Assembly (NCBI GenBank): GCA_026874595.1
Contig: CM049307.1
Span: 32,966,862 to 33,030,861, forward strand
Reading direction: 5' to 3'
Length of the DNA: 64,000 bases
Origin: Sipunculus nudus
Lineage: Eukaryota > Annelida > Sipuncula > Golfingiida > Sipunculidae
This document shows, piece after piece, positions 1 through 64,000 of this stretch (its first letter is position 1; every line of letters starts with the position of its first letter). The notes below the pieces were generated by a model, which ran no database searches, had not been told where the DNA came from, and saw nothing but the letters and a program-made list of their open reading frames with translations. A program made the position numbers and the translations under genes.

Positions 1-499
1 ATATTTTACTACTAAAGAAAAGACACACCAAGCTGACACCACTGTAACTAAATCTTATTTCCTAACCCATAACTTGTTTTAATCAGTTTACTCTGTGGGG
101 GTCAAACATAACACACTGCACTTAGTTACAGTGAAGCTAAACCAGCAAATGATTGAAAGTATTTTAATCTTTTCAGCACCATTATGCTGGACTTTTTGGA
201 ATGTACAAAATATCATCAGATATGGCAAAATATAACTCATACACATATCCTTCACAAGAAATGGAACAAAAAAAATTTACAAACCCACAAATGTAAAGAT
301 TATCTCAATGTATTCCATAAATGTCATTGCACAGTTGTTTACCATGGTGTAAGTAAGAAGCCAGAACTTTATACATAATTTTAATCTCATGACAATAAAA
401 ATTCCATGTTATAAGCTGGTAACTATTAAATATTCAACAACAAAAAAGAGTCGACCGCTTAGTCAATCTCTACTAACATCATCATTAGAGCTTTTCTTA
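1..499. other. Unique intronic sequence
   Basis: AT-rich intron sequence downstream of the exon at 2627 in gene orientation. The short open frame at 184-378 resembles no protein I know. No repeat or site was recognised, and the next BICC1 exon is not here. Confidence 0.6.
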
Positions 500-1209
500 A
501 AGGTTAACACAAAGATAGGTAGACTAATGTTATTGGAAGGTACATAGCAAGATGGACACACTACTGTTATTTATAGGGCACACATTAAGATGGGTATATC
601 ACTGGTACTTAGGAGCTACACATTAAGAATAGTAAATCACTGATATTGAGAGGTAAACTGTCCCCTGTCTTTAGAAAGTACAGAGTAAGATGGGTACACC
701 ACATTTATTTAGAAAGTACACAGTAAGATGGGTACACTACTGTTATTTAAAAAGTACACAGAAAGATGGATACACTACTGTAATTTAACAAGTACACAGT
801 AAGATGAGTACACTACTGTTATTCAAAAAGTGCACAGTAAGATGGGTACACTACTGTTATTTAAAAGGTACACAGTAAGATGGATACACTACTGTTATTT
901 AAAAAGTACACAGTAAGATGGGTACACTACTGTTATTTAAAAAGTACACAGTAAGATGAGTATACTACCGTTATTTAAAAAGTACACAGAAAGATGGATA
1001 CACTACTGTTTTTAACAAGTACACAGTAAGATGGGCACACTACTGTTATTCAAGAAGTGCACAGTAAGATGGTTACACTACTGTTATTTAAAAATTACAC
1101 AGTAAGATGGGTACACTACTGTTATTTAAAAAGTACACACCGTGTAAGATTGGTACACTACTGTTATTTAAAAAGTACACAGTAAGATGGGTACACTACT
1201 GTTATTTAA
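500..1209. repeat. 38-bp minisatellite, left block
   Basis: About 18 tandem copies of a 38-bp unit built from AAAAAGTACACAGTAAG followed by ATGGGTACACTACTGTTATTT. Copies at 500-700 are strongly diverged (indels, substitutions), while those from about 700 onward are nearly uniform, as expected when array edges decay and the interior is homogenised. Open frames across it are by-products of the repeat. It continues at 2247 after an inserted element. Confidence 0.93.
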
Positions 1210-2246
1210 CTAGAATATCAGCAGAAGCTGACAAAAGCCCTCAGCCAAAAGAACAGTGTTTAGAGGTGGTAACAGTAACAAGTACTAAATATCTGTTCTC
1301 ACATGGATGTATATCTGTACATGTCTCAGTTACAAATTTAAAATGGAGAGGTATGTACCATGATTCATAACAATCCACCAAATGCTTCCTGAAAAATAAG
1401 CTTCTAAGTTTTATTCTATTATCAGCTCTGTGACCTTGAAAAGTAGGTCAAGGTCACCCATCTTCGAACTTGACCGAGATTTTGTCGATATACATCTTCA
1501 CCAAAGAAATAAAATTCCTATTGTTAATCCTTTTAGAGATATCCCGCTCACAAGGCCAAAGTTGAAAAATCCAAGAAAAATTCATTAAAAATCAGAAATT
1601 GCAGGTGGCGCCCCCAAACTTGTGCAGCAGTTACAGACCATTACTCCCTATGATCATAGCAAGTATTGTGAAAATCCAGCCAATGGTTCCTGAGAAATAA
1701 GCTTCTAAATGTTTTTTCTATAATCAGCTCTAAAACGTAGAAAAATAGGTCAAGGTAACCCATCTTCGAACTTGACCGAGATTTTGTCAATATACATCTT
1801 CACCGAAAAAATAAAATTCCTACGGTGAATCCTTTTAGAGATATCCCGCTCACAAGCCCAAAGTTGAAAAATCCGATAAAAATTCATTAAAAATCAGATA
1901 TTGTAGGTGGCGCCACCAAACTTGTGTAGCAGGTACAGATTATCAGTCCCAATAATCATAGTGAGTTTTGTGAAAATCCACCAAATGGTTCCTGAGTAAT
2001 AAGCATCTAAGTGTTTTTCTATAATCAGCTCTAAAATGTAGAAAAATAGGTCAAGGTCACCCATCTTCGAACTTGACCGAGATTTTGTCGATATACATCT
2101 TTACCAAGGAAATAAAATTCTGACGGTGAATCCTTTTCAAGATATCCCGCTCACAAGGTAAAAGTTAACGGACGCCGGACGGACGGACGGACGGACGGAC
2201 AGCTTGGGTGACGACAATAGCCCATCAGCCTAAGGGCTAAGGGCTA
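1210..2246. mobile_element. Family A element, copy 1, inserted in the minisatellite
   Basis: Begins CTAGAATATCAGCAGAAGCTG, with AGCCCTCAGCC just inside, and ends in CATCAGCCTAAGGGCTA; other copies end GCTGAGGGCTA, so the termini are inverted repeats of AGCCCTCAGC. Inside are units of about 302 bp, each with a GGTGGCGCCACC-type palindrome (about 1604, 1906) and AGGTCAAGGTCACCC sites, then a GGACGGACGG tail (about 2170-2200). No protein is encoded. Non-autonomous DNA transposon is the most likely class. It shares body and ends with 24538-25211 and 33098-33751. Confidence 0.82.
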
Positions 2247-2620
2247 AAAAGTACACAGTAAGATGAGTACACTACTGTTATTTAAAAAGTACACACTGTG
2301 TAAGATGGGTACACTACTGTTATTTAAAAGGTACACAGTAAGATGGGTATACTACTGTTATATAAAAAGTACACAGTAAGATGGGTACACTACTGTTATT
2401 TAAAAAGTACAGAGTAAGATGGGTACACTACTGTTATTTAAAAGGTACACAGTAAGATGGGTTAACTACTGTTATTTAAAAAGTACACAGTAAGATGGGT
2501 GCACTACTGTTATTTAAAAAGTACACAGTAAGATGGGTTAACTACTGTTATTTAAAAAGTACACAGTAAGATGGGTGCACTACTGTTATTTAGAAGGTAC
2601 ACAGTAAGATGGGTACACTA
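2247..2620. repeat. 38-bp minisatellite, right block, abutting the exon donor
   Basis: About ten further copies of the same 38-bp unit, including variants GGGTTAACTACTG and GGGTGCACTACTG that alternate. The last copy runs GATGGGTACACTATTATAC straight into the exon; the donor GTATAATAGTG of the exon at 2627 is thus made of, or immediately joined to, repeat sequence. Confidence 0.92.
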
Positions 2621-2626
2621 TTATAC

Positions 2627-2706
2627 CTTGGTGTCCAGCACCGCCATAATTCTGTCTTTTGCCATGACAACAGCTTCTTTCTTCCCACAAACCTTAACAT
2701 GAGGGT
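2627..2706 (-). CDS. BICC1: BICC1 internal exon: end of the first KH unit
   Basis: An 80-bp exon on the minus strand encoding 27 codons once the single G from the previous exon is added: it begins DPHVKVCGKKEAVV and ends DRIMAVLDTK. Known animal Bicaudal-C proteins have DPHIKVSGKKED...IMSVLDTK at this place, just before the KH domain that carries the GKGG RNA-binding loop. The acceptor is a T-rich tract ending TTGTAG (2712-2707) and the donor is GTATAA (2626-2621). It enters in phase 1, joining G|AC to make Asp, and leaves in phase 0. BICC1 is a cytoplasmic KH/SAM protein that binds mRNAs and silences them, partly through the CCR4-NOT deadenylase. The segment should form the last strand and helix of the first KH fold. 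There is no GXXG loop within it. The donor-side intron is a minisatellite. Confidence 0.94.
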
Positions 2707-3035
2707 CTACAAAAAAACAGAGCAATTCATTAAGAACATTATTATTAATGAATAAGAAATTTTGTGAAAAATTCTGTGAAATATAAGAGCACACACAACC
2801 ATATTTTACAAACATATGTCACTGCACAGACTTGTACTTCTTTTGACTTACAGTAGTCTCATATCTAGCGGTGGCTACATGAAACCAACAGCTCAAAATA
2901 ATAACATTTAAATTATTTACTTCTCATCTGGTACATTACAGGAGAAATCAAATAAATGCTGGTATCTCACTTAATTCAATCCTGAAAGTAAGCTCTTCCT
3001 GAAACCAAAAATTTACAAACATTTATTGAGGATAT

Positions 3036-3051
3036 GGGGGGGGGGGGGGGG
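3036..3051 (+). repeat. Poly-G run, 16 bases
   Basis: Uninterrupted G16 followed by AGGGAGG in otherwise AT-rich intron. A matching run of C11 is at 3389-3399. Confidence 0.95.
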
Positions 3052-4805
3052 AGGGAGGAATGTGAATATTTTTAATGAACTCTTTTGTTCTAGATACTTG
3101 GATATACTTCAGTATTCTTGATTTAATATAGCTGCTTATTAGCAGCAGAATGAAAAGAAATATGTTACCACACAGTTAAAGGGTAAAATACCTACGAGAA
3201 TTATGAATATTTAAGACAAGACTTTGATTTTAATAGTTATAATTTTCTCTTACACAGTTTAAGCAATTTCAAGATAATGTCAAACATTTAAAAAGAGTCC
3301 CCTTCTTTATCATTTTTCCCTAATCCCCCTGATATATAACATCAAATGAAAATCCAGAATCTTCAACCTTGAACCAAGCCCAAGGACACCCCCCCCCCCT
3401 TCCTTCATCTATGATTACTATGACTACCCCTAGAGATTTCTATAATTTACACTGAATACACACCCTCTACTGAAGTCTTCATTTTTTTATGTCCACACCC
3501 ACGCACAGATGAAGGTGTTTACTCATCTAGGATTAACATGGCCATGTGACCACATTTCCTGTGGGGTGAAGTCTGCCCTTGTCAATTTGTTATTTTAGGC
3601 TGCGGGAGGTGAGAACTCAGCAAATAATACATACAAGATTCCTACTCTGAACCTGTCATAAACAGAAGGCTCAACTCAAGAGCCTCCCCTCATATAAAGA
3701 TTCACAGCAAAAGGTGCTAGCTATCTTCAGTTACAATATTATCATTTAATCTCTTTCTTGAAAATGTGTTATTTGATTTTCTAAACCAGTATATGTGCAC
3801 CGACCTGCTGGAAAACTGATTTCCTGCAAAAAAATCTTTAAATTTCAAGAAGTGTCCAATGGGTTATGATGCTCAGCTTTATTACATTTTTACATGACTT
3901 TCGGGTAAACCCAGAATATACAGCCCTGTTTTCTGAAAACAAATTCATTAATTTATTAAAAGATTTAATTTAAATTAAAAGTTAAGATTAAAGAATGTAT
4001 TGACTTTTATTCTTCAATTCACCAAAATATCCATCTAGGACAGGATTTATACAAGTGAATTTAATCATAATTTATCAGTTTACGCTGAAAAGTCTATACA
4101 CTGATCATATCCTTAATTTTTTTGCGTTGCTATTACAGTCTTAATATGAATTCAACTGCATTTACTAAATCTACAAAGGATTTTGACTAAAACTTAAATA
4201 CTTCTTTTACTGATGATCAGGAGAACACAGGCAGGAGGTAACTGATCTAAGATATCACTGTGAGCTGACAGAGCCCAAACCCGCAGGCCCAGCCAAAACA
4301 ACATGCCAAGGGGCAAAGGTAAAGGGGTAGCAATTTCTCATGAACAAACAAACCAGGTTTACATGTTACAGTTCAACAGCCAGTCAGTACTACAAACAAC
4401 TACATTTACTCCTCAAGGGCACTGGGTCTGTTATGCTGGACAATGTTAATTTATCAAAATTCAACCCCAACCATACAAGATTTCTTAAGCTGCTCTTATT
4501 TTGAAGGATAACTGAGAAAATTTGTAATGGTTGTTCCTCATGTAATGCTTAGTTTTTTTTAATCCAAACCGCCTCTGGCAAATACTAATTCTAAAATTAT
4601 AGTTCTTATAAAGTAATTTATTATTTTTTTTATCTCAGGGAACCAAGACCTGAAAAAAGTGTTGTCAGGTGAAGTGTAAAGTGTTTACATGATAATTTTG
4701 CTCTTTTCAGGGACTACACATTTGAAAACTCCAAATATTTTTATGCAACTCCCCACTTTGGATCTAATAGCAGAATAAAAAAATATCACAAAAAGACCTA
4801 TACTG
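3052..4805. other. Unique intronic sequence
   Basis: AT-rich sequence with one C11 run and a slightly GC-richer patch near 4245-4335. No coding region, repeat family or regulatory site could be supported. Confidence 0.55.
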
Positions 4806-5235
4806 CTTTTAAAACAAGGGACCTATGGGTCACGACGCTCAGCTGTTATATATGATAAAAAATATTATTTAGAAATGAGGCACATGCTGGTTTTGTGTGG
4901 TAATAAATATAAGCTGTATTATGAGTTGTTGTTGTTTAGCTTATGTATGATTTTGATAGTACCTTTGGAGACAGGGAAGAGGATTGATTTCATTTATTCT
5001 ATTAACAATTGGAGTACTATTGTCACACAGATTTTGACTTGGCCATACAACTTATAAGCAGAACATATAATATAAGGGTTTAACTATTTATTAAAAATTT
5101 ACAAATATTGTCCCAAATATAATTTTTATTAAAAATAATAAGAGAATCATATGATTTTTTAAAATGAAATATAACTGATATGATTATTAAAATAATATTA
5201 AAGAATATATTCATGAATGCATTCATGAATACATT
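4806..5235. repeat. Family F interspersed repeat, copy 1
   Basis: Opens with GGGACCTATGGGTCACGACG and CTCAGCTG, the 5' signature also used by the elements at 13308, 13604 and 36833. The body (TTTTGTGTGGTAATA, CTTTGGAGACAGGGAAGAGG, GACTTGGCCATA) is shared with 63497-64000 at moderate divergence and in the same orientation. It ends in very AT-rich sequence containing a 24-bp palindrome at 5208-5231. No coding potential was recognised. Confidence 0.75.
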
Positions 5236-6039
5236 TTGAAAGTATTTGCACGAGTATTCATATACTTTCATTTTTACCTGAATTCCCATTCTTTATGCAA
5301 GAAATTTTATAATGGAGTACATAATCATATTCGTATTTAAATACAATTACAAAGTATTCGCACCATGTCTGGTATTTATTCAATTTTCACCAAACAATGA
5401 TGTTGAGAATCCAGAATATACAAAATTCACACATTTAAATAATGATCATAAGTACCTGGTTTTATGGCTTTTATTTATATTAAAAAATAACTGTAAAAAA
5501 TTCATTTTGGACTAATTTCACATCAATGTACACACTAGACACAGTAGGAATCTAGATTAATATTATGAACTGCATCTTTGTCTATCATTAATTTCCTTCA
5601 CATGATCCCTAATGATTAGTAATGAATAATATGATTTTCTTCTTTATCATTAAAATTGAACTGAAAAATGCCATAGGTGACTGCATGGTGTTATTTGGAA
5701 TATGTGACATTCTACCCATCGATACAAGATTCTTATATCATCAGTAACTGCAAGTTAATTTCCTGTTATTATAAACTAACAAATTCCTTTTCTATTTTTC
5801 TTTAATTTGTTATTAAAAACCAATAAAAATTTATTAATTTGTTGTTTATTGTTATGTTGTTGGTTAAAACTACTAGATGAGTTGGGTTGGACACCTGGAT
5901 CAACTGTGGCTGGCCATAAGCTGCCTGGATTCCTGTATGCCTCGCCTCAAGCGTGCATAATTTGATGAAAGGTCAACAAGGTCAACATACAGGTGACTCA
6001 AGAGGGGCTGGAGAGAGCCAAAGTCTGACAGGGTCTCAT
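5236..6039. other. AT-rich intron, left flank of family G
   Basis: Mostly unique. From about 5875 the sequence becomes GC-richer (GGACACCTGGATCAACTG, GGTCAACAAGGTCAACATAC) and may be the unrecognised 5' part of the G element. No gene was seen. Confidence 0.45.
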
Positions 6040-7435
6040 AAAAAACATTAATAAAAGCTACAATTTTTGGCCAATTTCTTTCAGCTTTCTAAACTAAAAA
6101 GCTGAAATCCTTATGTGTGCATGATATGAAAATTATATCAACAGTGCTCACGGGAAACAAACGTGCCATGGTCACAGTTGGGCAAAATTTAAGGTACTAA
6201 TTTTATATTTTTACTAATAACTTATAAAATTTGAAAAATTCAGAACTAATTTTGGGTATTCAATTGAATCTTGATTAAATAATGTTACATCCCTGACAAA
6301 AAAATCTCTAGCAATGCCCTTGTTAAGGGAGTAAATATATTTCTTGATTTTTTACATAGTGCATTATGTTTGGGCCCATAACTTAAAACAATTAAGCAAT
6401 ACTGACATCATTCTGGGATGTGCATAGAGAATGAAAAATATGTATATTGTTTATGATTAAAGTCAGATCAGTGGTTTTGATATTAGGCAGTCTTGAAGTG
6501 TAACAATGGGTTTTTAATGGAAAAATGAAGTTTTTCATTAATATCTCGAAGGTATTAAGTCCTAGTGACCAAATTCTTGGCATGGTAGGGGATTTTGGAG
6601 ACATCTAACTGTATGCTGAATTTAAGGAACTTAGAGCTGAAGCTTGGGAGCTGAGCTTTTGCAAACTGCATAACACTAGCTTGATGTAAACAATATGTTA
6701 CAAGGTGCTTGAAAACTTGATTAAAATCTACAGTTTTTGATCAACTGGTTTCAAATTTTTGGTGTTAACAGTTGAAATGCTGACAAAAACATGCTGTGAA
6801 AATTAAATCCACAGTACTTACAGGAAAAAAACGTGCCATGGTCAAAGTTGGGCAAAATTTAAGGTACCAATTTTTTATTTTTATTAATATTTTAAAAAAT
6901 TTAAAAGATTTTCATCTAATTTTGGGTATACAATTTAATTTTGATTAATTAAAGTTATATTACTGGAAAAAAGGTCCACAGCTTTAACATTTTTTGTGTT
7001 AAGTGATCAAATATCTTTCCTTATTTTTTTCAAAATGCATTATGTTTGGGCCCAGAACTTTTTTAAATTAAATAATACAGACATAATTTCTGGCATGTAC
7101 ATAGGAACTATATAGAGGAATATTTATGGTAAATATGAGGAAAAACAGATGAGTGGTTTTGATATTAGGCAGTCCTAAAGTGTGAAAATAGGTTTTTAAT
7201 AAAAAATTGAGGTTTTTCCTTAATTTCTCAAAGGAACGAAGTTGCAAAGACCCAGTTTCGGCTTGGTAGGAGATCTTGGGGACATCTAACATTATGCCGA
7301 ATTTTGGATTCCTAGGTCTTACGGTTTCAAAACGTGCCACATCTACGGACGGACGGACGGACGGACAGACGGACGGACGACGGAAAATGGACCACGACTA
7401 TAGCTCAGATGACTTATAGTCAGCTGAGCTAAAAA
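6040..7435. mobile_element. Family G element with two 670-bp units
   Basis: Two diverged tandem units 670 bp apart (GTGCCATGGTCACAGTTGGG near 6163 and its partner near 6833), each with GGGCAAAATTTAAGGTAC, TGCATTATGTTTGGGCCC and TTTTGATATTAGGCAGTC. The array closes with a GGAC/ACGG microsatellite (7344-7381) and the terminal motif AGTCAGCTGAGCTAAAA. A single unit of the same family is at 28470-29103. The left end is not defined and no protein is encoded. Confidence 0.78.
7344..7381 (+). repeat. ACGG microsatellite in the tail of family G
   Basis: Imperfect tandem ACGG/GGAC repeats with one ACAG variant, placed between the last unit and the terminal motif, as in families A and B. Confidence 0.9.
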
Positions 7436-7913
7436 TAGAAACAGGCATTTTTAAGCTTAAATTTGGTGTAATTGTTTGTAGCTGTATGTAGTAGCAGATG
7501 TATTTGTCTGTCAAAGTTTGAACTGATTTTGATCCCAAGTACCAGTGCAAAAGTAAGGAAAGCTTCTAGCTTCCCTAAGGAAACTTCACAGACTGTAATA
7601 ACAAATCCTTGTGTACTGTGTTTGAGACTGACCAGGCCAGGATTTCTGTAACACAGGGTGACAAAGTGGCCTGGACAAGAGGGTATTGTTTACTCTCCTG
7701 TCTGACTCTAACAGGGCACCATTTTATTTACATATTCTCCTGACACATATGGGCACCAAGTTGTGATCTTGCACATTTTCCAGTGGAATTGCACATTAAA
7801 GCAACATCACATGACAAGACAATTTCCTGTGATTTATAGCTGATCAGAAAAGCCTGTATTAATGTTTTAAATGCATTTCACCTCAACTTATCACATGTCA
7901 ATATATATTAATA

Positions 7914-8350
7914 CTGTGGTTGTCTTTTTGTTCGCGAGGGTTTTAATTTCGCGATATTCGCGAATGGGAAATAATCGCGAAAATGAAACCCTCGGGAATA
8001 ATAGGCCAATTGAGAATGTTCTTCTTATTTAGTGTAATCAATACATGTATGGTAATAGGTTAGAACAGAGAGAATTTTTTAATAAATTACATCCTTGTAG
8101 GTATAGGGAAATTTAAACCTTAAATTTGAACTAAACCACCTATGCTGTGTGTACTGGCCCATCATTATATAAGAAAATGTCACAAACTCATGACCTATTC
8201 TCATTTTATAAAACACAAAGGTATATGGCTTTGCCAAATATTTGATATACTAGTAGGTTCTTGTGAGATCGCGAAAATGAAACCCTCGCAAAACATTAAA
8301 AATGGAAAAATCGCGAAATTTCAGCCTCGCGAATATGAAGCCAACCACAG
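7914..8350. mobile_element. TA-flanked MITE with CTGTGGTTG inverted ends
   Basis: Starts CTGTGGTTG and ends CAACCACAG, flanked on both sides by TA (7912-7913, 8351-8352), the target duplication of Tc1/mariner-type elements. Its ends are rich in CG and inversely related inside: TTCGCGAGGG, TTTCGCGATATTCGCGAA near the left, AAATCGCGAAATTT and CCTCGCGAA near the right, and GAAACCCTCG twice. It has no transposase and would fold into a long imperfect hairpin. Confidence 0.8.
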
Positions 8351-8639
8351 TAAATGTCTTAATTAACCCTGTTTTTATTTATTTAAGATTTCAGAAAAAT
8401 TCTGACACTTTTCAATTTCTTGTATATAAATCAGTATCTTGCTCAGCTTTTGGTGAATTGTTACTAAATTTTCAACAATTCCTACACGCAGGGTATGCTA
8501 TAGATTGATGGAAATCTTTAGGTAATAAGATAAATTGACCTCATATATTCTAGCCATATGAGTACTAGGTGACAATTTTAAGTGCACTTTAGTGAGCCTG
8601 TGAACAGTAAATGGTTAAATGACTGAAATTAAAAGTGAT

Positions 8640-9310
8640 CCTTAAAGTTTAATTTTGTTTTAATTTTAAAGCCCTGACTACCAAACACAAATAACAGCTG
8701 ACCTATCCAACACAGCCCAAATGCTCCACCCTTTTAACTTTTTATTATTATAATGAGCCCCCAAAACGCTCCTACACAGGTCTTCCATGCCCATGGTAGC
8801 GAGAGCTTCTAACAACATAATAATGACATCACAAAAGTCGATAATGCACGACATCGTACTGACTGAAGTCATCAACTGGTATGGCCTGACCATTGTTTTC
8901 TATACCGCAGTCATTATGAACTGTCTTGCAATATTTTGGATTATTTGTCTCATACAAATTACGTGCCAGGTAAGACATTTTTATTCACTCGCTAGTCAGA
9001 GGAACGGCTCATGCAACCTATAGCCTAGAACTTTTTATACTGTCTCCTTTGCATAAAAAAAAAAATATCCTGAAAAACATGCGGACATGGGTACTGGTAG
9101 TATATACAGACTACACATGTTTTGTTTGACAGAGCTCTGTCAAATTATGCAAAATTTTGTTTTTGTCAGATGAATGACACTTTACAATGTTTAAGGTCAC
9201 CTGATTGGTTGCTCGTTAGTTCAATGCTTATGATTATTCACTGAATGAATATGTGATTAAGGTCACAAAGTTCAAGGATAGGTCAATTAACTTATTCGCA
9301 ATAATAGATG
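8640..9310. repeat. Family D interspersed repeat, copy 1
   Basis: Shares a long, well preserved block with 40344-40695: GACCTATCCA, CAGCCCAAATGCTCCACCC, CTTCCATGCCCATGGTAG, ATCAACTGGTAT, GCAATATTTTGGATTAT and CTATAGCCTAGAACTTTTTA. A second block (GTCACCTGATTGGTTGCT) matches 41391-41460. Reading frames in the two copies share LKGWSIWAV and DRS on the minus strand, but indels and stops differ, so DNA homology explains it. The type of element is unknown. Confidence 0.75.
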
Positions 9311-9585
9311 TAATACAAATTTTCAAGGAAAATAATGCTATAACAAATCATTTTTTTTATTTATACTATGAATGCGTGTATTTTTTTTTTTTTTCCAAAT
9401 GTTACATCCATGATCTACAATGAAACAAATATTTTTAATATTTTTTGCTTTTTGACACACATTTATAAAGCTTGTCCTATGGGCAGGACTCTGAATGGGC
9501 TCACTATTACAGTTAGCTTAAATGGGTGATTATCTTCAATCAAAAAGAAAAAGTATTCTGTCAACAAGAGACCCAGGGGTCTAAT

Positions 9586-11974
9586 GTTCACTCTGTGAAT
9601 TACTGTGCAATTTGGCAAGTGATTAAAAAATAAATGAATGTGAAAATACCATTCATTCCTTTCCAAGTAAACATTGTCCTATTGCACAAGGTCGGTGGCG
9701 TCACCTATATGGTTTATGAGAAAACTTTCCAAGATGACTGCACATGCCAAATTTCAGACCAATACTCCTGAGATATGAGCAATTTTCACCAAAAGCAAAT
9801 GTATGAATGGACACCACAGGAAAATTATTGCAGATGGCGCCACCAGTCTTGTTTACGAGATTGAGGTGACGAAGATCTATGGACATGCACAATTTCAACC
9901 CAATACACTGAACAAACACTAAGACGATCAGATGGCAAATGCAAAGTTGGACACTCCGCAAAAAGTAGTGTAGGTGGCGCAACCTGTCTGGTTAACGAGA
10001 AAACTTTCCTAGATGGATAGACATGACAAATTTCAGATCAATACATTGAACCACTTCTGAGATATGAGCAATTTTCACCCACAGCAAATGTACCAGGGAT
10101 GCCATGGGAAAACAATTGCAGATGGCATCATCAGTCTTGAGTGTAAGTCTGAGGAGTCCAAGATCTATGAATATGCAAAATTTCAGCTAAATATGTTGAA
10201 CCACTCCTGAGATTGAGGGTTGTTATATAAAAGAAACCCAGGTTTGTACTGCACAGAAAGGTTCTCCATCATTGTTACCTTCAACTACATAGGTGAGGGA
10301 ACAAGTATGCCAGGTTTTGGAAATATCAGTCCAAGGGTCCTAGAGGAGACTCTGTTTTTGTGGATTATAACAAATAAATACTTAATGACATATTTTGGAT
10401 AAAAGCAGAAAACACCATTACAGCCTGCTGAAAGTAGCTAAACAGGTGGCACCACCTGGAGGTCAAAATCATTAAGCAGTCACATGATCAATATTCCTGT
10501 GAAATTTGAAACTGAAGGCTGCAGCAGTTTCTAAGATATTTGGTAACAGACAATACATCCTGTATGGAAACACATCAAGTTGCTAAATTTTGCAACCCAC
10601 ACAATTTGAAGTTCTGTAGAGACGCCATCTTGAAAATGACTTGACTGAATTTATACTCAAATTATTCCACTTCCTCTAAGGAACTGTTGGCTATGATATG
10701 AAGGCCAAAATTTCAATACTTTGTGACTTATCTTGAAAGACGTGGAAAAGAACATTTTGTCCCACAGAAAGTAGGTCAACACAGCTGGCGCCACCTGGAG
10801 GTCAAAATCATCTGGCAGTCACATGATCAATATTCCTGTGAAATTTGAAACTGAAGGCTGCAGCAGTTTCTAAGATATTTGGTAACAGACAATACATCAT
10901 GTATAGAAACACATCAAGCTGTCATATTTTGCGATCGACAGAATTTGAAGTTCCGTAGAGACGCCATCTTGAATATGACTTGACTGAATTTATACTCAAA
11001 TTATTCCCCTTCCTCTAAGGAACTGTTGGCTATGATATGAAGGCCAAAATTTCAATACTTTGTGACTTATCTTGGAAGAAGTGGAAAAGACCATTTTTTC
11101 CCGCAGAAAGTAGGTCAACACAGGTGGCGCCACCTGGAGGTCAAAATCATCTGGCAGTCACATGATCAATATTCCTGTGAAATTTGAAACTGAAGGCTGC
11201 AGCAGTTCCGAAAATATTTGGTAACAGACAATGCATCCTGTATGGAAACACATCAAGTTGCTAAATTTTGCAACCCACACAATTTGAAGTTCTGTAGAGA
11301 CGCCATCTTGAAAATGATTTGACTGAATTTATACTCAAATTATTCCCCTTCCTCTAAGGAACTGTTGGCTATGATATGAAGGCCAAAATTTCAATACTTT
11401 GTGACTTATCTTGGAAGAAGTGGAAAAGACCATTTTTTCCCGCAGAAAGTAGGTCAACACAGGTGGCGCCATCTGGAGGTCAAAATCATCTGGCAGTCAT
11501 ATGATCAATATTCCTGTGAAATTTGAAACTGAAGGCTGCAGCAGTTTCTAAGATATTTGGTAACAGACAATACATCATGTGTAGAAACACATCAAGCTGT
11601 CATATTTTGCGATCGACAGAATTTGAAGTTCCGTAGAGACGCCATCTTGAATATGACTTGACTGAATTTATACTCAAATTATTCCCCTTCCTCTAAGGAA
11701 CTGTTGACTATGATATGAAGGCCAAAATATTAATACTTTATGACTTATCTTGAAAGAAGTCGAAAAGACCATTTCTTCCCGCAGAAAGTAGGTCAACATA
11801 GGTGGCGCCACCAAAAGCTTATTTTTGCATGTCCATCCCATGATCAGTATTTCTGCAAAGTTTCATGAAGGTAGCTGCTTTGGCTGTTGAGATATTTGGT
11901 AACAGACGGTGGACGGTGGACAGTTGACAGTGGACAGTGGACGCTGCGCCATGGCATAAGTTCACAGAGTGAAC
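9586..11974. mobile_element. Family H element, 2.4 kb, with terminal inverted repeats
   Basis: Terminal inverted repeats GTTCACTCTGTGAA (9586-9599) and TTCACAGAGTGAAC (11961-11974), with TAAT directly outside each end as a possible 4-bp target duplication. The left third holds two 280-bp units (palindrome at about 9693 and 9973, a second one inside each unit). The right part holds four 339-bp units, then a GGTGGAC/AGTGGAC-rich tail (about 11907-11944). Phrases such as GAGATATGAGCAATTTTCACC recur. There is no coding capacity; it looks like a non-autonomous DNA transposon with a tandem core. Confidence 0.82.
10445..11800. repeat. Four tandem 339-bp units inside H
   Basis: Units start at GGTGGCGCCACC or a variant at 10445, 10785, 11123 and 11462; a partial unit follows at 11801. 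Units 1 and 3 share GCTAAATTTTGCAACCCACA, units 2 and 4 share GTCATATTTTGCGATCGACA, so the array is a duplicated two-unit block of about 678 bp. Confidence 0.92.
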
Positions 11975-12297
11975 TAATAACACTATGCCAACTAAACATA
12001 AGCTAGTACCAGGAGTGCATGTGAAGTAATTAAGCTAAGATGAGGCCTGATATGATCCACAAGAGCTTCCTCAAACAAGTAACAATGGCTGAAAGTTGAG
12101 GAAAAAGGAATGTACCAAAAATGAAAGATAAAAAAGATTGAAAGAATGAAGGGAATAGATAAAGCAAATCTACTGCAAAGGTGTAATAGGTGTAAGTATT
12201 CAAAACCTATTCTTTACCTGATATACATTCAAATTTATATTATAATACAGGCAGGCTGACTGCATATTGAAGTCACAGACAGAACAGACTCAAAATT
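11975..12297. other. Unique intronic sequence
   Basis: Sequence between element H and the GC-richer segment. Nothing was recognised. Confidence 0.5.
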
Positions 12298-12860
12298 TTA
12301 AGACAAAATGTAGACAAACAAAAAGTCAATCTGTCTGGAACAAAAATAAGTTATACAGGATGTATCCTGAATGTAGTCCCAATATGCAAACACAAGGTCA
12401 GTGGAGAGAGAGGTCGTAAAGTGTGGAGGTATGCCAGAAGGAAAGGCTGTGGTGTAAAGGTCAATGAGTGCAGGAGACTGCAGCAGGAAGGCTGGCTTTT
12501 GATTCACCACTTGAACAAAGTGAGTACCATGTTCCCTCCGCAAAAAATCACAGTGAGTCATCAGGTAATCTGTAGTCACTCCTAACTGACTGGGGCAAAT
12601 GTTAACACAGTCTGCAAACAGATTATAAAAGTCTGGCATTTAGGAGGCTGGAGAAGAGCAAGCAGCAGCACATCCAGAGCTCAGCAAAATGACATGGAAA
12701 CTGCTGTGGTGATTACCTGGGTGAAAACCAACAGCTCTCCTGCCCTGCAACCTGTGGAGAATTAACCCTTCCTAAACCAGCCTCACCTGGGAGAGGGGAG
12801 CACACAGCCTCTCTAAATGATCTCCTCCCACCTACATTACCAACTGTCAGTCTCTGATAA
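12298..12860. other. GC-richer, repeat-free segment with an open frame
   Basis: Noticeably richer in G+C than its surroundings and free of the repeat families. The minus strand is open for 113 codons (12639-12298) without resemblance to a family I know; a frame of this length is expected about once or twice by chance in the window. Possible donors (CCCAGGTGAGG, CCCAGGTAATC) lie on the minus strand upstream. An alternative exon or an enhancer are both possible, and neither is shown. Confidence 0.25.
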
Positions 12861-13307
12861 ATGATGCTTTGATCAGGATACATCCAAGCGAGGTGGTGGT
12901 GCTACATGGTTAAACTGAGATTGTACGCAAAGATATCATGCTCACTAGACCCCACATGCACCATACACCAAGTAAACGGTTTTATCAGACAGAGTCATCT
13001 CTCATTTTGAAGGAATATTTTGCAAATAGAGCTTTTATTATGAAAGGCAATAAAAGCGAGTATCACATTTTCACAAACTCATTAACATGAATACCCATAA
13101 CTTTTAAAAAGTACTTTCCTTAAATTTGATATTTTGATAAATGTTTACAGCTTTTTATATGTTAACCCACAGAAAACAAAAAGAATTACACAGAAAAACA
13201 ATTATAAAAGAGAATTGTCTTTCAAACTCTTAGAAAATGTATACCAATCACTTTGGTAACCTAGACAGCTTTTTCACTAAACACTATTCCACTAACAATA
13301 TGTATAA

Positions 13308-13603
13308 ACAAGTGACCCATGGGTCATGACGCTCAGCTGCCAAGCATGACCTACGACATCATGGGCTGTGATTCACAACTTCCAGTCAAATTGTTGAAGA
13401 ACCTATATGCAAATTTTGTTGAATATTTCTACGTTGACATAAATATATATCACATATGTCTTGATAAAACACAGTGAATTGATGGTCTGAGGCAATATGT
13501 ATGGTTGTTGAGCTATAAGGATCTAATCCCAATGCCTGCTTGATACCTGTCAGTCTCAAAAGGAATACCACACAGGCCAAATATAAGATCAAAATATATA
13601 GAA
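13308..13603. mobile_element. Fragment with K-type 5' end
   Basis: Begins ACAAGTGACCCATGGGTCAT followed by GACGCTCAGCTG, almost identical to the start at 13604, but the body differs and no end is seen. It is probably a truncated element of the group that shares this 5' signature. Confidence 0.5.
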
Positions 13604-13945
13604 ACAAGTGACCCATGAGTCATGACGCTCAGCTGAAACCTAAAATATGTTCACAAGCATTTGGAACAATTTAGTATTGTGACCTTGACCTCTGACCTTT
13701 TGAACTAAACATCACTATGGTTCTTCCCCTATTGGTAGGTTATCATACATGACAGATGGAAGTTATAGGTTGAAAAGTTTGCCTTTAAATGACTCCACGC
13801 AAGAAGTGGGTGCTGTGAACTTGACCCTTAAGGTTATGATTTGTGCCCTGCTATCGGCTGGATGGCTGAACGGACAGACGGAAACACGATGGACAAAGAC
13901 CCATCACTATATCCCAGCATGACTAAAAGTCAGGTGAGCTAAAAA
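13604..13945. mobile_element. Short element with K-type ends
   Basis: Starts ACAAGTGACCCATGAGTCAT then GACGCTCAGCTGA. It contains TGACCTTGACCTCTGACC half-sites and a GGACAGACGG-type tail and ends AAAGTCAGGTGAGCTAAAA. The ends are imperfect inverted repeats (GCTCAGCTGA against CAGGTGAGC). It is a short, non-coding relative of the arrays at 36833-38396 and 50905-51767. Confidence 0.68.
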
Positions 13946-15899
13946 CATGTACCATACCTGCTTTTGAAATCACATACAGCATGATGTATAAAGTGTGCTC
14001 ATTAAAAGAGTAACTCCCATCCAATAAATGTGTATTTCCCTTGCATCATTCCAATAACTAGAGACAGGTAATTCCCCAGTATCAGACCAAACAGAGACAG
14101 GTATCTCACTGGTATCAGACCAACTACTAATATTTGTTATTTCACGATGCATTTATTGAGATAGCAAGACTGAGAAAATGGTTATTTTCTTTTTGGAGTC
14201 TGACTAATCTGTTTATTTCTCCAGCTTATAAAAACCCATGCTAAAATATATTAATATGAATGTACTATAGAAATGGACCTTCACACATGTAATACATTAT
14301 CATCAAGCTAATACTGAAATATCATGATATATGTCATCTGATTCAATCTGACACTGCCCTACATTTCTTCCAATTTATGAATAATCATTTTTTATGTCTA
14401 TTGACATTTTGTTTGAACACCAATATGCATCTTGTTAAATGTCTTTAAATTCTGATGAATTTTTGTTCATCTTTACCAACTAGTGTTACAGTAAATCACA
14501 CACTATGAAATAACCTTTTGAATTCAGAAGTAACAAGCTCTTCTTGAAGGTGACCTTATCATTTTATATTACTCCATCTGTGTGGCCATTAGAGCATTAA
14601 TTTTAAAGTCTTAAAGTTTATAATTTAATTGAGACATATGAGTTTTGTGAAAACCTCATCACACAGTTAACTAAAACAGACAACTTTTATTTGATAGTTG
14701 TTTGAAGGTGTTTTACAATGTTTCAGTGATGTGCTCTTAGTCACGTCACATAAACAATGTATCCAATTATTACTTTTTACACTATATATACTAAACGTAT
14801 GTGCATGAAAATAATAGCATATAACCAGGAATGCGCTGTGAGCCTTTTTTTTTTTCACTTGATTAAAACTGAAATGCTGGCACAGCTTGTCACAAACAAT
14901 AAGATTAACAAACTTCAGAAACAGGGCTAACTTGATTAAACTGGGTATCTGATCTTGTAACCTAAACCATGGAAGATGCAGCTAAGGACTCTTTAGGTTA
15001 TATCAGGATTCACTTTAAAAAACCTGCCCACCCATCATGGTCACACGTAAACATCTAATTTGATTTAACATTAAAATAATGACAGAACTCACTCAAAATA
15101 TTTTGATTCTTCTGGTGATATGGTCACAATTATAAAGTCTGAGTCCTAGCTGAATTGATTTGGAGCATGTATATAAAAAGATCTGTAGTTCTAACTAAAT
15201 AAAGTCTTAAAATTAACTTTTCTATGTAACTATGTTTCAAAATTAGCTAAATACTCAGTCATGATTATCCTGTATAAAAAATTTTTTTTACTAAACTGGC
15301 TTAATATATCCACATACTATTCATTATACCAAAGTAAAGCTGGCTATAATGATCAAAGTTGAAGAGTAATTAGGCAAAAGGGTATACATATCTCTTTCAC
15401 CATTCACAATAAACTCATTTTCTGTCTACAATTTAAGAGTAACATGTATCTTATTATCAAATTTTGATATTTACAATGAAGTTATACTTTCTTTCTACAA
15501 AATCAAAGAGTAATATTTTAAAAGCTTAAAGTTTCTGCACAAAAGACCTCCACTGTGGCAACAGTGCAGGGATGAAACATCAAAATAAGTGATAGACAAT
15601 GTTACAGCACTCGGAGTACACAGCCAGCTCTAAGCAATGCACTCAGCAGCTGTCACACCACCATGCAGATGAAAGGTTTTACTCTTTTTCTTAATAAAAC
15701 CAACATTAAAACCTCAAGTCAAACCTGCTTAAGTTGATTTATAACCCTCATTCAAAGTCATAAGCTACAGATCCCCATAAGATTGTTAAACATATTAAAA
15801 CCAGAACGTCAGTAATGTAATGCTCATCTGGTACCCTGACAACATGAAGTTATACAGATTTCACCAAGTGCATGCATGTAAAGAACTTTTCCTCACATA
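13946..15899. other. Unique intronic sequence
   Basis: AT-rich intron with short poly-T runs (for example near 14846). No exon, repeat family or site could be supported. Confidence 0.5.
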
Positions 15900-16147
15900 A
15901 ATTTAGTATCTCAGGTGGACCCACCTGCAATATGATCAATCTGCATACCCAAGTAAATAATGAATTTCATAATTGTGTATATAAGTTTCATACCCTCAGC
16001 TAGCCCTAACAGATAAATCAACCTTACTCAAATCAGTAAAGAAATAAAGGAGAGGTAGCTGTTTGTGTGGATGGCAGACAGATTGATGGACACCTGTCAC
16101 CCCATCACCATGGCATAAGCTCCCTGGGCCTTTGACTGGATGAGCTA
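15900..16147. mobile_element. Decayed single-unit element related to H
   Basis: Contains CAGGTGGACCCACCTG, a two-base variant of the GGTGGCGCCACC core, next to CAATATGATCAATCTGCAT. It closes with GATGGCAGACAGATTGATGG and ACCATGGCATAAGCTCCCTG, echoing the GGACGCTGCGCCATGGCATA end of element H. It looks like an old one-unit copy. Confidence 0.45.
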
Positions 16148-16342
16148 AAATTAATAGTCCAACCTAGCTGAATTTTTTTTTCAGTTGACCTCTTTGACTT
16201 CTACTTAAATTGATTTAACTGTATTTACAAATCTGTCTGAGTTTTACAATTTAAAGAATCCAATTGATTGTAATATTTCTTTAGTAAAGCCCCATAAAGA
16301 AATAACCGATCTTTATAGAACTATAAGGCAAAAAAAGGTATA

Positions 16343-16604
16343 GTTCTCAGGCACTATTTTTTCAGAAATCAGTGGGGGCAGGCGATTATTCTTTTTTACC
16401 TTTTTTTTTATTTTTGGATGAAAATGTCATATGATCAGGAAAAAGCATGAAAATAACATATTTTTTTGCTTAACTGGTAAAATCACTACATAACAAAGAA
16501 AATCTGATCAAAATTGTATTATATTTATCTTCTTGAAAGATGAAAATCAAAATAAATGTTTTTGATGCTGGGGGTTAAAATTGAAGCAGGCGGTGCCTGA
16601 CAAC
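16343..16604. mobile_element. Possible MITE with GTTCTCAGGCAC ends
   Basis: GTTCTCAGGCAC at the left and GTGCCTGACAAC at the right form 12-bp inverted repeats with one mismatch, 262 bp apart. The inside is AT-rich and non-coding. No clear target duplication was seen, so the class is open. Confidence 0.4.
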
Positions 16605-16767
16605 CATTCCTTTTATTTTTTTTGGGCATTGCTTATACCACTGATGGATAATTTGTAAAATTTAAACTAAATAAAGGGCACAAACAATGATCGAAAAATT
16701 AAATTAGTTAACATACACTCTTCATATTTTCAGTGTTTGTTAAATCTTCATTTTATATATCTTCGAA

Positions 16768-17475
16768 ATGCCTCTAATTACCTCAGCCAGTGAACTTGAG
16801 GGGTGGTTACTTTTTTCACCCATGTCTGTCATTCTATTTGTACATCTGTTTGTGTGTATTTTTGGTATATAATTAACACAGTTACGGATTTCATTTTATT
16901 CCACAGAGATTTGGCCCTTGAGTTGGTGAAGTGTCAAATAGAGTTTGAAAGTGACTGGGTAGAAACAAACGGTCAGCATAGTAGTGTCAAGTTAATATTA
17001 ACTGGATTAGAAGAAGAAAGATCAGACATTCTGTCAGTCAGTGTGTAAGAACATAGATAAAAGCTAAATATTCAGAACATGTCCACATGCCCATATGTCA
17101 TTCAGTAAAACAAAGAATTCTCAAAGGGTAAAAAAACAATTACTCATAACATGCACTTTATGGAAATTTTATATTTACTTTACTGGATGGGATTTTAACC
17201 TCAGCTCAAGTTTCCTGACTTTTGAAAGCTCTTGTATCTACAAAGAACTTGTCACACAGTATGACAAATCCTTTTCTGAACTTAATCATGAACTACTTCA
17301 AACTAGCATGGCAGTTGGTCAATCAGTACATGATCAAGAGATCTTGCTCTTAATGGCACTTCCGAAAGGTCCTCATGCCATGTATCTTAAACTGATAATA
17401 AACTACCTGTGTCTGAACCACAAGAACAGTATGTCATAGAGTCACATAATTTAAGTTTGCTTCTGAATAAAAAAG
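16768..17475 (+). pseudogene. Unrecognised protein-like stretches (possible retrocopy or small gene)
   Basis: Two open stretches look more protein-like than other frames here. 16906-17048 reads RDLALELVKCQIEFESDW and then LILTGLEEERSDILS up to a stop, following TTTTATTCCACAG, which resembles a splice acceptor. 17095-17439 includes SELNHELLQTSMAVGQSV and DQEILLLMALPKGPHAMY up to a stop. AATAAA lies near 17467. An ATG at 16768 opens another short frame upstream. The two stretches are in different frames with stops between them. I do not recognise the family. It could be a decayed insertion in the intron, a small plus-strand gene, or chance. Confidence 0.25.
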
Positions 17476-20400
17476 GTCACACACAGATATACGTTCTATC
17501 CCATGTCCACTCACATCTCTTCCTATTCTACTTGAAGCTTCAAGTGTAAGTAAATAGTTATATGTCATTACCTTTAAGTGTATCATGTTGGTACGAGTGT
17601 CCCTTTGTTTGTTTTGTCTGTTGCTACATCATTGTCTTATCAAAATAAAGATTACCAATGTATCACATTGCACTAGTTGAAAAGTCATGTCAAAAACAGC
17701 ACAGACAACTCACAGAAAACAGCAAATGTAATAGTCATATATGTAACAGATAATTATAAAAATCAAAGGCAGCTGATATAATTATTAAAACATTTTTTTC
17801 ACAGCAATAGTAAATTTTATCTCAGCTGTATCAAAATCATAGACCAGCCCTCTTCAATGATTGTTTCAAAAAATGGACATTCAGATTAAAACAGGCATTA
17901 AATGGGAATTAAATCAAATACACACAGTTTTTACATGCATTTGTCATGATGCCATCCAAATTCTGGGTCAAATAAGCATACAAATTTAAAATGTATTGTA
18001 CTGTACATCAAGTTCACTTTCCTTAACCTATCTGGTGTGTTGTGTCATATATATATTTAATTTCAGTGGAAATAAATTGCTATTGCACCAAGATGACCCA
18101 CATTAAAACTGAAACTGGAAAGTAATGAGAGTTATCTGAAACATATGGTACAATCACTGACCTGACCACTGATGGACAACCTTGATAAGGAAAGGGAAAT
18201 TGTGTGAGCAGATCAGGAGTGATCAACAGTCAAAAAAATTAAAATTAAAGTGTTTGAGAAATATTATATGACCTTGGCTGATAATAAATGACCTTGACAT
18301 TGATAAGCATACAAACAAATTTGTGTCCAAAGTGAAGATAGTGATATAAACATAATGTTCAAGAGATCAAGTAACTAAATATAAATGGGTATAAGATTTA
18401 AATTTTTTTTTACAATATTTTTCCTAAATTAATGTATAATAATGAATGAGCACTGGTTATACTTCCTCCTTGTACCACACTGGTACGCTGGTTATGTAAC
18501 AAAACCTGTGCCATTCTGTACCAAGAGGACATAAACCTGTGTTATGATACTTACTTCTTGTCATAAATCTACCATATTATATACCAACAACAGTCAAAAT
18601 ACTTATACTATCAAACTGCCAAAAAACCTTGTGTAATATCCTACAAACTCTCTTGCCACCTGTTACAAAACATTTTGCATGGCATTTCCACTTAGTCTGT
18701 AGTATTTAAATAGCAGAACGTGACATATTGCTTACATTCCTTCATATGTTTGTGTGTATCACAAGAGTGACTTGATGCAGGGGTAGCTTACGCCACCAGT
18801 GTAGTGTGTATTTTTTGTAAAACATGTCCCACAAGGCCAATATAAACTGCTGGAGGCCAAAATGAGCTGGCAGTAAACATGCGGCATGGGTGATCCAATT
18901 AGATAGAAACTCTAGAATGGTCGTTAGATCTGAAACAAAGATACCCAAGTCAGCAACTGTAGCTGGTAAGTGTTTTGTCTGGATGGCATAATTAGGTCAG
19001 GACACGGAGACAATAGGGGCAGCCTGCCACCATGACAGTTGATATATTTTAAAAAACATAGCATGTACAGTTTAAAAGTCTTAATAAAAAGTGTAACAGC
19101 TGGTACAAACAAATTTATACATCAATGTTACCACTAACTTACCAGCCACTTGGGAGGCCCTTATTTCTAAACAAAGGGACTTGAAAAGTAACTTTTGATA
19201 TTTTTTAACAATCAAAGACCAAGACTTTTAAATTCCTTGGAAACCTTAAGAAATGAAACTAACTAGATTATGCAACCAAACACAATTATAAAATCTCAGG
19301 TACTTTGAATAAATGTTGCTGCAGTGGATTTTTGAGGAACAGCATCATTGTGTGCACACAGTCAGCTGGGTAAATAAAGTCAAATGCTGAAACATATGAC
19401 AAACCAGAGATCCCCTAACATTTATTCAATTTATCTTTACAAAAATTTTTAAAAATAAAAGCTGCAAAAAATACAAACAGGCACACCAGTGAACTACGAA
19501 TTTATATATCACTAATCCAGACACCTTAATCTGAAATCATGAAGAAATTACACATTGAAACAATTTCTCCACAAATAACACTTTCTTATAAGCTGAAGCT
19601 ATCTTTAAACATAATGCATTGATCATGAATCCTCAACTAGCTGGCACTCTTGGGAACATATATAAGCTCAAACTGCTGGCCTTAGTGAATTATTAATAGA
19701 CCAGCAACTACATGCATTGATCCCTCCATGTGGCCAGTACCAATGTGCTTCAACAGTTTGTCAGTGACAGAAATACACAGTCTAAAATGTCACATGTTCT
19801 AGAAATTAGCAGTATTTAAATTATCTTGACACATGATCACAGGTGAAATACTTTTCAAGTGGTCAATTCTCAAGTCAATTTTCTTTATTCAAGGAAAGAG
19901 CCTCAACTGATTATACAATAATTTAATTTCAATATATAATTATTCAATATATTTTTATAATAACATGTAGTGCTTTCATTTCCTAGGATGTATGTTGGTG
20001 TTATGGTCAGGATAAACATTGTATACCATATTGAAACACGTATTGTCTACAGCTGCAAGCTCACACAGTAGAGATAAACAATATTTGTAATAGCATAATA
20101 TTTCAACAAACAAAGTTGTTTTTTATTATGCACAGATAAGGTAAAATAAACCCAACTCAAAATAAAATTTATACTATATTATATAATATTATATAATATT
20201 ATTTTAATTATACTACATTTTATTAAAAAGTATCATATGTTAATAAAGGGCTTAACAAATCCAGTCTCCATGGTAACGTCCATATGACATATTTAAAAAA
20301 AAAACATTTAAATGACATGTTAAGCGTCACTTATGCTCCATTTATGCATCATTCCCTACTGAAACCTGTACTTAATTGTGTCAATTTAATAGTGAGCTGG

Positions 20401-20605
20401 AAAATAAGGAAGGCTACCCCTACAAAAATGAACTGATAAGTAGGCCATTAGAGATGGTTCTCAAGTCCCAGGCATTACCATGGTAATGACAAATAGTATG
20501 TCTTTATTGTCCATGGTGCTGTCAAATATATCCTTGATGAATTTAGGTCATCAGATAGACTTACCTATAGTCCTGTTTAATTTTTCTTTCTTTATATTTT
20601 TTTAA
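17476..20605. other. Mostly unique intronic sequence
   Basis: AT-rich, without clear exons. Near 18835-18875 CTGGAGGCCAAAATGAGCTG recalls the start of an H unit (CTGGAGGTCAAAATCATCTG) and may be an old fragment. An AT-only palindrome is at 20176-20199. Confidence 0.5.
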
Positions 20606-20622
20606 CCCCCCCCCCCCCCCCC
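20606..20622 (+). repeat. Poly-C run, 17 bases
   Basis: Uninterrupted C17 after a T-rich tract; the longest homopolymer of this kind in the window. Confidence 0.95.
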
Positions 20623-21354
20623 AACATTTTATTATTTCACCATCATCATCAACTGTAATAATAATAATTCACAATGCATACCAAGCATTTCTACACAGTA
20701 TATACCAGGTGTAAAATGTTCAAATGTTCAATCTACTTTTGTCCTGATTGGATTAATTCAGTAAAAATAGCAGAGGACTTTTAAGCACATGGAAAAGACC
20801 TCAATGGAATGCAGTTGGTTAGACTATAATCACCATGCATTTGCTGAATTCCCAGTCATTAATCAACTGGTTTTTTTCCTGGATGATCCTGAACTTAAAT
20901 TGATAAAGTTCCCGGATTACTTGGCAATAGCTGATGATATTACCTAATGTTACAGACAGGTAGACATCCAGGAGTACATGGAAAGAGACCTGCCATGTGT
21001 GTCTCATGAAACCACCCCTTACAATATCAAATGCCATGGCAACAGAGTCAGCTTTGACAGGCCACTTAGATCAATGAAAACATTCACTTCTCTTTCATTT
21101 TATTTGCACTCTCACCTGAACAATAAAGAAGCAAGACACCACACAACTACAGATTTTCTCTATTAGCTGACTGATAAACTTGTCCATTAGCTATGTTTTA
21201 TATCTTTGTTCAACTTCATTTGCTTACCATGTTCTGGTAATTAGATATTCAAGAGGAATATTACTTTTCTTGATCTTTTGCTGGCAAAATGAAAATATAA
21301 TGAAAGTTATATTTGTTTGATTAAAATATTGTTTGATTTATGGATTTATGTTTA
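20623..21354. other. Unique intronic sequence
   Basis: Includes short overlapping open frames on both strands around 20819-21166 that match nothing known to me. No repeat was recognised. Confidence 0.45.
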
Positions 21355-21475
21355 TCGAAACATTCTGGCGGCGGGATTACCCGCGCGGCATGTCGCGCTG
21401 CAAACTGCCGCGCTCATGGAAAGGCAGCCTTAATCAGCTTTCAACTAGACATTTCTTGGCACCGCAGGTGCCAGA
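21355..21475. other. CpG-rich segment with hairpin next to element E
   Basis: A sharp CpG-rich island in CpG-poor DNA: CTGGCGGCGGGATTACCCGC, GCGGCATGTCGCGC, CTGCCGCGCTC. It closes with the hairpin TGGCACC-GCA-GGTGCCA (21457-21473), two bases before the inverted terminus of element E. It may be the end of another mobile element into which E inserted, or part of E. Confidence 0.5.
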
Positions 21476-21635
21476 GTATCCCCAGACATAGGAGGCCCCC
21501 CCCCCCCTTTAAGAACAGACCCCCAATTTTGGCAGCATATACTGACACTTGGCATATTTATTGTTTCTTCCATCTAACAATCCACAATCTTGTTGAAGAT
21601 GTTGGTCCTGTGATCTTGATTGTTTTAAAGATGTG

Positions 21636-23420
21636 TCCTGTGACCTTGACCTTTGACCTCATGACCCCAAAATCAATTTGGGTCTTGCTTTTCCAATGGG
21701 ACATATGCAAGTCAAGTTTGAAATCTATATATCAATAAAGCAGGAATTATCATCCAAAAACTAATTTTTTTTGACAGGTGGCTCCTGTGACCTTCACCTT
21801 TGACCTTGTGACCTCACAATTGATAGTGTTCTTCCTCTCTTGGCAGGAGAACTATATGTGCAAGATGAAAGATCTGAGATGAAATGTTTGGCTGAAAATG
21901 CATCCACATCTTTTTAAAGATGTGTCCTGTGACCTTGACCTTTGACCTCATGACCCCAAAATCAATTTGGGTCTTGCTTTTCCAATGGGACATATACAAG
22001 TCAAGTTTGAAATCCATACATCAATAAAAGCAGGAATTATCATCCAGAAACTAATTTTTGGACAGATGGCTCCTGTGACCTTCACCTTTGACCTTGTGAC
22101 CTCAAAATTGATAGGGGTCTTCCACTCTTGGCAGGTGAACTGTATGTGCAAGATGAAAGATCTCAGATGATTTTTTTGGCTGAAATTGCATCCACAACCT
22201 TTATAAAGAGGTTTCCTGTGACCTTGACCTTTGACCTCATGACCCCAAAATCAATTCGGGTCTTGCTTTTCCAATGGGTCAAATACAGGTCAAGTTTGAA
22301 ATCCATACATCAATAAAAGAAGGAATTATCATCCAGAAACTAATTTTTGGACAGATGGCTCCTGTGACCTTCACCTTTGACCTTGTGACCTCAAAATTGA
22401 TAGGGGTCTTCCACTCTTGGCAGGTGAACTATATGTGCAAAATGAAAGATCTCAGATGAATTTTTTGGCTGAAATTGCATCCACAACCTTTTTAAAGATG
22501 TATCCTGTGACCTTGACCTTTGACCTCATGACCCCAAAATCAATTTTGGTCTTGCTTTTCCAATGGGTCAAATACAAGTCAAGTTTGAAAACCACACATC
22601 AATAAAAGCAGGAATTATCATCCAGAAACTAATTTTTGGACAGATGGCTCCTGTGACCTTCACCTTTGACCTTGTGACCTCACAATTGATAGGGTTCTTC
22701 CTCTCTTGGCAGGTGAACTATATGTGCAAGATGAAAGATCTGAGATGAAATGTTTGGCTGAAAATGCATCCACATCTTTTTAAAGATGTGTCCTGTGACC
22801 TTGACCTTTGACCTCATGACCCCAAAATCAATTTGGGTCTTGCTTTTCCAATGGGACATATACAAGTCAAGTTTGAAATCCATACATCAATAAAAGCAGG
22901 AATTATCATCCAGAAACTAATTTTTGGACAGATGGCTCCTGTGACCTTCACCTTTGACCTTGTGACCTCAAAATTGATAGGGGTCTTCCACTCTTGGCAG
23001 GTGAACTATATGTGCAAGATGAAAGATCTCAGATGAATTTTTTGGCTGAAATTGCATCCACAACCTTTTTAAAGATGTGTCCTGTGACCTTGACCTTTGA
23101 CCTCATGACCCCAAAATTAATTCAGGTCTTGCTTTTCCAATGGGTCAAATACAAGTCAAGTTTGAAATCCATACATCAATAAAAGAAGGAATTATCATCC
23201 AGAAACTAATTTTTGGACAGATAGCTCCTGTGGCCTTGACCTTTGACCTTGTGACCCCAAAATTTCTATGGATCATCCACTATTGGCAAGTGAGCTATAT
23301 ATTCAAGATGGAAGACCTGGGATGAAAGTTTGGCTTAAAATGCATCCACAGTATATTTTAAAATGCCAGTCCAGTGACCTTGACCTTTGACCTCATGACC
23401 CTAGAACCTATCGGGTTCTT
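21636..23420. repeat. About six tandem 289-bp units in E
   Basis: Clusters of TGACCTTGACCTTTGACC start at 21641, 21930, 22219, 22508, 22796, 23085 and (diverged) 23375, giving spacings of 288-290. A second cluster, TGACCTTCACCTTTGACC, lies about 147 bp after the first, so each unit is itself an old dimer of about 145-bp monomers. Units at 21930 and 22796 and those at 22219 and 23085 pair up by shared variants, showing a recent duplication of about 866 bp. Confidence 0.94.
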
Positions 23421-23992
23421 ACTTTAGTGGTGGGCCATACATAAGTCATGTTTGAAATCTATATGGCTATCAACACTGGAGATATCATAAGAGGAGTGTG
23501 ATTTTCACCATATATGGCAATATTCAAGGTCAAGGCCACTAACATAGGAAAGGTCATGACCCCAATTTAAATAACCATCATCCCATAACCCATACCTATG
23601 TATATGCATAATATAAAAGAAATCTGTCCATTAGTTTTTGACTTATAATGCTCACAGTACTGTAAGGTGGCAATCTTGGGAGTATTAAACGGCATGAAAA
23701 CAAGTAAAGAATAATAGGTGGCGCCACCAGTTTCTGGAACATGACAACCCTATCCATGATCTTCCATCAACTTGATTTTAGGATAAACCTATGCAAGATT
23801 TCTTGAGATATTAAAGAATTTGTGTGATTTTCCCAAAAATTGGACCTATTCAAGGTCAAGGACACTCTCCTAGTAAAGGTCATGACCTCATTTTAAATAG
23901 GCGTCGTCCTCTTACCCATATCTATATATATACCAAGTTTGGTAAAGTTCCGTGAAATATTTTTTGGGTTATCGCGCCAACAAGATTTATAT

Positions 23993-24034
23993 GCGGCGGC
24001 GGCGGCGGCGGCGGCGGCAGCGGCGGCAGCGGCG
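23993..24034 (+). repeat. GCG trinucleotide tract
   Basis: Near-perfect GGC/GCG repeat with two CAG-type interruptions, in the tail of element E, the position where other families carry GGAC repeats. Confidence 0.93.
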
Positions 24035-24537
24035 GGACCGGTATGAAAACATAGTATCCCCTTACTTTGTCTGGGGATACAATAATTAATAAAGCTATCT
24101 CTATATGGGGTAAAAACTAGAGATTAATTCAACAAAAACAAGATCTGAAACAAACTAGATGTGTCGGAACGACACGAATGCCCCCGCCTGGGGCAAATTA
24201 GAAACATTTGTTAAATTTTGTAAAATTTTTTAAGTTCAGGAAGTGTTGTATGGTCAAAAGTAGGGCAACAAGGGCAAAATGCATATCGATCTGTAACGGG
24301 TCATTATCAAGCAACACACCAAAAATCAGGCCAGTATCTGCAGGCATTGTGAAAAAGGTCCATACATGTGCATTTTTCATAAAAATTCTGTCTTTCATGA
24401 AATTTTCTATGTTCAGGATCTGTCATATGGTCAAAAATAGGTTAACTGGGACGAAACACAAACTCGATCTGTAAGTGGTCATTATGCGCCCACATACCAA
24501 ACATTACGCCAGTATCTGTAAGCATTGCATTGCGAAA

Positions 24538-25211
24538 CTAGAATATTAGCAAAAGCTGATAATCAGTTATAAATTTAAATTGGAGAGGTATGTACCATGT
24601 TTCATAACAATTCACCAAATGCTTCCTGAGAAATAAGCTCCTAAGTTTTTTTCTATACCAAGCTCTGCGACCTTGAAAATAGGTCAAGATCACCCATCTT
24701 TGAACTTGACCAAGATTTTGTAAATATAATGCAATAGCACTGTAGTAATGAAGTTCCTGTGTTGAATACCTTTGGAGATATCCTGCACAAAAGGCCAAAA
24801 TTGAAAAATCTGATAAAATTTCATTAAAAAATCAGAAATTGCAGGTGGCGCCACCAAAATTGTGCAGCACGTACAGACCATCAGTCCCAATGATCATAGT
24901 AAGTTTTGTGAAAATCCACACAATGGTTCTTGAGATATAAGCTTCTGAGTGTTTTTCTATAATCAGCTCTAAAATGTAGAAAAATGGGTCAAGGTCACCC
25001 ATCTTCGAACTTAATCTCGATTTTATCGATATACTTCTTCACTGATGAAATAAAATTCGAATATTGAATCCTTTTATAGAAATCCCGCTCACAAGGTAAA
25101 ATTTAACAGACGCGGAACGGACGGACGGACACCGGACAGACAGATGGACGGACTGATAGACGGACAGCTTGGGTGACGACAATAGCCCATCAGCCTATGA
25201 GCTGAGGGCTA
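24538..25211. mobile_element. Family A element, copy 2, nested in B
   Basis: CTAGAATATTAGCAAAAGCT at the left, GCTGAGGGCTA at the right. It contains a perfect GGTGGCGCCACC (24844-24855), GGTCAAGGTCACCC, and a GGACGGACGG tail near 25117-25165. The flanking B sequence reads across the insertion in an A-rich stretch (GCATTGCGAAA ... AAAAGG). Confidence 0.85.
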
Positions 25212-25214
25212 AAA

Positions 25215-26300
25215 AGGCTGTACATGTACATTTGTCATGAAAATTTATATTTTTCATGATATTTTCTATGTTTAGGAGCCGTAAAACAATCAAAAGTAGG
25301 TCGACCAGGACAAAATGTGAACTCAATCTGTAACTGGTCATTATCTGCCCACACACCAAAAATCAGGCCAATTTCTGCAGGCATTGTGAACAAAAGTCCG
25401 TACATGTGTCTTTGTCATGAAAATTTCTATTTTTCATGAAAATTTCTATGTTAAGGAGCCATAAAACGGTCAAAAGTAGGTCAACCGGGACGAAACGCGA
25501 ACTTGATCTTTAACTAGTCAATATCTGTATACACACCAAAAATCAGGCCAATATCTGCAGGCATTGCGAACAAAAAACCGTACATGTGTATTTGTCATGA
25601 AAATTTCTATTTTTCATGAAATTTTCTATGTTTAGGAGCCATTAAACAGTCAAAAGTAGGTCAACTGGAACGAAACGCGAACTCGATCTGTAACTAGTCA
25701 ATATCTGCATACACACCAAAAATCAGGCCAATATCTGCAGGAATTGCGAACAAAAGTCCGTACATGTGTATTTGTCATGAAAATTTCTATTTTTCATGAA
25801 ATTTTCTAAGTTAAGGAGCCATAAAACGGTCAAAAGTAGGTCAACCAGGAAGAAACAAGAACTCGATCTGTAACTGGTTATTATCTGCACACACACCAAA
25901 AATCAGGCCAATATCTGCAGGCAATGGGAAAAAAATCCGTACATGTGTATTTGTCATGAAAATTTCTCTTTTTCATGAAATTTTCTACATTAGGAGCCGT
26001 AAAACAGTCAAAAATAGGTCAACCAGGAAGAAACAAGAACTCGATCTGTAACTGGTTATTATCTGCACACAAACCAAAAATCAGGCCAATATCTGCAGGC
26101 ATTGGGAAAAAAAATCCGTACATGTGTATTTGTCATGAAAATTTCTATTTTTCATGAAATTTTCTAAGTTTAGGAGCCGTAAAACAGTCAAAAATAGGTC
26201 AACCAGGACGAAACACGAACTCGATCTGTAACTGGTCATTATCTGCCCACACACAAAAAATCAGGCCAATATCTGCAGGCATTGTGAAAAAAAGTCCGTA
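25215..26300. repeat. Six tandem 180-bp units of B
   Basis: AATCAGGCCA recurs at 25361, 25541, 25721, 25901, 26079 and 26259, a 178-180-bp period. Units differ by few substitutions. 180 is a multiple of three, yet no frame stays open through several units, so it is not coding. Confidence 0.94.
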
Positions 26301-26312
26301 CATGTCCGGCAT

Positions 26313-28469
26313 AAAAATTACTAAGCTAACATCTAATTGGATGGTAAGAAAGATCTATAGACCTGTAATTTTAGCTATATACCCTCAATTAGTGCTTTCA
26401 CTGAGACCCCTTTCTTTGATAAAACTTTATCCAATCTTATATAAACTCATCAAAGTCAGGGATTATTATTGCATTTCTTAAGCATCAAGAGATATAAGGA
26501 AACTAAATTAAACACCATGGGCATGCATTTTTTCAAACATGAATCGCCCAAGTAAGCACGATGGACATGTCCAAATCAAAATGCAAACAAGGGACCCATG
26601 TGTCAGATTGCTCAAATGAATTTTGGAAAACTTTAGCAAATGCAAAATATTCTTATTTTTTTTTATACATATACATAAGCATTTGAAGCTAAGAGGAAAT
26701 GGCCCTTTTAACTGGTTATCAAATATTAAATATATATTCACCAAACTTATACTTACTGAGCACTTTTATGGACTATATCAAAGATGCAGGAATCTCTCAT
26801 TATCAAATATTACTAGACGGAATTATCATTATTTCAGCTATATGACAGTAATATGTGCATAAAATGACCATAGGAATGTATGAACACTTGTCAATTATAG
26901 AATAAGGAGAAAGTGGAGATTAGCTGAAGTATAATAATACACATTTAATTTATATATGAAATAAAATGCTCTGAAAAAAATTTTAAAATTTTCAAAAGAG
27001 CATAAACTAAATCTGATAAGTATATATTGTACTGTATAGTACATGAAAATTGTGGCCTGATACATTTAATAATAATAATAATTATACAATTAATAAGGAA
27101 AAAACATGTGCCTAAGAGTTATATATGAAAGGATAATTTAACCAACAAAAAATGTTGTTAAAAATAATTATGTTATTAATAAATTCTAAATAGAGGGAGA
27201 GAGATGGAGGAGAGAGAGAACGACTGAGAAAGAGAGAGAGGGGAAGCATTCAACAGTGCTTATAGGAAAAAAAGTTGATTTATAATTGTTATATAACTAA
27301 TGATTAACAGATTTGGACAGACTGAGCTGATCACTTCATGTCCCACTCTGCTGAGGTAAGAATATGTTTCAATTATATTTTAATCTTTTTATTTCACCTT
27401 TTTTCTCATTTAATAAATCCTTATACCATTGTTATAAAACTTACGTACAAGTCCACAAATCCAAAGGCTTAAAGCATATGGCAAGGGGGAGAGGGGGTAA
27501 ATGCATGGAGAGAGTTACAATACCTCTGCATATACATATAGGATATGAAAATTAAGGTCACAGTGCTTACAAAGGGAAAAGTTTATTCATAATTATTAGA
27601 TATTTAAAAACATACAGAGAGATAGACAAACAAAGCCAATCACTTTATTTTATATTCTGCTGAGGCAGGAAAATAATAAACAAAATATTCGCATAAGATC
27701 CTCATTCTTTTCATTACATCAATTTTTTTCAAAGTTTATAAATTTTATACATATGCAATATAACATATGTATCCGGATATATAAGCTGATTCACAATTCT
27801 AATTTGCATCACCTTTATCCCTAATTTGGTCAGATAAATAAACATGCATACACATGTATTTATTTTTTACCACAAAAATAAATATTTAATTAAATTGCAA
27901 AATAATAACTATATGAAAATATAACTTAAGAATTTACAATTTAATTTGTACCTTTGTTTAACCATAATTTGGCTCATATTTTGTCAAGTTATGCTTCCTG
28001 AGTGATTTAATAATATTTTAAATTTATAAAATTATTTTAAAAGAAATTCATTTCTTTAAAAATGTTACATTCACACAACATGACATTATGGATTATCTTT
28101 AAAATGTTACATTACCACAACATGATGTTATGGATTATTCCTTGATTTAGAACAGTTTTGAACAATGGAGTAGAAACAGCTTTACAATTAAGGAAATACC
28201 ATTCAAACAACAATTTTTGCATTACGCTTTGGCGGATGGGGGAGGGGGGGAGAGGAGAAGGGTAATGTGGGAATAACTGTACACCTGTGACCCCTGCTCC
28301 CCAGTGATCCATTAAAATCAGGAAAGCAGAGAGAGCTGCACTGAATGACCTCCAGTGACCAAAGTGGGCTGTTTGACAATGCACCAAAATACAATAAGAG
28401 CCTCCAAAAACTTTCAATAACTAGGCTAATTTTGGAGATTTTATTTCTCAAAGTTCAGATTTTAACAGA
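26313..28469. other. AT-rich intron with simple repeats
   Basis: Very AT-rich. GGGACCCATGTGTCA at 26589 recalls the 5' signature of the F/K group, but the body is not recognised. There is an AAT repeat near 27070-27085 and a GA-rich tract at 27193-27242. The open frames near 28112-28451 contain a GGGGGAGGGG purine run and match no known protein. Confidence 0.5.
27193..27242 (+). repeat. GA-rich purine tract
   Basis: AGAGGGAGAGAGATGGAGG and following AGAGAG repeats make about 50 bases of nearly pure purine with imperfect GA periodicity. Confidence 0.85.
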
Positions 28470-29103
28470 TTAAATCTTTATTTGTACATGCTGTGAAAAT
28501 TAAAACCACAGTACATATAAGGAGAAAAATGCATAAAGTTGGGCCAAATTTAAAGTAATGATTTTTTTATTATGCTAATAACTTAAAAAATTACAAAATT
28601 CTGATCTTATTTCTAGTATATAATTGAATCTTGATTAAATTAAGTTATATCCTTGGGAAAAAAGTCTCTAGCTTCAGCAATTATCTTGTTAGGTCAGTAA
28701 ATATATTTCCTGAAAGTTGACAAAGTGCATTATGTTTGAGCCCTTAACTTCAACAATTTACACAAAATTGACCTAATTTATGGCATATACATAGGAAATA
28801 TATCCAGGAGTGGTTATATCAAACATGAATACAATAACACCAGTGGTTTTCATAGTGGGCAGTTTTGAAGTGTAACAATAGGTTTTAACTGGAAAACAGA
28901 GGTTTTTGCTTAATTTTTCAAAGTCACAGTGACCCAGTTTTTGGTTTGAGAGGATAAACTTGGGACCATCTAACTGTATGTAGAATTTTGGCTTGGTAGG
29001 TCTGGTGGTTTAAAAATGTGCCTTCAAAAATACCAGACGGATGGACAAACGACCAAAAGGTCCATCACTAAAGCTCAGATGACGTAAAGTCAGCTGAGCT
29101 AAA
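28470..29103. mobile_element. Family G element, single unit
   Basis: Shares CATGCTGTGAAAATTAAA, AAAGTTGGGCCAAATTTAAA, TGCATTATGTTTGAGCCC and the end CTCAGATGACGTAAAGTCAG then CTGAGCTAAA with the two units at 6040-7435. The GGAC tail is degenerate here (CAGACGGATGGACAAACGACC). Older than the tandem pair by its divergence. Confidence 0.75.
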
Positions 29104-30219
29104 TATACTTTGTATGTACTAAATGCATGCCAAGAAATACAACACCTGTAACGCATGTTAACATACAAACAGAATAATGTCTACATTGTGTCAAATAAGT
29201 AGGACTCCTGGAAACTACATGGCGAAGCACACAGACATAACTGTGGCATGACAAACATAGGCCACAAGTTTTATTCCTTTGTGAATCAATGAATTGTCCC
29301 TGCATGAAACACAGCTATACTATATTTTTCATGTTTTGTTTGGTAAACTGTCTTTGTAACCTTTCTTAGCAAGGGTGAAGAAATCTGCAGTCTCTGTGAA
29401 AATGAATATAACCATGACTTGAAGGCATATGCTGACTTCCACATGCCTCTGCAGAGTAATTTAATATCACTCATCAAGTATTTGTCCTGGCTTGATATAG
29501 AAGTCCCTGGCCTGGGATACAGGGCCTGAATATTAACACAGCACATTTCAGCACTTACCCTTACATGTGGGTCAAGAAAAACTGTGCTCCTCAACAGTGG
29601 TAACAAACAGCTTGTCAGGGCCTAGTAAACAGATTTTACCCCCTGTGATAGTACAGTCAATTGGCTTAGCTGTATGATTAATGTGATTTCTGACTTACCC
29701 AGGATACTTATTCATGAACTTTAAGTAATTTCTGCTGAGGAAAGTTCTTATTACACCCCTGTGACAGATGTATCATCTTGTTTATCTATCAGCTGTTTGT
29801 AAACAGAGTACATGTCCACGCAGGCTGCAGGTGGTTGATTGTAAAATTGTGCAGAAATTGAAATGTGTCAAGTTACTGTTGGTTACAGCTTGTGAATTTA
29901 AGCAACACCATCTTTTGTCATTTACAAAACTTATTTGATATGCCTTCAATGTCCTTGTTTAAATATATATAAAAGAGCAAAAACATGCAAAATCAGCAAC
30001 AACTCTGATTTCATAAGTCAAACTTTTATCCATACTGAAAAAAAAATGTACTTAACACATATACACATGTACAAACATTTCTCCAAAAGTAAGGTTCACG
30101 CATGCTAAACAATGCTCTGCATGGAGATAAAGAGCATTCTGAGTATGCTGGAAACCAGCTGGATGCTATCACACAGAATTTTGTTTAATAAATTCTCGGG
30201 GAGAGGGGGTCATATTTAC
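29104..30219. other. Intron next to the exon at 30220
   Basis: Contains the short exon-like fragment near 29553-29580 (see findings), a minus-strand open frame 29606-29286 without known relatives, and the inverted repeat CTGTTT-GT-AAACAG near 29791 with a forkhead-like GTAAACA. No further exon was found. Confidence 0.45.
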
Positions 30220-30289
30220 CTTTTTTTGATTTAGCTCCTATTTTCAATTTGGACGGCCAAGTGATTTGAGTTCCTGTTTCTTGCATAAT
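30220..30289 (-). CDS. BICC1: BICC1 internal exon: core of the first KH unit
   Basis: A 70-bp exon on the minus strand, 23 codons plus one base, beginning IMQETGTQITWPSKL and ending GAKSKK. Vertebrate BICC1 has IMEETNTQIAWPSKLKIGAKSKK here, so the match is nearly residue for residue. The acceptor is TTTATTTGCAG (ending at 30290) and the donor is GTAAAT (30219-30214). It starts in phase 0 and ends with one base of a split codon that the exon at 2706 completes as Asp. The WPSKLKIG block is a strand of the first KH unit of this mRNA-binding protein. The next coding exon is 27.5 kb away, so the intron is far longer than the exon. No frameshift or stop interrupts the frame. Confidence 0.95.
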
Positions 30290-30301
30290 CTGCAAATAAA
30301 A

Positions 30302-32544
30302 CATTTATGGTATTGAAATCAGCTGCATAATATCAAAATTAATACAGAATCATCTGATAAAAGACTCCCATTGATCAACTGATGTCTAGCTGATGTTAAA
30401 CATAATAAGAATTCAGGAAATGTGAAGCTGGACCTCTGCATGGTTTTAAAAGCACAAATGAGATTAGTTTAATCATCAAAGTGTGCTATCAACATGGTAA
30501 ACAATATCTTGCAACTCAGAAAATTTCTCATCTTTTAAGAGTGCATAATATTTTTAACAATATTAAATTGGTATTTCCCAGACTACAACCTACTTGTTTG
30601 TGTAATCTGATACATATATAAACTGCTTAAGGATAGGAGGGGCTGTCTTATGGAATAACATATTCTACTTACACTAGACCTTAACTATCATGTGATTATG
30701 TGAAATTACATGAAACAAGATAACTGAGTGTTTAAGTGCCTTAACAACTGCTGCCATTTCCTGAGATTTCATTCTTTACATTTGTTTTACATTTTGCAAG
30801 TAATGATCAAGTAGAACAGCCTTGAATTACTTGGAACTTGGATTATTGTGCACAGTCAGCACTCTTGACTTAAAAAAAAGAATAAAAATATCATGTTGAC
30901 ACTAGTTGCTAAAGAGGTAAGAACATAGGAAGTTCTCAGTCTCAGTCACAGCTTGTCGACAATTAGAGGCAAAAACTTAATATTCCTGTACAATGCAAAC
31001 TGACTTGTAACTCGAGGGAAGTGGCACTCCGAACTATTTCTTGCCTTACAAAGGGTAGGACAACTTATGACACGGTTGATGGAACATCAAAGAAATGAGT
31101 GAATCAGATGCATATTGCTGTTTCTTAACATGTGTGTTTTATACAAATTGCTACCATATGCTAAAAAAATTATAATGACGCAAAAATATGAATACATGAC
31201 ATACAGGACATGATATTCAAGTTTATTACAAAGCTTTAGGCATCACACTGCCATAAAAATGTGCTGCAGCACCAGACTTTGCAATATATGCACAGTACAA
31301 GATTATTCAATGTTGCTTTATGATCAATTTTCTTTCATGATCTCAGATTTTGGGAAAATAGACTATTCGTAACTGTCCTTTTGCTAGATTAGCTGAAACA
31401 ACAAATTTTCCTTCAATGCAGGTCGATTTAGCTCAGACAATTTGTCAGTTGGGATAAAATTACACCATTAAGAAACCATGTTTTCTCCCTGAATAACTCA
31501 GTATTCAAATATATAAATAAGGGTAGTTTATATAGTTAACAGGCTGATATTTAGTCCTGCACAGAAAAACAAAAAGTATATAAATAAATTAAATTATTTT
31601 ACAGTACCTTCCTAAATCATGTTAAACATGACATGTTTTATATAGGGGGGTTCAGGTCTCTGCAAAAAGTTTTAAGAATCTTGGTGATTCATATATCAAC
31701 CAATGAAATCTTGACTACTACATCCCATGCCGGGATGGAAACAGCACTTCACACACGCTCTCTAATATTGGAGTTGACATGTTCAAAGGCTGGGTGGCTG
31801 CTGTTACAGCAGTGACTGCAGCACTATGTCTCCCGCTTGGTTCACTGAACATGGCTGTAAGAATGTCTGCCACCCTCCCCAGCTGTCACTCCCTACATGC
31901 CTGTCATATATAATATGTTACTTTTAATGTCACACCCAGTCCCTGAGATAGAAGCACATATTTCAGATGCACATCTTGTATATATTATCACTAGACCTAA
32001 TGACATACAGTGATCTGGTATTTAAAGCAATGATAATTAAAAAACTGAATTTCTTTAATCTCAACTTTTTTTCTAATATATTATATTTAAAATAAGGCGC
32101 ACTCTTTAAATTTTCATTCATGTTATGGGTATCATAAATGATGGCAAACAAATATGTTGATAATGTAAATGGACATAATATAATGTTAAACATATAAAAC
32201 AAATACAAACAATTTTCCTCTTAAATATTAAATTATATGCAGCAAATTATGTTTTAAAGTTAAGACTATTATCACTAAGAATGTTTTGATCAATTTCACT
32301 GGGGTCTGGTCTCTATTGAGGAAAAGCCTTAACTAGGTTTTATCACATTATTTACAAAGCAATCCATAATGGTGACTAGTCAGATGCAATATTTCATATC
32401 AGGCAATTTATTATGTGATATAACAAACCTGAAAGAAATTTAAGAGAAATCTTGACCACTTACATCAAGGATAATACGATGGGTATATATATACTTATTT
32501 GCTTTTAACTACACTAAAGATAACCCATGTAAACAAGTATTTCA
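30302..32544. other. Unique intronic sequence
   Basis: No repeat family was recognised. A slightly GC-richer patch at 31715-31905 (GGAGTTGACATGTTCAAAGG, GTCTCCCGCTTGGTTCACTG) has a short plus-strand frame with no known relatives. Confidence 0.45.
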
Positions 32545-32597
32545 ACTAGATGTGTCGGAATGACATGAATGCCCCCGCCTGCAGCAAATTAGAAATA

Positions 32598-32766
32598 CAG
32601 TGAAACCTCGTTGTGTCGAACTCGCTTAAGTCGAATACCCCACTTATGTCGAAGTAATAGACTTGATATTCCGGACAACTCTAGTTAAATTATTACCAAA
32701 TAAAACCTGCTTGTGTCGAACCTCGGATGTGTCGAAAATTTTTTAGGGTCCCTTCAACTTTCACTG
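32598..32766. mobile_element. 169-bp pogo/Tigger-like MITE
   Basis: CAGTGAAACCTCG at the left and ACTTTCACTG at the right form inverted ends, with TA on both sides (32596-32597, 32767-32768). The element is absent from the paralogous place at 40751 (AGAAATATTTGTTAA), which shows one TA and so confirms insertion with TA duplication. Subterminal TGTGTCGAA motifs repeat inside. CAGT-type ends with TA targets are typical of pogo/Tigger-group mariner elements. Non-coding. Confidence 0.88.
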
Positions 32767-33097
32767 TATTTGTTAAATTTTGTAAAATTTTTTAAGTTTA
32801 GGAGGTGTTGTATGGTCAAAAGTAGATCAACAAGAGCAAAATGCAAACTCCATCTGTAACAGGTCATTATCAAGTAACACCCCAAAAATCAGGCCAGTAT
32901 CTGCAGGCACTGTGAAAAAAGTTCATACATGTGCATTTTTCATAAAAATTTCTTTCATGAAATTTTCTATGTTTAGGATCTGTCATATGGTCAAAAATAG
33001 GTCAACTGGGACAAAACGCGAACTCGATCTGTAAGTGGTCATTATACGCCCACAGACCAAACACTAGGCCAGTATCTGTAAGCATTGCATTGCAAAA

Positions 33098-33751
33098 CTA
33101 GAATATAAGCAAGAGCTGATAATCAGTTATAAATTTAAATTGGAGAGGTATGTACCATGTTTCATAACAATCCACCAAATGCTTCCTGAGAAATAAGCTC
33201 CTAAGATTTTTTCTATACTAAGCTCTGCGACCTTGAAAATAGGTCAAGATCACCCATCTTTGAACTTGACCAAGATTTTGTAAATATCATGCAATAGCAC
33301 TGTAGAAATGAAGTTCCTGTGTTGAATATCTTTGGAGATATCCTGTACAAAAGGCCAAAATTGAAAAATCCGATAAAAATTCATTAAAAAATCAGAAATT
33401 GTAGGTGGTGCCACCAAAATTGTACAGCACGTACAGACCATCATTCCAAATAATCATAGTAAGTTTTGTGAATATCCACTCAATGGTTCCTGAGATATAA
33501 GCTTCTGAGTGTTTTTCTATAATCAGCTCTAAAATGTAGAAAAATGGGTCAAGGTCACCCATCTTTGAACTTGACTGAGATCTTATCGATATACATCTTC
33601 ACTGATGAAATAAAATTCCAACGGTGAATCCTTTTAGAGATATCCTGCTCACAAGGTAAAAGTTAACAGACGACGGATGGACGCCGGACAGACGGACGGA
33701 CGGACAGCTTGGGGGACAACAATAGCCCATCAGCCTATTAGCTGAGGGCTA
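33098..33751. mobile_element. Family A element, copy 3, nested in B
   Basis: CTAGAATATAAGCAAGAGCT ... GCTGAGGGCTA, very similar to copy 2 and in the same place of the host element. It contains GGTGGTGCCACC, GGTCAAGGTCACCC and a GGACGGACGGACAGC tail. Confidence 0.85.
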
Positions 33752-34024
33752 AAAAAGGCTATACATGTACATTTGTCATGAAAATATTTTCATGAAATTT
33801 TCTATGTTAAGGAGCCGTAAACCAATCAAAAGTAGGTCAACCGGGACGAAACGAGAACTCGATCTGTAACTGGTCATTATCTGCCCACACACCAAAAATC
33901 AGGCCAATATCTGCAGGCATTGCGAAAAAAAGTCCGTACAACTGTTTGATTTCTGAATGACGGAAGGACGGAAAGACAGACATGGGTAAAACTATATGCC
34001 CCGGCCACTTTGTGGCGGGGGCAT

Positions 34025-36215
34025 AAAAATGTAACTGGAAATGTAATTCATTATTTGGAGAAGTAAAAGGTTTATGCTGAAGTCATAAGGCTGATAGTGA
34101 TACAGTTAATATGAATAACATTTTGTTTTCAAAACACTTGGGACACTCTAGGCACGACTATAGCCTTGTTGTCATGATCTACTCCAATACTAAATTAATT
34201 TGTGCCCAAGTTCATAAAATGTTTAGTCATGTTTGGACCTTTCTGGTGTGCCAATTAATAAATCTTTGAATAATGAGTGATTTTCTTTCATATCTGATTA
34301 AAAATTGGTTGCATCTTTGTAAAACTGATTACACATAATTATGTTTACATAATGAATATCTACATGTCTATGCTAAATTATTGGTAAATTTCCATGCATG
34401 AATAAAGATAACATTTTATGTTTCTCTGATAAATACATTGCAGATTTGATACAATATTCATAAATGTTATTGAATAATATTGATAAATGTATTCAGGTGT
34501 CTATGATGTTCAGTGATGTTCCCCTCTATACTGAGGGTTTCATTTGATAAGATGTAGTTAGCTGGGCTGCAGGTGTCAATGTTGGTAAACATATCAGCAG
34601 TGTCCATGATTTACTGAGTGTTGTATGGGAACTCAGCCGATAAACAGAACTTATACAGAAGCATCTTGAACAGATTTGTGTGTCACAACAGGATCATAAG
34701 CTGTTACAGCATAATATAGAATGGGATCACATGTAACAGGCCATTAACCTTGGGGTTGTAATCTGATTTGATATAAACTGGAGTCACCTGTGTGTCTTTG
34801 CAAGCTTTGCGACCACCCTGCAAACCTTGTTACAACAAGTATCACTTACAATAAATCTAATTATTCAATCGCTACATTTTCTCTTTTTTTTATATACATA
34901 CAAATAATGTATAGAAGTTTCCTTAAAAGTACAGTCTATTGTTTAACCTGCCCTATTGGAAAAGCAATTAGCGGGGAGAGCTTGATAGATATGAAAAAGA
35001 GAACTTGATTTCAGGGCAAAAGCAGATTTGGAAGTGCCTGTGGTGTGTTGTTAACACTCAATTACACACAAATTACTACCAGCTTGTGCAGTGCACCACC
35101 TGCCTGGCTTAATTTCACTGTCAGGTAAATTCTACACACCTAATAACTCACAGGAGCTTTGTTTTTTTATGGCAGTCTGTAATCTATATACCACCACTTG
35201 TACTCAGCTATACCCATAAAAGTGTACCACATTTGTATACAGATAAGCTACACTGAAACACTCTAGTGATGACAGTGTCTATAAATAGCTAATCCATGCA
35301 GGTGCTCTTGGTACCACACAAAAGATGATTTATATAGGTGTTTTATACAGAAAACATCCTTTCTAATCAATAAATAAACTTGTAAAAATGTTTCTATAAT
35401 ATCTCCTACAATGAAATTTACCAATATTTTATTCTTTACAATAATGATTTCTAATCAGTTTCTATGACTGGGTGCCTGTATCTGAATAAGCTCCTGTTAT
35501 GAAAACAAAGAAGATTTTTTATACTGGTACCCACTCTAGGAGCAAATAATAATTTTCACATATAAATAGTGTAAATTCAATTCTCTCACCAACAAATGGT
35601 TAAACTGAATGTATAAAAATTATTTTATGACTTTGTTTTGTCAAATGTGTACATATTATAAAATTTTATAGACCTGTTCTCACATACATATTTGCATGTA
35701 TATGTTTAAATATTCTTCTAATAACCTCATGGCAGTTTTAAACTGCTGTTCATTCAGCATTCATGATGTCATAAGAAGCAACTGTAAAACTAATTTTTAA
35801 TCATTTTTAGCATTGAAATGTAATATCATTGGAGCTCTCAAACTAGCATACAATGATACATCAATGGTATATAAATTATAATGGCACATGTAAATGGAGA
35901 AGTATCTAATACAAACAAACACTAAATAATTTGTGTATTATGGTTCAATTACACTTGTCCCTCACACACTGTATATCTAACCAACAGACTCAGGATTCTT
36001 GCCGTGTGTGGTTGTCAAGCATTCCTGAGTCAGTTGCTATGAATGTGAAAGGTCATTCATTTTTTAATCCCTTGTATTGCCTGGATGCATTCAGCAAGCA
36101 CACTGCCTGGAAAGCAGCATGTTATTTAACACCTTCACATAGCATCCACACAAACAGAACTATAAATGCCATAGGAACACTAGGTTTATAACTTCATTAA
36201 CAACTATAGAATAAA
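34025..36215. other. Unique intronic sequence
   Basis: No repeat family, exon or RNA gene was recognised. The plus-strand frames 34790-35008 and 35931-36191 have no known relatives. Confidence 0.5.
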
Positions 36216-38625
36216 TACGGTAGTCACTTGTATCTGCCTAAATCAGAGTGGTACTGACGAAGTGAGGCATGGATTGATTTTAAGGGGAAATATATTGTCA
36301 TGTGTTATATATAAGCTTGGATGTCTGCCACGTAAACATGACTGTATGTGGCGCCACCTGTCATTTGAACAAGAAAACTATCTTAGATGTATACAAATGC
36401 TGAATTTCAGTGTTCAAATTTGACCAAGCTCTATGACATGGTATGGTGATTTGGTGCACAAATGTAGCAGATTTTGCAACTGTATCTCAAACATTTTACA
36501 AGTTATTGCATTAACTTTATTTAAGCAATATTACTGGTTTACTTCAAGGTCATCAGTGTTCCAACTTGATCTAACACTTTGATAAGGTGCATCAATGTTG
36601 CAGGTTTGGAGACTGTACCTCTAATTGTTTTTGAGTTATTGCATTAACTTCATTTTAGCCTTATTGCTGCTGTGACCTCGAAAAATGCTTCAAGTTCATC
36701 TGTATTCTAACATGACCTAGCACTTTATAAGGTGCATAAATGGTGCAAGTTTGGTGCCTTTATCTCAAATTCTTGTCCAGTTATTGCTTTAACGTCATTT
36801 TTATCATTACTGCCGCTGTGACCTTGATCTAGGGACCCATGGTCCTCAACGTTCAGCTGAATTTGTCTAGAAGGAAATTTTTTTTTATTTCAGGATGACA
36901 GTCCTGTGACTTTAATCAATGACCTTGTGACCAAAAAATCTTAGAACTTATTATCCTTGAACTTGCAGCATTTAGATTATTGTAACAATCTTAAAAAAAG
37001 TGACCTTGGTAACCTCAAAATCTACAGATCTCCTAACATTGGGCAAGTAAGCCATGTGTGAAAGATGGAAAGTTCGGGATGATAAGTTGGATTTACAGTG
37101 CATCCAAAATCTTTTTGAAGATGCTCCTCCTGTGACCTTCAACTTTGATCTCTTGACCCTGAAAATCAAAATGAATTTACTTGAGTGGTGGGCCATTATT
37201 AAATCACGTTTGAAGCCAATCTGTCAAACCAAAGCATAATTATCATCCATAAACTAATTTGTGAATGGACTGGCCCTGTGACCTTGACCGTTGACCCTAT
37301 GACCCCAAAATCAAACAGAATCTTCCCCTATTGGCAGGTTAGCAATATCTTGAAGATGGAAGTTTTGCGATGAAAAGTTTGGCTTCAAATGCATACACAT
37401 TCTTTTTAAGAAAGGATTCCTGTGACCTTGACCTTTATCCACTGGACCTCAAAATCAACATGGTTCGATCTTACTGAAGTGGTGAGCAATATATGAGTTA
37501 ACTTTGAAACTAATATGTCAAACTGTGCTGGAGTTATCATCTGGAAACTAATTTTTGAACTGATTGCAACTGTGACCTGGACGTTTGACCTTGTGACCCC
37601 AAATTCATTTATGCTCTCCCCATATTGGCAAGTCAGCCAAATGCCCAAGATGGATAGTTTGGGAGGAAAAGCTTGGCTTAAAACACAGCAATAATCTTTT
37701 AAATAAATGAGTCCTGTAACCTTGACCTTTGACCTTGTGACCCCATAATCATATAGGTTCTTGCTTTAGTGGTGGGCCATATGTAAGTCAAGTTTGAAAT
37801 CCATGTGTCAATCCAACCTGGAGTTATCATCTGGAAACACATTTTAATGGATGGACAGATGGACAGACAGACAGCTAGAAAAACAGACAGACAGACAGGG
37901 TGATTACTATAGGGTATCCACTTGTGATCAATTAACACACCAGGTTTAGGGAGACTAGATGTAATCACAGCTGAGAAACTGACAGGATTGTTGTCATTTT
38001 ATAGTAAAAAAATAGAAAAATATTCGTTAAAATTTAAAAAAATACAGGTTGCACCACCACTTTTCAGGAACTGACAAAACTACTTATGGTCAATATTCAA
38101 GGCAAGATTCATGACAATCAATGCATTGATTATCAAGATATTGGAGGTTTGGTATCAAATTTTTTATTATTATGGGGGGTACTTCAAGCCCCATAGCTCA
38201 GAGAATATAGATGGCAGTGACCTTTTTCAGGTTTCCAAGGAAATTTTTTTTTTATCTCTCTGGATGTTCACTTAAAAGTTTCCATGACCAGCAGTTACGA
38301 TTTGTGCCCTGCTAACAGACGGCTGGACGGCCGGACGACCAGACGGCCAGATGCTCGGACGGACAAAGCGCCATTCTTATACCTCAGTTGACTTACATTC
38401 TTTTCAAGTTATTGCATTTACATCATTTTAGCATTATCGCCGCTGTGACCTGATAAAGGGTGGTGCCACCTGTGTAGAGAGGAAAGGTCAGAGGTCAACC
38501 CAAAATGAGGGTGCAGCAGTTGCCATGTGACCTGATCATAATTCTGCGTTTCGTTAAATTCCTTCCAGTGGTTCCAGAAACCTATGGGGCGACAGGGGAG
38601 CTGGCGTCCAGCTGAAAACACATTA
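36216..38625. mobile_element. Family J element, copy 1, split by a K element
   Basis: Shares its start (GAAGTGAGGCAT, AGCTTGGATGTCTGC, TGGCGCCACCTGTCAT) and its end (AGAGGAAAGGTCAGAGGTCA, GAGGGTGCAGCAGTT, CTGAAAACACATTATC) with 48895-49940. In the middle it has units of about 130-145 bp with GTTATTGCATTAACTTCATT and CTGCTGTGACCT. The J sequence stops at about 36832 and resumes at about 38397 in the same kind of unit, the gap being element K. Confidence 0.7.
36833..38396. mobile_element. Family K array inserted in J
   Basis: Starts GGGACCCATGGTCCTCAACG then TTCAGCTGA. It contains diverged units related to those of element E (CCTGTGACCTTGACCTTTGACC, GGAAACTAATTTTTGAAC, GGCAAGTCAGCC), a GACAGACAG tail near 37855-37900, then a second part like 50905-51767 (GGTTGCACCACC, GGTCAATATTCAAGGCAAG), and ends near GGACGGACAAAGCGCCATTC, TACCTCAGTTGACTTACA. 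It may be two adjacent elements rather than one. Confidence 0.62.
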
Positions 38626-40329
38626 TCCAAACACTCTGTTTTAGCAGATACAAATATAACCACTGTGCTGTTAAGCTTCAATAGACAAGTGAGCAATGTA
38701 TCTGTGAAATTTCATCTGTTCAGATGGATAGATTTTGCTAATGACCAATTCATTCTTGCAGCCAAAGATAATAAAGTCAAAATCTAGACTTTTAGTTATA
38801 AATAGACTGGTTATACTATAGTTCATATCAAGACTAGTTAAACTACAGGAACTTGTGTTGAAAATGCCTTTTCATTAACAGTAAACTTGATTAAAGGTAG
38901 ACAATTTTGGATCTTTAAACCAAGACTGATGGACAAGAATTTTCAATAATAATTGACTTCCTTTAACTCACTTAAACTACATCCAAGGGGATATAAAAGT
39001 TAACGTTATAATTTTGCATTAGTTAAACCCATCTCATTTTTTTAGCAAAAGTATATATTTACAACACTGGGTAGGAAGTAATATGAATATATGTAGAATA
39101 ATATGAATTCTAAGACAGGGAAAAGACTGTGGCGAGGTCCAGTGGCCAGTTTCAGATTGGTTAAGACAACTATCAATACGCCCATATTTTCCACTTGCGA
39201 CCTGTGACATACGGGTTTAAGAGTGTACAAAAAACGGCAGCCCAATGAGCAGTTTCTTGAAACTGGGAGAAATAAAACTTTGAAGGTTCAAAACAGGGTG
39301 CAGGGATGCAACACATGAATTCCGAACACAGTGTCCAAGAGAGAATCTATCTGCAGCTGCAGAGGGAGTTTGGTGGCAAGGTTTATGAGTGGAATATAAC
39401 CCCCAAATCTTAAATTATGGCAGGATACATATGAAGATATCAGTTCTGAAACCAGTGCTGATTTCCCAATATACAATTAATATTCACCCACCTTCAACAC
39501 CTCACTTTGGTGTTAATTACCCAAATTTATATGGTAATAAAATGTAAGGTGTAAATTAATTGGTTAGTGAGAAATAAAGACTGTGCAGGGTTCCGGGGTA
39601 ACAGGCAACTAAGTAGGTGGTTTATGAAGGTCAGACAGGGCTTGTTAAGTGGGGGTTGAATGACAACACTTTCTTGTCAACATGTATCACTCACTAACCT
39701 CTGGCCTTGACCACTGTCAGCAGGCCCTGAGACAGCTCTACTAGCAGCCTGTGTGGTTAGATTTACACCCTTTGCTATACTGATTCACCTGCTCTCAGCT
39801 GTTGCTACCATTACTAAAGTGATGTAAACAGGGGTGTGTCAAAGCCATGGCTGCTTTATGTGATCCTTATTTGATCATATATGGCATATCCCTGGCTGAG
39901 CCTTGCACAGTTTTAGAGGAAGACATAGAACACTGCAGTTTTGGACTCTTTTTCTCCAAGACATGTACTCTGCAGATGAAAGGCTGTTGCAATACAGCCT
40001 TTATTGTAGTAAAAAAATAATTTTACATTTGTCCTCAAAATTACACAACCCTTTAACTTTTATAATTCATTTGACTCTGCTATGATCTGTTTAATCAGAA
40101 ATTGTACAGGAGTTTCTTCACTCCCCCTCTATGCAGAATAATACTGTCATATCCAAACTATCCTATATTACCTGAAATTATCCATTTAGCTTTGGTGTAA
40201 TCTGTCCCCACTGAACCCCTCTAATTCAATGCATAAATGGATAAAATCAGTGATTTCATTGGTCATGTCTGTAACAAGAAACAAGGCTGTAACAGATGTG
40301 ATTTCCAATACCTGTATGTACTTTAGAAT
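38626..40329. other. Unique intronic sequence
   Basis: No repeat family was recognised. 39580-39900 is somewhat GC-richer (GGGTTCCGGGGTAACAGGCA). Short frames have no known relatives. Confidence 0.5.
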
Positions 40330-41520
40330 CATGTTATCAATTATTTCTTCAATTAGGCCAATTGACCTATCCACTACAGCCCAAATGCTCCACCCTTTCA
40401 AATTAATTATTATGCCGAGACACAAAAACACTCCTACAGAGAAGGTCTTCCATGCCCATGGTAGAGAGAGCTGCTTGCAGCATAAAAATGACATCACAAA
40501 GGTCGCATTGACTGAGATCATCAACTGGTATCGCTGTCCTCTATTGATGAATATATTGCAGTCATTGAGAACTATTTGCAATATTTTGGATTATTGATCT
40601 CATACAAATTACTTGCAAGTTGAGCCATTATTTGCTTGGTGTCAGAGAAATGGCTCCTGCACCTATAGCCTAGAACTTTTTATACTACTCCTTTGAATGA
40701 AACTAGATGTGTCGGAACGACACAAATGCCCCCCTTGGAGCAAATTAGAAATATTTGTTAAAGTTTGTATAATTTTCTATGCTCAGAAGCTGTCATACGG
40801 TCAAAAGTAGGTAAACCAGGACAAAATGTGAACTCAACCTGTAAGTGGTCATTCTGCTGCAACATACCAAAAATCAGGACAATACCTGCAGGCATTACAA
40901 AAAAAAAGTCCATACATGTGCATTTGTCTGGTAAATTTCTATTTTTCCATGAAATTTTCCTACGTTCAGGAGCTGTCATACATTCAAAAGTAGGTCAACC
41001 AGGACAAAATGCAAACTCAATCTGTAAGTGGTCATTTTGCTGCCATGCACCAAAAATCAAGCTAATATCCGCAGGAATTGCAAAAAAAGTTGGTAAAGGT
41101 GCATTTATAATGAAAATTTCAATTTTCATGAAATTTTCTATGTTCAGGAGCCGTCATATGGTAAAAAGTAGGTCAACCGGGACAAAAAGTGAACTTGATC
41201 TGTAAGTGGTCAGTTTGCTGCCACACACCAAAAATTAGGCTAAAATCTATGGGCATTGCGAAATAAAGTCTGTACATGTGCATTTATCATGAAAATTTCT
41301 ATTTTTCATGAAATTTTCTATGATCAGGAGCAGTCATACAGTCAAAAGTAGGTAAACAGGGACAAAATGCAAACTTGATCTGTATGTGTTTGTAGGATGA
41401 TTGATGCTTTACAATGTTTACAGTCACCTGATTGGTTGCTTGTTAGACCAATGCTTTTTTTTATACATATCACATAGAGTTCATGGACTGGTCAATTACA
41501 AGTAAATCTTTAAAAACTAA
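40330..41520. repeat. Family D repeat, copy 2, split by a B element
   Basis: The left part (40344-40695) and the right part (41391-41460, GTCACCTGATTGGTTGCTTG) correspond to 8640-9310, where they are separated only by about 110 bp of ordinary sequence. The B element between them is therefore a later insertion. Confidence 0.75.
40702..41388. mobile_element. Family B element, copy 3, right end missing
   Basis: ACTAGATGTGTCGGAACGAC start, then ATGCCCCCCTTGGAGC and about four 180-bp units. It lacks both the nested A element and the MITE, so it gives the empty-site sequences for both. The right inverted end is missing; the sequence breaks off inside a unit after AAACTTGATCTGTATG. Confidence 0.82.
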
Positions 41521-44070
41521 GAGTATTCTAAATGCTGAGTCAAACAAGGAAAATTTTGTCCAAGTAAACCAAGCATCTATGGGAAGACAGCCACACATAT
41601 TTTGTCAATTTACCATCCATAGCTCCACGCTGACATAAACCAAGCCAGCCATGAAACAGAACTGTACCAGTGATCCAAACTGACAAGTATCACAATGACA
41701 CAGCTATTCATTAACCTGTTCCTGATTAGATTGATCTATTTTGGCAAATATTGACCATGCAAGGAGACATAATCAACAATGGAAGCAAAATCTCCCTGGG
41801 TAATAACTGGCCTAGGTAATAACCCTGCCAAGGTAAGACCCATCATGTACTCAACACGTATCTGGGTCATTTGGGGTTTGTTCCTCTGTCACTGAGTTAC
41901 ATTCAAATAAATCAAAGACTAACAATGACTATTTCTGCATCCTTCTCCTTACCTGGGAATCTGGAGTAAACACTGCCAGATTACCAATATTACTACAAGC
42001 ATCTGATTGTAACCCTCCCTGACAGGTGTCTGCTGATACAGTGTGATCCTGCTATTAATCTGCCTTATATGAATAGTCTAATTTATCCTAGTCTCTATGC
42101 TTTCAGGTACTTGTTCTATTCATAAGGTCTACAACCTAATATCTTCCCATTTGATGAAAGGTGATTTGTAACAAACTCATAATACACTTTCAATCAAAGC
42201 ACTTGAGACACATAACAAAGAATTAGAATGAAGAGTATCTCTTCTTTGATATGAATTTACCTTCTCAAAAGATACACTGGAAAGATTCAAGACACAAGGA
42301 AGTAATTATCATTATTATATAATTATTGTTAATTCCTACTTTGAACAAAAAAAAATTTATCAAAGTAGCATGTAAATTCATCTTAATAAAATGTAAAATG
42401 GTTATTTTAATTATATGAAAAGGGAAAATATAAATTATTATGGAACATAAGCATCTTCTATATCATACATGGTCCAATAAAAATAATTTTGCATTTTTAT
42501 CTTATCATATTTTCACCTTGTAGATAATTTGTTTCATTGACAAAGATTCTCCTTATAATAAATTGCATTGGGACTGCCCCTCTGTTGCTATTTTCATACT
42601 CCAGTAACTTAAATCTATCTGTCATCCCTGTTAATAGATCAAAACTTGCTTAAAGGTTATAAAAAGCCCTTGATAGTTGATACAATGCTGACCTGAACTT
42701 CATTGGACTGTCTGTCTATCCACCTGTATGACAGTCTGTTGACCAGTCCCACTACATATTGGTTTTTTTTTCAGAAATAATGTGTCTAAAATATTGACCA
42801 GTTTTATTGATTTTTATTACAATGCATGGTTTCCCTTGGGAATTTGAAAGGAGTACAATTGAAAGGAGACCTATTTCTTTGACAGTCTGTCAAAAATCTG
42901 TGTTGCAATGGCTTTTGCATAATAATTAATACTTTAAATATTATCCCCCCCCCCCCCCTCCATCCCAAGACCTTCAATAGGTAAGGACTGCATTCAAACT
43001 GACAGTCTGTCAACTGACATCTGTGGTACACTGGCTTCCTGGTGTTAATTTAACTAATATTTTATTCAAATCTTGTAGAATGGTTGTCTTTAGCAGTAGC
43101 TGGGATGGTACAGCTTTTGCACTTGTTAGAAATATTGCAGTATCAACCCAGGCTAGAAAACTCTAGCCTCACTCTATGACTTTTCTCTATCACTAGTTTT
43201 CTTGCATAAACATCATTTCCTAATTATAACAAAAATCCCTTTTTAAAGATTACTGAACATCTGTATATCCTTCACATATATCTTTATATTATACTAAATC
43301 TTACACAGAGAACCAAAAATTGCATGTTTTTAAAGGTTACAGTTCAAAGCAAATGCAAAAAAAAATGCTGAATAATAAATTCATGAAATGGCACTTGCCT
43401 ATATCTTGTTTCAAGTTTGTCTTTTGATCTTCCATGCACAGTTTTAATAAATAATCACATTTACATAACCACATAAAAACTGGGAGTCACTGTCACATAA
43501 AGTCAGTCTGACAATTAAAAACCTGTATTTCTGTCATAATACCAATGTCATATGCAGAAGTCATATGCTAGCCTTGGTAAATAATACTAGAATAAAAATA
43601 CAGAAAAGTGAACTTTAATATAATAGAAATAGTTAACTTGGAGAGTGTACACACACTGATTCATGGAAACACACAAAGACTGACAAATGGATCAAATTAT
43701 GATATCTGTTACTAGCCGTCAGATTATTTTACAAAAGAGGTACCCCTAAGTATTATAAAGTACAATTTTGCATAATTTTTGGTTAATTAGAGAAAAATAG
43801 TTGGACTTCATACTCTATTTCAAACACTTGGGTTTGTTTCGCTTTTCCTCTATTAGTATGATACTTACTGCTTACTTAACTATCTAAAGCAAATGCTTGT
43901 TTATACAAGGTCCAGGGCAACAGTTGAGAGAACCTGTGATATACACATACTCTGTGGTTCTCTATGGAGGCTCAGAGCCTTTTTATAAAAAAGAAGAGGA
44001 CATTGATTGGAGACTGTGTTGCCGCTCTGACAACAATAAAACAGCGTTACCAAGGCCGCTTCAGATTATA
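41521..44070. other. Mostly unique intronic sequence
   Basis: Contains C14 at 42945-42958 and three TGACAGTCTGT motifs (42729, 42880, 43000). The frame 43897-44085 has no known relatives. No exon was recognised. Confidence 0.5.
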
Positions 44071-44085
44071 GCCACCAGGGGGTGA
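44071..44085 (+). promoter_or_regulatory. CTCF-like motif
   Basis: GCCACCAGGGGGTGA agrees with the vertebrate and insect CTCF core CCANNAGGGGGC except at one late position. Bivalves have CTCF. Only sequence similarity supports it. Confidence 0.35.
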
Positions 44086-44400
44086 TCAATGAAACCAGAG
44101 ATGAGTAACAGTCACAAAATAGCAGGGGGTAAATTTTGCAAGTCTTTGGTTTCTTCTCCATTTGATCCCAGAAGTCACAAAAAATGCTACAAACAGATGA
44201 TTCATAAAGATAGGTGTTTACATTAGCTCACGCTGTGCTGTATAAAACTCAATAGATGTCAAGTATAATGATAGCCAGACCCAAAACCAGCACACTTCCT
44301 CCCATAATGCTACCCATACAGCCAGCCCCCCTGGTTTGTAGAATTAGGGCAAACGATGACAATGACCTAATTTCACATTTTGGCCTCAAAACAGACGAGA

Positions 44401-44450
44401 TATTCATTATGACATGATTTGGGGGGGATATTCATTATGACATGATTTGG
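44401..44450 (+). repeat. Perfect 22-bp direct duplication
   Basis: TATTCATTATGACATGATTT plus GG occurs at 44401-44422 and again at 44429-44450 with GGGGGA between, so a 28-bp tandem duplication with no divergence. Confidence 0.92.
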
Positions 44451-45044
44451 TATTATAGACTGAAGTTTTTCTAAAAATCTACACATCTAGATTCCATTTC
44501 TAAATACCTTCTTTTTCAAATAAACCACATTTTTTAAAACATTTATCACAACATTTAAGTATTCTAAACGGCTATTCTATGTCAGCTTTGTGAGACTCAA
44601 TCACTGACATGTCAGACTAGACGTTAACTGTCATTTATAATAACATAGCAGAGTATAACAAAAATAACAGACTTCCTGGCAGGAGGCCAAAAGTTTCCAT
44701 ATTGGTCCACAGTGTGCCATGCTTGAAATGTCAATGAAAAAAAGTGAAATTGAATTTTAATGACATTTGTGATAGATCTATGTAAACCTGGCAACAGATA
44801 TTGGTCTCAGTTTGGTTGTGGAGCTTTGCATGACTTATATATGGCAACTGTTACAATTAATATAGATGCTTGGAATTGTTTTTTGTTTTAACACATTACA
44901 CACAAGTAACTTGGTAGTGTTTTGTATTCTTCTGCCTCAGCTGCGTGATCCTATTGTGCAAACAACCAAAGTTGAGTATTAATAAATCAAAAGTTATTTG
45001 TATTATATAAGTAATGATTGGCGACCTTTTAAAGAAAATTCTGT
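44451..45044. other. Intron next to the exon at 45051
   Basis: Unique AT-rich sequence downstream of the 44-bp exon's donor in gene orientation. Nothing else was recognised. Confidence 0.5.
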
Positions 45045-45050
45045 CCTCAC

Positions 45051-45094
45051 CTTAAGGAAGAAGTCTTCAGCAGTTCGACCCTCATCTTCTGGTC
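45051..45094 (-). CDS. BICC1: BICC1 internal exon: N-terminal edge of the first KH unit
   Basis: A 44-bp micro-exon on the minus strand. After two bases of a split codon it encodes PEDEGRTAEDFFLK. Vertebrate BICC1 has SGEDFFQK directly before the IMEETN block, and here AEDFFLK leads in phase 0 into IMQETG of the exon at 30289. The acceptor is CTTTTAG (ending at 45095) and the donor GTGAGG (45050-45045). The acidic stretch before EDFF corresponds to the variable linker that follows the RFRVDRKKLE helix in known family members; that helix should be in the next exon upstream, which I could not find between 45095 and 64000. Identification rests on a short but well placed match, correct splice signals and correct phase. 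Confidence 0.88.
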
Positions 45095-45100
45095 CTAAAA

Positions 45101-48100
45101 GTACAGGACATACATATGGTAAACATGATAGAACAAACTAGAACATAATCATCTTCATATGACACAGTTATGGTCATACTGAAGTTCCAGTCAAATGTAA
45201 GACAATGGTCAACTATGAGGCACCCACAATGAAGAGCCTTGTTATCCGGAATACACAATCACGAAGAAACTCAGCAAGAGCCTAAACCAGTTCTGCTATA
45301 ATACCTAAACATGTTTTGACCTGGATTAATCTATAAGTAAACCTCACCACTTACATGTTAAGATATAATTATGTTCATCATGGACACCATTCAAAGTGAG
45401 CCCTCCTAGCTAAAAGATGTCACACAGATATATTCTACTGAAAAGTTTTCCATGGGCCACAAGGATCAGCTGAATATTCTTATCATCTGTTAAGCTTTCA
45501 AATTAGAGGTTAAATCTGACTAAAATTATAAATTTGCTTTACAAACAGACAAATTTTAGAAGACAATAACACAAACAGTGATCATTATACATGTTCATTA
45601 GAAGGCTTTCTGGGTTCACAACAAATCAAAACATTTACCAAATAAAGTACTGAGATATGGTGCAAACACAAGTCAATAATATAGTCTACTTATTTTACAG
45701 TCAAAATTGAAGGTAACTTCTAATAAATTAGATCAATAATGGTTCACTAATAAATTTTATAAGCATAAACATGGCACAAGGATTAAAGGTATTCTATAGT
45801 ACTGCACAAAAAGGCGTCTTCTTCAAAAGTGGAACAAAGTATAAAACCATTTTAAATTTTATACAAAAATACCCAAAACCAACAAATTCTGTTTAAGATT
45901 AATAAAGGTTACAATATGTTCTCAGCCAGTGACCATGTGATAAAATCTGAAATTCCAAATCTCCCTTAATTTTCCCCCTTGTTTTCACTTGTGCCTGAAC
46001 TCCTTGCATTTATAACCTTACAAAAATATTAACCTTGTTTCATTTACAGGAGAAATAAGTTAATACTGTCAGTTATTCATCACTAATAAGATAAACCTAT
46101 TGCAAAATCACCGTTCATTCAGAAATATGCAATCACCATCTGAGAGTGGCACCAGAGTACATAAAAGTGTTTATAAACTTTACATCACAGTAATAAAATT
46201 TTCATATGTTGAGTCTACATAGTATGGAACAGCCATTTTACATTGATATACTGCGGAGCTGACAAACAACCCATCAAACACTGCCACTTTTTTCAGGTTA
46301 ATGTTACTTTTTTCACTCTCAGCAATAAACATCCATGCGCAAATCATCACCCCTTGCATCTCAGTCTGTTAAAATAGAAGAAGTCTATACAGTATTAATA
46401 AAACAGCCTCAGCAATGACATCCATATGGCACCCTGTCTAATTCCCTGAATGACACAGGATCTTTTCATTTCCTCTCTGCGGTGAAGGAAAATGGTTTGT
46501 TTACAGCTTACAATAATACACAGGCAAGGGACAGGGTAGTGTACATAGCCTCCTGTCAGAAGCTGAGCTAAGGAGCTGAATGTATCACATATCTACAGGC
46601 ATGTTAGGAGTCTTGTTCTGTCCACCAGGAATATGGCATCCCATGTAATTTGAAGGACTCGAATACATCTGGAGTGCAGGCATTGCTTAAAACCTGCCAC
46701 AGATCACTCAGATTTAATCATTAACATATTTTTGCCATTTAAACATAAAAAGCTCATTCACACGTGTGCATAAAAATAAACTTTCATTGCAAATAGCTTA
46801 AAAATATTTTAAGGAACATGTTTAGGTCTAAAAGCATTTCATTTGTGTTACTCATATGATAATCTGTGAAAACCTCCCCAGGTAAACATGTGAATACTTA
46901 ATAAACAGTTGCCTGTACTGAGGTGTACCTCAGTCACAAATGCTTACTTGCTTGCAATTTACCTTTACTTCAGAAAATTAACAAAATGGTTATTTCTCTT
47001 AACTGCTAATGAGTACCTTGATTTCTTGGTCATTCAATCCAAGGTACGTGGCACCTTATATATGTGATAAAAGCAATGATTCCTTTTACAAGTTTACATG
47101 TGTTTATATTTAAACACTTTTTTAATTTAACAATAAATATTACTTATCATCTTTTATTATCAGCATAATCTTGTGGAAGTTTCATATTAGGCTTATTTAT
47201 ATAAAAGACACATTACAAATAGAGAACAATATCTCCTGAGTGTCTAGAGTGTGACATGTCTAAGTGACAACTTTATTTAAGTGGCTTCCAGGTCATACAT
47301 TTCAATCAACCAAATTCAAGTGCACACTTTCTTATGTGGTTTCATAATTTCACTGAAAGCTTAACAGATAGTTTACCAATGAATTATAACCATGCTACGT
47401 ACAGGATCCATAAGATCAACTTTCACTAAGTGAAAGTTCACAAATGGTTAAAAAGAGGAGTCCTTTGGAATGCAACATTTTAATTACTTGTGCCAAGCAT
47501 TTCCCCCTTCAGCCCTGTGTTAGTCCAGGAATGCTATATGTGAGTCATGTACCGTAAATGGAACGTGCTCATTGATAACATGTCCTTGATGTTTCTAGGT
47601 ACTGAGACCTTGTGGACAAAAGACCATCTGTGACCATGTCAAATAGAATTGGATGGTCATACATTCTGGCAGAGTTGTCTGGTTGACTCTGTTCAAACAG
47701 TCACCATGTCTGCCTGCCACTAAATAAATATCCAGTTTGTATACAATGACGCAGCAACCGATGACCTTAAAAGGTCAACATGGCAGGATTCCACATCGGA
47801 ATTGCATTTAATCAAACTACAAAGAAACACACCTAAATATACTGTGGAACTCTGAATTCATTACATTTTTTAGTATGTATCTCAAACATGTCAATGAATC
47901 AACATATTAAAAGCTAGACTCAAGGTTTAAAAGTTTGATTTGTATATACCTTCACTTTCATACACAACAATATGCCCTAAAATTATTCAACAAATGAAAC
48001 AATATATATTTTATCATATACCTGTAACTAGAAGTTTTCTGAGTTAACTACCCGCATTCAAAGAAAAAATATATATTTTTTTATCTTATTAAATCTCTGA

Positions 48101-48894
48101 ATTCCATCATTACTATATCTTATCCTTTCGTGTTTATACACTATCTGTATGTAATTTCATTGCTTTTATTCATCTTCCAAGACAGTCAATTTAAACTGCT
48201 TTATCCTGTATTTAAAATTTTCACATGAACCCTGTATGCGTTAATGCTTTGTTTTGCACAAAGACATAGAGTGTGTTGAAGTATGATAAAATACCAAAAG
48301 GAATTTTATACACAGGCCAAAGAGTGGACCCAACAAAAGGGTTGTTAACAATCCTTCTGACCAAGCTTGGGTAACATGAGTTGTTTTAAAACAAAACAAG
48401 GTTGAAATAATGTAAATCACTTATATTGATGGTAAGATGTCTCCTATTCGACTGACAGTTATTGTGATATCCTGACACCATTTATTGATTCTCCAACAGC
48501 ACTGGACACTTAAAAGAGTTTTTTTTCAACAAAATTCATTTAAACAAATGGTGTCTGCCAGCAGTTAAACAGATCACTACCACCAACACAGAGGCTGCAA
48601 GAGCCCTGTTCCTTATTTTAACACTGAAGCTTTTATAAAAATTCCCTCAATGGATAATGTAAGACAGATTTGGGAATCACATTTTTAGGAACATGAATGG
48701 CCCTCCTTTCCCCAACATGAGAGGGTTACAGCAGTTTTATGGCATGGTCTACTTGAAGTTTCAGTGACTGTTTCCTTTTGCATGCCACAGTGGGGATACT
48801 TCTACTTAAGAAAGTGATTTATTTAACTACACTCAGTACCAGCCTAAGAGCAGGTTAAAAGACACTCTGCTGGCTACATACAGACTTTCTGTGA
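45101..48894. other. Repeat-poor intron with GC-richer patch
   Basis: No repeat family was recognised over 3.8 kb. 46390-46720 is GC-richer and contains TTTGTTTACAG, a perfect forkhead-type TGTTTAC, and other non-repetitive sequence; it is a possible regulatory region. No sequence encoding the RFRVDRKKLE helix of BICC1 was found. Confidence 0.45.
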
Positions 48895-49940
48895 AATACA
48901 GATAGTTTATACCAACCCGGTGAAGTGAGGCATTGAGTGGCAAGGGGAAATAGAGTGAGGTGTGTTGCATAATAGCCTCGATGTCTGCAGCCGAAATGTG
49001 TATGTAGGTTGCGCCACCTACCACAAAATCCAGAAAGCTGTCCAATGCAAAATTTTAGGCAGATAAGTCACACCACTACTGAGATATGAGTTATTTTAGC
49101 CCACGGCAGACAAACAGACGGACGCTGTGCAAAAATGGTGGCAGGTGGCACTACCAGTTTTGCGTATGATAAAGAGCTATGTGAGATCTATAAACATGCA
49201 AAATTTTTGTCCAATCAGTCAAATGGTTCCTGAGATATGAGCTTGGATGTCTACAGCGTAAATTTGAATGTAGGTGGCGCCATCTGTCATAAAACAAGAA
49301 AGCTGTCAAGGGTGTATAAACCTGCAAAATTTCAGGTGGATAAGTCAAACCACTGCCGAGATATGAGTGATTTTATTCCGAGGCAGATAAACAGATGGAC
49401 GCTGTGCAAAAATGGTTGTAGGTGGCACCACTAGTTTTGTGTATGATAAAGAGCTATGTGAGATCTATACACATGCAAAATTTTGGCCCAATCGGTACGG
49501 TTCCCAAGATATGAGCTTGGATGTCTGCAGCTTTAAAGTGAATGTAGGTGGTGCCACCTGTCATAAAATCAAGAAAGCTGTCCGGGATGTATACACATGC
49601 AAAATTTCAGGTGGATAAGTCCAACCAATCCAGAGATATGAGTGTTTTTATCCAAGGGCAGATGAACAGATGGACGCTGTGCAAAAATAGTTGCAGGTGG
49701 CGCCACCATTTTTAGTGTATGTTATAAAGCTTTCCAAGGGCCACATTAGTGCAAAATCTTTAGCCTGGGCAGAGAGGAAAGGTCAGAGGTCAACCAAAAA
49801 TGAGGGCGCAGCAGTTCACATGTGACCGATCATAATTCCGAATTTTAAAAAATTCTGCCCGGTGGTTATGGAGGAGTTCTCCGGAAACCTATGCGGCGAT
49901 GGCAGCATCGTTGGCGTCAGACTGAAAACATAGTATCTGC
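48895..49940. mobile_element. Family J element, copy 2
   Basis: Starts near TACAGATAGTTTATACC and ends near CATAGTATCTGC, a weak inverted pair. It contains alternating monomers of about 125-150 bp: one type has GCGCCACCTGTCATAAAA and AGAAAGCTGTCC, the other GGCACCACTAGTTTTGTG and AAGAGCTATGTGAGATCTAT. GGTGGCGCCACC is perfect at 49696 and nearly so at 49273 and 49546. Phrases AGATATGAGCTTGGATGTCT and CAGATGGACGCTGTGCAAAA recur. Non-coding. Confidence 0.8.
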
Positions 49941-50467
49941 AAAACTCTGCAATCTGCCAATGGTAAACCAAGTGCTGCCATCTGTACACAAAAATGGTCC
50001 CTACTTGAAATAACTTTGAAATTTATTTTCCAAATACAAAAGGCTTTTCAGCTGACTTTTTATAAAAAAGAAATCAGGAATATATGTATAATTATTATGG
50101 ATGCATACTGAATGCAAAATTAAAATACAGATATATCTCATTGATGGCAAATTCTTGAATTAAGTTTAGTAGGGATACCAATAATTTATAATCCATTAAC
50201 AGTTGTCTTTATATACCCACAGAGAGCTGAATAACCATAATTAGAACATTGCCTGGTATGATGAATAACTTAAATCATAAATCTAATTTTTTTAAAAGCT
50301 TTTAAAAAAACTTTCTTGTCAATATTAACCAAAGATAACCTCAAATCTAAATGTCTAGTGTCATGAATTAATAGATCCTGATAAACTGGTGCCAGGCTAG
50401 GTGTAACAGCATCACACAGCAAACATATATGGTAAAATGACTTTATTCAATCTCCATAATTCAGCCA
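49941..50467. other. Unique intronic sequence
   Basis: AT-rich sequence between J and the B fragment. Nothing was recognised. Confidence 0.5.
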
Positions 50468-50744
50468 AAAAATTTGCGAAAAAAAGTATGTACATGTGTA
50501 TTTGTCATGAAAATTTCTATTTTTCATGAAATTTTCTAAGTTTAGTAGCCATAAAACGGTCAAAAGTAGGTCAACTGGGACGAAACGCAAACCTGATCTG
50601 TAACTGGTCATTATCTGCGCACACACCAAAAATCAGGTTAATATCTGCAGGCATTGCGAAAAAAAGTCCGTACAACTGTTTGATGACGGAAGGACGGACA
50701 TGGGTAAAACTATATGCCCCGGCCACTTTGTGGCGGGGGCATAA
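50468..50744. mobile_element. Family B fragment, right end only
   Basis: One and a half 180-bp units followed by the intact right terminus (GACGGAAGGACGGACATGGG, ATGCCCCGGCCACTTTGTGG, CGGGGGCATAA). The left part is missing. Confidence 0.83.
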
Positions 50745-50905
50745 AAATCCGATATGGTTTTTTGGATGACTGATTATTTGCAAAAAATTTGATGCTAGCT
50801 CCTGCCGTTTTTGAGAAAGCTGTGGTAAACCTACAGACGACGCACGACACACGATGCACTACACACGACGCCGCACCATCGCATGAGCTCACAGGTTCGC
50901 TAAAA
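50745..50905. mobile_element. Tail of another element
   Basis: A degenerate GACGCACGACACACGATGCA tract followed by CATGAGCTCACAGGTTCGCT and AAAAA has the layout of the other tails (repeat tract, then terminal motif), but no complete relative is in the window. Confidence 0.45.
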
Positions 50906-51767
50906 ACACTTAATGGTCAATATCCATGCAAAGAATCATGGTGATCTCTGCATTAGTTGTTCAGATACTTCAGCTTTTGTATCAGGACTACTTCGGAGTC
51001 CTATAGCTTGAAGGATATGGGTAACAGAGACCTAATTTCAGGTTTCCACAGACACTTTTCATGGGCCTCCTTGCATGACAAGAATGAAGATTCCAGGTCC
51101 AGCTGTTACAATTGGTGCCACGTTAACAGATGACAGCATCCTTAAAGGTCTCAAAAATAGAGAAATAAATTTGAAAAATTGAATAAAATATAGGTGGCAG
51201 CACCAGTCTACAGAAAATGATGAAACACTCCATAATCAATATCCATGCAAAGAATCATGGTGATCTCTTCATTAGTTGTTCAGATACTTCAGCTTTTTTA
51301 TCAGATTTTCCATGGTATTTTGGAGTGCCATAGCTCAAAGGATATGGGTAACAGAGATCTGATTTCTGGTTTCCATGGAGACTTTTCATAGGTCTCTCAG
51401 TCTGTCAACAATGAAGATTCTAGGTCTAGTCGTTACGATTTGTGCCCTGTTAACAGATGTTCATATTTTTAAAGGTCTCAAAAATAAGAGAAAAAAATTC
51501 GTAAAAAATCGAAAAATACAGGTGGCGCCACCAGTCTGCAGGAACTGATGGAACATCTCATGAACAATATGATGCCAAAAATCATGACCATCAGTGATGT
51601 AGTTAATGAGATACTGAAGTTTTTGTATGAAATTTTTTTCTATTCTTGGCGGTTCTTTGGGGCCCAATAGCTAAAAGAATATGGGTAAAAGAGACCTAAT
51701 TTCTGGTTTCTAAGGAGATTTTTCATGGACCTCTCATAATGTCAAGTTACAAGTCAGCTGAGCTAAA
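50906..51767. mobile_element. K-type array with about 320-bp units
   Basis: ATCCATGCAAAGAATCATGG recurs at 50922 and 51241; GGTGGC-type palindromes at 51193 and, perfect, 51521. Each unit has CATAGCT(C/T)AAAGGATATGGG, GGTTTCCA and GACTTTTCATGG. It ends AAGTCAGCTGAGCTAAA. Related to 38030-38396. Confidence 0.75.
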
Positions 51768-52599
51768 TACTGACATTGGAACAACTTTATATATGCCAGA
51801 AGATAAATTATATATCGATAAATGAGATCACTGCCATGATTAAAACTACAAGACATTGCAATGGAAATGTGTGCGTCAGTCTCTGTTATCCATTCCTAGC
51901 CCTGACTAGTCTCTACATGTTTTGGCCCTGAGTTTTATTGGTCAGGTATGATATATTCAGAACAATCTTGAGGACAGCAAGCTCTAACAATAGCAGACCA
52001 GGTCAATAAGTAAAGAAACCCATAGGCTCAATGGTAAACATTCTACTGCTTGCCTAGCAAAAGTATCAACAATACAGACAGCTATGTTTGTCTTCCTATC
52101 AATCTGACTATTGTGGCACACTTGGTGAAACTGAGTGGGGTTATAAAGTCTGGTTTAATATAACATGTGCACAAATACTATACAGTTTATCTGACCATTT
52201 TCTTACAAATACCTATCCACACCCACATCTTAATGTATATCATATCAATAAATTATTATGTATTACAAAATTCAATACTGGCAAATGTAAACATTTCAGC
52301 TGTTGAGTGTACAAGAAGGTGCCTCCATGCATATTCAACAAGACATCTGATGTAACGTTATTGCATGAAGGTCTATTGATAAAGGATAATTTCTATGTGG
52401 CTCTGACCTGTGACATTTTCCACTTGTCAAGTCAGATAATTTTTAGTGAACATTTTGAAAAGGAAAACATTTTGATATCTGCCCAAAACAAGGTTGTCCT
52501 GGTCAGGAAAACTGTCTACAAATATGTCATATTACATTACAAGGTGTATGAGCTACAACCATTTTCTGGGCAAAGGTTCTATCAATACTTGTATTGTGA
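51768..52599. other. Unique intronic sequence
   Basis: A run of overlapping plus-strand frames (52088-52612) matches nothing known to me. No repeat was recognised. Confidence 0.4.
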
Positions 52600-52990
52600 G
52601 GGACGTTTCTGAGCAACTGTTGTGTATGCAGTTGTATAGTAGGTATGTTTAAAAGTTATTGTCTTGGGAACAACTGTCTTGTATAAAACTCCTTCTCAGC
52701 AAAGGTCTTGTTTGCAATGGTTTCTGAGAAACTGTCTTGTGCGGACCAACTGTTTTGTGATCAACTGTTTGACAGAAAACTTATTTTGTGGGCAATTTGC
52801 TAGTGTGAATAGGTTTTCTGGGTAATTGTTTTGCAAAAATTCTTTTTGAAAAATTTCTTATACATAACTTCATTTTGAACAACTGTCATGTGAACAAGTG
52901 TATTTGACCAGTTGTCTTGCAGGAAACTGGATTATATATGGGCAGTTGTTCTTCAGTCATTGTCTTGTAATTGCAGCTAGTATAAATGCA
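52600..52990 (+). repeat. Degenerate short-period repeat
   Basis: AACTGTCTTGT and variants (CAACTGTTTTGT, AACTGTCATGT, CAGTTGTCTTGC) return about a dozen times at irregular spacing of roughly 20-40 bases. It looks like a decayed minisatellite. Confidence 0.55.
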
Positions 52991-55900
52991 AGGACAAAAC
53001 TAAACCAATGGTGTATAATCTTATCATGCTGTTAAGCTCAAGAAGTCCAAGATTTTACCTGTCATCTTACTGTTATATCTGAGTATACTATCAAATTGAA
53101 AATGAAACCTACTGCAACCTGAGGACATTTATCACCACAACTTTTGATATTTAAACATTATCACTATGTGAATAAATGGCGGGTTGTCCATAATTAACAT
53201 CAATTAAAAATTTAGGTCACCTAAATTTGAATACTGCCGCTTGGTGTTGATAATTTTATGCCACTTGTCTAGAACAGGGCTTCTCGTTGGTGAAAAAAAT
53301 GAATTAAATCAATCATTATTTGTATTAATTTGTAATATATTTTGTTAATACAACAGTTTAACCTGACTGTAAATTTAACAATGTGCTGTTTGATGACTTA
53401 TTGTCAATGTAACCAGTTAATTATTGCCTGCATGCATGACTCCCTGGAATTCACAATCCCTTGAAGTATGTTAATAGATATTTGCTCAGAATTAGGGAGA
53501 ACTGTGAAAAAGGCCTACAACACAATCCTGACAAACAAAGACTTGTTGTGACAGAACATATTCTAAAACACAACAATAAGGTTTTGTTGACTTTGTGCTG
53601 AAGATGCAAAAAAGTAAAACTATAAGGCTATAGTTGTCAGTACACAATGTACAGTTTATATTCAGAGCACAGGTATAGAGATATACAAATGAATCAACAC
53701 TGACCCTGGGGGCACAGAAAACAAAGTGTTACTTGTGACATGCATAATGTCAGCCTGAAGATGACAGTGTATCATCAGCAGTGAAGATCACGCAGGAGTA
53801 TGATGATTTACAGAGCATCACTCTCAGTTCAGAGTGGTGTCTGTGCCTGGTTATCATAAGAATGCTGTCTTCATGCATGGGGAGACGGGGGATGAAAACC
53901 TCATCATTTCATTTGTCATCTGAGGTGTGAGGGCAGTCTGACAACAGACTGATTGTCTGGATTCATTTGGGTGTATGATCAGATCATGACAGCATACTTT
54001 ATGGACTAAACCTGTCTTCACTATCCTTGTCCTCAAACTGATCAGTGTACCTACTCTTCCATACAAACATAAACTCTGATGATCGTACCTGCCATACACA
54101 GAAACCTGGTTCAGCCTACATGCATGAATACTCCATCATCATCAAACAGCTAATGGTTCTACCCTTGAGTTCAAGGCTTTTCAGGGGAAATGAAATTTGT
54201 TTGCCAAGGACTTCAGATGCTCGGCAAAGCTGTCTGATCAAATTCTGATATAGGTCTGCTGAGTGTTAATTTACCTGCTGATCACAAGCATGTGTAACAA
54301 AGAGCTGGTTCTGTAATGTAACAATTTGGCAATACACGGTGTCCAGGTATTATTTATCAGTTTCCATTACCTGTCAAAACAACCCAATAAAATGTAATGC
54401 TGTTGTATAATGCCATCACTAAGAAGAAGCTGATGGCTTTGAGTATGCGATGGAAATTTTATACCTTCAACAGGCTTGTGTCAATATCCAACCATCATTA
54501 TGTGAAGCACAAGACATCAATCATTCCAATACACTTAAAACCATTCTGAGGTGAACTGGCCCAGTAAATACTCCTACTGCTGCTGAAACTTAGCAAACAC
54601 ACACTAAAGCATATCCTAGCTATTACATACAAAAAAAAATTAAATGTCAATCATATCTTGGATATTATAAAAACCAGATAAACTGATCTTTCTAGTTTAC
54701 TCTGCACTAAAAGCACTTGGAAATTAAATTAATATATAAATTATACAGAATAGTCATATCTGTGAGAAATAAATTGGAAAACTTTCTGATGTTAGTGAGA
54801 TGTTAGTTTCTTAAATTACACAACATTTCAAAACAAGGATTTAAAAACAAGAGAAAAACACCCTAATTTTTTTTGTCTTGTTATGAGACTTTTTTACTCC
54901 AGTTATGCAATTTTGTAAAATGACACTTTTTTTTATCATTTTCTTAAATAATATTTATGATTAAATTTCACAATATTGCCACGTTTTGTAATATGCATTA
55001 GTAATACGCTTCCTACACAATTTTGCACAGGGTAATATTACAAAAGCAAGCATCATAATTCTTTCAAAACCCAACTTCCTGGAGTATCTCTAATCAGCAG
55101 GGCTACCTTGGTTGCCTACTTCTGCAAGAACTCTAACTTTAACACCTTTGTTCCAACAACCCAAAGCAAAACATAGCCATAGTCATCTAGACTAAAAAAA
55201 AACACTGACAAATTGCACCTGGCCACCAAGTGTTGAGCGTTTACTCTAAACAAACCTTGGTCCATTCAACCTTGGAGGCAAATTGTAGAAGGTATGATCC
55301 TGACCAGAAGCAGAAGCCACCCAAAGTTTATCTGATATGTAGTCACCTAAAATAATAACTACAGACTGGTCTGAATTGTACTAATTCTGTTTAAGCTTTA
55401 CCTACAATAAATATTTAGAGACTTCTGCAAATGTTTACACAGGTATTAATAAATAACATTCATGTCTGGTTCTGCTCAGCTGTTCTCTGCAACCTGATTC
55501 CTGGATACAGGAGAAAAAAAAGAAACACTGGGTTCTCCCTGTCAGATAACTGGAGGCATCTCCCCAAACATCAATGTAAGGTGTGAGCCACTTGTGTTTT
55601 TATAACAAATCAAAATTATTTATCTATCAAGAGTACCTGAAGTAATCAATTAGTAAATGTAAGCGTTATATATTCTTGACCATTCCATAGCAGGTTTAGA
55701 GAAGTTAGCTGCTTTTCAAATGTACCAGATGTGATTCATCAAGAATTTAACGTACAACACATGATTATTAAAGAGTAAACAGCCATACTTTTCTGGGTTT
55801 TTTTTTTATATATTCAGGATCTCTATCCAATTACTTGTCAAGATAGATTTTTGTCAGGAATTAAATTGATATATTTACCTGACATTTTTCCATATGCCCT

Positions 55901-57059
55901 TGGATCATTTGATTTACTTACACCTTAAAACTCCTATACTGCAATGTATGCATGATTAGTTGAAAAGTCCTTTCCTTTATAGGCCAGTTGGATCGGTTGA
56001 CAAGACAACAGTTAGTGCATATTTACAGGTCAGGGTAAAGATCATGACTTTCTGGAAGTAAGAAAGAATTAACCTTAAAACATACCTGCATCTATAATCA
56101 CAGGTGTCTGATGTAGGTTTATAAAAATAGTTTAAAACTCCTTTTTAATAGATTCAGCCCCTGGGGCATCAAATATTAATGGTGATATGGTAATTGTAAC
56201 TTGTGATATAAATGTGGTTTTGGCCCAATACTGTGCCTAAATGTAACTTTAATTGTAAAATAATAATACAGAGCTAAGTCTTTCATACATTCTCAGTACC
56301 ATAAAAGAGAAAATTACTTTTGAAGAACTTTAGATCAAAGCAGAAACATCAATGTCCTCAAAGCTTGGACAAAGTTATACCAATTTTATCTGCATGACTA
56401 CCTTAATAAAGAGTAAAACAGTCTCCATCAAAGCAGCAAACACAGCTACCAAAGTTAAAACAACATATCACAAAATTTCTAAATGTAAGCCAAATACATG
56501 TATGATTCATTCAAGTATTAATGCTATTATATCATGATATATACTTCATTATGTTCAGTCTGCTGTAATCTACCTGACATTTATAGTTAATGGAGCCTCT
56601 GGTTACATGGACTATCACTGCTCTATCAATAAACATCAGATAATGCCACATTAATAGCATATAACACAGAAAAAAGGCCACTTCAGCTGTGCTTATTCAA
56701 TCAGTCTTCCCCGTGAGCTATACGATTAAAGTTCCTTGGACATTAATACCTTGACAGGTAACTCAACTAAATATTTTTTCCTGTCACTGATTCACAATTA
56801 CTTGATAATCAAATGGCTAAGGTACAAAGCCAAACATTCCCCTTTGTAATCAAATGATGTCATTTATAATACATGCTTGACTGAAACCTAGCTTTTTTAG
56901 TAAAAATACTTGTATTAAGTATATTAATCACAAAGCATCCAAAAGGTTTTGTTTGTTGTCCCTTCAAGAAATACCTGTGTCATTTCAAATATAACTTCAA
57001 AAACTTGCTTAAACAACTTTGGCTGATATACATTTGAAAATAGGATCAGGTTTAAATCA
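52991..57059. other. Long repeat-poor intron
   Basis: About 4 kb without any of the transposon families. 53600-54250 is somewhat GC-richer. No exon, RNA gene or site could be supported. Confidence 0.5.
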
Positions 57060-57087
57060 GAATTGTGTCAAATATTTGACACAATTC
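57060..57087. repeat. 28-bp perfect palindrome
   Basis: GAATTGTGTCAAAT followed at once by its exact reverse complement ATTTGACACAATTC, with no spacer. It could extrude as a cruciform or bind a symmetric dimer; TGTCA/TGACA half-sites resemble TALE homeodomain sites. Confidence 0.95.
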
Positions 57088-58264
57088 CTTTATAAACACA
57101 TTTTTTAAGAACCATTTATTGATATTTAAAGAACTATAGTTATCTTAAGCAACATAACAAGACATTTGAAAATCAAATCAGGATAAAATCAATTTTTTTT
57201 AAGATATCAGAGTTCTAGATATTGGTAATGAAAGAATTCCTACACCTATAGAATCAGTATCACATCTAAAGATGTTTTGTCCTGTATCAAGGCACACATT
57301 GTACTTATAAGTCAACACATAATATTGCTTGGACTCCCATTACACTACCCTTGTATTTTTGGAAATTCATCAATTATGTGATAATATAGATGATGTATAT
57401 TAAAAGTGTTTTGATAGACAGGGTTTTAATCAATACTAGTCCTCTACAAAGAGGCACTGAGGAATGTGACAGTTGTTTCTGCCTACTTCTGATTTTTTAT
57501 TGGCTTATTGTCAGCATTAGAGAAGTATTCAGGGACAATGTTTGATCTTTTGATTCTTGAAGCATGTCAAAGTCAATTGACTCCCAATGCATGCCAGGAC
57601 CACCATTTATAAGTATTTAACTCCACCACTGAAGAGGTTTATTAGCTGACAGCACCTTCAGGTAAGAGCTCCCTCAGCCTTCACAATGAACACCTGTAGA
57701 ATAGGCATGATGCTAAATTCTCACACTAAAAGCTGTATAACTGCAGGAGCGGTGAAAAATAATTACCACATAGGGTTTTTATGTCTAATGGTTAAACAAT
57801 GAGTTTACATGAAAAGTGAGTGTGTGTGTGTGGCCCTGTTCAACGTTACTATTACTGTCATCAAAATAAAACACCTTATCTCAGTCACCTGTTCATTCAA
57901 CAGACCTCGAGGTAAATGACATTCCTGGTCTAACAGCATTATGATATCTAGCTGTAAAGTACATCAAGTATACCCAGCTTGATACAGTAAATTCATACGT
58001 TATGACTGCCTATGACCACCCTATTACAATAACATTTTTCAGTCCCTGTTGAGCTAGTAAAAGTTGACATTTAAATTTGTAAGTGGTACAAATATTAAAG
58101 TACTTCAAATATTATTTTGTATATTAAGTCTCCTCAAAATAAAATAAGACATAAAGCTATTCCTCAAAGTAAACTATTATTAAACATTTGGAGAAAGAGA
58201 CTGATGTTAAGTAATTTTGTGTATTTTTTTCATTTAAAAATTTCTTAGTAGAAAAAAAATATTC
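57088..58264. other. Unique intronic sequence
   Basis: No repeat family was recognised apart from a short GT run near 57822-57832. Confidence 0.5.
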
Positions 58265-58437
58265 AGTAAAACCTTGAAATTATGACCATAAATGGGAACT
58301 TGATAAAGTGTTCGCATTTTCGAAGTGGTTCCTTTTTAAGGTGTCATATAAAGAGCACAAAAGAACAGTGAAAAGTGGTCACTATTTTGAGGTGGTTGCT
58401 AAAGAAAGGTGGTTGTCAGTTCAGGTTTTGCAGTTTT
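58265..58437. mobile_element. Decayed MITE
   Basis: CAGTAAAACCTTGAAATTAT and GACCATAAATGGGAAC at the left, AAAGTGGTCACTATTTTGAG, GGTGGTTGTCAGTTCAGGTTTT at the right. The ends are inverted relatives (AAAACCTTGAA against TTCAGGTTTT) and the layout is that of common CAGTAAAACCTCG MITEs, but target duplication and the last bases are lost. Confidence 0.5.
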
Positions 58438-61400
58438 TTAATAAGAACTGATCCCTTCCAGACTGGCCAAAGTTTACGTTATATAAGCACAGTTTCAAGT
58501 TGAGGCTATTCCATTTATTTATGACAGCATCATGATGTCTACATACTTCAGTCCTTGTACTTTAAGTGATGAGTGACTTAGCACCATTAAAGTATAACAG
58601 CACTGAGATGTATAGGTTTACTCTTCCTTGCTTTACTTGTTACCATCAACACCCCTGATGGGGTAATCATTCTAACATTACTTTGATTTTTTTGGTCTGT
58701 CTGGTACTGTGCTATGAGGGTATTTCAGCCAAGCACTATGCATGTCATCATATTTTTTGGTTACCATTGTAAATACCTGCAACTCTCCCCTTCGATCAAT
58801 ATCAATTTATAGAGATGTGTGGTCTCAATGACAATTACAGATTTTTTTAAATCAAATGAATATATAATATACACTCCAATGTACAAAGTGTTAGCATGTA
58901 TGCTGGATTCTATACCCTGTTATTTTGATAGAAGTGAAACATGAAAATTATACAAGATCATTTAATCTATTAAATGATAATAGTCATATTTTAATACAAT
59001 CAAAATGTCTCCTTTAACACCAATGAATTTATGCTCCTATAAAACTTGCTGTAAATGGAAGGACAATCATGTTCTCTAATAAATTTGAGCTGATTCATAT
59101 TCATGTCACAATTAGAGTATATTATTCATATTTACAATATTTCTAAAAAAAAAGGACGGTTAATTACAATGGGCAACATTTTGAAAATTCAGACATCTAT
59201 TAGTTCTATGATCATTCTTACTAATTTTGTGAACTTTTAAAGTAGATGTTCCTATGTAAAATACTGTAACTATTATTTTTCTGTTCTATGCCTCCTAAAA
59301 AATTCAAATATTAAGAGAAAATAAAGATAATTACATATGCATGGCTTTTTTTACTTTTTAAAAAGAACATTTCCATGCATGAATGATGATGATGGTAAAA
59401 ATACAATGAGAATGATATTTTAATGATATTAATGATTGTAGTCTTTTAAGCCATGACCTACATATAAGACATAGAGTAAATCACTAAGTTGCTATCACAT
59501 TTCTCTTTTCTTTAACTGACTTAACCAGTACAAATTCTATGAGGCCAGTAATCTTTTTGTCTTTTGACTCCTCTTGAGAGCCTTATCCTGGTTGGCCAGA
59601 CTCCTACTAGCTGCAGTTCATGGACCACAAATCCTGGAAATCTTATCATGGAATTTTTTTCCAATCTAGGCAGACAGCCAAACTTTCTGGCTGCTTTCAC
59701 TTAAAAGGCTCATACACGCCTGCTCCACCCTGGTCTTAACAAGATCATCTTCCCATACACAGGTGCTGGTAAAAAAACACAGCACATAAAAAATATATGC
59801 CACACCTGTGTACAATAATAAACATGACCTCTCATGATAGGTACAATACAGTTGTTGTGTGAATAAATTTTGGCTGGGGAACAAATCTGTGTATAATCTG
59901 GGGGGGGGAGCTATTTTTCAGAGACACCTGGTCAGCTTGAGAGATTAATCAAGTAAGGCCTGCATTGACTGTTATGGATCTACAGGCTGGACTGATTCCT
60001 ATTCTGGAGCTGCTTGTAGTTTTCTGTGCAGTTCTGCAGCAGCAGTATCAATGAAGAAAGTTTTACAGCTTGGCAACCAGTCTGTGTAAAAAATCAATGC
60101 GTACACTAAATCTCCCGGGGCCCTAAGTGGTGTCTGGCCGATTATCCTCACCAATCTCTCTCTGTACTACTGAACCATGAAAACTACTTCTAACTGCTCT
60201 AGTTCTCTGGCCAAAACACCATAAACTTTAAGGCATGACCAATATGTTTTGACCCTTTGCTGGAAACTCTTAGCTAATGAAGAATTATAGGAATAATAGG
60301 GATAATCACAGATTTTTAAAAAGTTATTATATTTTATAATCAGCTGAAGATCATTACAGGAACTTTGGGTGAGCAGGTGCACATACAATACAAGCCTGTA
60401 TTTTTAAACACAAGACTTCCATGTTTGAACATGGTTTTTTAGTGAAGGTGTAAAAATTAAGAAACCACAGAGTACATTCACATTCATTCAGGATATTTTT
60501 ATCATAATATTCAGCACTTAACAGAGTGTACTTAGAGTAATTACTTTTAATTCAGTCACTACAGGCCCAGTTAAACCTGAAACTCAACAGATGAAGTAAC
60601 AATGATCTATTCATCACCATGGATGTAGAAAAATAATAAATCAACTTAAATTTAGGACAAAATTATACATATATGACACTGCAGGTTCAGCATATTCCAA
60701 TGGAAACTGTCACCAGCCTGTTGCTTAAGGAAAAGTCATATACTGATATAATTTTAGGTTCCATAGAAAAAGTTAAACAACTCTGATGCCAAATTAAAAT
60801 GTGGCTACCTTTGAGATAGTGACCAGTTGTGAATACACTGAGAGAATAAAATGACCAATTACACGGAAAAACTGAAAGTTCAATATAGATGAGTGTCAGC
60901 TGAAACCATGAGAACCATGACACACAAATATTTAATTTACATGTTTTTAAAATATACTGTAACAAGAATTTTTTTCAGTAAAAGTGGCACACAATTTCCT
61001 TTCTTCAGAATAGAAAATGGTAATATCATGAGGTAACTTGCAAGGCCTTACAAATATGGAAAGTGAAAATAATTAAATGGTATCTACTACCCAGTGGCTG
61101 AGTAGTGATAGATCTCTTTTTTAATGACACCAGTGGAAGTCTTAAAGTGGAGGGTGAACTGTCTGCATCTATCACTGAGGACACAGTCAACAGCTGGTTC
61201 AAATCATACCTCCTCTCACTCAAAGTGTGTCAAATCTGACACTACTTCCCAGGCTGGAGATGATGGAGTTTCCAGGCAAAAATATTATATACAGTACACT
61301 GCTGACTTCAAGGATGCTAACAAGTATATTTACTTATGTTTAACTAACTGAAGAAATACAGTGATACTTTGACCTTAGTCGATACTTACATGTATACCCA

Positions 61401-63052
61401 GCAGGTATGCTGGTATCTGAGATATTTAAAGATGGACACACAAAGGTATTTTAATTTCAGAGATTATACATATTACATGCCATATGTAAATGGTGTAGGA
61501 CTGACCGCTTCACAGATAGAAACATGTGCATATACTTTGGAACTGCCACCTTTAGAGATCCTATTGTAATAGCCCATGCAACACAGCAATTGATCAAATT
61601 TAGATTCGAGATTACCAATAGCCTAGAACTGTTGAAACAGACCATGAAAACAATACACAGCCAAAGGCAATGACTATAGAGATATATACTGGTTGTTCAC
61701 TTGATTAAACATTTGTAAATATAACTGATTACTGTGTATATGTTTCAGGTGATTTCTGCCATAATATATGAATACTTGTATTGGATCATGTAATTTCATA
61801 AATAAATGCTTCTATGTAATAAAAAAATAATAAGCCGAACATTTAAGCAAAGCAATAATGGTTTCCAGATACTACCTTGGGAACAACCTTCCAGAACCCC
61901 TTATACAGATGAACTCAATTTTTAAATTTAGGTTAAATTACACTGTGAGAGATCTGCAATATTTAAATGAATCATTAAGTGAATAAATTACAATGATCAA
62001 ATGTTGTTTAAAACTATTTTTATCTGGTGGCTGTGGAGAAATTCAAATACAAAGCATCAGAAAATGCCATGACAGCCATACTGGCAGAGTGGTTGTACTA
62101 GGGGGGGGGGGGAGGGTTAAGTGGAGCCAACATGCTGATAATTAGTTCAATCATACCATGAATTGAACCAACATTTTAATTTTCATCAATTACATTTTGT
62201 TTTAAATGAGCCAACACTTGTTGCATTTAGGATAAATCTGCAACTAACCTACTTCAATATCTCCCAATACAAATGATCAAGTCTGATACGCAAAATAAAG
62301 TGTCAATGCATTCAGAACCCTACATTTCTATTCAGCTTTGACCAATCACAATACATGTTGTCACGCGGGATCTTGACAGAACAATCTTGTAGATTCATAA
62401 TCCTTTATTACAATTTACTATTTCCTGGTTATAAACAAACATGGCGTACATCAAACATTTTTCTGGCTGACTGCCTGACTGACAATTAATGGTCCCGCTG
62501 GCCTTATGTAATAACTGCCAGCAGGGAGCTCAGTTTACAACTGCCTATATCAAGCTGTGACCACATGCCCTGCATATGGCTTGAGTTCACAGCATCACTG
62601 TTAATAGAATTAGAAAACTAATGAAGTATGAGAATTAGCCCTTAGCATTCACAATAAGGATCATAATTTAAAATATAAATATGTATAAACAGAAGCTCTA
62701 CCATACATGTCTATTTGTTAAGTACACAACAAAAGGCTATAAGGCAAAAATCTGCATGTTTTCTTTTAAGAAATGTGGGTTCATTTTGTTGAAATGGGTC
62801 TTAAGTTGATCCCTTGATAATGCAACTATGGTAGTTCAACAGTATATTTAAAACTAATCATTCTGATTTCTTTTTGTAACAGTGAATAGTGCTGTCTGCA
62901 TTATCAATCTGACCATGACTGTTTAGCATTATATCTTTAATCAAACATCATTTACCCTCTGACACACCCGTGTGTTACGGTATACAGCTGAATTAAAACA
63001 TTTTCACATACAGATGTTTAGGCTGCATTATATAATATATGTATATGTCAAG
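58438..63052. other. Long repeat-poor intron
   Basis: 4.6 kb without recognisable transposon families. G9 at 59900-59908 and G12 at 62101-62112. Minor GC-richer patches at 60105-60175 and 62340-62640. Frames such as 61124-61351 and 61223-61026 have no known relatives. No upstream BICC1 exon was found. Confidence 0.45.
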
Positions 63053-63312
63053 GCCCAGATCGCGATCTGGATGGATCTTAGATCTGTCCAGCCCAAATTG
63101 CGATCGCAGTTCAGGCCGGCCCAAACTGCGACCGCAATCCAGGCTGGCCAGATCTTAGATCCGTCCAGCCTAGATTGCGATCGCAGTTTAGTCCGGCCCA
63201 GACTGCGATCCTGTCTTTCTTGCTTCAGGATTGCGATCTGGTCTGGACAGATCTAAGATCAGTCCAGCCGAGATTGCGATCCTAAACTTGACCAGCCCAT
63301 ATTGCGATCCAT
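63053..63312. repeat. CpG- and GATC-rich palindromic satellite
   Basis: Units of about 77 bp (GATCTTAGATC at 63074 and 63151) made of nested inverted repeats: AAATTGCGATCGCAGTT, GGCCGGCCC, AACTGCGACCGCAAT, CCAGATCTTAGATCC. The segment has about fifteen GATC sites in 260 bp and is far richer in CG than its surroundings. No coding function. Confidence 0.85.
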
Positions 63313-63317
63313 GCTTT

Positions 63318-63490
63318 TACGATCACAGGAGTGAAACATTGGTTGTTTTACCAACTCATTTGGTATTGCATTGTTCCATTTTCCCATAATAAATACAATT
63401 ATAATACAGAAAGGCAATTTTCACTCCTTCATATCACAGGAGTGAAACATGGGATGTTTCACCAACTCATTTAGTATTGCATGGCTGTTG
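63318..63490. repeat. Two copies of a hairpin-forming motif
   Basis: ATCACAGGAGTGAAACATTG then TTTTACCAACTCATTTGG near 63324, and again near 63436 with GGGATGTTTCACCAACTC. GTGAAACAT pairs with ATGTTTCAC in the second copy. The copies are 113 bp apart. Confidence 0.75.
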
Positions 63491-63496
63491 AAAAAA

Positions 63497-64000
63497 GGTA
63501 ACAAGGAACCCATGAGTTTTATATGCTCACAAAATATGATTTGGAAGAGGAGGTAGGCAAGTGCAGGTTTTGTGTGGTAATATAAGCTGCATTATGAGCT
63601 GATGGTGTTTAACTCAAGTTATGTAAGATTATGATAATATCCTTGGAGACAGGGAAGAGGACTGATGTCATTTATTTTATATACAGCTGGAAATTGTGTG
63701 CTGTTTTCACATAGGTTTGGACTTGGCCATATAAATTTATCTACATTGCAGTAGAATTATTTGAAAAAAAAAACCTGTCCATTATCAGTCATGGTAATTC
63801 TGATTTTTACAAATGAGAACTTTTATTTAATAATTACTGGTTATTCCTACCCAAGAATTAAACTTAAATAATATAACTATTTATTATAAATTAATAACAA
63901 ATATTGTGTCAAATATAATTTAAATTAAAAATAATAACAGCATCATATGAAAAGATCTTTTAATAATATAAATGATTATTAAAATAATATAATAGAATAC
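63497..64000. repeat. Family F repeat, copy 2, cut by the window end
   Basis: Begins ACAAGGAACCCATGAG and follows copy 1 through GGTTTTGTGTGGTAATA, CTTGGAGACAGGGAAGAGG, GACTTGGCCATATAA and the AT-rich tail ATGATTATTAAAATAATAT. It lies in the same orientation as copy 1, 58.7 kb away. Confidence 0.72.

Follow-up and report, generated by a model that had tools for sequence, protein, structure and literature searches.

A palindrome resembling a CTCF site, multiplied by several repeat families in the genome of Sipunculus nudus

What keeps one and the same 12-bp palindrome, GGTGGCGCCACC, in repeats that otherwise differ in sequence? For the 64,000-nt stretch of the Sipunculus nudus genome analysed here (the window), the original prediction had offered three answers: a conserved binding site, a signal for recombination or transposition, or common descent. 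Judged by its sequence, the palindrome resembles a CTCF site, here called putative, and appears to have been multiplied more than 100,000 times across the genome by several repeat families.

Counts of the palindrome in window and genome

The palindrome occurs exactly seven times in the window, at positions 1906, 11123, 11801, 23717, 24844, 49696 and 51521, as originally reported. When up to two mismatches are allowed, 25 sites are found, the exact copies being joined by 13 with one mismatch and 5 with two, which bears out the dozen or more variants noticed earlier. Only 0.38 such sites are expected, and the highest number found in 100 shuffles was 3; chance copies are indeed as unlikely at this composition as had been supposed. 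The genome-wide count, proposed at the time as a check, gave 111,757 exact palindromes in 1.43 Gb, compared with 14 for the reversed pattern (218,229 and 575, respectively, at up to one mismatch), a scale far above what the window showed. A chance origin is ruled out by the excess over shuffles and reversed controls, in window and genome alike. In the body text of open-licence full texts, the exact 12-mer matched one paper and the inner 10-mer combined with 'repeat' three, all unrelated by title.

The features of the window are listed below. Family letters were assigned from position and are a guess, because the earlier letters came without definitions.

1210 to 2245, forward strand: family A element; short inverted repeat in the left end, tandem units of 302 bp bearing the palindrome, ACGG microsatellite, 3' hairpin
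1604 to 1615, forward strand: palindrome with 1 mismatch, family A (motif scan)
1906 to 1917, forward strand: exact palindrome, family A (motif scan)
9694 to 10133, forward strand: family E (lettering guessed); sites 9694, 9833 and 9973 with 1 mismatch each, a decayed one near 10122
10445 to 11812, forward strand: family H, 339-bp units; sites 10445, 10784, 11123 (exact), 11462 and 11801 (exact)
23717 to 23728, forward strand: exact palindrome, separate dispersed family (motif scan, flank search, flank grouping)
24844 to 24855, forward strand: exact palindrome, family A copy; 3' hairpin at 25183-25211
33404 to 33415, forward strand: palindrome with decayed CpG (GGTGGTGCCACC), family A copy; 3' hairpin at 33723-33751
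36347 to 36358, forward strand: palindrome with 1 mismatch, family K relative
38047 to 38058, forward strand: palindrome with 2 mismatches, family J relative
38459 to 38470, forward strand: palindrome with 1 mismatch; flank common to the end of the K array
49007 to 49707, forward strand: family K array, units alternating; sites 49007, 49144, 49273, 49421, 49547 and 49696 (exact)
51193 to 51532, forward strand: family J, 327-bp units; sites 51193 (2 mismatches) and 51521 (exact)

Repeat families carrying the palindrome

Sites were grouped by their flanks in a sample of 140: 103 from contig C1 (99 of them exact), 25 from the window and 12 from a random sample. The C1 sites came from regions around 99 of the first 100 exact places listed, all within the first 0.95 Mb of the contig. 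Average linkage, chosen because single-linkage clustering merged nearly all sites, produced 28 flank groups. From these, 18 family representatives were kept, and 10 singletons (L012:3511, W:15914, L029:121, W:9973, W:49007, L014:4434, L096:116, W:9694, W:38459 and L067:116) were dropped as chance matches or strays of other groups; the real families are judged to number about 10 to 12. Placing all copies within five families (A, E, H, J, K), as had been done, was therefore an undercount, and site 23717 forms a flank group of its own. Copies of its flanks elsewhere are 98-100% identical (best 40 of 507 candidates), the segments flanking it, 23496-23605 and 23822-23931, repeat each other, and repeat detection in the window reported no tandem array there. 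Site 15914, grouped with no other site in both clusterings, is probably a chance match.

The palindrome-bearing families are many, and some of them are distantly related. Could the motif simply have survived by chance in a single old repeat superfamily, by common descent alone? Three boxes, all picked after the alignment, are shared downstream of it: GAGATAT-like in 9 of the 18 representatives (shuffle mean 0.57, largest 4), AAAATTT in 9 (2.53, largest 8) and CAATATT in 5 (1.47, largest 5). Flank-only models of one family also retrieve members of other groups, and in young copies motif and flanks are preserved almost equally well, both of which would agree with shared ancestry. Between families, however, the palindrome is near-fixed and the flanks are near random: in the 18 representatives, and conditioned on the motif, each of its positions holds 1.6 to 2.5 bits, whereas the flanks average 0.22 and reach 0.75 at most, computed without the five bases 5' and three bases 3' of the motif. 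Among 31 flank-defined copies, identity is 87.7% at non-CpG motif positions versus 81.5% in the flanks (p 0.006), and 86.0% over all 12 motif bases (p 0.018). Flank searches for two families (best 40 candidates each) returned copies 98-100% identical, which are too young to be suited to testing conservation. The proposed comparison of motif and flanks thus came out strongly between families, with the conditioning mentioned, and as a small excess within them. The counter-case named by the original prediction, that of simple relatives with a motif no better kept than its surroundings, holds in its first half for part of the families; the motif outlasts the flanks between them. Simple shared ancestry without constraint is weakened, and common descent alone appears quite improbable.

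Family A is Helentron-like (probably of the non-autonomous HINE type), having the HINE hallmarks of a 3' hairpin, a microsatellite and central repeats. The element at 1210 to 2245 sits in a 38-bp satellite; comparison of its junctions (TTTAA/CTAGAATATC and GGGCT/AAAAAGTACACAG) with the 38-bp unit places the one clear insertion in the A run of the satellite. The 3' hairpin is common to three family A copies (RNA parameters: -15.6 kcal/mol for this element, -17.6 and -17.6 kcal/mol for the others). The palindrome could be imagined to act in cis when the repeats move or are amplified, by rolling-circle replication or recombination between units. Its place in the tandem units of family A, whose ends are Helentron-like, would suit such a role, as would the varying size of the arrays (1 to 8 exact sites in 52 arrays, among the first 100 sites listed) and the conserved palindrome that a passage of PMC5139131 places near a repeat junction in the clam DTC84 element. 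Yet in family A, the sole delimited element, the palindrome lies within the units and not at the ends; related ends are established for this family alone, a loopless 12-bp palindrome is judged a poor hairpin, and the CTCF match would be left unexplained. A cis signal is regarded as distinctly unlikely.

The CTCF core and its possible readers

Tentatively, and at a little short of an even chance, the palindrome is read here as a CTCF-type binding site, which CTCF may bind, borne by non-autonomous repeats of which at least one family is Helentron-like. Of 107 sampled copies of the exact palindrome, 105 have C/T-A directly upstream on one strand or both (about 30% by chance); genome-wide, it is found at 143,759 of 223,514 exact-site ends (64% versus 16%). 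These unoriented counts are the usable ones; in the alignment of representatives the C/T-A columns are circular, because sites had been oriented by C/T-A beforehand. The resulting C/T-A-GGTGGCGC matches the published CTCF core YAGRKGGCRS, which is found on at least one strand in 127 of the 140 sampled sites with 0-2 mismatches (100/103 on contig C1, 21/25 in the window, 6/12 in the random sample). Matches to this core lie inside the palindromes in 24 cases out of 26 in the window, and in 31 out of 36 in 184 kb selected without regard to the motif (reversed-pattern control, 4). In passages of the respective papers, the human CTCF consensus is given as CCASYAGRKGGCRS (PMC6746451), and a guide oligo for the CTCF site upstream of human EGR1 includes ACTAGGTGGCGCAG (PMC6344568). 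The full consensus CCASYAGRKGGCRS occurs at 5,310 sites genome-wide versus 76 for its reverse, about 70 times as many; 27 of 40 such sites fetched bear no resemblance to other fetched DNA.

A CTCF orthologue with 11 fingers is encoded on contig C11 (56% identity, top PDB matches CTCF). In fingers 3-5, residues -1, 2, 3 and 6 are the same as in human (12/12); finger 6 retains Q at -1 and finger 2 retains N at 6. Upstream of the fingers it has VYDFKEE, the human counterpart being VYDFEEE; phmmer with the pre-finger stretch of the local protein gave no match at E up to 10. L062 and L063, among the first three matches, were considered as CTCF paralogues and look like ordinary zinc-finger proteins. 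The conserved binding site originally suspected is thereby given a putative identity, in that C/T-A followed by the palindrome gives the CTCF core consensus, and the core fingers of the genome's CTCF match.

The predicted CTCF target in the repeats is YAGGTGGCGCCACC, and the conserved unit, one per repeat unit, is C/T-A-GGTGGCGCC-ACC. Read by the finger code, GGT-GGC-GCC would fall to fingers 5, 4 and 3 of CTCF, the A immediately upstream to finger 6, and the A at position 10 to finger 2. As the 12-mer is a palindrome, fingers 5-4-3 would find their match on both strands, so that CTCF might dock in either direction, and a single decay of the central CpG, to CA or TG, would keep GGTGGCACC on one strand. 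Finger 4 tolerates CpG, 5mCpG and CpA/TpG, according to a passage of PMC12264921. Lineages retaining the site may have spread better, for instance via open or insulated germ-line chromatin, and may influence genome folding. A wider proposal, regarded as unlikely, is that selfish repeats evolved a palindromic CTCF site indifferent to direction and kept it in families that have otherwise diverged; they would supply CTCF-type cores numbering some 100,000 or more (no fewer than 71,880 exact sites bearing C/T-A, to which 29,954 with CA decay are added) versus the 5,310 full-consensus sites, and might dominate CTCF/cohesin traffic in chromatin.

In favour of the CTCF reading are the agreement in sequence, the site counts, the residues of the fingers and the genome-wide full-consensus excess. 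Against it stand the weak within-family excess and further points. The full 14-bp consensus has an upstream CCA that the 18 representatives lack, their bases at the corresponding positions being mostly A, A/T and T. The third core base is G in 27 and T in 13 of 40 full-consensus sites, indicating that CTCF accepts either, whereas in the palindromes it is T in 18/18 representatives (conditioned on the motif), and G in 0/31 flank-defined copies and 1/20 family J copies. The symmetry is unneeded: since the 3' ACC is superfluous for CTCF, one CTCF cannot account for the perfect palindrome. Finally, the exact palindrome is missing from all 20 family J copies retrieved through their flanks; the centre is TG in 12 and CA in 7, and YAGRKGGCRS is found on neither strand in 15 (5 match), so an older J subfamily evidently spread with a CpG-decayed, already damaged core.

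A palindrome that is symmetric over all 12 bp, near-fixed at each of them including the 3' ACC (18 representatives, conditioned on the motif) and scarcely tolerant of change at the third base, is what a different, two-fold symmetric protein would demand. Such a homodimer, host- or element-encoded, is a serious rival although an unlikely one, and would make the CTCF likeness coincidental or secondary. It is opposed by the upstream C/T-A, which belongs to the conserved unit and gives it direction, by the J subfamily, whose CpG decay also breaks the symmetry, and by the unequal mutation of the two ends: with C/T-A at left, the last base was lost 7,936 times and the first 4,775 times genome-wide. 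This imbalance, like that between CA (29,954) and TG (25,912) at the central CpG genome-wide, is weakly suggestive, and directional decay may reflect founder effects. An E2F-type site sharing the inner TGGCGCCA is highly improbable: the eight central bases agree with the palindromic E2F site, TTTGGCGCCAAA, but the outer GG/CC, TT/AA in E2F sites, is as conserved as the centre, and so is C/T-A. An E-box (CAGGTG) as sole reader was rejected, because T-A upstream (45/107) is nearly as common as C-A (58/107).

Significance and comparison with known systems

In the parts cited here, a review describes direct evidence for genome organisation by CTCF in invertebrates as lacking (PMC10658181; see also PMC10658182, PMC9023564), and mentions, for spiralians, just one study, on a cephalopod, that points to loop extrusion (PMC10658181). 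The extent of such organisation outside vertebrates is the open question addressed by this genome. It yields a testable prediction, built on a conserved CTCF, on full-consensus sites in the thousands and on some 100,000 palindromic cores carried by repeats. Should CTCF bind the cores, no other source of such sites would be as large as the repeats, and the palindrome would put to the test whether the direction of the motif is of consequence; should it not, some other strict and abundant reader of DNA awaits discovery.

CTCF sites carried by transposable elements are exemplified by the B2 SINE. In rodents and other mammals, as outlined in part of PMC7520972, a mobile repeat family likewise multiplies the CTCF core; here, unlike there, several tandem-unit families carry it, as a perfect palindrome and a putative site. 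A CTCF-type motif is also abundant in another spiralian genome, that of an annelid, where no motif is commoner in open chromatin (PMC7854359, in the portion cited); the annelid motifs are single and mostly in promoters, whereas those described here lie in repeats and are known from sequence alone. HINE, DINE-1 and Helentron-associated elements share with family A an inverted repeat close to the left end, tandem units in the middle, a 4-base microsatellite and a 3' hairpin, and perhaps, going by the one clear insertion, a preference for T/A runs as targets; the passages cited (PMC4067079, PMC7492417) do not mention this motif in the units, and such ends are known here from family A alone. The bivalve pearl family and the BIV160 and Cg170 satellites, in the sections of PMC5139131 drawn upon, have divergent units with common short conserved boxes, as here, and DTC84, likened by description, has a conserved palindrome as well.

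Occurrence of the palindrome in the window and the genome

The seven exact copies of the 12-bp palindrome GGTGGCGCCACC located by the original prediction were all confirmed, and so were its near-copies: 13 sites with one mismatch and 5 with two were found in the window besides the exact ones. Shuffles give 0.38 expected sites at up to two mismatches. The genome-wide count, which had been proposed as a check, was run over 1.43 Gb (153 contigs) and returned the exact 12-mer 111,757 times, versus 14 for the backwards pattern; with up to one mismatch, the figures are 218,229 and 575. Twenty 6-kb stretches from 15 contigs, selected without regard to the motif, contained 7 sites at up to one mismatch (1 exact) and 6 two-mismatch sites, while 200 shuffled motifs gave a mean of 0.04 at up to one mismatch in this random sample. 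Other tandem repeats of 289 and about 180 bp, at window 21623-23401, 25212-26305 and 40771-41388, contain no palindrome site at up to two mismatches.

The first 100 exact sites listed are arranged in 52 arrays, each holding between 1 and 8 of them, and 37 of their 48 spacings below 400 bases are near 150, 130 or 335 bases.

Family relatedness and motif retention

Grouping of 140 collected sites (107 exact) by their flanks produced 28 groups, the three largest including 86 sites. A motif-conditioned comparison of 18 family representatives gives each of the 12 motif positions 1.6 to 2.5 bits, against a mean of 0.22 bits (maximum 0.75) for the flanks, bases adjoining the motif being excluded. Three downstream boxes, chosen post hoc from the alignment, are present in 9, 9 and 5 representatives (shuffle means 0.57, 2.53 and 1.47); common descent, one of the origins initially suggested, is thus indicated in part, some families being distant relatives.

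Flank-only models of six families, with the motif masked, were run over 184 kb (window plus random sample), selected without regard to the motif. Among the copies recovered, 31 align through the position of the motif, and 27 of these keep at least 10 of its 12 bases, the models being partly derived from the very window sites later searched. Better conservation of the motif was found overall in the 31 copies (non-CpG identity 87.7% versus 81.5% for the flanks, Wilcoxon p 0.006; all 12 positions 86.0%, p 0.018) and in the 18 with flank identity below 85% (81.7% versus 72.6%), but the 13 younger copies show, by subtraction, only about 96% versus about 94%.

Twenty family J copies were retrieved via their right flank, among the best-scoring 40, and none carries the exact palindrome. 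Their central CpG is changed to TG in 12 and to CA in 7, and the remaining copy has another change. The common TG shows that a subfamily spread after motif damage; the TG and CA copies appear as two subfamilies spread with a damaged motif. An intact motif would not be indispensable for repeat spread, and selection, if any, would act on lineages that spread, not on each inserted copy. That the palindrome is an element-internal signal seems improbable.

Resemblance to CTCF sites

C/T-A-GGTGGCGC, where C/T-A are the two bases preceding the palindrome, agrees with the last ten positions (YAGRKGGCRS, the CTCF core) of the human CTCF consensus, given as CCASYAGRKGGCRS in an excerpt of PMC6746451. 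In the window, 24 of 26 matches to these positions lie inside palindromes; the core, on either strand, is matched in 5 of the 20 family J copies. C/T-A stands on the left of 103 of the 107 exact sampled sites, on the right (other strand) of 33, sites being unoriented, and on at least one side of 105. Genome-wide, 71,858 and 71,901 such ends occur among 2 x 111,757. With C/T-A on the left, the last base is lost 7,936 times versus 4,775 for the first; CpG decay keeps the left core in 29,954 sites, versus 25,912 for the opposite decay. Both asymmetries run as a left-anchored reader predicts, a weak support since copies are not independent and double C/T-A sites are in both classes.

An open frame with 11 fingers on contig C11 matches the human CTCF fingers best (56% identity, E 4e-109), and its top PDB matches are CTCF. 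All four base-contacting residues are as in human in finger 3, in finger 4 and in finger 5; finger 10 shares three of its four with human, and the remaining seven fingers share one or two each. Upstream of the fingers, as in human, lies a VYDF stretch, which in CTCF has a role in holding cohesin. Finger-base assignments are based on the usual zinc-finger code. By this code, and by published work on CTCF fingers 4 and 5 (PMC12264921), fingers 5, 4 and 3 would read GGT-GGC-GCC. Of the C2H2 zinc-finger sequences listed as matching the CTCF fingers, a large share lies on contig C16, at about 12-62 Mb.

The full CCASYAGRKGGCRS occurs 2,601 + 2,709 times in the genome, versus 37 + 39 when reversed. 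Among 40 fetched full sites, 27 show no resemblance to other fetched DNA at E 0.001, though they need not be single-copy for that. The other 13 do resemble fetched DNA, and 10 of these belong to one further repeat family. The vertebrate-type motif is therefore present in this genome, in repeats and apparently outside them. Sites of the further family are CCACTAGGGGGCGC-like, with common flanks often ending ..aacatatca.

Members of the further full-site repeat family (fetched genome stretches)
L098, L100, L103, L104, L105, L107, L110, L118, L119, L136

The palindromic repeats keep the CTCF core and lack the CCA of the full consensus. From these comparisons of sequence, the palindrome is quite possibly a CTCF-type site, a tentative reading which accounts for the core and the A upstream of it, and likewise for the direction and the fingers; alone, it leaves the perfect symmetry, the missing CCA and the spread of a decayed subfamily without explanation. 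Some other, symmetric reader of the palindrome is less likely, though a serious alternative.

The family A element

Window 1210-2245: family A element, with units, ACGG microsatellite and 3' hairpin

The element interrupts, at a run of A, a 38-bp satellite (window 670-1209 and 2245-2620), whose unit shows the empty site. Its 3' hairpin is common to two further copies. At window 63091-63171, two hairpins and 28-bp repeats lie in close proximity. HINEs (non-autonomous Helentrons) and Helentron-associated elements are marked, in excerpts of PMC4067079 and PMC7492417, by central repeats, a microsatellite, a 3' palindrome and a T-rich target; family A, the one family delimited, resembles them in its units, microsatellite and 3' hairpin, and its one clear insertion lies at the run of A in the satellite.
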